Shown here: in pieces, positions 1 through 64,000 of the stretch | Position numbering within the stretch: position 1 is the first letter of the stretch | Layout of the letters: each line of letters opens with the position of its first letter | Origin: Neolentinus lepideus HHB14362 ss-1 | Lineage: Eukaryota; Basidiomycota; Agaricomycetes; Gloeophyllales; Gloeophyllaceae | DNA length: 64,000 bases | Reading direction: 5' to 3' | NCBI GenBank assembly: GCA_001632425.1 | Contig: KV425609.1 | Span: forward strand, 16,372-80,371 | The notes under the pieces: generated by a model | Database searches by the model: none | Seen by the model: only the letters and a program-made list of their open reading frames with translations | Told to the model about the DNA's origin: nothing | Translations under genes and position numbers: made by a program

Positions 1-692
1 TCATCAGCAACATCCCAGAGATCGAGTGTCTTCAGGTAGGCCTCCATATTGTCAGCCCAGGACCCATAGTTGTGCTTCCCAAGAGCTGGGAATGGACACT
101 TGGTGGTAGGAGTGGTTGTCGACATGGCAACGGTGACGATGAAGGGTGATAAGGCAGTGACAACTGCAATGAGGGCATAGGACGAGAGTATGGAGCAGTA
201 GAGAAAGTTCAGAGGTAGAGATGAAGCTGGAGAGTGAGTAGATGGTCCAAATGGGCCAAGGAGCGATTCTAGGTGTAATCACGCAGTGAAAAAAGGACAG
301 CGATAGGAAGCTGGAATCGACGTCGTAGGGTCTGGATGGACCACTAGAGTAGACAGAAAGTTGAAATGGAGATGGATGGCAGATGGATGGATCCAGATGA
401 GGTTGGATGTACCTCTAGAGCACAGATGATGAGCTAAAAGTGCGATTTTCGAGACCCTAAAGTGTTGGGCTCATAACCTATCAAGCTGGAAGGCTGTAGG
501 TCTCACAATGCACACCAGGAAGCCTGAGTCAAGCTCTATAAGTTGGATTGTATACACTACAGACAGATTACACACCTGAGTCAAGCTCTATAAGTTGGAT
601 GAAGAAGAGCTTGACTCTGAACACATTTTAGGGAGTAATGTGGCATGGGAAACACACAAGATGAATAAGGAAACATTGAAATGAAAATAGGA
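1..692 (-). mobile_element. copia-1 5' end fragment (LTR, leader, start of gag)
   Basis: Positions 1-125 on the minus strand encode the first gag residues, with the ATG at 123-125. They match the complete minus-strand copia-1 at 51,840-51,965. Upstream on that strand come the untranslated leader, a primer-binding site (467-478) and LTR sequence. The LTR holds an internal partial duplication: the segment containing CTCTATAAGTTGGAT appears near 535-547 and again near 586-600, separated by about 27 unique bases. Similarity stops near 692, where a plus-strand gag of the same family begins, so the two fragments stand head to head. Gag continues beyond the left edge of the window. Confidence 0.8.
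467..478 (-). other. primer-binding site, initiator-tRNA half-molecule type
   Basis: The minus strand reads GGTTATGAGCCC directly after the LTR end. This complements GGGCUCAUAACC, the anticodon arm of initiator tRNA-Met, rather than the tRNA 3' end. Drosophila copia and yeast Ty5 are known to prime from this internal part. The same 12 bases occur at 52,332-52,343 in the more complete copy. Confidence 0.65.
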
Positions 693-696
693 CACC

Positions 697-3247
697 ACCA
701 TTCCCAGCTCTTGGGAAGCACAACTATGGGTCCTGGGCTGACAATATGGAGGCCTACCTGAAGACACTCGATCTCTGGGATGTTGCTGATGATCCTATGG
801 CCACTCCACTGCCTGTTGATGCTATGAACCCTACAGTGGAGGAGATGAAGGAGGTACGAGACTGGGAGAAGTGCAAGGGTCAGGCTAGTGGTCAGATCTG
901 GTTGGTGGTTGAGGATGGGCAGAAGGTGCATGTTAAGGATGTTAAGAGCAACCCGGCGAAGATGTGGTTGAAGTTGAAGGAGGTACATGTTCAGCAGAAG
1001 CCAGGTACACATTTAAATGCCTATGACATGCTTCTGGAGCTTCGCAAGCTCAAGGGGGAGTCCCTCACCTCTCTTATGGCTAGAGTGGACAATGCCATGC
1101 AAGATATCCATGCGCTGCACCCCAAAGACTTCACCATCAACTCCCTCAACAATGACCTTGCCTCTATGGCTCTCATTTGTGCCCTCATCTATTGTCTGTC
1201 TACCACCTGACTAAAATGAAGGGCTATTGCTGCGTGATCCAGGATGCTTTAGCATCGTTCTACTTACACAGTAAGCTTGTCTGTCAATGATCGCAACACT
1301 GGCTATCTGAATGGTCATACACTGGTGTCCCCATTGCAGAGTGCATCGCTCGCTGACACTTGTCCTCTGGACTTAGCACTTTGGCATCATCACTTGTCCC
1401 ATGTCAACCTCGACTATCTTCAGTGCATGAAGCAGAAGCAGCTGGTGCAAGGTCTAGTCATTTGCTTGAGCAGCATTCCAAATCCGATCTGTGAACCCTG
1501 TATCGCTGGCAAGCAGCATCATCATGACGTTCCTCAGCATGCTACACATCCCTCAGCTCTGCTTGACTTAGTTGTCTCTGACTTGAAGGGTCCACTCCCT
1601 GTTGCTTTGATTGAAGGCTATCGCTACTGGATCACATTCATTGATGCCCATACCTGCTACTTCACCATCGCTTTTCTGAAGCATAAGAGCGATGCCTTTG
1701 CTGCATTTAAGGTCTTTAAGGCACAGGTGGAGACTGAGCTCAGGACGAAGATCAAGTCTTTGATGGATGACAAGGGTGGCGAGTATGTTGGAAAGGATTG
1801 GGATGAGTTCTGTCGTCAGGAGGGTATGGTGCACAAGCACACTGAGATGGATGAGCCTTATCAGAATGGGATTGCTGAGCATGCTAACCAGACTATCCAG
1901 GCCGCTGTTACTGCTATGCTCTTCGAGGCTAAGCTTCCTGCATCATTCTGGACTTATGCTGTTTGCTGTTTTGTCCATGTCCATAATCACATCCCTCGCT
2001 CTGTGCTCTCTGGTGCGATTCCCTATTCCTTGTGGAAGAAGGGGAAGAAACCTGATGTCTCTTACTTCCAGGTCTTTGGTTCGCTCGCTTACATCCTTAT
2101 ATGGAAGAAGCAGTGCAAGGCACTTCAGCCTCACACTCGCAAGTGTATCTTTGTTGGCTACACCCCTGGTACTCGTGCTTGGACCTTCTGGGATCCTGCA
2201 GAGCACAAGTTCTTCAACAGTTCTATGCTGTCTTCGATGAATGCTGCTTTCCTGGTAATGCTTGCGACATCAACCCCTTTGGCAATCCTCTTAGCTCTGT
2301 CGACGTCCCTGATCAGGGGGGAGATGATGAGCTTCCTTTGGATGTACTGGATCAGAGGGGAGATGATGATGATGATGCTCTGCCCCATCCACCTCCAGCT
2401 ATCACTCCACATCCTTCTCCTTCTCCAGAGCCTATTCTGCCTCCTGGACCCCCACTAAACATTGAACCTCTGGCTAATCCACCTCCTCGACGCTCTACTC
2501 ACTCAATGCGCCAACAGGGCTCTCTTAATGAGACTGCACTTTGATGTCGAAATCTGACTCCTCCTGGTGCTAGAGTGTCTCCTGCTGCTCTATCTCGCGT
2601 TCCTGACTCTCCTGACCCACTCAAACTGCCTACACCCTCTCCAGCCCCTCCAGATGAGTTCCATCCTCCAGATGATGACGTGGAAGAGGATGAACTCAAT
2701 ATCAGACCAGGGTATGTGAAGGACGAGGGTGACTTGGCTAGTGCTATGTCAGCTGCTATGGACTTTGTCTTTGCTGGTCAGACAGTCAAGTATTGGTCTT
2801 GGGAGGATGCTCTTGACTATGCCTTTGAGTCTGCTGTCCAGACTGTGTTTAAGGGTGAGGAGCATACCAGCAAACTGTGTACATTCCACGAGGCAATGCA
2901 GCATCCAGAGGAGGAGCGCCTGCAATGGTTGAAGGCTGCTCAGGATGAAATCCAGTCTCTTGTCGAGGATGGGACGTTTGAGCTGGTTGAGTGTCCTCTG
3001 GGTCACAAGGCCATTGGGAGTCACTGGGTCTTCAAGGTAAAGCACAATGCAGATGGCTCTATTGAGTGCTACAAGGGTTGCTTGGTAGCAAAGGGCTTCT
3101 CACAGCACCCTGGTTTCGATTACAATGAGACTTTTGCTCCAACTCCTAAGTGGGCCTCTCTGTGTGCCATCCTTGTGTTAGCTGCTTTAGAGGATTTGGA
3201 TCTTGAGAGCGTCGATATCTCGACAGCGTACCTCAATGGGACGTTGG
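697..3247 (+). pseudogene. copia-1 gag-pol remnant (internally deleted, 3' truncated)
   Basis: A decayed plus-strand copy of the 38,037-52,667 element. Gag starts at about codon 9 and runs to about 1188, where it jumps into the end of the protease/pre-integrase region; the zinc knuckle and protease are deleted. From about 1215 the pre-integrase and integrase core follow. The integrase shows D in TFIDAHT, D in MDDKGGEY and E/H in NGIAEHANQ, so the catalytic-glutamate segment is altered. A frameshift near 2200 and a stop near 2542 precede the reverse transcriptase N-terminus (2575 on), which is cut at STAYLNGTL by an LTR at 3248. Confidence 0.8.
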
Positions 3248-3560
3248 TGTTGGGATTGAATGACTTGGTCATTCTTTGTTGACTGATAGGCTCATGGAAT
3301 GATCCAGAACAGTCTAGGCCAAGTTTCCTTGTTCTGAGCCACTGCCTTTGTTTCTCTTTGTTGTCTTTGTTGTCTTTGTTCTTCTTTCTATTTCAATGTT
3401 CCCTTTATCTGTCTTTGTTCCTTCATGCCCTTTCTATTCTAGAGTATATAAGCACTCCCTAAGTCGCTCTGTGTTCCCCAGTCTTGACACAGTTTGACTT
3501 AGGTGAGTCTGCCACTTGTATTTCTTATGCCAGAATACAGTCTTGACACAGTTTGACTTA
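3248..3560 (+). repeat. copia-type LTR (copia-2 5' LTR or solo LTR)
   Basis: Begins TGTTGGGATTGAATGAC exactly where copia-1 coding similarity ends. It contains pyrimidine-rich TTTGTTGTC repeats and a TATA-like GAGTATATAAGC at about 3441-3453, as expected for an LTR promoter. A 24-bp segment containing AGTCTTGACACAGTTTGAC is directly repeated at about 3479-3502 and 3538-3561, which blurs the 3' boundary. No matching 3' LTR was found, so the element is incomplete. Confidence 0.55.
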
Positions 3561-5630
3561 GCCCTTGGGTGTTGTCTGAAGCTAGTATCTTCCACAGCCA
3601 ACAATCTCAAGGGTCCTATGCCTACTGCAACCCCAGAAGGCTATCTCTACTGGATTGTGTTTGTAGATGATGCTTCGCGTTTTTGGGCTGTAATGTTCCT
3701 GCATCAGAAGAGTGAAGCGCTGGATGTCTTCAAAACATTCAAAGCATATGCCAAGAATGCGACTGGGTGCAAGATCACCATTCTGCAGGATGACAAGGGA
3801 GGGGAGTACAAGAGCAAAGCCTTTGACGCTTTTTGTGCAGAACATGGTATTCAGTGCCAACACACAGAGACTGATGAGCCACATCAGAATGGAGTTGCAG
3901 AGCGAGCAAATTACACTATCACAGAGGGGGCTACCACTATACTTCACCAAGCTAAGCTTCCTGCATCCTTCTGGGCTCACGCTGTCAGCACCTTTGTTAG
4001 GACATGCAATTCTATGCCTACAGCTGCTTTAAGTGGTGGGATACCATTCACTGCATGGAAAGGCAACAAGACCAAACCAGATGTGTCTTATTTTCGCATT
4101 TTTGGGTGTTTGGCCTATGTGTTGATCAGAAAGGACCAGAGGAAGGCTCTTCAGCCTCATACTTGCAAATGCATCTTTGTGGGTTATGCGAGAGAAGCTA
4201 AAGCTTGGGAGTTCTGGGACCCAGTTACCCAGAAGTTTTATATTAGCAGCAATGCTGTTTTCAATGAATGCTGCTTTCCAGGCAACTCCAAGTCCATCAA
4301 TGTCTTTGGTTTGCCTCTGGCTGATGTGGACATCCCTCATGCAGATGATGAAGACCCTCCTACACCTGATAATCTCACTGGACCACTGCCAGATCAGGGG
4401 GGAGATGATGATGATGATGATCCACCAGCTCCACCTCATCCTCAGACACCACCTGCAGCACCTCAGGCACCTTTACAACCACCACCAGCTTCTAGAAAGC
4501 CTACACCAGCTCCAGCTACAATTCCACAGAGACAGCTTCCACCTCACAGTAGTCGCTTCCAAGGCTCACTTAGAGAGCCCCCATTGTGCCAGCCATTAGC
4601 TCCTCACATCACAGTGAAGCTTCAGCCTTCACCAACTCCAGATCCTGAACCTCACTCAGCTTCACCAGATCCTCTCAATCTTATTACTCCTGCATCAAGT
4701 TCTATGAAAGTCCCTCAAAGCGCTCCTCCCAGACCTGGTCCAGATCACGTTATTGATCGCTCTGCTAGTCCAGACCCCCTCCTACTTGACAAAGCTCAAT
4801 GCGGTGCAGCTATGATTATGGAAGGGCTCAACCATGTCTATACTGGCCAGACCATGGATTACCTTGACTATGATGAAGCACTAGACTATGCTTTTCACTC
4901 AGTCTGCCAAGCACAACAGGAGCACTATGGAGAGCCTCGGACATTTGCAGAGGCAATGAAGCATCTGGCTGAGGAGAGAGAGCACTAGCACAAGGCAGCC
5001 CAAGATGAGATCCAGGCCTTAGTGGACAATGAAGTCTTTGAGCTTGTAGAGCTGCCTCTAGGTCACAAAGCTATTGGGAGTCGCTGGGTCTTCAAAGTCA
5101 AGCACAATGCTGATGGATCTATTGAGCGCTACAAGGGCCATCTAGTTGCCAAGGGCTTCTCACAATGCCCTGGCTTTGATTATAATGAAACCTTTGCCCC
5201 TACACCCAAGTGGGCTTCTATTCGCACTATCCTCGCTCTAGCAGCTCTAGAAGACTTGGAACTCGAGAGTGTTGATATCTCTAGTGTCTACCTCAATGGG
5301 GAACTTAAGGAGGAGGTGTATATGCGTCAGCCTGAGGGTTTCGAAGAGAAGACTCCGGAGTGGGTCTGGAGACTGCAAAAGTCGCTTTATGGCTTGAAGC
5401 AGGCTGGCCGATGTTGGCATGAGAAGTTGAATGATGTGTTGGTCAAGTTAGGTTTCCAGAGGCTGGTATGTGAACACAGTGTCTGGGTCTACAGGAAAGG
5501 CGAAGTTAGGATGTTCATCCCTGTCTTTGTGGACAACATCGCCATTGCTGCCAAGTCCAAGAATGCTATTGCCCAGGTCAAGTCAGACTTGAAGTCTCAC
5601 TTTAAACTTCGTGATTTAGGCCCAACTACT
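3561..5630 (+). pseudogene. copia-2 integrase-reverse transcriptase remnant
   Basis: One reading frame covers the integrase core and the first part of reverse transcriptase of a Ty1/copia element distinct from copia-1. The integrase triad is visible as FVDDASR, LQDDKGGEYKS and NGVAERANYT. A proline/serine-rich linker of about 170 residues follows, then the RT start (GSRWVFKVK..., VDISSVYLNGEL, QKSLYGLKQAGR). Gag, protease and the integrase N-terminus are missing. A single in-frame TAG at 4986-4988 sits where copia-1 has Trp (EERLQWLKAA), consistent with TGG to TAG. RT is truncated after RDLGPT by TGTTAGGATTG at 5631. Confidence 0.85.
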
Positions 5631-5757
5631 GTTAGGATTGTATTGTATCAGACACATTTCAGTAGCCACAGCAGCCACAGTAGCCAAATAGGTACAAACA
5701 ATTTCGCACTTTTGGTAGCTAGTGCCACTGGATGTACTTTCCTTAGTCTGTTGCTTT
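5631..5757 (+). repeat. LTR-like edge sequence inserted in copia-2 RT
   Basis: Starts TGTTAGGATTGTATTGTATC, interrupting the copia-2 frame. The first bases resemble the LTR start at 3248 (TGTTRGGATTG), but the rest differs. It contains three imperfect CAGCAGCCAC-type units. It runs straight into the inverted repeat beginning near 5758, so the right boundary is not resolved. Confidence 0.3.
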
Positions 5758-6705
5758 ATACTAGCCTCTGGTTTGTGTCTGTGTCTGTGTCTGAGCTCAG
5801 AGCATCTCTGGTGTCCTATCTACCCTATATCTGCTGCGCTTGACATATAGGGCTACAGGTTTACTTAAGACACTGAGTGATTCTGATGAGTGGGTGGCTA
5901 AATACTGCTTTTGACTGGTACCCTTCCTGCAGCTTCTCCCCAGCTACTGCTTTTGGTTCTGGTGGCCAGAAATACCCTTCCCCAGGATATACTACTACAT
6001 CACAACATGTGTGTCAATTTTTGTCCCATTCTGACCATTATTCAGTCACCCAGTAGTGACCCACCCCAAAAACCCACATTTCTGGTCTCCCTGCACCATC
6101 CAGTACCTGTACTGCCCTAGAAATGTGTCATAATGCAGCCCAGAGTATGCCCTGTCAATAATAGATCCAATCCCCCCCACCCCAACTGCCACCCAGTACC
6201 ACAATACAACAAAAACACCCACCAAGAGTCACAAACTGTCAAACAAGAAATAACTATTCCGCGTGTACTGGGATACTGGGCGGAAACCGGGATGGGCAGG
6301 ATAGGACCTATCATTGACAAGGCATACTCTGGGCTGCATTATGACACATTTCCAGGGCAGTACAGGTACTGGATGGTGCAGGGAGACCAGAAATGTGGGT
6401 TTTTGGGGTGGGTCACTACTGGGTGACTGAATAATGGTCAGAATGGGACAAAAATTGACACACATGTTGTGATGTAGTAGTATATCCTGGGGAAGGGTAT
6501 TTCTGGCCACCAGAACCAAAAGCAGTAGCTGGGGAGAAGCTGCAGGAAGGGTACCAGTCAAAAGCAGTATTTAGCCACCCACTCATCAGAATCACTCAGT
6601 GTCTTAAGTAAACCTGTAGCCCTATATGTCAAGCGCAGCAGATATAGGGTAGATAGGACACCAGAGATGCTCTGAGCTCAGACACAGACACAGACACAAA
6701 CTAGA
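5758..6705. repeat. long inverted repeat with two arms of about 400 bp
   Basis: The left arm (about 5758-6155) and right arm (about 6305-6705) are near-perfect reverse complements: CTAGCCTCTGGTTTGTGTCT on the left pairs with the mirrored sequence ending ACTAGAGGCTAGTA on the right. The central ~150 bp is AC-rich. The inner part of the arms resembles the core of the 13,705-16,632 foldback element. No transposase is visible, so this is a non-autonomous foldback or palindromic insertion. Confidence 0.7.
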
Positions 6706-6714
6706 GGCTAGTAA

Positions 6715-7290
6715 ACTAGTCAAAAGTGGTATTTAGCCATCCGCTCATCAGAATCTCACGGTGTCTTAAGTAAACCTGTAGCCCTATATTGGGTGACCAC
6801 ATTCCCAAAAAGGCAAGTTGCAGAGGTGGGTGTCAGTGTGGGAAAATGCGAAAAAGTGTTTTGGATGCAGCATGGGAAAAATGTTTTGGACAGTTTTGGG
6901 CACTATTAGATAGCTGGTAGCTGATATAAGCAGATAGGACAAGTCCCATATCTATAGCTACAATGGGCAAGGTGCTACAGCCATGATAAATGTGATCTGG
7001 ATAAAGAAATGGACTGCACCATCAGAAAGGGGCAAAAAATGGGTTCCAGAGGTGTATAACATCATATCAGGTAGGTTATTACATAATATCATGATGGAAT
7101 CTGGGCCCAGTGGGTCCTAACAGCTACCCTGATTTTTTCCACATTTTCCTGCATTTTTCCCAATTTTCTATGAGCAGCTGAATGGATATTATGCAGGTGA
7201 TTACATAATATCATGATGCCATCTGACCACATCAGATCCCAGGAGTTACCCTGATTTTTTGCACATTTTTAGGCATTTTTTCCGATTTTA
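6715..7290. repeat. foldback-element arm (single arm)
   Basis: Matches the right arm of the large foldback (about 15,857-16,300). It has the same succession: a ...CCCTATATTGGGTGACC edge, ...AGATAGCTGGTAGCTGATA, ...GGTTCCAGAGGTGTATAACATCA and ...TTACATAATATCATGATG. The ATAATATCATGATG segment occurs twice within this arm. Only one arm is present, apparently broken by the preceding inverted repeat. No coding sequence seen. Confidence 0.65.
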
Positions 7291-7499
7291 TATGTCGCTA
7301 GAGTGCTACATCGCTATCTCGCCAACTGCTAATAGGCACGCTGTGTCACACCTTGTCACTTTCCGATTGTGTTCTATTTTTAGCCTCCCATCGCTATTCC
7401 ATTGCCATCTTTCTGCATCCCACTTTGCATCACGGTTTCTTTTGGTTTTTTTTCATATACATCGCATTTGTGGTTTGTGGTCTCAGCCCTATCCTTCCA

Positions 7500-7644
7500 T
7501 TTACTCCCTCTGAACTATCTATTACCCTTCGACTCCCCAGACCTCGCAGCCATCTGACACCAAGGGTTTGGTGTTTGCTTTGTGGTTGTGTCTACCCTTT
7601 AGGTCTCATTTTCCAGCGGGTTTCATTGTGTGTTCGTGTTCATC
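7500..7644 (+). repeat. 3' end of a family-B element (truncated)
   Basis: About 145 bp matching the last part of the complete family-B copies (11,490-11,633 and 34,150-34,297), including CATCTGACACCAAGGG and the terminal ...TCATCA. It is followed by CCGT then TTGAGTGACAGGACTCCC. An uninterrupted reverse-complement copy of that flank occurs at about 28,905-28,930, where the site reads TCGT. The 5' part is missing; 7291-7499 shows nothing recognisable. Confidence 0.6.
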
Positions 7645-7956
7645 ACCGTTTGAGTGACAGGACTCCCACAGGGGACCTCACTGACATCAAAACTAAAAGG
7701 CAACAAGTCTCCCTATGAAGACCTGTTGCTTGCCTACTCAGTTGAATTGAGGAGATGTGTTTACAAGTCTAGGCTGCAGCACAAGTGCAAAATGAACAGC
7801 CACATCCTACAAAGGAGCAGCGAGATGAGAGAAAATACAAGGAACAGATTTAGAAGATGGAAGAAAAGTATGATGAAGGAGTGTAGACAGGTCTCATTTG
7901 AAAGGAAACAGTACATGCATGAATGGTACCCATTTATTTTCAAACACATGCATTAA
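7645..7956 (+). pseudogene. repeated coding-like segment of unknown function (copy 1)
   Basis: An open frame (GLPQGTSLTSKLKGNKSPYE...) ending in a basic segment. I do not recognise the family. The first half is duplicated on the minus strand at 28,800-28,920 with the same frame preserved despite substitutions, so it was probably once protein-coding within a TE or a repeated gene. It abuts a truncated family-B end at 7644. No start signal or intron can be assigned. Confidence 0.35.
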
Positions 7957-8451
7957 TCCCACGACGGGAGAGCCGAATGGGGTGAGATAGCCCCTGACAA
8001 GCATCCAATTCGAGAAATAGACTCTGAGCCAAATGGAGATAAATAGCCCCTGTCCAACATCAATTTGCCATGTGCGACATATTCCCTTACTCAGATGATA
8101 CCCAATTCTGGAGAATCGGAACTATGCATGCCGTTAGTCAGACTTGTCTTGTCTATGGCAAGCATCAATAGGAGAATGTATGGTACAAGGGCAGGGTGGG
8201 AGGGTGTTAAGAATGATACAGTAAGGATTAAAGGCTGTAATGTATAGCGAGCAGAATGGGTGCAAGCTGTCCAACAAGGAGAGTGGTCGAAGACAGAAAG
8301 ATGAGAGGCAGAAAAAACTGTCACTGGCCTTGAAGGCTCTCGCTCAGCTGGACATTGCTGCACTGGAGTCCTGCCAGCACCACCACCACTAATCCAGCTT
8401 CACCTAACATGTGAAAAGGACCTGTAATGTCTTTGACTGCTGATAGGTTGG
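7957..8451. other. no recognisable gene
   Basis: Short random-looking open frames only. Nothing here matches a domain or another part of the window. Confidence 0.5.
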
Positions 8452-8880
8452 TGTGATGGTCAAGGCCATCACCCCAGATTCACATTTATAATGGTCTATT
8501 CTCATTTGTTGATTCTTATATTCATGGTCCATTAGCTACTACTATGGTCATTAGTGGATATGGATGTACAACAATGTGCAACACTGTGTAACGGACCCCA
8601 GTCTCGCTGACATATGAACAATTAGTCATAGCTTCTGCGGCCGCTCTTGTATAGTATGATTCCATTTGTATTCCTTTTTCTCTTTGTCAAATCAATGCTG
8701 TATTGATCTTGCTGCCTACTTTACTTTTGAAAACCTCACTTTATTCATACTGTCTACGTAGTGGTTGGCTTGACCATTACAGTTTGATTCAACCATCCAC
8801 TCTTTGCTTCAAATTTTCTAATCTCGTACTTGGCCTGTTCACTGTCAGACTCACATGTTGTCGAGGTGGATCAGGTAACA
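8452..8880 (+). repeat. possible 5' LTR of gypsy-1
   Basis: Begins TGTGATGGTCAAGGCCATC, ends GGATCAGGTAACA and lies about 50 bp upstream of the gypsy-1 gag, where a 5' LTR is expected. TG...CA ends and position are the only support. The 3' LTR is absent because the element is truncated at 13,710. Confidence 0.3.
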
Positions 8881-8928
8881 TACTCCATTAAACTCTAAGA
8901 CCCATTTTAGTTCCTTTGGGACACGCTA

Positions 8929-10314
8929 TTGCTGAACACTATGGAATTCCCATCCGAGCAGACTGCATGGGGTGGTGATGAACCGGCCCAGCAACAGCAG
9001 ATGCCAATGCAGTCCCACAAGCCCAACATCATCGTGGACGCCGTTGAGCAGATGCACAATGTTCATGTGGAACAAGGTAACACAATCGAAGCACTGATGT
9101 CTGAAATACAGGAACTGCACAGTGGAACATGTGAGATGCTCGCAGCAACACATCATGCTGTGACAATCGCCGAGCGCGCTGCCCAAGAGTCAATGAGTGC
9201 TGCGCAACAAGCTCTCAAGGCCGCATGTCAAGCGCTTGAGTGCATGCAGTCTGGTTACTTACCGCAGCCTACTACAGCTACAATGTCTTCCACGCATACC
9301 CTGGCACCTCCTCAGCCTCACCCAGCACCTGTTGCTATGACATACATGGCATCCATCCACTCAGGAACCATGCATTTTGAGAAGCCACACACCTTCACAG
9401 GCAAGGCCGCCGACGTCGAGCCCTTCCTCGATAAGGTTGTGAATGCAATCCTACTCACCAACCCCACTATGCTCCCTACCAACGGCCACTGTGCCGCCTA
9501 TCTACAATCTTTCCTCGGTACTGGTGCCCTGCAATCCTGGTTCACAACTGCTCACAAGTTGAACCCTGCACTGCTCAAAGACTTCGATGCACTCTGCGAA
9601 GACTTCCGTCGCCATTTCAGTGACCTGAACATTGAGAGCAGCATGCTGTACCATATTTGCCAGACCGGGTTGACCACCACATACTCCTTGTGTTTCAAGG
9701 AGCTTCTCACTCATGTCAACATCAAGGAGGCCCACCAGGTCCATCTCTTCAACAATGGTTTACAAGATCGGGTCAAGGACGTCCTCACCACCATCATCGA
9801 CAAACTGGATGGCAAGCAACTGGGTGACTTTGAGAAGTTTGTCTGTCTTTGCATCACTATCGACAACCAACTCCATGAATGCAACCGAGAGAAGAACCAG
9901 TCATCTTCCTCAGGCAAGGAATAAGTCTCCCCATTCTAATGACACTACTTCCTCTTCCTCTACCCCTCGTTCTACTAACTATTGTGGTTCCTCTTCCTCT
10001 AGTGCTCCCGATGCTTCATTGTCTTCATCAATGCTCCCTCCAGGTGCTCCGATGGAGATTGATGCTATGCAGACTCCCTGTGCTCCCCGTGCACCTCTAA
10101 CCGAGGAAGAGAAGGCCCATCACAAACGTGAAGGCCTCTGCGCTTACTGTGGACTCGGGAAGCACTATGTGTCAGACTGTCAGCTTCTGAAGAACTGTAA
10201 CAATCATGGCAATGCCCCTGCATCATTGGGAAAAGCCTGACCGGTTTCCCTTCTGCCTCAGGGCCACCAGTAGACATTATTGAGGTGCATCTTTCTTCTC
10301 TTTCTTTGCCACGC
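8929..10314 (+). pseudogene. gag: gypsy-1 gag (frameshifted, interrupted)
   Basis: A capsid-like gag frame runs from 8929 to 9924. It has a Gln-rich N-terminus, an alanine-rich helical segment (ERAAQESMSAAQQALKAA) and a retrotransposon-gag domain around residues 140-310. The nucleocapsid zinc knuckle CAYCGLGKHYVSDC (CX2CX4HX4C) lies in the next frame at about 10,138-10,182. The frame change falls at GGCAAGGAATAAG (about 9914-9926), where one extra base would explain the switch. After the knuckle, sequence continues to 10,314, where a family-B element is inserted before the protease. Confidence 0.8.
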
Positions 10315-11633
10315 TGATAGGCCCCGTTGGCTTCTGACCCCAGAAAATGTGATTTAGGGCGATTCAGCATGCTTCATGGGAATGGCAACTTAGCGACTCA
10401 ATAGCGCACTGTCAGTACTCTGTGCACTAGCAACCCTATGCCCCAGTGACAAGGCTCTCGGCTCCTCGGTGCACTTAGGATGGCTTCTCAGTAGCTTGGT
10501 TAGTCGAACGTCATTCAGTCGAGTCATTGGCATCTCGGCATGCACTGCCCGATGTTGTTACTGCAGTCTGAACTGAGGTGGTGTCTCAGGGTGCCTTTCA
10601 ATATGGTGTACAGCCCACCGTTGCTTCAGATCAGCACTAGTTCTATTGGTGCAACTTTCCTTATGTGTGCAGTGCACATCGACACATGGCATGACTATGG
10701 CTATCACGACACCACCACACAATATAGCGGCCCCGCCCTTTATCCTTATTCTGGCAAGATTGCGCTAGAGTCAGCAGCATAGCCCGCTGCCTGATCATCA
10801 AGGAGGTGCGCTCTAATGCAAAGTCAAGACACACCCGACTGGCTCCCTCCTGAGGAGCAGCGCACGTGCTAGAGTTGGTCATGAGGGCTATTGGTCAAGG
10901 ATCACATGCGGGATAGGAACGAGGCAGTCAAGTCGTATGGATGTGAGGCTGAGCAGAGGCACAACTCACGGTAGTAGGTAGTTAGGATCAGACATAGAGC
11001 AGTCGCTCTCTTGTATTTAAGACATCACTCTTCTGTTTTGTACAAAAAGTTATCTTCACCACACTCTTCAGATTTCAGTCTCATGTCAGAGTTTTCTTCT
11101 AAGTCCATCTTGCAACTCGCATTTAGGTACTCTTGCATACCTCCAACTTCACCCAGAGATAGCAACAGAGCAAGTCAGTGTAGCATTGCTGATCATAAGC
11201 AAATCCCTTTACAAAGTCTCTCTCTCTTAGGCAGCCTTGTGCACTGCAGCGTCATACTAACCAGCATCTATACATCTGAGTTATAGGTAGTGACCGCAAG
11301 TAGCACTCCCCTGTAGAGCACTGAAGACTGTACAGTGCCAAGCAGGGGAAGTACCATATAGCACCTACACAGCGCCGTGCACATAGCACTACATAGCGCA
11401 TAGCGTCACTCTCTATCATCAGACTGCTGCCGAATAGTGACTTGGTGCCAAACTCCCTTTAGCCCCAACTATACGTCTCACCTACACCCATCCCCTCCAA
11501 ACTATTATTACCCTTCATTACCCCAGGCCTCACAGCCATCTGACACCAAGGGTTTGGTGTTTGCTTTGTGGTTGTGTCTAGCTTTAGGTCTTATTTCTGC
11601 AGGTTTTGTTGTGTGTCAGTGCATATCAGCGCA
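10315..11633 (+). mobile_element. family-B element, complete copy 1 (1.32 kb)
   Basis: Starts TGATAGGCCCCGTTGG and ends GTGCATATCA. The flanking 4-mers are ACGC (10,311-10,314) and GCGC (11,634-11,637), consistent with a GCGC duplication whose left copy lost its first G in a CpG context. Deleting the insert and one 4-mer joins the gypsy-1 frame as ...SLPRKPTF..., which supports the boundaries. A near-complete second copy lies at 32,983-34,297. A TATA-like TTGTATTTAAGAC lies at about 11,012-11,024. There is no significant ORF. It is either a solo LTR of an unseen retrotransposon or a non-autonomous terminal-repeat element. Confidence 0.8.
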
Positions 11634-13710
11634 AGCCTACGTTTATCCATCTAACCAATGGAGTTTATACCCCATACCCAAAACTCGCCCCTCATTATAT
11701 TTTCTCCTCTGCTGCTCCATTCGAGAACTCTCCCAGACACTTTTTCATCTCTATTCACCTCTCATTTCCTAACTGGAAGTCCATTGAGACTTTCACTCTC
11801 ATTGATTGTGGTGTGACTACATCGTGCATCTCCGAGTGCATTGCTACTAATCATTCTCTCCCTCGTACAGTTAAAGATACCCCCATCCTGATCCTCACCA
11901 TCGACGTCTGTCCAATTGCATCTGGGCTGATCACCCATGATGTCATTGTCAACATTGCCATCAATGCACATTCTGAGACACACCCTTTGGCTGTCATATC
12001 TGTTGCTTACCCAGTTATCCTAGGCCTTGATTGGTTGCAACGTCACAATCCCGACATTGATTGGGAGGATGAAACCCTCTTGCTTTCGTGTTGTGAACTA
12101 ACTCGTGCTTATCCTGTTACAGTGAAGGTGAGGTGAAAGGCTCTGGTCTTTGTCCTAAACTCTCTCCTACTACCCTGAACTCCTCATCCTTGCTAGGAAT
12201 AGGCTTTGGTCTCTCCAACACGACTTCTGCTGCTGCGCGTGCCATCTCTATGGTGAAGACTGCAGTCTCCTCAATGCCAGACTCCAAATTGACATGGCCA
12301 TTGTCACCTCTTGACTCTATGTCATCTCCAGAGCAACCAACTTCTCCAGTTTCCACTCCTTCTTTCCTATCTTTGTTTGTTCACTGGGCTGGCTTTGGTC
12401 AATCTACGCCTCCACTACCCTCCTCGGCATTGCCTCCTGATATTAAGGAGGTTGGCCCAAAATGTTTCATGAAATATGCTAAGTCAAATCCTGACTCTAT
12501 TTGTTTCCTCCAATTTCTCCTTGCTGGGACAGCTGCATATATCTGGACTACCACCACGGTTTCTGATATGCTGTCTGATGACCTCAATGATGTTGAGTCA
12601 TCCTCGACAGATACTGACAACCCTCTCGCTTTTATCCTAGACAAGTATATGCCTTGGGCTTCTGCTGTCTTCTTGACTACCGAGTTCGACAAGCTACCTC
12701 CGCATCATCTGTATGATGTGGAGATTGAGCTGGAAGAAGGCAAGACCCCTCCATTTGGCCTGTTGTACCGGCTTATGCCTGCTGAGCATGAAGCACTTGC
12801 AGAGTATGTAAACTCTAATCTTCAGCATGGCCATGTCTGATGTTTGACCTCCTCTGCTGGTGTGCCTGTTCTGTTCATTCACAAGAAGACAGGCGAGCTT
12901 CGACTCTGCATCGACTATAGAGGTTAAAATTCCATTACTAAAAAGAATCGTTATCCACTCCCACTTATTAATGATCTCCTTGATCGCATACAAGGTTGCA
13001 AGGTATTCTCTGTTATTGACCTTAAATCTGCCTATAGCCACGTACACATCAAGGAGGGAGATGAGTGGAAGACTGCATTTTGCACCCCTCTTGGTCTTTT
13101 TGAACATCTTGTTGTTCCTTATGGTTTGGATAACGCCCCTGCGGCATTACAATCCTTTATCCAGGACACTCTTCACAAATTTCTCGATATTTTCTGTGTT
13201 GCTTATCTTGATGATATTTTGATCTTTTCTAGGACTCAGGAGGAGCATGACAAGCACGTTGCACTTATCCTTGATCGCCTTTGGGATGCGCGCCTTTGTG
13301 CCAATCCTAAGAAGTGTGAGTTTGACAAGTCTGAAGTCGAGTATCTGGGCTACATCATCAGTGCTGATGGCATTAAGATGAATCCCCAGAAGCTCAATAC
13401 AATTTCTGACTGGCCTGTGCCTATTTCGGTAAAAGAACTTTAGTCTTTCCTTGGTTTTACTAACTTTTATCATTGCTTTATTGACGGGTACTCCCGTATA
13501 ACGGTCCCGCTCACTAAGCTGACCAAAAAAGACAGTCCTTTTGATTTTACAGTTCCTGCTCTATCTGCATTCAATACGCTTAAGGAGTGCTTCATCTCTG
13601 CTCCTGTTCTCCACCATTTTGACCCCCAACTACCTTGTATGCTCTTGATGGACACCTCTGACTTTGCGCTGTCTGATGTTCACCAGCAATCAGATGATGG
13701 TGGTCAGCCG
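11634..13710 (+). pseudogene. pol: gypsy-1 protease-RT-RNase H (degraded, 3' truncated)
   Basis: The aspartic protease motif is LIDCGVTTSCIS (about 11,799-11,834), followed by the ILGLDWLQRHNP flap-side motif. From 12,133 one frame carries the linker, the RT start (PPHHLYDVEIELEEGKTPPFG), fingers (GELRLCIDYRG), palm (FSVIDLKSAYSHV), catalytic YLDDILIFS (about 13,204-13,230), thumb, and an RNase H start (LLMDTSDFALSDV). Stops interrupt the frame at about 12,838, 12,925 and 13,441. The last sits where SFLGF follows ELQ, so CAG to TAG. The element ends abruptly in RNase H at the foldback junction. Confidence 0.85.
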
Positions 13711-16632
13711 ATGCTGTAGTATTAATGTATTACACCAGCAGTGCATTATGTGTTACACAGTATAGTATTGGGGGCAATGCATTATGCACCTCTGGTGCCC
13801 CGGAAAGGCTCCTACAAGCCAGGCTGGGTTTGAATTGGCATGCCCGGCACCCAGACATTAATGACCCGATCGGGTTTGCATGTCTAGTGTGAGAAGGAGG
13901 CTTCTATATTGGTTTGAGAGGGCCTGGGACCTTGTTTCTGGGCCACAAAAATGCGGAAAAATCATGAAAAATCAGAATATATTGCTGCACCCATTTGGGA
14001 CAGCATCAGTGACAAAAATAGCTCTTGTATGTATATAGAATGCTGCTGAATGGCACTCAGCTGCTCATATAAAATGGCAAAAATTGCCTAAAAATGCAAA
14101 AAAATTCAGGGTAGCTCCTGGGTGCCACCAGGGCCAGATGCCATCATGATATTATGTAATCACCTACCTAGTATGAGCAATATTTGATGTTATACACCTC
14201 TGGAACCCATTTTTCAGCCTCTTTCTGCTGGTGTGGTCCATTTCTCTATCTGGATAAGATTTCTCAGGGCTGTACCACCTCAACCATTAGAGCTACAGAT
14301 ATGGGACTTGTCCCATCTGCTTATATCAGCTACCAGCTATCTATTAGTACCAAAAACTACCAAAACATTTTTTCACGCACCACATTTGAAACACTTTTTC
14401 GTGTTTTCCCACACTAATGCCCATCCCCACAATCTGCCTTTTTGGGAATGGGGTCACCCAATATAGGGCTACAGGTTTGCTTAAGACACCGAGAGATTCT
14501 GATGAGCGGGTGGCTACTTACCGCTTTTGGGTAGTACCCCTCCTGCAGCCTCTCCCCAGCTACCGCTTTTGGTTCTGGTGGTCAATATCACCCCTCCCTA
14601 GTGTATACTAGTATATCAGAACATACCGACCACGTCTGGGATGATTTGGGTCATTAATCAGTGACCCAGTACTGACTGGCCTCAAAAACATACATTTATT
14701 GACACCCTGGTACAGCCAGTACACCTACTGTCAAAGAAACTCTTGGTAATACAACCTACAGTATGCCCCACCAACCCCGGATCCTACCCCAGTCACCCAA
14801 AACCCTACCAAGAACACAAAGAAACAGCAAACAACCACAACCACAGCACACGAGCAGCTGAGCAAAGAAGGCAAAAAAGACCGAAAACAATACGAAAAAC
14901 TCAAACTGGCCACTTCCAGGGGAAAACAGAAACGGGCAGCAATGGAGGTCACAGAGATAAAATCAAGGGTGGATGGGGCATACTGTAGGTTGTGTTACAA
15001 GAAGTTTCTTGGACAGTAGGTGTACTGGCTGTACCAGGGTGTCAATAAATGTATGTTTTTGAGGCCAGTCAGTACTGGGTCACTGATTAATGACCCAAAT
15101 CATCCCAGACTTGGTCGGTATGTTCTGATATACTAGTATACACTAGGGAGGGATGATATTGACCACCAAAACTAAAAGTGGTAGCTGGGGAGAGGCTGCA
15201 GGAGGGGTACTACCCAAAAGCAGTAAGTAGCCACCCACTCATAGAATCTCTTGGTGTCTTAAGCAAACCTGTACCATGGGAGTCCACGATCCGGGACAGA
15301 CTAGGAAGCGGGACACCTCTATATCTTGACAGAGACAGCACCATTCACCAAATCGCTTGGGCGTACCTCGAGCACACCCCCATGGCACCTGACTGTCTGA
15401 TTTTGAAGGGGATTGAGAGAGGAATGGAAGACTGATGGGTTGAGCAAGTTGGGGGACTTTTGGCCTGTGTCGCATGTCTCGATTTGGTGAGACACCCAAT
15501 TTTGCCATTGCTGCTCTTCTCTTGTGTCACCCCTGCTCTTTGTGATACTATGCAAATAAATACTTTTGATATCTGCCTTTCCAATGATACAACTTTTGGA
15601 GAGCTGGAGCTAGGACTGGGAACACTGTAATGATGATAAAAGTGGCCTGGTTCCTAGTCTCAGTGTATATTTGACCTGTCTCGAAACTTTGCATGTAGTT
15701 CTACCATTTTCCAATGAATTTCCTTGATTAGGGTGTCAAAATGTTTACAAGAAAGATCCCTATAAGACTGTATAGTTGCTTCATAGAAATCTGCATGTCT
15801 GCAGGAACTAGAGGAAATATATGCTAGAGTATCCCAGATCTAGACCCCAGACAGTAGCCCTATATTGGGTGACCCCATTCCCAAAAAGGCAGATTGCGGG
15901 GGTGGGTATTAGTGTGGGAAAACACAAAAAAGTGTTTCAAATGTGGTGCATGAAAAAATGTTTTGGGTAGTTTTGGGTACCAATAGATAGCTGGTAGCTG
16001 AAATAAATGGATGGGACAAGTCCCATATCTGTAGCTCTAATGGCTGAGGTGGTACAGCCCTGAGAAATCTCATCCAGGTAGAGAAATGGACCACACCAGC
16101 AGAAAGAGGCTGAAAAATGGGTTCCAGAGGTGTATAACATCAAATATTGCTCATACTAGGTAGGTGATTACATAATATCATGATGGCATCTGGCCCTGGT
16201 GGCACCCAGGAGCTACCCTGAATTTTTTTGCATTTCTAGGCAATTTTTGCCATTTTATATGAGCAGCTAAGTGCCATTTAGCAGCATTCTATATATATAC
16301 AAGAGCTATTTTTGTCACTGATGCTGTCCCAAATGGGTGCAGCGATATATTTTGATTTTTCATGATTTCACTGGATTTTTCTGGGCCAGAAACAAGGTCC
16401 CAGGCCCTCTCAAACCAATATAGAAGCCTCCTTCCCACACTAGACATGCAAACCCAATCGGGATATTAATGTCTGGGTGCCGAGTAGGCCAATTCAAACC
16501 CAGCCCAGCTTGTAGGGGCCTTTCCGGGGCATCGGAGGTGCATAATACATCCCCCCAATACTATACTGTGTAACACATAACGCACTGCTATTATAATGGG
16601 GGTGTAATACATTAATACTACAGCATCGGCTG
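13705..16632. mobile_element. foldback palindrome, 2.9 kb
   Basis: Left arm (13,705 to about 14,775) and right arm (about 14,973-16,632) are reverse complements starting CAGCCGATGCTGTAG at 13,705 and ending CTACAGCATCGGCTG at 16,632. Arms carry GTATTAATGTATTAC-type subterminal palindromes and poly-A-rich stretches. The ~200-bp centre is AC-rich. The right arm carries a 580-bp insertion. No transposase is visible. The left flank is gypsy-1 RNase H and the right flank is a DIRS-like fragment, so the palindrome now bridges two unrelated elements. Truncated relatives are at 6715-7290 and 24,779-25,148. Confidence 0.75.
15274..15853. mobile_element. 580-bp insertion in right foldback arm
   Basis: The right arm reads ...AAGCAAACCTGTA, is interrupted, and resumes GCCCTATATTGGG. 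The left arm has these segments contiguous. GTA flanks both sides (15,271-15,273 and 15,854-15,856), a possible 3-bp duplication. The insert begins CCATGGGAGTCC and ends GACCCCAGACA; I see no terminal repeats or known coding domain. Its type is unresolved. Confidence 0.45.
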
Positions 16633-16743
16633 CGAAGATAGTCCAAACATTACTGCATGGTTGACATACACCTTCCCTCTCCAGAACAAACAAACTGCAT
16701 TCTGATGATCCAGTCGGATTGGGGTTATATGGTAAGCAGCAGA
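16633..16743 (-). pseudogene. DIRS-like reverse transcriptase fragment, downstream part
   Basis: On the minus strand this 111-bp piece continues the reading frame that stops at the Tc1-1 right end (21,956). It encodes a short YNPNPT...VCQPCSNVWTIFAADA stretch in the position where related reverse transcriptases have the segment leading to the GVFG-VAD motif. It is separated from its upstream part by the whole Tc1-1 element. The assignment rests on order and spacing rather than on a catalytic motif. Confidence 0.4.
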
Positions 16744-17103
16744 TACAGTGGCTGCAAAAAGTATCTGGACTGCGGCGCACAAGTTTGTAAAGCTTGGATA
16801 TCTTGCTACTATGGATACATTTTCCTATTATTTCTTTACTATTAGACACTGATATTGGGGGTCAGCAATGCCTGCAAGCAAAATGTCCATGTGACATGTG
16901 AATGTGATGTCACACATGTGGGAAACTCGTGCCACAGCACATCGCCCTAGCTCAATCTCAGGCTGTTTGACATGGAATTGATGTACATATGGTGTGATTA
17001 TAACAATCATTGTAGAGCAGATATATCTATGAAGTGTCTATGAACTTATGTGCTTAAAAAACTTTGTATTTATCGAGAATATTGTTCTAAATTAGATAAA
17101 ATA

Positions 17104-20014
17104 TTAGTTCTCCTCATCAGTATCTTCATCCTCTGGCTCCAGTTCTGGCCCAGCATGATTATTCTTAATTGAGAGACACCTTTTGGAATATATTTTGATA
17201 GCTTCTTCAACAGCCTTGATCTTTTCAGCCTTGATGGTAACCTTGGATTTGATTGGCACCAATCACTCATCCTTGGGTATCCCTACCTTTATCTCCAGCT
17301 GCCTGTGCTTCTCCAGCTTGTCATCAAGCTCAGCATTGGTCCTATTCTTCTCATAGATCTGCTTGATGTCTGTCCAGAGGTCCACCTTTTCCAGTTGATC
17401 AGAGTACTGCTTCTGCTTCCTTCTCTTCTCCTCATCCTTCCTCCACTTACTGCCCACTTCATGCAGATCAGCCTCAACCAATTCCTGCTTCTGCTTCCTC
17501 TCTGATCCAGACATATCAAGTTCCCTTGCTTTCTGCATCATGAATGCCTGGACATCTGATGTGGCATTCCGTGTCATCCACCCTTTAGTGTTGTTGACCT
17601 TCCACATATGTCTAGCATTGAATGCATGTAGACTGAGCCTGGAGTGGTGGAGAAACTGTTGTCGCATTGATCCAAGACTACCTTCATTTGCATCATTGGT
17701 TGTGGGCATAAAGGCAGCCTCCCGCTGATGTTGTGATAGTCTTGCAATATTGCCATCACTGTTGAACTCTGCTGTAAAGCACTCCCAGGTCTCCAGAGCC
17801 CCAGTGAAGAAGGCTACAAGGGCACCAGATAGGTGTGGAAGTGATGGCTTAAGTGCCTGAATCACGTAGAAGACATTGGGGCAATGCCAGGGTTTACCAT
17901 CCAATGTACCAGTTGACCATGAAGCATCTGCTGCAAGAAGCAAGTCAGGATTTGCAATTAGGACTTGGCAGAGATTCTTGACTCTTGCATGGAGTTTGCC
18001 AAGATCCAGAATGTTTTTAGAACCATCATGGACATACTGGATGTATGGGTGACCAACTGCTTGAGCATATAGAGCCAGCACACAGAGTTCAGTGATGGTG
18101 GGAATATTATGTAGAGCCATATAGAGATTAGATTCCATGTGGTTGAAGTTACACTTGTCCTTCTTGACCCTGACCATCCCAAGAAAGGATATATAGAGCT
18201 GGAGGTGAACAAGGAGCTCCACTGCTACATCACAATGAGACTGATAGCAAGTGTTGCTGGTATCAGGGAAGTGAACCAAGAATCCAAGCTCAATAAGAAA
18301 GTGGTGAACAAAGGTATCTTGCTGGACTTTCTTCTTGTTGTGGTTGTTGAGATAATGACCTGTTGGAGCATCAATAACAGTATCACTCAATATCAACCAA
18401 TCACACCTGCAATATCAGCCACCTTGACACCACCAGCTTGAGAGTGGTCCTCTGCAAATTTCTTCGCTTCAGAAGGCCCAAGAGATGCTGCTGCTGCATT
18501 ATCACAGTTCATGAGCTTGATAGGTCCTTCAAGCCCATTCTTTGACCAAAATTCCATCATATGAGTGTTACCTCCCTTCACAGCGTTCAAGTCCTTGTGC
18601 ATACAGCAGCCACCCCAGACCCATAATTCAGCCTCATCCTTTGCTTCATCACTCAATTTGTTGAATGCATTCTTGCCATATTGCACTACAGCATCCTTCC
18701 ATGCCTTCTCATCTTGTGCAATCTGCTCTGCATGTGGCAGCTGACACCATGCATCAATACCACCTGCATCCTTGAACTTCTGGTCATTGATCCCAGATAT
18801 AATGGTGAGGAGCTCTAGAGAAGACTTCTCAAGCAGGACCTCCTCGCCACGTAGCTCACAATCAATATGGGTCTTCCAGGTCTTCATAAGTCGAGCAAGT
18901 TTCTTCTGATCTTCAGCATGATCTGAGAGAATACCCTTGAGTTTTGGTAAGAGCTCGTGCCAATCTAGCTTCCTGTGCTTCACAAGTGGGCTTTCATTCC
19001 AAAGAGCATGTTGCTCTTTGAATTGTTTCTCCCATCCTGCTAGCTGCATTTTGCTTGTATGGTTCAGAGCAGATGAGATATTGTAAAAGCGAGTAGCAGG
19101 AACAACTGAACAGTGCTTTGCAGCATCTGAGACCTTGTATGATGAGATGGGTAGTGTGATGTGCTTTGATTCATACTGAGTATGCTTGTGTGAAGTTCCA
19201 TCACCACTGATGGTAAAGTCTACAGACTACTATTTAGTATACAGATGCAATAGATGATAGAGCAGACTCACGATTAGCTTGATGCATCTCATCAACCAGT
19301 TCAGCTGCTCTGCAATGTACCTCTCACTCACTATGCGACCAGCACTGTGAGCACTGGGTATTCCTTTGTCATCAATCTCCACTCCCAGACCTTCTGAAAC
19401 AATTTTGATGACTGGACCAACATTTGCACCCTCAACACGTCCAACCGATACTAAGTCACATATCATGTTGCAACAGGTGGCTGAATAGACTCCCTTCACC
19501 TTGAGTTCAGAGGGCTCATTAGCCACAGCCACAGCTTTCTTCACTGCATGATCTTGCTGATTTGATGCATGAGAAACATGCTTCCAAAGAGCATCCTTCT
19601 GTTTCTGCAGTGTGGAGTTCTCCATCTGAGCATGGTCAAGCTCACCCAACACAGTTGATACTTCTTCATGTGCCTTGGAAAGCTGAGCTACCTGTGTTGC
19701 AACAATATCCTGAGCATCACTGAAAGCAATATGTGCATGCTCAAGCTGAGTATCAGCAGACCCAACAGCACATTCTGCATCTTCTAGTCTAGCTTGCAAA
19801 CTGGCATTGAAGTCTTGAAGGTATGTGTTCTCCACTTTAAGGAGGGAGCAAGAACGTGTTATGCTCTTGATTGACCTGTCCTGAGCTTGAATTTGCTTGT
19901 GGACATGCTCCGGGACAGCATTCTCCTTGTTGCAGACAGCTTCTGGACCAAGATGGGCTATACATCAAAGTGGGCCTTCTGAGTGATAGATTGGCCCTTC
20001 CTGTGCCTTCTCAT
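17104..20014 (-). pseudogene. large unnamed Agaricomycete TE-associated protein (coiled coil + GDGTSHK + NDANEG)
   Basis: Three coding blocks read in order on the minus strand. Block 1 (about 20,014-19,260) starts MRRHRKGQS and has a coiled coil of about 120 residues, then a GVxSxxxxNMI...ELVDEM region. Block 2 (about 19,235-18,393) holds SGDGTSHKHTQYESKHI, then WVWGGCCMHKDLNAVKGGN. Block 3 (18,396-17,104) holds FPDTSNTCYQSHCD, GTLDGKPWHCP, TTNDANEGSLGSMR and a Lys/Glu-rich tail ending DEDTDEEN. I recall this order of motifs from a very multicopy, functionally unnamed Agaricomycete family. Conserved D (GDG), a CCMH C-x-x-H motif and E (NDANEG) resemble an RNase H-type transposase with an inserted C2H motif; that is inference. 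A frameshift near 19,310 and a TGA at 17,263 suggest decay. Exon ends are approximate. Confidence 0.6.
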
Positions 20015-20554
20015 GATGAAGAACAGTCCACAAACAGTCAGATAAGCTTAGAATAGCTGTGAAGCTGTCAGAATTGACATGTTCTTCCAAGAATGTGCTG
20101 GAAACACGTTAATAGAATGTGTCTTGGCAAATTCCAGAGGCCCTTTATGACTGCATTTCAGTGAGGTGCAAGTTTCTCAACAGGAACATAACATTAATCC
20201 CTCAAAAAATCTGACTATATTGTTTTGCATGCCACGGAATCGATCGTTGCAGTTCATTTTTTGAATTTCTTCGTCTTTCAAGTAGAAACTGCTATTTCAC
20301 GCAGCAAAATACACACTTAGAGGGCCCAAATCAAAAATCGAATTGCAAGACTCTATTCTATAGTGTTCAAAAGAATATATTCCGATTTTTATTGTAATTT
20401 ACAGTGTGTCTCTGTTCTGAAACTTGCACCACAAGTCACACTCACCTTTGGCTGCAGTGGCTGAAGCGTGACATGCGCATTGGAGTTTCAAACTCATAGG
20501 GATTGCCAACCCCCACTGATATTGTCTCTAAATACTATTGCACCTTGATTGTAC

Positions 20555-21702
20555 CAATATGGCAAAAGTGCAGTGTTCAGGGCAGGCATTATCACCATCA
20601 CATGATGTTCATTGCTCAATGTGCAACTCTTTCACAGTTTCCCAAACAACATCATGCTATAACACTTCTGGTACACTTCTATACACTATATATGGTCTAT
20701 ACAACCCCCTCTACATGCAGCAGAATTATTGGTTCCTATTGGAGCAGCATCAAAGTCCCCGCAATTGCTGAAGACATGGGTATTCCCCAGTCAACCATCT
20801 ACAACCTCATCAAGCAATACAACAAGACCAAATCTTGTTACCCAAGGCCTAAACCAGGATGTCCAAAACTTCTTCACACACCCCAGCTCAAATTCACAGT
20901 TCTACAGCTCAACCCTGGCTGTGCTAAGAATTCTGCACAGCTTCAACAGGACTACTTCCCTCATGCCTCCGAAAATACTGTATGCAATGCCCTACAGCAG
21001 GAAGGACTTGTGTCAGCTGTTCGGAGGAGGGTCCTGCATCTGAAGGTGCATAGACGGACACAGCGCATCTGGGCAGCAGGAGTGAGCAAATGGTCTCTTC
21101 AACACTGGCGGAGGGTGATATTCTCAGATGAGTCAAAAATTAGTCTGATGGCCTTGGATGGCAGGGAATACTGTTGGAGGAGACCTGGGGATGTGATTCA
21201 AGACTGATACACCCAGAAGACAAAGAAGTTTGGTGGTGGAAGCTTGATGGTCTGGGCATGTGTCACAGGAGAGGTGGTTGGATGGATTTGCAGGATCAAT
21301 GGAATTATGACGGGACCACGATATGTTGAAATCCTTGATACCCATCTCTGTCAGACCCTGAATGATTATAGGATGAAGCCTCGACATTATTTCTTCCAGC
21401 AAGACAATGATACAAAGCATTGTTCCTGAGTGGCCAAAGCATGGTTGGAGGGGAGTGGGCTCCATACTCTTCCCTGGCCTGCTCAATCACCAGATATGAA
21501 CATTATTGAGCATCTATGGGACCATTTGAAATGGAAGGTACATGCTCAGGAACCTCAGCCTTCAAACCTGGATGAGCTTTGGGCAGTAGTTGAGGAGGAG
21601 TGGTACAAGATTGGAAAGGATGTTGTGGATCAGCTCTATGCCAGTCTGCCAGATCGGGTTGCTGCTTTGAAGAAGGCACATGGGGGGAATACAGATTACT
21701 AA
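20555..21702 (+). pseudogene. Tc1-like transposase (two in-frame stops)
   Basis: Single frame. A helix-turn-helix (VPAIAEDMGIPQSTIYNLIKQ, about 20,755-20,817) and a second DNA-binding segment (SENTVCNALQQEGL) precede the catalytic domain. The DDE residues lie in VIFSDESKI, FFQQDNDTKH and QSPDMNIIEHLWDHLK. Stops at 21,205-21,207 (D*YTQ, probably W) and 21,427-21,429 (HCS*VAK, probably R) each need one transition, TGG to TGA and CGA to TGA. The N-terminus before about 20,700 is poorly conserved and the start is uncertain. Oriented opposite to the other gene in the element. Confidence 0.85.
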
Positions 21703-21957
21703 TTTCCATAAGTATTCTCCTCTCCTTTCTTCCTAGAAACTTGACATAATGTATAATTTGGTACAGGTCAGTGACCTTGGGCACTAACGATGCCCCTCTC
21801 CAATAGAACAAATGCTATAATTGCTATTCAGTTATTGTATACTTATTTTACTATCTCTAATGTACTATAATCGTGAACTTTTATGTCCCCCCCTTTGACC
21901 AAACTGGCAGTACTGCCCATTGGGCCACATGTCCAGATACTTTTTGCAGCCACTGTA

Positions 21958-22500
21958 TGTCAAAGGCCACTGCCAGTGTCAAAGATGGAAGGTTGAGGAT
22001 CAGGTTTGAAGTTTCAGCAAAGGTTCCCCACTCTGTCAGGAAGTTGTTGGAGTTGATGCCTGCATTCACAGATGGGATGGGAGGCTGATTATGCTAGCAC
22101 ATTAGAACAGCACAATAAGCATGTATTATGATCTAACTCGTACATTGTTGCAAGGGTAGGACATATCCTGCACTAGTCACAATTTTGAAGTGCTCACTTT
22201 TGGCACAAGACCTAATGGTGAGGTCTGGAAAGGGCGAATGAGCCATTCTAGCTCTGCAGGCTCGAATCCCTCAGAGTACCATCCAGCAGCAACCTCCCCA
22301 GCAATATATGTATCTATAAATTTGGTGTCCAATTCTGATGACCTGTAGTTGTCAAAGATGAAAGTCTGAGGCAGGGGCACAGACACCCCTATGTCAAACC
22401 TGGATCATAGACCATCAACAACATGCTGCCAGCAATCCAAGATGTTGAGATCGCGCAGCAGAGACTCAACCTTGTCTGGGTCCAAGGGCGAGACTACCTG
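21958..22500 (-). pseudogene. DIRS-like reverse transcriptase, N-terminal part
   Basis: Minus-strand blocks read PLPQTFIFDNYRSSEL, YIAGEVAAGWYSEGFEPAE, LIRPFQTSPLGLVPKVS (about 22,386-22,180) and then NAGINSNNFLTEWGTFAET (about 22,069 on). PFQTSPLGLVPK corresponds to the fingers motif of tyrosine-recombinase (DIRS-type) reverse transcriptases common in Agaricomycetes, and TEWGTF to the following segment. Stops and gaps interrupt it. No recombinase is visible in the window, so DIRS is a best guess from motif order. Confidence 0.5.
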
Positions 22501-22860
22501 TCACGGGTCAGTTGCACTGGGTGCAGGTGGCCCAATGGCCTGCGGCACTGCAGAGGCTGCACCTGTGGTAACATGGGCACTGGTGTCCAAAATGGCAGGC
22601 TGAGTTCCATGCCCAGTTGAAGCAGAACTCATGCCCATCCTGGGTGACGAGAGCAGGTTGCATGCCATGTGTATTGATGGTGGTGACGGGTTGACTGGCG
22701 GTGGGGGTCTCATTGGTGTATTGGTGCAGGCAGTGGGGAGGTGTCCATCAGTGCCACACTGAAAGCACCAGTTGCTCCATTTGGCCTGGTAATGACCCTG
22801 TTTGGGTTGCTGACCATTGTTGTACAGTCCTGGACAGGCAAAGACAACAAAAAAAGTCAA
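22501..22860 (-). pseudogene. retroelement zinc-knuckle segment upstream of the DIRS-like RT
   Basis: The minus strand carries CFQCGTDGHLPTAC, a canonical CX2CX4HX4C knuckle, followed by a Pro/Ala-rich linker. It sits just upstream of the RT blocks on the same strand, as a gag tail would. It likely belongs to the same element; similarity ends near 22,860. Confidence 0.55.
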
Positions 22861-23454
22861 CTGATTTCACTGGTCCCGGAATCATTTGGATTCGTGATTT
22901 TTAGCTATTTATAGTAGATTTGAGGTGTAACAAACAGATTGGCATGAGCTGATCTTGTATAATTCTGAGTTTGGAGTTTTGGGGCCCAAAATTTTGGCCA
23001 TGACCTCAAAAAAATCGGGAAAAATCCGAAAAATACAGCAAATGACTCCTCTCGCCAATCTCTGTTCAGATCTGACTTAATGATATGATGGCAACAAAAA
23101 TTGAGTGCACTAATAATCATTCCTCATTTTTGGGTAAGTGTGACATAAACTCACTGGAGTGCAGACTAATGAGAGGACAGGATACTCATGTGAGATCTAC
23201 AGCTAATTATCTTAGAAGTTCCCAACTGAATATGTAGCAGGAGGTATGCAGCAATTTCCTACTGTCCATTCTATTCCTGTGATGTAACATGGCCATATCT
23301 CATATGGTTTGCAGTATGTAAGTCTCTTGCATTGCATTACACACAATGCACTGATACTAATGTTTGTCAGAGATACAAGGTGTGTGGTGGTAATTCCTTA
23401 GTACATTAGTTCCCCTTATATTTCTATGTTTTGCAATATAGAGGGTTAGTGGTC
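22861..23454. other. AT-rich non-coding stretch
   Basis: No domain-bearing frame, no repeats shared with the rest of the window and no splice-linked coding blocks seen. It separates the knuckle segment from the repeat-containing frame to the right. Confidence 0.5.
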
Positions 23455-24168
23455 TTAGTTACTCCCAGTAGTCCCAGATATTGAATCAGCTCCATTCTTG
23501 GCTGAATTGGTAGGAGGTTGGTACTCTGAGTGACTTCTTGCAATGCCAGTTGCTGAATCAGCTACCTCCTTGGCTGGATTTGTAGTCTGTGAGTGTTCTG
23601 AGCAACTCCAAGTGGTGCCAGTGGCTGAGTCAGCTCCATCCTTGGCTGAATTTGTAGGAGGTGGGATCTCTGAGTAACTCCCAGTGGTGCCAATTGCTGA
23701 ATCCACTCCATCCATGCCATCCTTGGCCAGATTTGTAGGAGGTGAGTACTCTGATTGATTCCCAGTGATGCCAGTGGCTAAATCAGCTCCATGCATGGTT
23801 GCATTGGTAGCCTGTGAGTCCTTTGAGTGACTCCCAAGTGCACCAGTGGCTGAATCAGCTCCATCCTTGGCTGAAATGGTAGAAGGTGAGTGCCTTAAGT
23901 GACTCCCAGTTGTGCCAGTTGCTAAATTGGCTCTATTTTTAGTTGAATTGGTAGGAGGTGAGTACTTGGAGTGAGTCTTGATGAGACCAGTTGGTGAATC
24001 AGCTACCTGCTTGCCTGAATTTATAGCCTGTAAGTACTCTCAGTGACTCCCAGTAGTGCCAGGCCAACTAGCACATATAGCGCTGTGGACTCTTCAAAGT
24101 CATGATGCACAAGAGCGTCAACCACCTCTTGAATGGCAGTGCAGAGAGGAGCAGTAGAAGACGACGAC
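23455..24168 (-). pseudogene. degenerate gene with 24-residue tandem repeats
   Basis: Minus strand. An ATG at 24,166-24,168 begins MSSSSTAPLCTAIQEVVDAL. It is followed by about 8.5 copies of a 72-bp unit encoding a 24-residue motif close to SPPTNSAKDGADSATGTTGS. Units diverge by substitutions and one is longer by 9 bp (about 23,700-23,712, keeping frame). Two stops interrupt the first repeats. The tandem unit being a multiple of three suggests selection on protein at some time. It could be the N-terminus of the DIRS-like gag lying downstream on the same strand. No function can be named. Confidence 0.45.
23461..24058 (-). repeat. 72-bp tandem repeat, about 8.5 copies
   Basis: Units are marked by CCAGTGGTGCCAGTGGCTGAATC-like starts, about 72 bp apart. 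Divergence between units is substantial, so the array is old. No spacers and no palindromic repeat structure, hence not CRISPR-like. Confidence 0.75.
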
Positions 24169-24282
24169 ATAGCAAAAGCAGAGAAGAGGTGTAGGTGCTG
24201 GGCGATAGGCGATGAGGGGAGCGAAGGAGCAATGTCTAGTGAACTGAGGACAGTTCATTTTTAAAGTCCAGGGGAGGGGGGT

Positions 24283-24778
24283 AGGCCCCATTGGCTTCTG
24301 ACCCCAGAAAATGTGATTTAGGGCGATTCTGCACACTTCGTGGGAACTGTGACTTAGCAACTCAATAGTGCACTGTCGGTGCTCTGCGCACTAGTGACCC
24401 TATGCCCCAGCGATAAGGCTCTCAGCTTCTCAGCACACTTAGGATGGCTTCTCGATGGTGTGGTCAGCCAAACATCATTCAGTTGAGTCATCAGCATCTC
24501 AGCATGCACTGCCCGATGTTGTTACTGTGGACCGAACTGAGACAGTGTCTCAGGGTGCCTTTCCATATGGCATACAGCCCGCCGTTGCTTTGGATCATCG
24601 CTATTCTATTGGTGTGACTTTCCTGATGTGTTGCAGTGTGCATCAACACATGGCATGACTTCAGCTATCACAACACTGCCACACAGTATAGCAGCCCTGC
24701 CCTTTATCCCTCTTCAGCAAGATCACGCTAGCATCAGCAGCATAGCCAGCTGTCTGATCATCAAGGAGGCAGCCCACG
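24283..24778 (+). repeat. family-B element, 5' part only
   Basis: Starts within the terminus (TAGGCCCCATTGGCTTC) and matches 10,319-10,820 of the complete copy. It stops at 24,778 where a foldback arm begins (CTGTAGTAATAATAC). The first TGA of the terminus is lost. Confidence 0.7.
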
Positions 24779-25148
24779 CTGTAGTAATAATACATTATTA
24801 CCCATATGTTACCGTGCCCCATATTACATTAAACAGCGGTAACATACAGGGCTAATGCATTAGATTTCTGGATGTCCTGGAGAGCTGTTGCATGCCAGGC
24901 TGAGCTTGAATATGGCTGCCAGGCATGTCAGGCATGAAGATCCAGATCACATTGGGGTAAAGCATGGGAAAGAGACAGCTATATTTGTCTGTGAGGCCTA
25001 GGGCCTTGGTACTGGGCCGGAAAAATCCGTAAAAAAATCGCAATAAATCAGAATATATTCCTGGACCCATTTGGGACCCCATCCATGCTAAAAATAGCTC
25101 AAGCTATATATAGAATGCTCCATAATGGCACTCAGCTGATCATATAGC
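24779..25148 (+). repeat. foldback-element arm, truncated
   Basis: Begins CTGTAGTAATAATACATTATTAC, the outer end of the 13,705-16,632 palindrome. Continues with diverged arm sequence down to ...CACTCAGCTGATCATATA. Only one arm is present. Confidence 0.6.
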
Positions 25149-25924
25149 GACGTATAGCAATGATAGCGATGATAGCGACACAGTGCTCTTATCGTAGGCA
25201 GGGGGATAGTGACGCAGAGATTGGAGGAAGGATGCAAGATGCAGGAAGCTCAGAGATAGATGCAGGAATGAGATGGGAACACTAGATTGCACAGGGAGGA
25301 CTGACTGGGTTGCCTGTTGCCTGCCTTGTCTGCCTATAGGAGGTCCAACTAAAGTACTCTACTGGGTAAACAAATGAACCAAGAGCCATATGCTAACAAA
25401 ATGAAACTACTCCTGAAACTGATCTATCTCAAACCTCAGACAGGGGGAACAATCTCTGTAAGCTACAGTGTCCATATGCATAGGCCACTGCATACTGAAA
25501 GAAGCATGGGAAAGTGCACAGCATCGCATCAAAAAGCGCTATTGCTCCAGGTGGAGGCTGCACAGGTGCCCGCAATGCATGCACAGCCTCAGAATGACTT
25601 GAGCTTGATAGAGACCACACTGCCGGCCGCAGCTGAAGCAGTGCAACACTGCCACACTATGCCACTTGTTGGAAGGATACCACAGCACCACCGCTATTGT
25701 CAAGATGGGTGCACTCACTTACATAATGCAGTGTAGTGTCTGCTGAACGAGATCAAAGTGTCGAGGAGTGCAGGAAAATAGCTGGAAAAATCAATAAAAA
25801 CTCGAATATTGCTTGTGCCACCAGACTGGGAGCCCTAGCGCTATCGCGTATAGCATGAGAAATAGCGCAAAAGTGCTGAAAATGCGTTTTCTGAGGCTAG
25901 AGACACATAGGGTGCATCAACGGG
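25149..25924. other. no recognisable gene
   Basis: Contains an AGCGAYGATAGCG-rich stretch near 25,150-25,180. A GAAAATGCGTTTTCTGAGGCTAG segment near 25,878 resembles the family-A end sequence. A short plus frame at 25,374-25,736 has no domain I recognise. Confidence 0.45.
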
Positions 25925-26105
25925 CAGCGTTGCATGGCCTGATTAGGTAGCACTTCTCGATTTGGATTTAGCAGAGGCAATCTCTGTAAGTCCTACTTCA
26001 TCAAGTCTCACTCAGCTCATATATGTTCTCTGTATTCAGTATTGGCTCAGGCAACTGTTCAAATGACCAGGAAGCCTCCTCTTTCTCTCTGACCAGCTCG
26101 GGTAG
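25925..26105 (-). repeat. 180-bp repeat, copy 1
   Basis: Nearly identical to 28,926-29,105, including GATTTAGCAGAGGCAATCTC and GACCAGGAAGCCTCCTCTT. In the second copy it overlaps a minus-strand frame (ASWSFEQLPEPILNTEN). Here it abuts the truncated helicase fragment at 26,106. Confidence 0.65.
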
Positions 26106-28330
26106 CCAAACTCAATTGTGTGACAGAAGATAATGCATTTTGGGATATCTTTGGGTTTCTTTGCAGACATGGGGATGGCCCATGCAATGTCATACATGGT
26201 ACTGCTGCTGATGGAATGCTGAAGAAATCATGTAATATACTTAATGTGTGGCCTATCGACAGGAAGTTTGCGGAAGATATACTCGGGCTCTTTGAAGCGA
26301 AGAGAATTCAACATGGTGTAGGGAGATGCACCTGTTGGGGGCATTGCTGTTGTGATTATCCAGCATACATCTGGAGGAAGGCAAGACCGCCATACACTGA
26401 TCTCTTGGTATGCTGATCTGAAGTCCTCTCCATGGTCCTGTACCAGGTGGAACTTGTCCACTCCAAAGAAGCGGATATGGTCCCGGAACACCTTGGTCTG
26501 CATCTTCTTGTTGAGTTCTGGGTGCTTCAACATCTCTGGTGAGACTATGATGAGTTCCCAGAGTCCCTCAGCAACTTCATCAAATGGTTTTCGCTGCGGC
26601 ATCTGGCATGATGCATCTCGCAGAGTATCTGAATTGATTGTGATTGTGCAAAGGCCTCTTTTATTTGCAGCTTTGGCCTTAAATAGAGGTAAGACACAAT
26701 TTGCATGGGAGTTAGATTCCTACTTACCCGGTCTTTGCTCAATGCTTTAGTGGGCACCACGAGAATTGCAAGTCCCTGGTGACAGGCTACAACACACAAC
26801 AACCACCAAAAACACCTAGAAAATGCAGAGGGAACTCCATCTAATAGTGTCAGTAGTCGAAGGGCAGAAAGGTAAAGCTCAGGGGAGGTGAGGGAGGCAA
26901 AACAGAACAATGAATGGCACCGTATATCTCTTGTGAGTAGACCCAGATGCTCTATAACACTCCTAACTCTCTAACTCCCTTGCTCTATGCGTCTCAGCAC
27001 CGACTCAGCGCTTCTCAGAGGGGTTTTGGAGCTGGGCTAGACCAGCTGTCCTCTTGGGGGACTCGGATGATAATCGGACGATAGTTCTATAGGTTCCTCC
27101 ACATCGGAGGACTTTGAGCACACAGTAAGATGGAACACCAGTGCAGAAGACATAGGGAGAATGCAATGGAGATGATAAATGCAGAGATAAATGCAAGACC
27201 TCACACCAAGGTCATCTTAGAATGCAATTTCAGATGCAAGGAGGCTTTGAGATGTGAACTGTGAGGTAAAATTCACTGCTGGAAATGAAAATACAGGACA
27301 CCTAAAGTACTAAGTGACCCTGACATCTAAGAAACTGCTAAGTCCGAGATATCCTAATGCTCCATGCATCTACAATCAGAATATACAACCAAAAGTGTGC
27401 CACCGAGTCTCGCTAAGCTCCCAAGCCACTCACCAATCGTCCACTGCATGCCGCTCTCATTCCAAAGCACTCTAGGTGGGTCAGGAACCTCCATCTCAGG
27501 GAAGATCCTTCCATCTTGAGTCTGTATGGTGCATCGGCACGATTTGACGACTTGTGCTTGATGATAATCGACTCAAACTTCATAAGGAGGGATGACCAAG
27601 TGTTGTGACAGCGCCGGAACAGAATGAGAGGCCCACAGTGTCCTAATGTGCAGTGGCCAATGAGCGCCGAGGTATTGCGAGGTCAAACAGAATGTAAGAT
27701 CAGCTGGTATGCATCAGGAAGGCCGATATGAGTGACTCAGTGTGTATCAGTGCTTGATAGATGCACCGAGTGCTGCCATTCATCGCCATCGTGTTGGTAG
27801 ACTGAGTTCCAGAGGTTTCAAGGATTGTTGTGTCATATGGAAGGGGTATGGTGTTGAGTAAGTGTCGCCAATGCTATCAGTTCCATCTTCCAAGCACATA
27901 AGCAGCATTCAACAACCTCGGAGTATCCTGAGTCATTGAATAGAGTCCACTCCATAGCACCAGCAGGCATGCAGTGTGGCAAAGTGTCTAACCCTCGGTG
28001 GTGATGTCAGTAGCCAGAGGTGCGCGTCCTCGGGGATCACCAATGTATTGGGTTGTAGCCCAGTGAACTCTCGGAGATACATCGGTGGTCTTGGTGCTTT
28101 CTGCACCATGTCGAACACACCGAAAATGTGTTTTCAGAGGCTAGTGACGCTGGAGGCCTATCACCAGCCAAATCACAATCTTGCAGCCATCAACGGGACA
28201 TAAAATAGGGCAGATTTTCCAATTCTGCATGCACCAATAAACATGATGTCCTTGCCTTTAGCCAGATCCATAGATAGCTCTACCTGAAAGTTGTGCAAGC
28301 TGGGGTATTGCAATCCATTGTACTGACCCT
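26106..28330 (-). pseudogene. RecQ-like helicase fragment, split by a family-A insertion
   Basis: Minus strand, two parts. About 28,330-28,164 encodes the entry region (QVELSMDLAKGKD) and the P-loop GACRIGKSALFYVP. After the insert, 26,779-26,106 gives LAILVVPTKALSKDRV (motif Ia), an intron-like gap, SPEMLKHPEL, FGVDKFHLVQDHGEDFR (motif II region), IITTAMPP (motif III region) and a start of helicase domain 2 (KCIIFCHTIEFG). P-loop and DExH are degenerate (GACRIGKS for GxGKS, VDKFH for DExH). RecQ-type helicases unwind DNA 3'-5'. I know many TE-linked RecQ-like copies in Agaricomycetes. It is truncated at 26,106. Confidence 0.7.
26780..28163 (-). mobile_element. family-A element, copy 1 (1,384 bp)
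   Basis: Ends TGACAGGCTAC... and ...AGGCCTATCA on the plus strand. Flanking 4-mers CTGG (26,776-26,779) and CCAG (28,164-28,167) both derive from CCGG by one CpG transition. The uninterrupted duplicate of this helicase site (about 30,586) reads GTCCCTGGCCAAATC. The second copy is at 42,948-44,354. No ORF with a recognisable domain. Reversed, it starts TGATAGGCCTC like family B. Confidence 0.8.
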
Positions 28331-28610
28331 AGTGTGATTGCTTCTGGCTGCACGACATCCTCCATGAGACTTATCTCGATGCAAATATGTGGATTGAAAG
28401 TTCAAGATGTATATCAAGCTAGAACGGGCATGGCTATGACAACAGCGAGAGGCTCTGCAATGAGGAGTTGAGCAAAGACTACCATCTGATCCATATTAGG
28501 CAGCATCTCCTAAATTGGCTGTGACAGAGCACCCAAATAGGATGTGAATGTTGACCTAACATGGTCATGGGGGGACCTCTCTCATGCTGAAACATGAAGT
28601 AAAAGAGTCT
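28331..28610 (-). repeat. helicase-upstream segment, duplicated
   Basis: Matches 30,765-31,045 with few differences (shared CTTCTGGCTGYRCRACATCC and ATGAGGAGTTGAGCAAAG). On the minus strand a spliced or decayed reading is possible (HIFASR, MEDVVQ), continuous with the helicase N-terminus. Both copies end at the same point, so this is the boundary of a duplicated unit or TE. Confidence 0.6.
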
Positions 28611-29209
28611 ACTGCAGCCCGCTTCCAGGGCCTTGCAGCTGGTGCTTTCCTTGGTGAAGGTTCCGATTCCCCTGTCCAATCTTCCCTGAGGTGGTGTGAT
28701 CCACCATTTGAGCATGCATGTCTCCGCTTTGTGCCAGTACACTGTTGTTGGCGGTGTGCCTCTTGCATCTGATGATGACTTTGTCTCTTATGCTGGCTAC
28801 ATTAGACTTGTAAACACGTCTCCTCAATTTGACCGAGTAGGCGAGCAATGGGTCTTCATAGGGAGACTTGTTGCCTTTTAGTTTTGATGTCAGTGAGGTC
28901 CCCTGTGGGAGTCCTGTCACTCAAACGAGCAGTGTTGCATGGCCCGATTAGGTAGAACTTCTCAATTTGGATTTAGCAGAGGCAATCTCTGTAAGTCCTA
29001 CTTCATCGAGTCTCGCTCGGCTTATACATGTTCTCTGTATTCAGTATTGGCTCAGGCAACTGTTCAAATGACCAGGAAGCCTCCTCTTGCTCTCTGACCA
29101 GCTCGCCTTTAAACTCCTTGCCTGAGCTTGACTCTGTTTTGATACTGTTCTCTAGACCATTCATCCTGTACACACCAACACATCTTGACAGTACTTGCAA
29201 TGTAGACAC
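28611..29209 (-). pseudogene. unknown repeated gene, copy 2
   Basis: Minus-strand frames MSTLQVLSRCVGVYRMNGLEN...EASWSFEQLPEPILNTENMYK (29,209-29,003) and TGLPQGTSLTSKLKGNKSPYE (about 28,920-28,800), separated by an intron-like 100 bp. The second half recurs at 7645-7956 and the middle at 25,925-26,105. Three partial copies in one window argue for a mobile or repeated origin. No domain recognised. Confidence 0.4.
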
Positions 29210-29312
29210 AGGTCTCAGAATTTGACCATATAGTGACTCTAGAAGTTATCAAAAAACTATATCTCCGGACTCTAGCTCTGCATCTCCCTTAGAAAGCCCA
29301 GCACCATCAATT

Positions 29313-30221
29313 GTGGGCTTTGTCTCCTACAACAAGACTACATTTGACGCACCTGTTGTGGATACATCAGAAGATGATGCTGTCTCATTCAGAATGGTTA
29401 ATCCCTCACGGTTTCTTCCCTATGAACCCAGGTCACCCCCAACTTCTGAGTCAGTGGGTCTGCCCTGTATGGACCATAGGTCAAGCTCAGACTCTAGCTT
29501 GGGCAGTCCATTCACATTCATACATCACCGGCCTGGGACTCCAATGGATACAGATGATATGCTGGAGAACTCTCAGTCAGCAGCTGTCCAACTCAGCAAT
29601 GCAAGCCCAAATTCCCATGATGAATCTTTCGAAGCAACAACCTTATCCTTGTCAGAGTCTGATTCTCATGGGTGTGCTGTTCACAGCCCTTTGAACCCCA
29701 TGGTCACAACACCCATTATCAATTGGACTCACATTGGCAGCACAACAAGATCTGTGCATCGGACAACCGAGCAACGTGTGTCAGAGGTGCTGAAAGCGAT
29801 GAAGGCAGCCAAATTTGGCTCACTGGGAGACTTTCTGGTAACACTGTTCAATCCTGAGGCTGACTACACAATGGACCAAGTCATCTATCAGGCACTATCA
29901 GCTTTCTTGACTGGTTGCGGTGCTCCCGGCTTGAGACCAGCTGCGATTATACAGTCTATCTATGACCATCCAAAAAGTTGGAAGACTTGTGATAAGTTTG
30001 TGGCTGATATCCATATGGTGGTTCCCACTTATGCACGCTCTCTGGGTGAAGATGCTTATCCGGAATCGATCAATGAGCTTCCAAGTTCCTTGAGTCCTGC
30101 AACTGTTGGTGCTCATGATGCTCTCCGTCAATGGGCTGTTGATTGTGTCATAGACATAGTTGATTGGGAAGCAAATTTACTCACTGAAGCTGATGTTTTT
30201 CGCAATCTCTTGGTATGCTAA
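29313..30221 (+). pseudogene. hypothetical TE-associated protein, N-terminal part, fused to helicase debris
   Basis: A long open frame with a Ser-rich, acidic first 150 residues followed by a helical segment (RVSEVLKAMKAAKFGSLGDFLVTLF, YQALSAFLTGCGAPGLRPAAII). The pattern resembles the N-terminal half of abundant Agaricomycete proteins that carry DUF6589, but the diagnostic domain is not present, so this is tentative. The frame ends at 30,215-30,221 where sequence becomes the reverse-strand helicase fragment (TTGGTATGCTAATCTGAAG). The gene is therefore truncated and chimeric. Confidence 0.4.
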
Positions 30222-31050
30222 TCTGAAGTCCTCTCCATGGTCCTGTACTAGATGGAACTTGTCCACTCCAAAGAAGTGGATACAGTCCTGGAACACCTTG
30301 GTCTGCATCTTCTTGTTGAGCTCCGGGTGCTTCAACATCTCTGGTGAGACTATGATGAGTTCCCAGAGTCCCTTGGCAACTTCATCAAATGGTTTTCACC
30401 GTGGCATCTGGCATGATGCATCTCGCAGAGTATCCAAATTGATTGTGATTGCACAAAGGCCTCTTCTATTTGCAGCTTTGGCCTTAAATAGAGGTAAGAC
30501 ACAATTTGCATGGGAGTTAGATTCCTACTTACCTGGTCTTTGCTCAATGCTTTAGTAGGCACCACGAGAATTGCAAGTCCCTGGCCAAATCGCAATCTTG
30601 CAGCCATCAACGGGACATAAAATAGGGCAGATTTTCCGATTCTGCATGCACCAATAAACACAATGTCCTTCCCTTTAGCCAGATCCATAGATAGCTCTAC
30701 CTGAAACTCATGCAAGCTGGGGTATTGCAATTCTCAGCGGACTACTTCTTGATACCATTGTACTGACCCTAGCGCGATTGCTTCTGGCTGTGCAACATCC
30801 TCCATGAGACTTATCTCGATGCAAATATGTGGATTGAAAGTTCAAGATGTATATCAAGCTAGAACAGGCATGGCTACGACAACAGCGAGAGGCTCTGCAA
30901 TGAGGAGTTGAGCAAAGACTACCATCTGATCCATATTAGGCAGCATCTCCTAAATTGGCTGTGACAGAGCACCCAAATAGGATGTGAACATTGACCTAAC
31001 ATGGTCATGGGGGGACCTCTCTCACGCTGAAACATAAAGTAAAATAGCCT
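30215..31050 (-). pseudogene. RecQ-like helicase fragment, second copy
   Basis: Reads on the minus strand LHEFQVELSMDLAKGKDIVF, GACRIGKSALFYVPLMAARL, LAILVVPTKALSKDQV and, after an intron-like gap, SPEMLKHPELNKKMQ. It is the uninterrupted counterpart of the 26,106-28,330 copy and serves as its empty site for family A. It is truncated at 30,215. Its upstream 280 bp are duplicated with 28,331-28,610. Confidence 0.7.
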
Positions 31051-31419
31051 AGGCTACATTGCACCTGAACAATTTCATGAAGTTTTAAAGCAACATTGCA
31101 GGCCTGCCTATTGACCAGAGAATTTGAGTTTCAACTGGTTAATATCCACACCTGTTACTCATACCCATACAGACCAAACATTGCAGCAATATCTATGTTG
31201 TGCCACATCATGAAAAGCCTCCCACACAAATTTTGTCTAATTTTCTTGAGTCTGTACATAATTCAGATAATGCCAACAATCCAGGCTAACTGGCAAAAAT
31301 TTGTGATAGTTAGCAAAACATCTGATTTCCTATATGTTATTAGCAATAGAACGATCACACCAACATAACAAAATTATGATGGTCCAAGAACAGATTCACA
31401 AAGAATGCTGGGGCATCAT
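31051..31419. other. no recognisable gene
   Basis: AT-rich sequence with a short plus frame at 31,096-31,368 lacking any family feature. Confidence 0.45.
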
Positions 31420-31818
31420 CTAAAACACTGCTACTAGTCCATTCCTGAGGTACCACTGGTCCGAACTTAGGGAAGAGATGGACACTTTGATAAATCTGGG
31501 AAACGGGGATGACACTAGCCAATCTCTGACCATCTCAAATAGATCGCGTAATCTTACTGCTGTTTTTGGAATGTAAGGCATGGCGCGACTTTTCACACGC
31601 AAAACAGCCTCGAGACTAGAAAAATCTACAGCAGCCGTTACAGCACTTGTACCTACATAGAAAATTGTACACATTATCTGAATATATGAAAGAAAATTCT
31701 GACAGTGAAAGAACAGGAGAAATCCCACTAACAATAAATGCTGCATGAGGGTGCGCATTTTCACACATTTTGGCCTGCAGAAAGCCAGTGCTTCGATGCA
31801 GGGACCTGTCGCACTCAC
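31420..31818 (-). CDS. possible exon of an unknown gene
   Basis: A minus-strand open segment. A plausible 3' splice site (TTCTATGTAG before GTACAAGTG, about 31,655) precedes a 75-residue reading TSAVTAAVDFSSLEAVL...KTAVRLRDLFEMVRDWL. No domain recognised and no partner exon certain. It lies just left of the Tc1-2 element and could be a TE remnant. Confidence 0.2.
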   Translation of the reverse strand: MSATGPCIEALAFCRPKCVKMRTLMQHLLLVGFLLFFHCQNFLSYIQIMCTIFYVGTSAVTAAVDFSSLEAVLRVKSRAMPYIPKTAVRLRDLFEMVRDWLVSSPFPRFIKVSISSLSSDQWYLRNGLVAVF

Positions 31819-32176
31819 AAAGACATGGTAATATGTCTAGCAATTGGTAAAAAAAATCCTGGGGTCAACAGTACACTTCCTGTATCTTGAAAGCTGTGAC
31901 ATCCTGCTGAGGAGGTATTTTACTTTACTGCACTGTAGAAAATCAGCACAGCTTTCTATTCATCCCGGATTTTGAGAAACATATATACATGTATGTATAC
32001 AACCATATAAAAATTCTGCTATGCTCCCTGATGCACAGAAGGTGCCTACCATCCATCCGCACCTCCCATCCCACTTTGCGCCACACCTGTGTGACTCATT
32101 AGGATGTGTGATGTCACATGTACCCTCTGTGTTGTACAAGCAATAGTATCTACACTTCCAACACACATCTCTCCAA

Positions 32177-34648
32177 ATGTCAGACATAGAGACACCCTCC
32201 GAGACTGCACTGGAACAAAGAGATGACTTGCATACACTTGATCGCTCTTCAGCACTGCCTGAGGAAGCTGAGGTCCAGATCACAGAGGAACCTCCTGCAA
32301 AGAAGAAGTGCAGCTGTCCTCCGAAGCAGCAAGCATGGGGTTCTTCAAAATCATCAGGGAAAATGACCCAAGAGGCAGAGTCACCACCTGCAGCCACAGT
32401 GAAGTGCTTGTTCAGGAGTAAGTCACATCATTCAGTCTTGCTGAGATAAAGGATACCACTGAAGTCACTCACACAGAGATCATCTTGAATATTCCATCAG
32501 GAAATGGTGCTGAGGGACTATCGGAAAGGGTCCAGGTAGATTACGATGAATCATTCAATGAAGTCATTGCTGTCATCCATCAGACAATGGGGTGTTCTGA
32601 TACCATACTAAAGCCGCTGCTGCAATACAAACTGTCCAATAAGCCCAAAAATGCACAGAAGTTTGCACTTACACAGGAATCAGATTGGGTGCTCCTTGTG
32701 TGCGATCTAGAGAGTGCCAAGAGGCAGAAGAAGCAGCCGATCCCCATGGATATCTTTACAACTGATCAGGTAAGCCCATGTCCATATGTAAATCTGCCAC
32801 TAATGATACAGATCACTTCCAAGAGTTTCACAGAGACTCACCTCATCCTCAATTCAAGGAAGAATCTATGACCTCGATGCAGCCCGCTGCTCCATTGAAT
32901 CCACCAACAGGGCCTTATACACCGCCCTACATGCCTACTCCATCGCCATTGCCATATCCTGTACATCCAGGTTTTGACCCGTTGATAGGCCCCATTGGCT
33001 TCTGACCCCAGAAAACACAATTTAGGGTGATTCTGTGCACTTCATGGGAACGGTGATTAGCAACTCAATAGTGCACTGTCAGTACTCTGCACACTAGTGA
33101 CCCTATGCCCCAGCGACAAGGCTCTCAGCTCCTCGGTGCACTTAGGGCGGCTCCTCGGTAGCTCAGTCGGTTGAATGTCATTCAGTCAAGTCATCGGCAT
33201 TTTGGCATGCGTCGGCCGGCATTGTTACTATGGTCTGAACCAAGGGATGTCTCAGGGCACCTTTCCATATAGCATACAGCCTGCTGTTGCTTCAGATCAG
33301 TGCTAGTTCTATTGGCATGACTTTCCTTATGCGTGCAGTGTGCATCAACACATGGCGCGACTACGGCTATCATGACACTGCCACACCACAGAGTGGCCCC
33401 ACCCTTTATCCCTCTTTCGACAGGATCACGCTAGTATCAGCAGCATAGCCCACCCACAGATCATCGAAGAGGCACGCTCTAATGCAAAGTCAAGACACAC
33501 CTGACTGGCTCCCATCTGTGGAACAGCACGTGTGCTAGAGTTGGTCACAAGGGGTACTGGTCGAGGAGTGCATGCAGATTAGGAGCAAGGCAGTACAAGT
33601 CATATGGATGTGAGGCTGAGCAGAGGCACAACTCGCGGTAGTAGGTAGATAGGATCAGACATAGAGCAGTCACTCTCTTGTATTTAAGCCATTACTCTAC
33701 TGTTTATACAACAAGTTATCTTCACCACACTCTTCAGATTTCAGTCTCACATCAGAGTTTCTTCTAAGTCCGTCTTGCGACCCACGTTTAGGTACTCTTG
33801 TGTACCTCTGACTTCACCCAGAGATAGTGACAGAGTACACCAGCGTAGTGTCACTGTTCATAAGCAATCCCCTATAAGTCCCTTCCTCCTAGACAGCCCT
33901 GTGCGCTGTAGCATAGTGCTAACCAGAGTCAGTACATTTCTGAGTTAGAGATAGCGACTACAAGTAGCACTCCTCTATAGAGCATTGAAGACCATACAGC
34001 GCTGAGTAGGAGGAGCATCATATAGCGCCTACACAGTGCCATGCACATAGCGCTACATAGCGCATAGCATCACCTTCTATCCTCAGACTGCCACCAAGTA
34101 GCGACTTGGTGCCAACCTCCCTTTAGCCCCAACTATACATCTCACCAACACCCGTCCCCTATGAACTATATTACCCTTCATTACCCCGGGCCTCGCAGCC
34201 ATCTGACACCAAGGGTTTTGGTGTTTGCTTTGTGGTTGTGTCTACACTTTAGGTCTCACTTCCGCAGGTTTCATTGTGTGTCTTTGCATATCACCATACT
34301 TCCCTTACCAGCATCCATATGGTCTACCTGTTCCCAGGCCATTGTTGAGTGGTGACCTACCCAGCAGTGATCCCCCTGAGATCACTGAAATGGAATGGCC
34401 ATCAATAACTTCATTCCTCCAAAAGCTTGACATGGCTGCTCCACAATGTCGATTGGGTCAGGTGATGCATTCTTTTGTAGCGAAAGACTTCTACAACATT
34501 GATGAGCTCTAGGACTTCTCGGCAAAAGATCTGCAATCCGAGTTTAATCTGACCTCTAGGAATGCCAAGTTCATTCACGACGAGCTGAAGAAAGTCTTTG
34601 GATCTACCACCAAAGCAAGGAAAGTGAAGCATGTGCGACTTGGCTAGT
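32177..34648 (+). pseudogene. accessory protein of Tc1-2 with C-terminal SAM-like helical domain
   Basis: Blocks: MSDIETPSETALEQ with a Lys/Pro-rich linker (32,177-32,420); AEIKDTTEVTHTEIILNIPSG...DYDESFNEVIAVIHQTMGC...LLQYKLSNKPKNA...ESDW (32,440-32,770); an intron 32,770-32,811 (GTAAGC...TACAG); a Pro-rich linker; then, after the family-B insertion, EMEWPSITSFLQKLDMAAP...FVAKDFYNIDEL and FNLTSRNAKFIHDELKK (34,385-34,648). I recall this block order from an unnamed multicopy Agaricomycete family. The last block has the look of a SAM-type bundle. One-base frameshifts near 32,432 and 32,840 and a TAG at about 34,510 make it inactive. Role in transposition unknown. Confidence 0.55.
32983..34297 (+). 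mobile_element. family-B element, complete copy 2 (1,315 bp)
   Basis: Starts TGATAGGCCCCATTGG at 32,983 and ends TTGCATATCA. Flanks are CCGT (32,979-32,982) and CCAT (right side), a CCGT duplication with one CpG transition. Removing the insert and one 4-mer joins the host reading as GFDPYFPYQHPYG in frame, confirming the ends to the base. It shares TATA-like CTTGTATTTAAGCC near 33,680 with copy 1. No domain-bearing ORF. Confidence 0.85.
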
Positions 34649-34702
34649 TGTAATGCATCGACAATCTAATTATATATCTTCACTGTAATATATAGCTTAT
34701 CT

Positions 34703-35990
34703 TTACATATAACCTGAATGTGATATCCACCCTTTCACCATGTCCAGTGTGATCTGGTCTAGAGCTTCATAAAGGAACATGTAAGGCCTCTCCTTCCCCC
34801 CTGCCTCAACTGCACTCCAAAAAGCCTTCCCATGGCATCGTAAATAGCTTTTGATGAAGGCAAAGGCCTCCTCAATTGGATTCAGATCAGGTGAATATGG
34901 TGGCAGGAACATGAACTTGATCCCACTAGAAATATTATGATAAGAATTGAACATTACATTGATGTAAGGTGACTTACCGAGCTTCACACAACTCCTCCAC
35001 CTCTGGAACATGGTGGATAGTACAGTTGTCCATCACTAGAACACTTCATGGGCCAGGGTACGGGTTCATCTCTTCCAAGAGACCTTCTATATACTCAATG
35101 AAGCCATCCCCATCATACGCACCCTGCCTGATATCACTGTATATGATTCCATCCACTGTGAGAGCTGGAAGCATGGAATATCTACAGAATTAGACTGAGA
35201 GTCTTTTATAATGCATAGGAGACATACTCACCTCTTCCCATGAACAAACTTTGCTTTGATATGGGCCCTGTGCCCCTTATAAGCCCATCTGTACATTCAA
35301 TATGCCGTCCGCAGGTCAACAGTGCTCTCATCAATGAAAACAAGCCAATCTGGACTCTCAGCGCCAATCCAGAAGCCGTACTTTAGTCTCATCTCCTCAT
35401 TCCTCTCAGATGCAGCTTTTGAGAGCTGCTCAGAAAGGAAATGAGTTGGTGAAGGGACATAACATGCAATAATAGACACACCTGCTTTGCACGGAATCCC
35501 AATCTTTTCATAGTCTGCCATAATGCTGCAAGACTTACTTCTACCCCATGCACAGCATCTAACTCATCTGCTATTTCATCAAGATAAAGGTCCGGTGATT
35601 GTTCGAGGACAGCGATGAGGAACTATGAGGCCATATCAGTCACAGTTTGGCACTGCAATATACATATTATACATTACCTGGGTATGAGTATCATTGAGGA
35701 TGGGAGTCCTACCAACCCTCTTTGGATCTACCAGCACATCCCCAATCTCATTCCAGCAGTGTAAAGTCTGCTGTACAACACGCAGCAGCATGTCGAGGTC
35801 TATTGCAATTTGCATGGTTTTACAACCAAGGGTGTACCACTGGTAGACCACTCACTGGTGGAGATCATGGCTATAACATTGCCTAATAGGGTCATCATCC
35901 TTTTGGTGAGGCATATGGCAAAGTGAGGATGCTGGATGAAACGAGCAACAGCGTACACGACGCAGAGGGTACATGTGACATCACACATCC
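34703..35990 (-). pseudogene. Tc1/mariner-type DDE transposase of Tc1-2
   Basis: Minus strand. N-terminal HTH reading VYQWYTLGCKTMQIAIDLDMLLRVVQ (about 35,850-35,770), a PKRVGRTPIL linker, then SEQLSKAASERNEEMR and LVFIDESTVD (first D, about 35,345-35,316), AYKGHRA, the segment PALTVDGIIYSDI, VLVMDNCTIHH (second D, about 35,045) and LPPYSPDLNPIEEAFAFIK (E, about 34,890-34,850). The full catalytic triad is present. Introns are likely at 34,926-34,977 and near 35,181-35,231. A TGA interrupts around 35,048 (GP*SVLVMDN). Converges with the accessory gene, about 55 bp apart. Confidence 0.75.
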
Positions 35991-36053
35991 TAATGAGTCA
36001 CACGGGTGTGGCGCAAAGTGGGATGGGAGGTGTGGATGGATGGTAGGCACCTT

Positions 36054-36250
36054 TGGCAGCATTAGTGCCTATCTGGACAGCAAGACTCTCTTACTATGCA
36101 AAACAAAATCCACCTTCAGCCCAGTTCGAACCTGCAGTCTTGGGAGACTGCAGTAGTTGATGTTACCACTTCACCATTATGTCTTGCTTTAACCTCTATG
36201 ACTCAGACCTCTTGTTCCCTACTTTATTTTGCTTCTTTCCTTATTCATCT
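36054..36250 (+). repeat. copia-1 LTR, partial (plus orientation)
   Basis: Starts TGGCAGCATTAGTGCC, a one-base variant of the TGTCGGCATTAGTGCC ends at 52,667 and 38,351 (both minus). It interrupts the right inverted repeat of Tc1-2 and runs into the assembly gap at 36,251. Contains an inverted tRNA-like A/B-box segment. Confidence 0.75.
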
Positions 36251-36540
36251 NNNNNNNNNNNNNNNNNNNNNNNNNNNNNNNNNNNNNNNNNNNNNNNNNN
36301 NNNNNNNNNNNNNNNNNNNNNNNNNNNNNNNNNNNNNNNNNNNNNNNNNNNNNNNNNNNNNNNNNNNNNNNNNNNNNNNNNNNNNNNNNNNNNNNNNNNN
36401 NNNNNNNNNNNNNNNNNNNNNNNNNNNNNNNNNNNNNNNNNNNNNNNNNNNNNNNNNNNNNNNNNNNNNNNNNNNNNNNNNNNNNNNNNNNNNNNNNNNN
36501 NNNNNNNNNNNNNNNNNNNNNNNNNNNNNNNNNNNNNNNN
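36251..36540. other. assembly gap (290 N)
   Basis: Unknown bases. By alignment with 52,293-52,470 the missing copia-1 sequence should be roughly 180 bp (LTR end, primer-binding site, leader), so the gap length may not be true. Confidence 0.95.
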
Positions 36541-38036
36541 TCATCTGCGCTCTAGAGGTACATCCAACCTCATCTGGATCCATCCATCTGCCATCCATCT
36601 CTATTTCGACTTTCTGGCTACTCTAGTGGTCCATCCACACCCTATGACATTGATTCCAGCTTCCTATTGCTGTCCTATGCTTTTTCGCTGCATGATTATG
36701 CCTAGAATCACTCCTTGGCCCATTTGGACCACCTACTCGCTCTCCAGCTTCATCTCTACCTCTGAACTTGCTCATCTGGTCTCAGACTGGTCTCTACTGC
36801 TTCCTACTGTCATCCTACATCCCGATCCTCATTGTTGCTGCCTTATCGCCCCCAATCATCGCTGTTGCCATGTCAACAACTACTCCTACCACCAAGCATC
36901 CATTCCCAGCTCTTGGGGAGTGCAACTATGGGTCCTGGGCTGATGATATGGAGGCATACCTGAAGACTCTCGATCTCTGGGATGTCACCGATGATCCTAC
37001 AGCTGCTCCACTGCCTGAGGATGCTACAAATCTGATGATGGAGGAGAGGAAGGAGGTGCAGGACTGGGAGAAGCACAAGGGTCAGGCGAGTGGTCAGATC
37101 TGGTTAGTGGTTGAGGACAGGCAGAAGGTGCATGTTAAGGATGTCAAGAGTGACCCAGCAAAGATGTGGTTGAAGTTGAAGGAGGTACATGTTCAGCAGA
37201 AGCCAGGTACATGTTTCAATGCCTACGATGCACTTCTGGGGCTCTGCAAGCTCAAGGGGGAGTCCCTCGCCTCTCTTATGGCTAGAGCAGACAAGGCCAT
37301 GCAAGATATCTGTGTGCTGCACCCTAAAGACTTCACCATTGACTCCCTCAACAACGACCTCACCTCTATGGCTCTCATTCGTGCCCTCCCTTCTGAATAC
37401 AACAACTTTGTATCCTCCTTGCTCCTACTCAACTCCCTCGACCTCTCCAAGCTCCAGTCTGTGTTCCAGAACAAAGAGTCTCAGCACTTCGCTCAGGGCA
37501 TCGATGCTTTGCCTTCTCTGGCTATGGCTGCTGGCTCTACCTCTAGTCCTTCACAGGGCATACACTGCATGTTCTGTGACTGGGAGGGTCATACCGAGGC
37601 TAGCTGCAAGTTCAAGGAGAACACTGTGAAGACACAGAAGGCAAAGACTGCTTATCATTGCCAGGAGCATAGGGGAGGGAAGAAGAAGGCTCAGAATGCG
37701 CAGGAGGTGTCCAAGGACATTGAGGCCTCTGCTAACATTGCAGAGTATGCTGGTAAAGCAAGTGTCACTCTATCTGCTTCGGATCACTTGTCTTGGCTCT
37801 CTTCACTGGCAGCTGCTAACTGGAACACCGACACAGGTGCTACTTCACACATGACGCCTCATCGACACTGGTTTGCTTCCTACTCACCCCATATCATCCC
37901 TGTGCGCCTCGCTAATGATACTATCATCTATACTGCTGGGATGGGATCTGTGATGTTTGAGCTGGTTCTGGGAGAGTCTAAGGTGCCCATAGTTGTACTC
38001 CACGATGTCCTTCATGTTCCTCAGTTTATCAAGCTG
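36541..38036 (+). pseudogene. gag: copia-1 gag-protease, truncated inverted copy
   Basis: Gag ATG at 36,870 (MSTTTPTTKHPFPALGEC). The frame continues through a gag domain (WDV...IWLVVEDRQKVHV), a zinc knuckle CMFCDWEGHTEASCKFKE (CX2CX4HX4C variant) and the protease motif WNTDTGATSHM, then stops at DVLHVPQ. There it meets the end of the minus-strand copia-1 3' LTR. It is almost identical to 50,820-51,965 (two protein differences seen in about 395 residues). It ends before integrase, so it is non-functional alone. Confidence 0.85.
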
Positions 38037-38351
38037 GAAGACTGTAGGTCTCACAATGCACACCAGGAAGCCTGAGTCAAGCTCTATAAGTTGGATGAAG
38101 AAGAGCTTGACTCTGAACGTGTTTTAGGGAGTAATGTGGCATGGGAAACATGCGAGACAAATAAGGAAAGAAGTGAAGTAAAGTAGGGAACAAGAGGTCC
38201 GAGTCATAGAGGTTAAAGCAAGACATAATAGCTAAGTGATAACATCACCTACTGCAGTCTCCCAAGACTGCAGGTTCAAACCAGGCTGAAGGTGGATTTT
38301 GTTTTGCATAGTAAGAGAGTCTTGCTGTCCAGATAGGCACTAATGCTGACA
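38037..38351 (-). repeat. copia-1 3' LTR
   Basis: Begins on the minus strand TGTCAGCATTAGTGCC at 38,351 and ends near ...CCAGCTTGATA at 38,037, where plus-strand gag of the other copy abuts. About 315 bp. Includes a diverged copy of the tRNA-like A/B-box segment. Confidence 0.8.
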
Positions 38352-38379
38352 CTCCCCCCTGACATGGCACCTCTGCCAA

Positions 38380-40137
38380 TCAGGCCAAACCCAAAAGACC
38401 AACTATGATCTCCACCTTCCCTTTAGCCAATGCTTTCATCATACAATCAGCTGGCATCTCATCCATCCTAAGGTGTGCCAACCCAATCCTACCCCTCACA
38501 ACCTCATCCCACAGCCAATAGAACCTCAGGTCTAAGTGCTTCATGCACCCATGATGTTCGGGATTCTTCGTGACAGCTAGAGCAGATTGGTTATTGATGT
38601 AAAGCATAGATGGCCCAGAGAGAGGATAACCAAGCTCAGTCAAGAAGTTGCACAGCCAGAGGATCTCCTGCCCTGCAGAGACAGCAGCAACATACTCAGC
38701 CTCAGTAGTCGAGAGAGTAATGATAGACTGGAGGCGACTAGACCAAGAGATAGCACCAGAGCCCATTTTGACAACATAACCACTCATAGAGCGACCGCTG
38801 TCCGGGTTCCCAGCATGATCAGCATCAGTGAAGGTTGTAAATAGTGCAGACGATGATGAGGGAGAGTACGTCAGCTTGTAATCGATAGTACCCTTCAGAT
38901 AGCGAAATAGGTGCTTAACAGCCTTCCAGTGATGCTTGCCAGGGTTCTTGCTAAAGCGTGCCAGAACTCCAATGCTGTAAGTGATGTCTGGATGCGTAGC
39001 GACAGCGAGATAAGTGAGGGCACCAACCACATTGATATATGGCACAGAGCGCATCTCATCAAATTCAGCCTTAGTCTGAGGAGCCATTGTTGCACTAAGC
39101 TTAGAGCCAGGGTCCATAGGTGTCGAGACAGAGTCGCAGTCAGCCATACTGAAGCGTGACAAGATGTCGAGGATGTACTGTTGCTGAGAGATTGTCAGAG
39201 TCCGAGATGAGCGATCACGCTTGATTTTGATACCCAGGAGCCATGAGGTAGGGCCTAGGTCACACAGCTTGAAATGCTGCCTCAGATGGTCCTTGACCTT
39301 CTGAATCGCCGCAGAGGACTTGCTGGCAATAGTCATGTCATCAACAAAGACAGGGATGATGATACGCACATTGTCCTTCCCATAGACCCAGATGCTGTGC
39401 TCACAAGTCAACCATGAGAAGCCTAGCTTCTCAGTCAAGACCTCATTCAGCTTCTCATGCTAACGTCTCCCAGCCTGCTTAAGGCCATACAGCGATTTCT
39501 GCAGTTGCCAAACCCACTTTGGTCCCTTCTGCTCAAATCCCTCAGGTTGACGCATATAAAAGTCCTCCTCCAATGTCCCATTGAGGTACACAGTCGAAAT
39601 ATCAACACTCTCAAGCTCCAGGTCCTCTAAAGCAGCTAACGTGAGGATGGCACGCAGAGAGGCCCACTTAGGTGTTGGGGTGAAGGTCTCATTGTAATTG
39701 AAACCAGGGTGCTGTGAGAAGCCCTTTGTGACTAAGTGACCCTTGTAGCACTCAATAGAGGCATCCGCATTTCGCTTTACCTTGAAGACCCAGTGACTCC
39801 CAATAGCCTTGCGACCCGGAGGGCACTCAACAAGTTTGAATGTCCCATTCTCAATGAGAGACTGGATTTCATCCTGAGCAGCCTTCAACCACTGTTGGTG
39901 CTCCTCCTCTGGATGCTGCATCACCTCACAAAAGGTATGAGGTTCACTGGTATGCTCATCACCCTTGAATGCAGTCTGGACAACAGACTCAAAGGCGTAG
40001 TCCCGAGCATCCTCCCAAGACCAATACTCGACTGTCTGACCAGCAAAGACAAAGTCCATACTAGCTGACATAGCACTAGCCAGATCACCCTCGTCCTTCA
40101 CATACCCTGGTCCGATATTGAGCTCATCCTCTTCCAC
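38380..40137 (-). pseudogene. pol: copia-1 reverse transcriptase-RNase H
   Basis: Minus strand, one frame with one stop. From 40,137: acidic linker, FAGQTVEYWSWEDARDYAF, RT start (AIGSHWVFKVKRNADASIE), FTPTPKWASLRAIL, DISTVYLNGTLEEDFYMRQPEGF, QKSLYGLKQAGRR, then TAG at about 39,459 (Trp expected before HEKLNE), then IIIPVFVDDMTIASKS (catalytic VDD), LLGIKIKRDRS, ADHAGNPDSGRSMSGYVVKMG and STTEAEYVA (RNase H). The tail ends EIIVGLLGLA close to the 3' LTR. Apart from the TGG to TAG change it is intact. Confidence 0.85.
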
Positions 40138-41484
40138 GTCATCGTCTGGAGGATGGAACTCATCAGGAGGGGCTGGAGAGGGTGTAGGCAGTTCGAGTGG
40201 GTCAGGAGAGTCAGAAAAGCGAGATGGAGCAGCAGGAGAGACTCTAGCACCAGGAGGAGTCAGATTTTGTCATCAAAGTGCAGTCTCATTAAGAGAGCCC
40301 TGCTGGCACATTGAGAGAGTAGAGCATCAAGGAGGTGGATTAGCTGGAGGTTCAATGTTTGGTGGGGGTCCAGGAGGCAGCATAGGTTCTGGAGAAGGAG
40401 ATGGGGGCAGAGCAATAGCTGGAGGTGGATGGGGTGGAGCATCATTGTCATCATCTCCCCCCTGATCCAGTACATCCAAAGGAAGCTCATCATCTCCCCC
40501 CTGATCAGGGACATTGAAAGAGCTAAGAGGATCGCCAAAGGGGTTGATGTCATGAGCGTTACCAGGAAAGCAGCGTTCATCAAAGACAGCATTAGAACTG
40601 TTGAAGAACTTGCACTCCCCAGGATCCCAGAAAGTCCAAGCATGAGTACCTGGGGCATAGCCAACAAAGATACACTTGTGAGTGTTAGTGTTGCCGCCGG
40701 TCTGGGTCAGTCCAGGTCAGTCTGGTCTGAAGCGGTCCAGGAGACTGATGACCCTTGGACCGGTCAGTCCAGGATATATAAATGGCAGTCCGGTCTGGTC
40801 TCAGTCCCAAGACCGTCTGACCCGTTGAGCCAGAGTTTGTGTCCAAATTAAGTAATATTATGCGATATTGGTCATAGTTGTGCTATATTTAAGACCAGGC
40901 CCACCGTTGCTCCAATACCGCCAGACGTAATAGCAGGCTGGGAGGTGGGACCACCGGTCCAGACCGTTTACGGACCGACCTAACCCACATTTAGACTGAA
41001 CCAACGGATCAGTGTCTTGGACTGAATGGCATGGTCCGGTCCCGAGACTGATGCAGCAGTCTGGGCTGGACTGCAGTCCAACCCGGACCGGCAGCAACAC
41101 TAGTGAGTGTGAGGCTGGAGTGCCTTGTGCTGCTTCTTGCATATAAGGACATAAGCGAGCAAACCAAAGACCCAGAAGTAGGAGACGTCCAGTTTCTTTC
41201 CCTTCTTCCACAAGGAATAAGGAATCGTGCCAAAGAGCACAGAGCGAGGGATGCGATTATGGACATGGACAAAGCAGCAAACAGCATAGGTCCAGAATGA
41301 TGCAGGGAGCTTCACCTCAAAGAGCATAGCAGTAACGGTGGCCTGGATAGTCTGGTTAGTGCGCTCAGCAATACCATTCTGATACACCTCATCCATCTCA
41401 GTGTGCTTGCACACAATACCCTCCTGATGACAGAACTCATCCCAATCCTTTCCAACATACTCACTGCCCTTATCATCCATCGAA
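40138..41484 (-). pseudogene. copia-1 integrase, C-terminal part
   Basis: The minus strand from 41,479 reads DDKGSEYVGKDW (second D), then NGIAERTNQTIQ (E) and the GKEx-like domain ending KALQPHTH at 41,103. After the hAT-like insertion it resumes at CIFVGYAPGTHAW (about 40,677) and runs into a Pro/Asp-rich linker with stops near 40,315 and 40,270. The upstream integrase part is beyond gypsy-2. Confidence 0.75.
40686..41102. mobile_element. hAT-type miniature element, 417 bp
   Basis: Terminal inverted repeats TAGTGTTGCCGCCGGTC at the left and its complement (variant with one change) at the right. Flanked by an exact 8-bp duplication GTGAGTGT (40,678-40,685 and 41,103-41,110). 8-bp duplications and TAGTG ends are typical of hAT elements. 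Interior has repeated GGTCYGGTC/CAGTCC motifs and no ORF, so it depends on a transposase elsewhere. Confidence 0.9.
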
Positions 41485-42006
41485 TGTTAGGACGTGACCC
41501 TGAACACATTCATGTACTGTACACTTAGCGAAGTGTACTGCTATCTCAAGGCTTGGCCTTAGAGTATAGTTCTGTGAGCCCTCTACATGAGGTAGTCTCA
41601 CTAGCCAAGGGTAGAGTTCAGAGTAGGTGGTAGATTATAAGAAGGTTGAACTAGGGAAAGTACAAGATATGGTACACCTTATATACCCCAGTCCCCTGCG
41701 CACGGACCAGCTGCGGAAGCTTGGTCATGTGTGGTTCTACTCAGAGAAAGAACTACCTAGACTGATCTAGATCGTATGAGTCAGAGAAAAGAACTACATG
41801 GAACGAACTAGAATGTTCATGCCGAGGCATGTGAATGATGGATCCCGAGATCCTCTGACATCTAGGGAATATTCATACATATAAGGAAAATGACTCTGTC
41901 CATGCTGAAGCATGTGAATGATGTGTAAGTGAAGCAATAGGCATGTGATAAAAGAATTTGAAATATGACTCAGCACTCCATCCCGTGACCTGCTATTTTC
42001 GTAACA
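41485..42006 (-). repeat. gypsy-2 3' LTR
   Basis: 522 bp, TGTTAGGACGTGACC to TTCGTAACA on the plus strand. Contains CCTTATATACC (TATA-like, about 41,677). Pairs with 49,691-50,212. Confidence 0.92.
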
Positions 42007-42947
42007 TTAGGTCCACTTCTAGATCAAAGATCACTGATCTTTAATCATGGCCATGAACACTGGTATTGCTCCCATTGTTGACTGAAGAAGTAGCATCCCA
42101 GCATAGACGGTTGGTTCGCGCCAAGGGGCATACCGAGAGTGTTGAGCCCGAGGTTGGGGCGGTGCTGGATGGGGAGTGGCTGGTTGTGACGCCACGTTCC
42201 GTCTAATTGGAACATGTTGTGGTGTAGACTAGTCCCATGGGCCCAAGTGTTCTCGGAATGGAAAGCGTGGTTTGTCGGTGAAGGGAGGAGGTGGTTGGTC
42301 GACATCGATGGGGTTGGCTCTTGTGCCATCAGGGCAGAGTCGAGAGCATCTCGTAGCCTCGTGTAGGCATAAGAAGGTGGTGAGAGGGTCAGGGATGCCT
42401 CAATGAATGAGGTGGTGGACGAGGTGTTGTCTGATGTCCTCATGTCCTCCACATTCCCACCTGATACTGGAAAGGGCACCCTCGATGAGTACGAGAGCAG
42501 ACTCCTGTTGGGCTCGGATGTGCTTGAGTTCTCCAATCTCTCTGGCGATGACATGGCCGATGGGATCAGTGGCGAGGATAGTGTGTAGTCCAGGGTCAGA
42601 GAGGTGGTCGATGAGAACACGATGGATTTGGTTGACGTAGGGGCCATCATGAAGGTGACACTCTCTGGAGTGCGATAGCAGGGGTGAGGGAAGGCGATGG
42701 CCTGAGTATGTGGATTCAGGGGGCGAGTTGGAGGTTAATGGTGGAGGGGCAGGATTGGAATCTGCAGTTGAAGAGATGGATGAGGAGGTTGGGGTGACCG
42801 TCGAAGGAATGGGTGGTAGTGGTCGAGCAATTTTGTGGAGGTTGGTGGATGCGTGCATTCAGCGGAGGGAGGGCATGCTTGAGAGTGAGTGAGGGAATGG
42901 TGTTCAGCTTAGGTTCCTCACGCATTTATAAGCATTGAGGAGCTCGG
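42007..42947 (-). pseudogene. gypsy-2 extra ORF downstream of pol
   Basis: Minus strand, starting ATG-like at about 42,858 (MHASTNLHKIARPLPPIPS). A Pro/Ser/Thr-rich stretch is followed by a well-structured segment VNQIHRVLIDHLSDPGLHTIL and DPIGHVIAREIGELKHI...ALVLIEGALSSIRWE. A frameshift near 42,400 leads to a His/Pro-rich tail ending at 42,045. I recall a similar segment after pol in other basidiomycete gypsy elements, but the function is unnamed. The first bases (42,947-42,905) complete the chromodomain reading interrupted by family A. Confidence 0.55.
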
Positions 42948-44354
42948 TGACAAGCTACAACACACAACAACCACCAAAAACACCTAGAAAACGTGGAGGG
43001 AACTCCATCTAATAGTGTCAGTAGTCGAAGGGCAGAAGGGTAAAGCTCGGGGGAGGTGAGGAATGCAAAACAGAACACTAAATGGCACCGTATATCTCTT
43101 TGTGAGTAGACCCGGACGCTCTCCAACTCTTCTAACTCTCTAAAACTCTGAAACTACACTTCTCGGCGCCGACTCGGCGCTTCTCGGAGGGTATTCGGTA
43201 CTGGGCAAGACCAGCTGTCCGTCGGAAGGACTCGGAAGGGTGAATGACACTAGCTCAGAAGGTTCCTCCACGCCGAAGGACTCTAGGACGCAATAGAACG
43301 CAACGCGGACGCAGTAAAATGCAGTAAGAACGCAATGGAGATGATAAGACGCAACGCAAACGTGAGACCTCACGCCGAGGTCGACTAGAACACAATTTTG
43401 AATGCAGCGAGACTTTGAGATGTGAAAGGTGAACTAAATTCGATGGTGACCCATACGGTGGTCCAGAATGATCTGATGGGGGTCTGAGAATACAGGGTGC
43501 CTAAAGTACTAAGTAACCCAAACGTCCGAAATCTACTAAGTCCGAAGCTCCTTCATTTATCAAATCGTGCCATATGCAACAAATGAGAATATACGTCCAA
43601 AAACATACTGCCACAGCACGCCATATGCCTAACCGAGTACCGCTATCATTCCAAAATATGCTCGGCACCTTAGAAACAACTGGTCCAAAGGAAAACCTTC
43701 CAAAATTGCTCCATCCAAAGTGTCAGTGCCCACAAATGACTTGTATGAGCTGACTCGCATCTTGAACATCGTAAGGATAGTCAACAAAGGTCCGCGATGG
43801 CATCGGAGTGGCAAGGAGGGTCCACAGCACCTGAACTCGGTGCGTCCAATCGGCTCAGAGGTGCTGCATGGTTGAACGGAGGATAGGATCATCGCAAGTG
43901 TGTAAGGGAGACTGGATACAGTCAATTCGGCATGGATAAGCTCGGGATAGAGGTGCCGAGAGTGCCGAGTGTAGTGAAATCGCTGACGTCGGGGGGTTCC
44001 GAAGGTCCTGAATGCTGACTAGCCTTGCAACGTCCACATGGTGATGTTCTGGAGCATGTAGGAGGTCTGCTGATAACATCGGTGCTGCTCTTGTGGTGCG
44101 TAATGGTCACTTGGTCATCTCGGCATACAGTAAAGGCTCCGAGGATCTCCGAGGATGTGGTGGTGAAGTACTGAAACTTGGCGCTATGTCTAAGTGCATC
44201 GGTTGTAGCAGGCGTATGGCTCGGAGCTCAGATATGAAGTACGTCGGAGCATGGAGATGTGTCAGAGGTGAATGGGAGTGGTGGAGTGCTCCGAGAAGTC
44301 GTTAGAAACACCGAAAATGCGTTTTCAGAGGCTAGCGGCGCCTGAGGCCTATCA
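42948..44354. mobile_element. family-A element, copy 2 (1,407 bp)
   Basis: Plus-strand ends TGACAAGCTAC and AGGCCTATCA. Flanked by an exact 4-bp duplication TCGG (42,944-42,947 and 44,355-44,358). Removing insert plus one TCGG restores the chromodomain tail as LGNAAELLNAY in frame. Internal sequence aligns with 26,780-28,163 over its whole length with many substitutions. No ORF with a known domain. Confidence 0.85.
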
Positions 44355-47300
44355 TCGGCTGCATTTCCCAATTCAGATTCTGGAAGGAACTGGTTTTCCG
44401 CCAATGGGTAACCAAACCATTTGACTAGGTATTGTCTTCTAGCCTTGGTTCCACGATGTCCCATGATGGCTTCTATTTCATATTCTTCATCTCCATCTAC
44501 GTCCTCAGGTGGTGGTTGTAGGTAATTTGGGCCATGCACCTCATTCTCGTGATACCTGAGAAGGAGCGAGGCATGGAAGACGTCGTGGATTCTAGTCTTC
44601 CATGGAATGTCCAATTGGTAGGTCAAGGGGCCTAGATGCTTCTTGATCTTGAAGGGTCCTTCCCATTTAGGTGCCAATTTCCGTGAGGGGTACGGAATCT
44701 TCAAGTTCCATGAGTCTAGCCAGACCTTTTCTCCGACTTCAAAGGGTTTGAAATTGGTTTTCTGTCGTTCCTCCATTCTTCTCCTAGTGACCTCATGTGC
44801 TGCTGCTGCTTCTTTTCTGATGTTTTCTAGATGTTTCAGCCTATCCTGGACTGATGGAATCGTCGACCCTGGGATGCAAGGTGATGTTCGAGGGTTGTAT
44901 CCCATGAGGAGATAGAAGGGGGATGCAGGCCTCGCTGAATGGATGTGTTGATTATGTGCAAATTCTGCTTCAGATAAAACATTTGCCCAGTTGTTAGGGT
45001 CTTGGGCGCAGAAGATGCGCAGGTACATCTCCAATTCTTGGTTGACTCGTTCTGTTTCCCCATCAGTTTGAGGATGGTATGCTGTGCTCATCTTTGATTT
45101 GATGCCCAATAGCTGGCAGGTTTCTTGGAAAACCTTAGCCACAAATTGTGGGCCTCTATCCGAAATGATAGTGTCTGGAAGTCCGAATCATCGGAAGACT
45201 GTTCTGCAAAAAACTTCTGCTGTGCCTTCCGTGTCAATAGTCTTGTTGCATGGTTCTAGAATCACCCCTTTTGTACATCCATGGTCTACCATGACCATGA
45301 CTGAATCATAGCCATTGGATAATGGCAGGTCGGTGATGAAATCCACTGACGTCATTAAGAATGGTTCGTTTCAGTCTGGGCCCTTGATAGGCATGAGGGG
45401 GGGGGTCGTGTTGGGTGCGTGTTAACCTTGCTTTGTTGGCAGGTGGCACAGCCCTTCATGTAATGCTGAGTGAAGATAAACATTCCCGGCCACCAGTAGT
45501 GCTGGTGGAGGAGTTCATAAGTCTTATAAACTCCAGGATGTCCTGCTAGGGTGCTGTCATGATTCTGTTGGATCAGACTTTGCCGCAGTTCCCTATTGTC
45601 AGGGACGTAAAGACAGTTTTTGAAGAAGATACAATCCCCCTCCACTGTCCAGTCAGACAATTGAGTCTTGAAAGGGGCTGGGCCACCTTTTTTCAGCGTG
45701 TTCAATGCCTTTTCCCAGGTGTCATCCTTGATGGTGATGGTGGCGATATGGCCATCATCGGTGGATGTGTTCTGACATTTCATGGGTGGTGCTAAAGGTG
45801 CAAGGTCTTCTGATAGTGGTGACCGAGGACACTTCATAGCAGGACTCATGTCCATAATGTCTGGGTGGTTCGGACCGTCGCCTACAACCCATTCCTCTGT
45901 GGGATCAGGTAATGGAAGTATTAGGGGATTCAGTGGAGGCATGAGGGGTTGCTCTATGATATTCATAGAGGCGTCCGATCGTTCACTGATGGTGGGTGAC
46001 AGTGGAGCCGTGGGGTCTAAGGGTTCTATGGTCTGCATAGGTTCTGATTGCGCTGGTGGTTCGTACTCCCTGAGTGAGGCAGGGGGTTCTACAGGGTCCT
46101 GCTCCATAGGAGTGGGAGGCGCCATTGGTAGTGCTTCGTGTTTCACTGGCTCCAGTTTCGTAGGTCCTGAGCGTGAGGCCTGTGGGAGAGTAAACATTGA
46201 TGATGGCAACACGATTTGATCCTCGTTGTCCATATTCCCATCAGCATGATCTGCTCGTTGAGAGAGTGCATCAGCCTGGATGATGTGCCATCCAGGAACG
46301 TGCTTGAGGTTCAGATCAAATTGTGAAAGGTACAGAGATCATCAGGTTTGTTGCCGGGTGAGTCATTGTGCTGATTGGAAATACCTGATATTGCGATGGT
46401 CGCAGTGTACCATGATAGGATGATTGGAACCCTCAAGATGATGTTTCCATTCCTCTAGTCCGCGAATGATGCCTAGCATCTCCCTGTCGTATATCTCGTA
46501 ATTCCATTGGGCTTGATCAAATGGTTTTGAGATAAACCCGCAAGGGTGCCAGTCGCCGTTACTGTCTTGTTGTCGTAGGACGGCTCCTGATGTGACCTTG
46601 GATGCATCCATTTCCAGGATGAAGGGTTTGCTTTTATCTGGCATCAAAAGCATTGGACCTCCCTGAAATAGCTTTTTTAATGTCCTAAATGCCCATTCCT
46701 GTGGGGTTGCCCACTGCCATGACTGATCCTTCTTGGTGAGCAATGTTAGCAGTTTGCTGATTTCAGTGAAATGTGGGATGAACCACCTGTAGAAGTTGCA
46801 GAACCCTAGGAAGGATCAAACATCCTTGACCTTCTGTGGTGTTGGCCAGTCTGCAATTCCCTTGAGTTTGACTGGGTCCATGGTGACGTAATTCTCCTTG
46901 ATGATCATTCTGAGATATTCGACTTCGGGTTTGGCAAACTCGCACTTCTCTTTCTTCAGGTACAGATCTGCTTCCTGAAGGTGTTGAAGCACTTGCTTAG
47001 TTTGTTGTTCGTCTTCTTCCAGGGTTGTCGAGAATATAAGGATGTCATCCATGTAGATGATCAACCATCCTTCTGACAGCATGTAGTGGAAGATGTTGTT
47101 CATCATCAATTGGAATGTCGCTGGGAAATTGCATAGAGCGAAAAACATGACCGTGGGTTTGAATAGACCTTTGTTGGTGATAAATGCCGCCTTCCATTCA
47201 TCTCCTTCCTTGATGCACACATTGTTGTATCCTTTGCGCACATCAAATTTGGTGAAAATTTTGGCACCTTGGAGCTTGTCCAGAATTTCACTAATGAGAG

Positions 47301-47670
47301 GGATTGGGTATGCATTCTTCACCGTCCAGTTGTTCAGGTACCGATAGTCTTGGCAAGGTCATAGGTCACCATCCTTCTTTCCTACAAAGAAGAAAGGTGT
47401 GGCCATGGGTGACTTCGATGGTCAAATATATCCTTTCTGCAGATTCTCCTCAAGGAACTCATCAAGCTTGACTTGTTCCTTTGGAGACATGGGGTACAGT
47501 TTGGCCTTTTTGGGAATAAAACTGGGTTTTAGATCGATGGTGTGGTCATACACGGTATGTCCAGGGAATCGCTCTGATTTCTTCTTGTCGAAGACATTGG
47601 CAAATTCCTTGTACTGTTTGGGGACTTCCTCGTGTATGGCAGATTTCTCTGCCTCCTGAGCCATGCGCAT
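44355..47670 (-). pseudogene. pol: gypsy-2 RT-RNase H-integrase-chromodomain
   Basis: Minus strand. RT start YDHTIDLKPSFIPKKAKLYP (47,560), [13 protein letters not shown], catalytic YMDDILIFS (about 47,057), [12 protein letters not shown]; RNase H EMDASKVTSGAVLR and EIYDREMLGI; integrase zinc finger HPGVYKTYELLHQHYWW...CATCQQSK (about 45,530-45,440); core D in [10 protein letters not shown] in ISDRGPQF, E in GETERVNQELE; chromodomain EYEIEAIMGHRG...YLVKWFGYP (about 44,490-44,390). Stops: after LQKGYI, DGDL*PC, KDV*SFLGF, SAQ*, GPD*NEP, FR*FGLP. A nine-G run at 45,397-45,405 shifts the frame before the integrase core. Confidence 0.9.
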
Positions 47671-47862
47671 TGCTGGGTTGACCTTTTTGCCTAAACCTAT
47701 TTCAATGGATTCTCCTTCCTTTAGGTATCGGAATAAGAATTCATCGTCCGTGTAAAGTTTCCGAAAGGAATCCTGGAGGTAAAGTCACTGGTAGCGCCCT
47801 TGGATTCCCTCAATCCTTCTGTGATAGTCCTGTTGACGTCTTGACCCTGCGATCTTAGGAAA

Positions 47863-48447
47863 TCATATCCCCGCCCAGTGCGCACTTGGATTGGTTCCCC
47901 CTTGTTTATCCTCATGTGTCCACCTCTGACCATGGTCAGCGCGCTGTGCGTCAGGATGTCCAGAGGGTTCCAGTAATCCATCTTTGGCATGGGGTTGATT
48001 CCTGTACCACAGGTCTTCATCGTCGTCAACTTCTTTGACCGTAGGGAATGTGATTTCCCCAGTGCTGAATTGGATCATTGGGTCTTCCTTCTTTAGCCAG
48101 TCATAGCCTAGGATGACATTGTCTTCGACGTTGGCTAGGACAAAGCGGTGAAACTTTGCTTTGCCCTTGATCTTTATTTTGGCATAGACACAGTGTGTGA
48201 TGAGACCTCCTTTCATGATGGTCCCATCTGCCGTTCTCGCTATGATTGATTTAGGGAGTCGATGTGTAGGGAATTTGTGTTTTTGAGCAAATTTGTTGCT
48301 CATGATCTTTCCTATGCATCTAGAGTCGATGAGGGCTTTGGTTTCGATGTCTTGCCATCCAATTGTTACTGGGATAAATAATGATTGCTCATTGACCAAG
48401 TCTCCTAGGACCACAAGTGAACGTGCGAGAAGGGGCAAACTCAGCAT
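47863..48447 (-). pseudogene. gypsy-2 aspartic protease
   Basis: Minus strand. VTIGWQDIETKALIDSRCIGKIMS carries the active-site triad as D-S-R instead of D-S-G, a single substitution expected to abolish catalysis. NVILGYDWLKKEDP matches the second conserved motif of retroviral-type proteases. It follows the gag frame after the zinc-knuckle region and precedes RT. Confidence 0.8.
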
Positions 48448-48461
48448 TGATTTGAGTCGCC

Positions 48462-49641
48462 CTAGGCAAAACCCTCCAATTCTCCAAATTGTTCTACCCT
48501 TTCATCGAGGGTGAGTTGCTTGAACATCTCTTTGAGCGTTTGAATATGTTCAGTTTTGTCAGAGTTAGCGTGAGGTTTCTTGTCACATCTAACTTTCTTG
48601 ACTATGACTTCTTCTTCCTTGTCGCTGTCGAACTCTTCCTCTTCGCTCTCGAGATCTTCATCGTCCTTAGCCTTGCGCACCTTGGCAAAAGGTTTCTTGG
48701 TGTTACCCTTTTTCTTGTGCACATTGGCTAGATGCTCTTTGCTTCTGCATACAAAGCAGTGACCTTCCTTTTTGTACTGCTCCCGCTGTGCCTCAGTGAG
48801 CCTGTCGACATCCATGGCGTCAGGGTCTTTGGCTTTCGAGTATCAGGGAGTGAAGGTCATTGTCGCTGTTGCCTTGCCTTTGCTGGCGTTGAGGTGAGCC
48901 AGCCTCTTTCAATACTGGTTGTCTAGTCGAGCGGTGATCTCATACCACTCTTTGATGGTGGTAGGCATCTTCTCGAGACTGTAGATACAGTTGAGTAGCT
49001 TCGGTTGAAGCCCATCTTTGAAAAACTCAATAAGAGCCACATCATCTTTGAGCCCACTGCGTGAGGCATGGATGTGGAACTCTTGGATGTATTCATCTGC
49101 CATCTTGGTCTGTTTGAGGTAGTGCAGCTTGGTGATAGCGCTGCCTGCCGTGTCCATCTCCAAGAAAGATCCTTCTATGGCAGCTTGGAACTCTTTGTAT
49201 TCCCCTAGCTGCATGCTCCCATTCTCATCCTTCTTTGATAATATGAAGGATTCTGCCCATGGTCCTGCACTCCCTCCTTTCATGAAGGATAGTGCGAATA
49301 CGATCTTCTTTTCATCTGTATCGTAGATGGCTCGGTTGACCGCAGTGTAGAGGTCGACCAAGATCAAGAAGCCTCTGAGCTTGTCATGCGACCCATCGAA
49401 GGGGTCAGGCTGACCAATTTTGAGCTCCTTTGCTTCAGGCATCGTTATCTGTGAATAGGATGTGGTGACAATTGGGGTTCTTGGAATTGATTGTTCTTTG
49501 TCGTCTCTCAAGGGGTTCAATGTTAACCCTTGTTCTCCTGGGGTATCCACCGTGAAGTTGGTGCACTGTAGGGTGGTCGATAGCTATCGATACCACTCCT
49601 AGTCCTGGTTCCTGGCAACGATGTTGTTGCGATGTGTCCAT
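48462..49641 (-). pseudogene. gag: gypsy-2 gag
   Basis: An ATG at 49,639-49,641 (MDTSQQHRCQEP) lies 49 bp inside the 5' LTR. The frame shifts near 49,550 into the gag domain (LKIGQPDPFDGSHDKLRGFLI, FALSFMKGGSAGPWAESF, YIQEFHIHASRSGLKDDVALIEFFKDGL). Stops occur after DNQY and TMTFTP. The nucleocapsid part has MDVDRLTEAQREQYKKEG and CFVCRSKEHLANVH, a zinc knuckle whose last Cys is replaced by His. An acidic/Lys tail follows. Confidence 0.8.
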
Positions 49642-49690
49642 GCCTAGACTTGAGAGAAGTCAGCGTATGGTGAAGAAGAGATCAACCTAA

Positions 49691-50212
49691 TGTTAGGAAG
49701 TGACCCTGAACATGTTCATGTACTGTACACTTAGCGAAGTGTACTGCTATCTCAAGGCTTGGCCTTAGAATATAGTTCTGTGAGCCCTCTACGTGAGGTA
49801 GTCTCACTAGCCGAGGGTAGAGTTCAGAGTAGGTGGTAGATTACAAGAAGGTTGAACTAGGGAAAGTACAAGATATGGTACACCTTATATACCCCAGTCC
49901 CCTGCGCACGGACCAGCTGCGGAAGCTTGGTTGTGTGTGGTTCTACTCAGAGAAAGAACTACCTAGACTGATCTAGACCATATGAGTCAGAGAAAAGAAC
50001 TACATGGAATGAACTAGAATGTTCATGCCGAGGTATGTGAATGATGGATCCCGAGATCCTCCGACATCTAGGGAATATTCATACATATAAGGAAAATGAC
50101 TCTGTCCATGCTGAAGCATGTGAATGATGTGTAAGCGAAGTGATAGGCATGTGATAAAAGAATTTGAAATATGACTCAGCGCTCCATCCCGTGACCCGCT
50201 ATTTTCATAACA
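49691..50212 (-). repeat. gypsy-2 5' LTR
   Basis: 522 bp, TGTTAGGAAGTGACC to TTCATAACA on the plus strand. Immediately inside on the minus strand is TTAGGTTGATCTC, the presumed primer site; I cannot match it to a tRNA. Confidence 0.92.
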
Positions 50213-51965
50213 TCGAAGACTTGATCTTCTGCCCAAGTTCTGTTTCCACCTGTGCCTTAAAGACTTTAAATGCAGCGAAGGTGTCACTCTTATGCTTCAG
50301 AAAAGTGATGGTGAAGTAGCTGGTATGGGTGTCAATGAATGTGATCCAGTAGTGATAGCCTTCAATCGAAGCAACAGGGAGTGGACCCTTCAAATCTGAG
50401 ACAACTAAGTGAAGTGGAGCTGAGGGACACGTAGCATGCTGAGGAACGTCGTGACAATGCTGCTTGCCAGCGATGCAGGGCTCACAGATAGGATCCAGAA
50501 TGCTGCTAGAGTGAATGACTAGACCTTGCACCAGCTGCTTCTGCTTCATGCACTGAAGGTAGTCGAGATTGACATGGGATAAGCGACGGTGCCAAAGTGC
50601 CAAGTCCAGAGGACAAGCATCAGTGAGTGATGCACTCTGTGATGGGGACACCAGAGTACACCCATTCAAGTATCCAGTATTGTGATTGTTGACAGATGCA
50701 GTGAAGACAAGCTTACTGTGTAAGTAGAATGACATGAGGGTGTCCTGGATCACACAGTGATAGCCCTTAGTCTTAGTGAGATGATAGACAGACAATAGAT
50801 TAGACCCAAGCTGAGGAACATGAAGGACATCGTGGAGTACAACTACGGGCACCTTAGACTCTCCCAGAACCAGCTCAAACATCACAGATCCCATCCCAGC
50901 AGTATAGATGATAGTATCATTAGCGAGGCGCACAGGGATGATATGGGGTGAGTAGGAAGCAAACCAGTGTCGATGAGGCATCATGTGTGAAGTAGCACCT
51001 GTGTCGGTGTTCCAGTTAGCAGCTGCCAGTGAAGAGAGCCAAGACAAGTGATCCGAAGCAGATAGAGTGACACTTGCTTTACCAGCATACTCTGCAATGT
51101 TAGCAGAGGCCTCAATGTCCTTGGACACCTCCTGCGCATTCTGAGCCTTCTTCTTCCCTCCCCTATGCTCCTGGCAATGATAAGCAGTCTTTGCCTTCTG
51201 TGTCTTCACAGTGTTCTCCTTGAACTTGCAGCTAGCCTCGGTATGACCCTCCCAGTCACAGAACATGCAGTGTATGCCCTGTGAAGGACTAGAGGTAGAG
51301 CCAGCAGCCATAGCCAGAGAAGGCAAAGCATCGATGCCCTGAGCGAAGTGCTGAGACTCTTTGTTCTGGAACACAGACTGGAGCTTGGAGAGGTCGAGGG
51401 AGTTGAGTAGGAGCAAGGAGGATACAAAGTTGTTGTATTCAGAAGGGAGGGCACGAATGAGAGCCATAGAGGTGAGGTCGTTGTTGAGGGAGTCAATGGT
51501 GAAGTCTTTAGGGTGCAGCACACAGATATCTTGCATGGCCTTGTCTGCTCTAGCCATAAGAGAGGCGAGGGACTCCCCCTTGAGCTTGCAGAGCCCCAGA
51601 AGTGCATCGTAGGCATTGAAACATGTACCTGGCTTCTGCTGAACATGTACCTCCTTCAACTTCAACCACATCTTTGCTGGGTCACTCTTGACATCCTTAA
51701 CATGCACCTTCTGCCTGTCCTCAACCACTAACCAGATCTGACCACTCGCCTGACCCTTGTGCTTCTCCCAGTCCTGCACCTCCTTCCTCTCCTCCATCAT
51801 CAGATTTGTAGCATCCTCAGGCAGTGGAGCAGCTGTAGGATCATCGGTGACATCCCAGAGATCGAGAGTCTTCAGGTATGCCTCCATATCATCAGCCCAG
51901 GACCCATAGTTGCACTCCCCAAGAGCTGGGAATGGATGCTTGGTGGTAGGAGTAGTTGTTGACAT
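50213..51965 (-). pseudogene. gag: copia-1 gag-protease-integrase N-terminus
   Basis: ATG at 51,963-51,965. A single open frame of about 585 residues runs to the gypsy-2 insertion: gag domain, zinc knuckle CMFCDWEGHTEASC (about 51,270), protease NTDTGATSHMM (about 51,005), pre-integrase zinc finger (LALWHRRLSHVNLDYL, CEPCIAGKQHCHD, about 50,610-50,450) and the integrase start with the first D (ITFIDTHTSYF, about 50,345). The frame is uninterrupted until TCGAA, so this copy was still coding when gypsy-2 inserted. Confidence 0.85.
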
Positions 51966-52331
51966 GGCAACAGCGATGATTGGGGGCGATAAGGCAGCAA
52001 CAATGAGGATCGGGATGTAGGATGACAGTAGGAAGCAGTAGAGACCAGTCTGAGACCAGATGAGCAAGTTCAGAGGTAGAGATGAAGCTGGAGAGCGAGT
52101 AGGTGGTCCAAATGGGCCAAGGAGTGATTCTAGGCATAATCATGCAGCGAAAAAGCATAGGACAGCAATAGGAAGCTGGAATCAATGTCATAGGGTGTGG
52201 ATGGACCACTAGAGTAGCCAGAAAGTCGAAATAGAGATGGATGGCAGATGGATGGATCCAGATGAGGTTGGATGTACCTCTAGAGCGCAGATGATGAGCT
52301 AAAAGTGCGATTTTGGAGACCCTAAAGCGTT

Positions 52332-52343
52332 GGGCTCATAACC
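52332..52343 (-). other. copia-1 primer-binding site (initiator-Met anticodon arm)
   Basis: GGTTATGAGCCC on the minus strand, a few bases inside the 5' LTR. Same sequence as at 467-478. Confidence 0.65.
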
Positions 52344-52667
52344 TATCAAGCTGGAAGGCTGTAGGTCTCACAATGCACACCAGGAAGCCTGAGTCAAGCT
52401 CTATAAGTTGGATGAAGAAGAGCTTGACTCTGAACGCATTTTAGGGAGTAATGTGGCATGAGAAACATGCAAGATGAATAAGGAAAGAAGCAAAATAAAG
52501 TAGGGAACAAGAGGTCTGAGTCATAGAGGTTAAAGCAAGACATAATGGTGAAGTGGTAACATCAACTACTGCAGTCTCCCAAGACTGCAGGTTCGAACTG
52601 GGCTGAAGGTGGATTTTGTTTTGCATAGTAAGAGAGTCTTGCTGCCCAGATAGGCACTAATGCCGAC
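52344..52667 (-). repeat. copia-1 5' LTR
   Basis: Begins TGTCGGCATTAGTGCC at 52,667 (minus strand) and ends near ...CAGCTTGATA. About 324 bp. It contains on the plus strand TGGTGAAGTGGTAAC, a 9-bp hairpin CTGCAGTCT/AGACTGCAG, and GGTTCGAAC (about 52,545-52,605), resembling RNA polymerase III A and B boxes. Confidence 0.8.
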
Positions 52668-53790
52668 AATGAAATTCACGCGACGAAGCCAAACTTCTAC
52701 CATGAGATGATGGCCTATCTGTCCTGCACTGCATGGTGTGTCCTATGATTTCTTTGTCATGTTCATCCTGCTCCCTCATCTCTTACTAGGGCTGCCACCA
52801 GTATAGCCTTTGAGTTGGCTGGTACAAACACTGTCACAACCCTGATGGACTTGTCTGGGCTGGACTAGTAGTAGCCTTTTTGTTGTGTGACTGGTGAACT
52901 GCCATAATCCTTTTGTTCTGTCAATCACCTTCTAGTTATTCATTCAGACTTATTACTGTATACCGAGCTATTGCAATATAATGCTGATCTACCTTCATAT
53001 AAGCATGAAAAACAGAATGAAAATGACAGAAAACTTCTATGCAAGAGTCGATAGGACCTGGCTAATTGGTCTAATTGGGCATAATTATATTGGGGGCTGG
53101 TGGGAAGTGGCTAATTATGTATAATCAGCTAACACACATAATTATAGAAAGTTCTACATAATTTGCAGTGGAGGGTTTTCCTGATGCACTCAACCCGAGA
53201 GGTCAAAATTGACATCATAGTTTCAAATGACGACAACAATGGCATTTTATCAGTCTTCCAGTTCTACGGTACTCGAGTTATGAACTAGATCACATATGAT
53301 GGACTATTCATGGCATACCCGAAGCTGACATTTGCAAGGCATGCACTCTTCAATCCAGTGACTCATATATCATACACATCTGAGGCTCACAAGGTCATCC
53401 TGTGCAAATACCAAGACCGTGGCTTTGATTTCTCGGAGAGCCCATGTACTTGGAATTCACACATGGGTGCCTGTGGCAAGGACGGGAACTGTTCCCAGAC
53501 TGTCAGATCTACTGTCAACAGCAATTGTATGTGGATTCAAATTCCATCCTTATGCCACCTTAGCCCATTCGGGCGATGTTACAATCGCATGGGTGCTGTC
53601 TGGGTTGGAATGCCTTCATGAGACATATCACAGAGATGCTTTCACAGAATTCTTTGTACACAGAATACTTGTAAAGTACTAGAAGGACACCACCTGCTCT
53701 CAGATACTATAATGCTATTTGAGTCTCGAATAGCATAGCATTGTGCCCATAGCATTCACCGCACTCGATTGGTCTGAGCTATAACGACCT
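52668..53790. other. TE-to-gene-space transition, degenerate coding remnant
   Basis: Mostly AT-rich and non-coding, with TAATTATGTATAATCAGC-like repeats near 53,080-53,160. At 53,310-53,550 a plus frame (ALFNPVTHISYTSEAHKVILCKYQDRGFDF) looks like a decayed piece of an unnamed Agaricomycete protein. Nothing intact. Confidence 0.35.
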
Positions 53791-53801
53791 GACCATGACC
53801 G

Positions 53802-54224
53802 GTGGGCCCGGGCGTGCCGCGCAGCGCCGTTATTCCTCAAGTACCCACGTGTCTACGACTGCGAATCGTGGCGCAGGCATCCGGGTGGGCGGATTGCCTC
53901 GCGCCGCGTCCGAACCTTACTGACAAGGTTCTCACCCAACCTATCAGCAGTCGAAGACATTACAGGTCCTTTTCACGCGTTAGACGAGGCTGGATTCCTG
54001 TTCGTGACTGTGTCGATGTCCTGCGGATGTATCTCGTCAGCCGCGATTATTATCATATCAATTTCCATCTCGTCGCAGAAGATCCGCCTATTATCCTGCC
54101 TTGCCGCAAGGGCCTGAATAACTGCAACCTCCTGAGTGCCAGCCTCGCGCTGACTTGTTTTCCGGACTTGCCGATAGAACTCCCCTGTGTACATGTGCTA
54201 TTTGAAACCTGTTTAGCTTCCTAG
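53802..54224 (+). CDS. open frame of unknown significance
   Basis: A 140-codon plus frame in CpG-rich sequence downstream of SEC63. A minus frame (53,973-54,194) overlaps it. No domain, signal or splice pattern decides between them, and either may be chance or SEC63 3' flank. Base composition is like the host genes rather than the TEs. Confidence 0.15.
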   Translation: MGPGVPRSAVIPQVPTCLRLRIVAQASGWADCLAPRPNLTDKVLTQPISSRRHYRSFSRVRRGWIPVRDCVDVLRMYLVSRDYYHINFHLVAEDPPIILPCRKGLNNCNLLSASLALTCFPDLPIELPCVHVLFETCLAS

Positions 54225-54359
54225 CTGAACACCTTTCCCACAATCCCACATCTCTATCTCACCATCGAGTCTCAGCATTCCCTGATGCAAAGGCCGCCAC
54301 TCCATATTACACATCCACTAGATTACCAACAAAATACTCCCCAAACCAGCAATTAACAA

Positions 54360-56808
54360 CTAATCACTATCACTACTGCTATCATCCCTGCCCTTCTCAT
54401 CATCTGTCGAGCTCTCATCATCATCACTCTCGTCCTCTCCATCCCCCTGCTTTTTCACCGAATGCCCGCGCATCGCCGCCATCTGGCCTGCCAACGAGTC
54501 CTCCTCCGGGTCCGAGATCTCATCCTCATACCCCTGCTCATCCGCATTCAGTGCAGCCACGTCGTCCACTTTCAGCTGTTGCCAGAGGCTCTCGATTAAA
54601 ACCCGTCCAGCCAGCCGGTATATCGTGATGCTCACCATAACATCCCGAACCACCTCCCCCACAAACGTATCACTAACCAAATACACCTTCCACGTATACA
54701 CCCCCACGCCCTGCGGCGCCTGGAACTGCATCCTATACGACCGATAGTCCCTACTCTTCCTTGGATCCGAGAACGGCACGTCACTGATCTTCATCGGTGG
54801 CTGCACTAGCCGGTTCGTCTTGTCGTCCGCGAGGACGACCCACCACCCGGGCTTGCGGATCTACACAAGAATAGGTGAGATCGGTGGGATGATTGAGCCC
54901 GGAGAAGCGCACCCCAGGCCAGTGCGGCGCGTGCGCCCATCCGCTTGTCGTGTCTGCGTCTCCAATGTCTTCCGCGTCCTTTCGGCTATTCAAAAACTCC
55001 AAATCGATGCGCTCATCCTCCGCCGTGTCAGTACGAGTCGACTCAGATGTCACAGAGCTCGACCCGGGGGAGGATAGTCGCAACTTCAGAACGAGGTGGA
55101 TGATAGCCAGCGGTGTGACGATGCGTTCGCCAATGACTACTCTCCGTACTCAGCATCAATCGACACCAACAAATCAAGACGAACGACGTACCCTTGAACG
55201 CCACATCCACCACTTCTAACCGCGGTATCCTCTCCACCGCCTTCCTCACCTCCCCGACCCGCGCATCGCCCCTCTCTTCCAACATGTCTACAAACCCATC
55301 GAGCGTCTCAACCTCATTCGGGACATCCAATGCCTCCTTCTCGCTCACACCTGGCAGCTGCGCAAACTTGAGCTTGGGTTGCCCGGGCGGGATGGCCTGC
55401 GTGACGCACGCGTGGAGACGCATCGCAGCGAGCGTTGGCGCGAGCCAGTTGCGCACGGCGACGATGTTGAGGAGCGCGGAGAGGAGTGAGGGGGTGTGCA
55501 CGAGGAGGTCGGTTTGTTCTGCGAGCGTCCCGTTAGTATGGCATAGCATGTGACACACCGACAAGGAAGCCAACCTTTCTGCAGCGACGCGCTCTCAACC
55601 GGTAACCTCAGCAGATGCGCATAGACGAGCACTAACGCGCGCCTGTTCTTCTCGTCTTTCGGGAGTGCGACTAACTCGGACTTGGCAAGCTGTTCGCGTA
55701 TCTTCGCCTCGAGTCTCCCGATCTCCGCGGCGTCCTGCGCCGCGCTGGCCTTGCGTGGGGTGGCGGGCGCGACGACCGCGAGGACGTCGCCGGCGCCAGC
55801 TTCTTCTTTGATAGCCTTGAAGAACGTCGCGGCTGTATCAGCCTCGACGCCATCTTTCGTTTTTCTGCGATTGCCGAACCACCATTGGCCCTGTAAAGAT
55901 GATAAGATGATGGCCGGGTAGAACAATGGGAAAGGGAGACACACCACTACTGCTGGTAAAGCCCCGCCAAATACTAAGCCGTACGCGCCAAGGACCCAGA
56001 TGTTGTTCTTGCCCTCAATGATCCATTTCGGGAGAGCAATGCCCATGATAATTTCTTGCCGGCCATCGGGGTGGCCATACAGCTCCCAGTTCTTGCGGAT
56101 GGTTTCGTCTGTTAGGCTGAGAGAGAAGTAGAAGTGAGAATAAGAAGCTAGATACGATTGAGTAAGGGGACGTACGATTTGTAGGCTTTTGTGAGTTCCA
56201 CGAACTTGGCTTCGACTTCCTCCATCGTTTGGTTTACGGCGAGCTTGACTTTGTCGGGATGACTGGGAAACGGAAATGAATACGCGGAATAAATATAAGA
56301 AACAAGTAGGCGTACAATAACTTTGACAGCTTCCTATACCGCGACTTGATTTCTTTCTCGGTCGAACTCTATAGGACGGTGTGAAGTGAGCCGACACTGG
56401 TGGGTGACATGCGAATCGACTAACGGTTGAGATGCCGAGGATATCAAAGGGGTCGTATACTTTCGAGTCGATCTGTGTGGTCGACACCTTGTACGACAGG
56501 AACGCAAAGAGTGTCCATCCCCCGATGACGAACCAAGTCCTGTGAACATGCGTCAGGCACCTTCCAAAGCAATTAGACACGACGTACTTGCGCGACAGCG
56601 TCTGCAGCGATAAAAACCCTCCCTCGTGCTTGCGAACCTGCGTTCGGCGGTCGATGCACTCTTGACACTGGCACGCATTCAAGTCCATCTTGGATGCACG
56701 CGAGGGTGTGGATAGAGACAAAGTTAAAGGAACGAGGAGGAGGAACAGGAAAGTAATAACAAAGTAGAGGGCCATTGTGCCGGCCTCGTCATAGTGGTAG
56801 CTCGCCAT
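54360..56808 (-). CDS. SEC63: Sec63, ER protein-translocation J-domain subunit
   Basis: Nine exons (minus): 56,808-56,588; 56,539-56,425; 56,368-56,316; 56,262-56,176; 56,116-55,945; 55,890-55,575; 55,518-55,192; 55,136-54,913; 54,860-54,360. Introns of 48-59 bp with GT-AG ends. The 54-bp intron 55,891-55,944 has no stop and could be mistaken for coding. Sec63 anchors BiP/Kar2 at the Sec61 channel during post-translational import into the ER. Features: N-terminal membrane helix MALYFVITFLFLLLVPLTL, second helix FVIGGWTLFAFLSYKV, J domain YDPFDILGI with HPDK motif formed across an exon junction, third helix around VLGAYGLVFGG, then the Sec63/Brl domain and an acidic C-terminus ending DSSSDSD. 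Shares a 155-bp divergent promoter with the coilin gene. Confidence 0.93.
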
Positions 56809-56963
56809 CGCGGACGGCGGTGAAGGAGGAAAGAGTGTATAGCAGTAGAGGACGTGACAGCAATTAACGATTACGTAAGGAAACTGCTATTGGGTTTGAT
56901 ATTTGATATTCATTTAATGTGTTTATTTTATTTTTGCGTGTTTTAATTTCCTCGCTGTAGCCC
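56809..56963. promoter_or_regulatory. bidirectional promoter, SEC63/coilin
   Basis: Only 155 bp separate the two divergent ATGs. The region is AT-rich on the coilin side (TTTAATGTGTTTATTTTATTTTTGCG, read in parts) with no clear TATA box. Shared control is inferred from spacing alone. Confidence 0.5.
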
Positions 56964-59088
56964 ATGTCGCTCACGCGCATCCGCCTCGGCTCGACGGACC
57001 CCCCGCTCAAAGCCTGGTTCAGCGTCCCCTCCCACGTCGCCACCGTTCGCGACCTCAAAAAGAGCCTCTGCTCCGACATCGACGCGCTAGACGATGTGGC
57101 ACCGGAGCGCGTGACGCTCCTGCTGGACGAGTTTGAGCTGCTGGATGATAGCCCGATAAATGTCTTGAGGGATGGTGATTTACTTCTGTGAGTGGTATGA
57201 TTCAGAGTGGTGTAGGGTCGGTCTTACGAGTGTACAGCGTGCAGTGGTTGGACCGTGCCAAGTCCGTGAAGCGGAAAGCAGAAAACTCAGGTTCGCAGTT
57301 ATTCTGCCACGCATTCTCTGTTTGGTCTGACATTCTGTAGATGATGAACCGCGCAAGAAGCGCAGACAGGGCTCGCGTGTAAAACCTGACCCGTCTCCCG
57401 CCCCCCAGCCAGGGCCCTCACGCGACAAATCGAAACGTCCTTCTGTGCACCACGGGCCCACACCTGGACCTTCACGAAGAATAACAAAAAGACCAACACC
57501 CAGTGTTGCGCCTAGTTCATACCCCAAGCGAACTACCCTATCCGAACACGAAGACGACGACTCGGATAGCACTTCTTCTAATGACTCCTCCGATTCATCT
57601 GATTCCGACGACGGCTCTAGCTCTTCTGATTCTTCCACCACCAGCACCTCCTCTGATTCCGATTCCGACACCGACTCACCTCCCTCCGAAGAGGATGCCG
57701 CTGAATCAAAACGTAACGCCGTCCCAGGATCTTCGTACGTCCCCTCTTCGTCGTTCAATCGTCGTCTCCTTCCATCCCACCTACCCTCCCTTCTGCCCTC
57801 TGACCTCTCGCTTTCACAGTTCAAGAGGCCCGCCCGTTCCTCCCGGCTACGGCAAATCTCAAACCAAATCCCGCAACCTCCGGCGGCGGAAAAAGAAGCA
57901 ATACGAGCGCGAGGAAGCCAACCAGTCTCAGCCCCAAACTGCAGCGTCGGGAGTGAACGCGATTGCTGTCGCTGGTCGAGACGCCCTCCTCGCCCCTCCT
58001 CGAAGTGATGTCCTTGCCGCAATCTCGAACAGGAGCGGAGAGCCAGAAAAAGGAGGAGGAGGAAGAGGAATATGGACTACGCGACTAGAACGTAGCGAAG
58101 ATCAATCTCAATCGAGGCCTCAAACGCCCGCCGAGCGTACTATCCTCATGTCCCTCGGGTTGAGCAATAAGAATAAGAAGAAAGGGTTCAAGGCGCATCT
58201 CAACGATGAAGTGCCGCAGAAGATCGTGTTCGCCAAGCCTCCTTCTCCGGCTTCCCAAAGACCATCTTCAGAGGTAGAGGCAGGGGATTACTCTGAAGTT
58301 CAGGCGGGCCGTTCTGCTCACGTAGGCCCTTCCGCGCCTAGGCTCGTCCCACCGAGCGAATACCAGGACCGTGGTGAACTCCCGCAGAACATGTTTGTCA
58401 CGTCCGTCGACGTCGAAGCCGGCATGTGGCCCGACTCTAATAAATCCAGGAAGAGTAAAGGGAAAGCAAAAGGGAAAGGAAGGGGGAAGAGGAGGGATGA
58501 GGAGGAGTGGGCGGAGGAGGTTGGGGTGTGGTTGGATTACGGAGAGGGGGTGGAGGGCGAGGACGTGGCTCGTGGCGAGGTGCAGCAGACTTCGTCAGCA
58601 ACAGAGGTAGCCAACCTCTTATCTGCCAACGCCGACACCGGCACCGACGGAGTGGGGGAGGTTGTCTGGGCCAATGTGGAGACGAGGTTTGACTCACTCC
58701 CACTTTTGACCGGTGAGGAGCAGCTCCGTGATGGGATGCTCTTCTGTTGGAAGGTACGCCCGCCCGCACCCTCTCCTTTTCCTCTGCTTCTTTGGCAGAA
58801 CCAGAATGCTAACGATTTTTGAATCAGGCTCTGGACATAAACCCGGCAACGCTCACACCGGAAGTGATGCTGAAACTTGCTCGTTATGTCCGCTTGGACT
58901 CGGGCATGGATTCAGCGAGCCTTACTGTTCGCCCTCTGATACGACCCACTTCTGCCGCTGTGTCGTTCGGTCACGTGCTCGGCCATGATGAAGAAGGTGG
59001 CGGTAAGGGAGTGGAAGAAGTGGAAGAAGTGGAGGAGAGAGTAGATTGGGATGCGGCGGTACGGGAGGGGTGGAAGGTGGTGCAGTGA
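56964..59088 (+). CDS. coilin homologue, Cajal-body scaffold
   Basis: Five exons: 56,964-57,187; 57,238-57,290; 57,341-57,734; 57,820-58,753; 58,828-59,088. The N-terminal ~75 residues (RIRLGSTDPPLKAWFSVP, LLLDEFELLDDSPINVLRDGD) match the coilin self-association domain. Then come basic KRKAEN and PRKKRRQGSR signals, a long Ser/Asp tract (about residues 165-225), and VPPGYGKSQTKSRNLRRRKK, the conserved RNA-binding/nuclear segment. The C-terminal tudor-like domain has GMLFCWKALDINPATLTPEV. Coilin organises Cajal bodies and snRNP maturation in the nucleus. Coilin is absent from budding yeast; in Agaricomycetes it is usually left as hypothetical. Length about 620 residues. The start ATG is the first in frame after the divergent promoter. 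Confidence 0.85.
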
Positions 59089-59366
59089 CAAGACGGTTAC
59101 GAGTAGTTGGGCGGTATACATATGAATGACTACTGCACGGTTCATCATGGAAGTATTGGTTCAGTTGTGATAACCACAATTGTGCCGAATATTCTCTTTA
59201 AGCTGTGCGAGGCTTGCAGAGACTGATTACTGTTTGTCATTATATTCGAAGAAATATACTACAGCACTAGGTTATCCCTAGGTCACCTATAGTGTTGCAT
59301 CAATCGAACCCGCGAATGTAAATGGCGTGACCAACTTTCCTAAACTCCTGCTCGGACAGCATCACG

Positions 59367-60157
59367 ATGGAAGTCATCTCCTACCCCTACTTCCCCGCAC
59401 ACCTCTCGCGCGCCTACATCGCCCTCTACACCTCCGTCACCGACGCTGGCTCACTCAGATCCCGCATCATCAATGCCGCCACCCTCGCCAGCCCTGAAGG
59501 CGACCAAGAGCGGGAACTCCTGAACTTTGCATTTGTAGACCCACGGCTAGTCAGCGCCCCCCTTGCAACGTTGATTGACTGTACTGAAGACTGAGGTGCA
59601 CTTGACACTTGAAGATCACGAGCGCGCTGCACGTCGAGACGGCGGTGTACCAGGCGATCCTCGCAGCGGCGCAAGGCAGTCTGAGAACGAAAACGGTGCA
59701 TTCGGAGGTGCTGTGGGCACTGAATCCGGGCAATAATGTGCGTTCATTCCCTTCCACGCACCATCCCTTACTGAGCATGTTCTCTTTTACATCGAATAGA
59801 TATCGGAAGCCATCAGACGCTACGGTGTCTCGGACGGCTGCACATCCCTGCTAGTGATCCGGATTGACTCGTCCGAGCTCCAGGACGTCGAGGCGAAGAT
59901 GGGGAGCGTTGTGTCTGGGCAGCTGGTACCACTCACTCAACTGGGAACTTTGACTGATTGGGCTGCGGTGAAGAAAGTGCGTAATTCACGCCTCTCGCAT
60001 TTCGTACGGACGTTGCTGACGGGTGATGTGAAAATAGTATCATAAGCTGAATCAAGAAGCTGCTATAAAGGCTGCGAGTGGAGATATACAGAAGGAACAC
60101 GATGTAGTAGATAATATTGTTGTAAGCTCTGTAGCAATCAAAAGTGTCATGGGGTAG
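59367..60157 (+). CDS. CGI121: Cgi121, KEOPS/EKC complex subunit
   Basis: Four exons: 59,367-59,549; 59,615-59,737; 59,800-59,976; 60,038-60,157. All exon lengths are multiples of three, giving 200 residues. Introns are 61-65 bp. Motifs: FPAHLSRAYIALYTSVTDAGSLR, FAFVDPRL joined to ITSALHVETAVYQAI across intron 1, then KTVHSEVLWALNPGNN joined to ISEAIRRYG. These follow the Cgi121/TPRKB fold, with the HSE-x-L...L-P-NN-I segment typical of the family. Cgi121 binds Bud32 and the tRNA 3' tail in the KEOPS complex, which makes t6A on ANN-decoding tRNAs and has a telomere role. The first donor is GTCAGC, weak but supported by frame. Confidence 0.9.
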
Positions 60158-60462
60158 TACCTTCCATGGTTAACCGGTGCATTTCACCCCCAACTACGAC
60201 GGTATCCAACTAGTTCACTCATGATACGACGTACACTGAGTCGGCACAACCGTGATAACTAGCCCGTTACAATTCCTGCTTTTTATTCTCTTCTCGAACT
60301 AACGGCTAAAAGCATGTAAAGAGGAGGACGAAACAAGGAAGTACTAAAGGGTAGGAGAAACAACCATGCACGCATGCAGCCGTAACGTAGCGTAAGAGCC
60401 GAAAACACATCGCAGCATCGTCACCACCACCACCGCCACTTCTAATAGCAAACCATTTGCGC
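60158..60462. other. convergent intergenic region CGI121/actin
   Basis: 305 bp holding both 3' untranslated regions. No further gene seen. Pyrimidine/AC repeats (CACCACCACCACCGCC near 60,424) lie close to the actin stop. Confidence 0.6.
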
Positions 60463-61919
<1,457 letters not shown>

Positions 61920-62330
61920 GGCTAGAGATTAATTCGTAAAGTAGAAGAGAAGATAAAAGACAAGAGGGGATCCTTGAGCGTCAGAACCAAAAGACAAGAT
62001 TGCGACCAGATAGCCCAAAGCGTTTATATAGCGCGATCAAGATAACCCGATACAGGTATCCGCAGCAAGCACGGCACAGAAGGCAACCAATTCTAGCGTC
62101 AATGCTGCGTACAGCGACAAAAGGACCGTAAACACTGACCTTGACGACGAGCTCGATGGTGGGCAGAGGGTGGTGACGGTCAGGAAGCGTTGTCGGTTAT
62201 CCGATCCCACTTTTATTTAGGGCAGGTCCCCGGAACCACCCATTTTCTGATTTGAACGCCGCCCGGTAGGCTCCGTGATCTCCGGAGGCTCCGGACTCGG
62301 CGACGATCTGACTGCGGCTCTATTCGTGGA
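61920..62330 (-). promoter_or_regulatory. actin promoter region
   Basis: On the minus strand a TATATAAACGC element lies at about 62,025-62,035, roughly 110 bp upstream of the actin ATG, a plausible TATA box. Further upstream are GC-rich blocks and a pyrimidine-rich tract (about 62,330-62,350). No other gene seen. Confidence 0.5.
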
Positions 62331-62810
62331 GGCAGCCCTCTCACCCCCCTACACAGTACAATTTACTTTCGTGTCAAGGCTCATCCGGTCGCAGTCTATT
62401 CCACCGAGATGAAACAAATGTTCGGTAGCCTAACGCCCGCAATTGTATGGACAAAGTGTGGTATAAACTGTAGTCTAATCAGCTGAAGACCGGTGCATAT
62501 TCTTAATGAAAGACGCCCACTCTGAAGAGCTGTATTTCGTACTCTGCAAGATTCCAGCATGTTGAGTAAAAGATATAATGCAGGTAGAGTTTACCTCCGC
62601 AGCTACGCTTCGAGTCACTTTCTGGATCTTTCCTGCAGAATAACGGCAAGCTTCGAAGCCACGCCACAGGCAGATCTTGCCAAAGTTGACCAAACACACA
62701 CGCGACGCGTCAGTACCATCTATTTCGCGCTAAGTCCGTCTTACGCCTGCCCTCCGTCCTGCTTCCACATCCTTGGCTAGCAACTCCTGGACGAATATTC
62801 GCAGCGCAAG
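62331..62810. promoter_or_regulatory. actin/RPN10 divergent intergenic region, RPN10 side
   Basis: No gene seen. Short frames on the minus strand (62,475-62,699) lack any family feature. The RPN10 5' untranslated region and promoter must lie here. I did not find an exact yeast PACE site (GGTGGCAAA). Confidence 0.4.
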
Positions 62811-64000
62811 ATGCCGTTGGAAGCGACGTTAATGATTATTGACAACTCCGAGTACATGCGGAATGGAGATTACCAGCCTACACGGTTTGAAGCCCAAACG
62901 GACGCGGTGACCACCATCTTCCAGACGAAGGTGGATTCGAATCCAGAAAGCTCGGTTGGGTTGATGACTATGGCTGCAAAGGGGTGCGCACTTCATTCCC
63001 AATTCAAGTATATTGCAAGTACGTCGCCGAGTGAGCTAACGAAACTCTCACCATACATTGTACCATCACGGACACAGTCCCGAAGTCCTTGTAACCCACT
63101 CACGAGACATCGGTCAAATCCTACAAGGCATCCACAAAACAACCGGGAGGCTCGGTGGGACCGCCGACATCCCCACCGCACTGAACATCGCGCAGCTCGC
63201 ACTCAAGCACCGGCAGAACAAGAACCTCCGCCAACGCATCATTCTATTTGTCGGTTCTCCATTAGATGGCGCAGCTGCAGATGAGAAGGGCATGGTGCGG
63301 CTTGCGAAGAAGCTGAAGAAGAATAACGTTGCGGTGGACGTTGTGGCGTTTGGGGATGCGATCGAGGAGGGCGCGGAGGGGAGTGGGAATGTGTTGAAGG
63401 CGTTTGTGGACGCGGCGTCGAGTGGTGATAACTCGTGAGCAACCCATATCCCTCGCTCGTGAATTCGACATTTATGTGTTGTACTCCAGACATCTAGTTT
63501 CCGTCCCGCCAGGACCGCACCTCCTCAGCGATATCATACTAACATCTGCAATACTTGCTGGTGACCGTGGCATGCCCGAACCAATGGCAGACGGCGGTGC
63601 AGGCGGCGAGGGTGCAGGCGGAAGCAATCAATTCGAGTTCGGTGTCGACCCAAGCCTGGACCCCGAACTGGCTATGGTATGGATATCTCTACCCTCTTCA
63701 CACTCACTTTCGCGACCTATAACTTTCCGTATCATAGGCACTTCGAATGTCCATGGAGGAAGAACAAGCCCGCCAAGCCGCCGCCCAAGCTGCGCAACAA
63801 TCCCCCGCCCCCTCCGCCCCCGACTCCGCACCAACGACGACCGTTCCCGCCGAGCCCACCGATGAGGAGGAGGAGGCGATGCTCCGGCAGGCGCTGGCGA
63901 TGAGCCAAGAGGAGCAGGACGTCGAGATGCACGATCACGGCGACGGCGACGGGGATGAGGACGAGGAGATGAGCGAAGAGGAGGCAATCGCGCGCGCGAT
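62811..64000 (+). CDS. RPN10: Rpn10, 26S proteasome ubiquitin receptor (3' truncated by window end)
   Basis: Exons 62,811-62,983; 63,078-63,434; 63,490-63,676; 63,738 to the window end. Introns 94, 55 and 61 bp. The N-terminal von Willebrand A domain has [15 protein letters not shown] (metal-site-like D-N-S), [18 protein letters not shown] across intron 1, [20 protein letters not shown] and RIILFVGSP. The C-terminal ubiquitin-interacting motifs read [16 protein letters not shown] (split by intron 3) and [16 protein letters not shown] third begins EEAIARAI at the end. Rpn10 sits between proteasome base and lid and captures polyubiquitylated substrates. Confidence 0.93.

What the first reader, a model, noticed from the sequence alone, without database searches (positions are those of the whole stretch)
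10311..34301. Two related TE families always insert at NCGN, duplicating 4 bp around a CpG
Family A: TCGG (42,944) and CCGG (26,776, now CTGG/CCAG). Family B: GCGC (10,311, now ACGC/GCGC) and CCGT (32,979, now CCGT/CCAT); a fifth truncated site is YCGT (7645). All five have CG in the middle, and every mismatch is a CpG transition. In a CpG-poor region this is unlikely by chance. It suggests an integrase or transposase that targets CpG, perhaps methylated CpG in silenced TEs. I know no fungal TE described with this rule.
Basis: partly seen in the sequence, partly recalled or inferred. Interest (0 to 1): 0.85.

Follow-up and report, generated by a model that had tools for sequence, protein, structure and literature searches.

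The report
Mushroom retrotransposons that insert at CpG
Two related families of retrovirus-like jumping genes in a wood-rotting mushroom insert almost without exception so that a CG step sits at the exact centre of the cut, a strict targeting rule I did not find described for fungal elements.

Summary
Both families are LTRs (TG...CA, 1.3-1.4 kb, mostly solo) of a non-chromodomain Ty3/Gypsy lineage in Neolentinus lepideus. I examined 117 genome copies; 98 have two intact outer ends. Of their 196 flanking 4-mers, 114 have CG in the centre, 81 have TG or CA (one CpG transition away, 40:41) and 1 has TA. In 86 of 98 copies both flanks trace to one NCGN 4-mer by CpG transitions alone; exact duplications of 3-8 bp occur at 4 bp only, 39 of 98. 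CG is 2.8% of nearby dinucleotides. The 21 least decayed of 49 LTRs all keep CG on at least one side. A chromodomain Gypsy family in the same genome makes 5-bp duplications (7 of 9). The full motif, A-N-[V-CG-B]-N, is the prototype foamy virus consensus with its central YR narrowed to CG. Best reading: the element's integrase, PFV/Ty3-like, needs CG at the intasome two-fold axis. Whether it reads 5-methyl-CpG is untested. One CG-centred precedent exists outside fungi (Ginger1, CCGG/CCGT), so this is a new, unusually strict variant of a known kind.

The parts
10311..10314 (.). target duplication, left copy, ACGC (from GCGC)
10315..11628 (+). family B solo LTR (TGATAGGCC...CATATCA)
11629..11632 (.). 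target duplication, right copy, GCGC
32979..32982 (.). target duplication, left copy, CCGT
32983..34293 (+). family B solo LTR
34294..34297 (.). target duplication, right copy, CCAT (CpG transition of CCGT)
26776..26779 (.). target duplication, left copy, CTGG
26780..28163 (-). family A solo LTR, older copy
28164..28167 (.). target duplication, right copy, CCAG
30581..30584 (.). empty (pre-integration) relative of the 26776 site, single CTGG
42944..42947 (.). target duplication, left copy, TCGG, inside a chromodomain Gypsy element
42948..44354 (-). family A solo LTR, younger copy
44355..44358 (.). target duplication, right copy, TCGG
7506..7645 (+). 5'-truncated family B LTR end
7646..7649 (.). 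CCGT after the truncated B end
24282..24771 (+). truncated family B 3' LTR, preceded by a polypurine tract (AGGGGAGGGG)
41485..50212 (-). control: chromodomain Gypsy element with LTRs about 41485-42006 and 49691-50212 and 5-bp duplication TCGAA

Best explanation
Families A and B are LTRs of one Ty3/Gypsy-type retrotransposon lineage without a chromodomain. Its integrase joins the two cDNA ends to phosphates 4 bp apart, and the target must have a CG step at the centre of the stagger, on the two-fold axis of the intasome. Shown: LTR anatomy, the 4-bp stagger, the CG centre and decay of the duplicated copies by CpG transition. Inferred: direct recognition by the integrase. As in the foamy virus intasome, the central pyrimidine-purine step is probably unstacked to bend the target, and here CG alone, rather than any YR step, is well accepted. 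The weaker V...B and outer A preferences match the same geometry. Later CpG deamination turns many target CGs into TG or CA. The rule lets the element land in CpG-bearing DNA, including other transposons; targeting of methylated CpG is possible but unproven.
For: LTR nature: TG...CA ends; PBS-like TTTTGGAGCCCA after 5' LTRs and a purine tract before 3' LTRs in both families. A complete B-type element with two LTRs lies at C108 (outer flanks GCGG/GTGG). The interior of a second one (C8) encodes RNase H and H2C2 integrase domains; its right end reads N. Rule: 195 of 196 ends CG/TG/CA; outer bases equal in 81 of 98 against a shuffle mean of 9.6, maximum 20. At other offsets in the flanks CG occurs in 0-9 of 98. 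CpG decay: TG 40, CA 41; pair classes fit independent decay (CG/CG 28, mixed 38, double 14). In the 49 copies whose LTR sequence I held, decayed ends track LTR CpG loss, Spearman -0.59, p 9e-6, with no double decay in the 21 least decayed. Empty sites: of 4 distinct relatives of the L014 site (CCAC/CTGC), 3 read CCGC and 1 CTGC. Motif: T just 5' of CG in 9 of 160 vs 29.7% background, p 5e-14; A two bases outside in 71 of 160, p 2e-7. PFV consensus is KWK/VYRBMWM (the slash marks the joining site) with a 4-bp stagger (PMC4422553, passages). Closest solved relatives: Ty3 and PFV integrase. Same-genome control: 5-bp duplications in 7 of 9 chromodomain Gypsy insertions.
Against: 12 of 98 pairs do not reconcile to one 4-mer. 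Double-decayed pairs lean to identical rather than opposite outcomes, 11:3, p 0.057, so a minority of true TG/CA targets (estimate 7.5%, interval 0-17%) is possible. 3 of the 7 control 5-mers also contain a CG, though at varying positions of a 5-bp duplication; the control set is small. The sample is the best-scoring part of each family (40 of 268 B candidates scored in each; 40 of 147 and 40 of 144 A candidates), and from one genome. Family A's own integrase is tied to its LTR at one locus only (C58). No biochemistry. The structure model is of a relative, of moderate confidence (pLDDT 69.5), and says nothing about CG contacts.
Confidence: 0.82

Rival explanations
1. The integrase, or a host factor bound to it, recognises 5-methyl-CpG, so the element homes to silenced, methylated repeats and the CG rule is a by-product of methylation reading.
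For: Targets often lie in CpG-depleted DNA (18 of the 49 copies with held flanks below 0.4 observed/expected) and inside other transposons. C5-methyltransferase matches exist in the genome.
Against: A tether would give regional preference, not base-exact centring. 6 of 49 flanks have CpG observed/expected above 0.8, so they were probably not long methylated. No methyl-CpG reader or chromodomain was found in the integrase lineage. Retroviral integration is reported as disfavoured in CpG-methylated regions (PMC3185549, passages). Selection against genic insertions also explains the repeat bias.
Confidence: 0.12
2. The integrase accepts any flexible pyrimidine-purine step (CG, TG, CA) with CG merely favoured.
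For: 11 TG/TG or CA/CA pairs against 3 TG/CA pairs. Retroviral integrases with 4-bp staggers choose a central YR in general (PMC4422553, passages).
Against: Only 1 of 196 ends has TA. The 21 least decayed LTRs of 49 all keep CG on at least one side, 13 on both. Pair classes fit decay from CG alone. TG+CA are six times commoner than CG in the flanks.
Confidence: 0.12
3. The pattern is a chance or alignment artefact, or the CG belongs to the element end rather than the target.
For: None found; only five sites were known at first.
Against: Outer bases of the 4-mer vary between insertions but match across each insertion; empty relatives carry the 4-mer once.
Confidence: 0.01
4. These are not LTRs but terminal-inverted-repeat DNA transposons of Ginger type, which also make CG-centred 4-bp duplications.
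For: Ginger1 target duplications are CCGG or CCGT/ACGG (PMC2836005, passages). The termini are partly inverted (TGATAGGCC / TGAYAGGC).
Against: PBS-like and polypurine junctions, an element with two LTRs, and an RNase H-integrase pol.
Confidence: 0.02

Closest known systems
Non-chromodomain Ty3/Gypsy pol lineage of mushrooms (database relatives named from Mycena, Heterobasidion, Armillaria, Grifola)
   Same: RNase H - H2C2 integrase pol; 49-70% identity in the 120 best of 665 matches listed.
   Different: No target rule for this lineage turned up in my searches; whether the relatives share it could not be tested (the one scan for related contigs found none).
Prototype foamy virus intasome
   Same: 4-bp stagger; V-YR-B core with W two bases outside (PMC4422553, passages); first-ranked fold in the PDB search, although with low global TM-score (0.25).
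   Different: PFV accepts YR weakly; here the centre is essentially CG only. Not a retrovirus.
Ginger1 DNA transposons
   Same: Gypsy-like integrase; CG-centred 4-bp duplications, CCGG 75%, CCGT/ACGG 24% (PMC2836005, passages).
   Different: TIR DNA transposon of animals; outer bases nearly fixed, whereas here CCGC, ACGC, ACGT, GCGC, CCGA and ACGA also occur.
Drosophila errantiviruses of the ZAM group
   Same: LTR element with a CG-rich palindromic target, CGCG (PMC5408687, passages).
   Different: If CGCG is the duplicated 4-mer its centre is GC, not CG; those elements have AGT/AnT ends, here TG...CA. The review calls sequence-specific integration exclusive to errantiviruses and their derivatives.
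Plant LTR elements with 4-bp duplications
   Different: Described there as a composition bias, not a strict CG rule.

Membership tests
LTR retrotransposon | TG...CA LTRs with target duplication | tested here: met
LTR retrotransposon | PBS after the 5' LTR and polypurine tract before the 3' LTR | tested here: met
   the tRNA was not identified
Ty3/Gypsy (Metaviridae) | pol order RT - RNase H - integrase | tested here: met
   RNase H_2 precedes H2C2 integrase; RT recognised by eye in the translation, Pfam RVT_1 gives no match for L069; a profile of relatives matches Ty3 pol 7q5b
Chromovirus | chromodomain at the integrase C-terminus | tested here: not met
   the control family in the window has one
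Ginger1 | terminal inverted repeats of about 40-270 bp, no RT | tested here: not met
Ginger1 | CCGG or CCGT/ACGG duplication | tested here: not met
   19 of 80 matched sites are CCGG or ACGG/CCGT, 61 are other NCGN
ZAM-group errantivirus | AGT/AnT termini | tested here: not met
   TGA.../...TCA
ZAM-group errantivirus | CGCG target | tested here: not met
   no centre is GC in 196 ends
PFV-like target geometry | 4-bp stagger, V-YR-B core, W two bases outside | tested here: met
   against PMC4422553 (passages); A two bases outside is clear, T is not enriched; works like it, not a member
Methyl-CpG-directed integration | use of methylated over unmethylated CpG | not testable with these tools
   no methylome available

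The most novel reading that the evidence does not exclude
The integrase itself distinguishes 5-methyl-CpG at its two-fold axis, making this a retrotransposon that uses the host silencing mark as its landing signal and inserts into already silenced repeats.
Probability: 0.12. Interest if true: 0.88.

Novelty: new variant of a known kind. Interest (0 to 1): 0.63.

Why it matters
Retroviruses with 4-bp staggers show only weak target consensus (PMC4422553, passages). A TG...CA Gypsy element with a near-absolute dinucleotide requirement offers a clean system for asking how an intasome reads the central step. It would extend sequence-specific integration beyond errantiviruses. Because CpG is also the methylation site, it makes a link between transposon landing and the silencing mark directly testable with bisulfite data and an in vitro assay. 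The rule also gives a practical genome-wide signature for finding such insertions.

Tried and rejected
Considered and dropped: chance, alignment artefact, TIR DNA transposon, generic YR preference (see rivals). rve (PF00665) matches were used first to find the element's integrase, but none of the 75 lies at the eight B-type integrase loci of 83-100% identity and at least 535 residues found later. A scan of viral contigs for relatives confirmed none, so the rule could not be tested in a second genome. Literature searches for a fungal CpG-targeting LTR element gave no such report in the listings (one search returned no paper); the library holds open-licence papers only. I saw passages of PMC5408687, PMC4422553, PMC2836005, PMC6911290, PMC7862722, PMC5381629, PMC3185549 and PMC4911145, and search listings of the rest. 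Whether family A codes for the 64-68% integrase matches at C58, C40, C20 and C12 is supported at C58 only.

Rows dropped before counts: 19 of 117 copies (8 unclear or N ends, 11 with an internal PBS or polypurine side). Partial matches were mostly not fetched. Of 9 control insertions, 2 (C41, C31) lacked a matching duplication. In one search the window control prints a match of 6 because my right flank began one base early; one search shows TCGAA on both sides.
Full report
What is there. The window lies in a 33.8-Mb, 168-contig genome. A coilin-like gene in the window is 100% identical, over 70% of the query, to a protein of Neolentinus lepideus HHB14362 ss-1 whose contig length (208,419) equals that of this contig, so the host is that mushroom (a brown-rot fungus, recalled). 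The window is CpG-poor except at its genic right end (observed/expected 0.17-0.65, then 1.03). Read in LTR orientation most copies of both start TGATAGGCC and end in TATCA or TGTCA.

They are LTRs. In some copies of both families one end is followed by TTTTGGAGCCCA (a primer-binding-site-like sequence) or preceded by a purine tract. Internal searches find elements with both inner junctions about 8.7 kb apart at C8 and C108; C108 has both LTRs and outer flanks GCGG/GTGG, while the right end of C8 reads N. The C8 interior encodes RT-like motifs (by eye), RNase H_2 and an H2C2 integrase, with no chromodomain. Of 665 related database proteins the 120 best are 49-70% identical; the few with organism names are mushrooms. 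A scan of 32 of them finds H2C2 in 31, rve in 9, and no chromodomain or methyl-CpG reader. A profile of them matches Ty3 pol and PFV integrase in the PDB. A model of a 70%-identical relative (pLDDT 69.5) matches PFV intasomes, then Ty3; the global TM-scores are low (0.25), so domain arrangement is not modelled reliably.

The rule. I examined 117 copies: 60 loci, 2 further window copies, and 55 pairs of ends. I dropped 19. In the 98 left, the centre of the flanking 4-mer is CG in 114 of 196 ends, CA in 41, TG in 40 and TA in 1. Both copies go back to one NCGN 4-mer by CpG transitions alone in 86 of 98; five of these need a CpG that crosses the edge of the duplication, including the window copy at 10311. 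Among lengths 3-8, exact duplications occur at length 4 only (39 of 98). The outer two bases agree in 81 of 98 against a shuffle mean of 9.6. CG is 2.8% of flank dinucleotides.

CG or any flexible step? TG and CA are equally frequent, as strand-symmetric decay predicts. Numbers of undecayed, half-decayed and doubly decayed pairs (28, 38, 14 of 80) fit independent decay at 41% per end. Decayed ends rise with CpG loss of the LTR itself (Spearman -0.59, n = 49, p 9e-6), and none of the 21 least decayed LTRs has lost both CGs. Against this, identical double decay outnumbers opposite double decay 11:3 (p 0.057); a fraction of true TG/CA targets of 7.5% (0-17%) is the best fit. One such case, L030, sits in a place of the A LTR where, in the part of the output shown, most relatives also read CTGG and one reads CCAG.

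Finer motif. T is depleted just 5' of the CG (9 of 160, background 29.7%) and A is favoured two bases outside the duplication (71 of 160); other positions are nearly flat. This is the PFV consensus KWK/VYRBMWM (slash: joining site; PMC4422553, passages) with YR narrowed to CG.

Control. A chromodomain Gypsy family in the same window and genome gives 5-bp duplications in 7 of 9 insertions (GTYGC, CTTGC, TCGAC, GATAA, ACACA, CTCAT, TCGAA); 2 have none. Three of the seven contain a CG somewhere, so the control shows a different stagger and no fixed CG, not an absence of CG. The strict rule belongs to the A/B lineage.

Mechanism. Base-exact centring on the two-fold axis argues for recognition by the integrase at strand transfer rather than by a tether. 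In the PFV complex the central dinucleotide is unstacked by a sharp bend (PMC4422553, passages). I infer the same here, with CG as the only well-accepted step. Methylation reading remains possible: C5-methyltransferase matches are present, sampled basidiomycetes methylate mainly CG (PMC7862722, passages), and 18 of 49 insertion flanks are strongly CpG-depleted. But 6 of 49 flanks are CpG-rich, and selection against genic insertions would give the same bias.

Novelty. A CG-centred 4-bp duplication is known for Ginger1 transposons (PMC2836005, passages). The ZAM group of Drosophila targets CGCG (PMC5408687, passages), which is CG-rich but has a GC centre if that is the duplicated 4-mer; plant 4-bp duplications are GC-rich in the centre (PMC6911290, passages). 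I found no report of a CG-centred rule for fungal LTR elements. It is a new, unusually strict variant of a known kind.

Noticed in passing
window 23455-24039 (-), and L018, L028, L035 upstream of 3' LTRs: The C8 B-type element has about 2.5 kb between the end of the integrase frame and the 3' LTR side; this part holds antisense open frames (119-194 aa in these four places) and, in the window copy, a 72-bp tandem repeat; whether they are genes is unknown.
   Followed up: partly
G000:C62:119625-128543: An apparently complete A-type element (GCGG on both sides) with a 6.15-kb interior gave no match to the B integrase, so it may be non-autonomous or deleted.
   Followed up: partly
12 of 98 copies, e.g. 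L029, L037, L062: LTRs whose two flanks come from different NCGN-type 4-mers, as recombination between elements at different sites would give.
   Followed up: partly
C40:259960, C20:409449, C58:183208, C12:219215; C59:104730, C30:352688: Further integrase relatives, mostly at 64-68% and 48-58% identity, whose LTRs and target sites were not examined, C58 apart.
   Followed up: no
window 36541-38027 and 50808-52294: A 1487-bp inverted pair that is 99.8% identical (Copia gag region), next to a run of N that ends at 36540: a recent duplication or an assembly effect.
   Followed up: no
window 1-56000 against 56001-64000: CpG observed/expected is 1.03 at the genic end and 0.17-0.65 in the repeats; integrase frames carry many in-frame TGA stops, which fits CpG-directed hypermutation.
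   Followed up: partly
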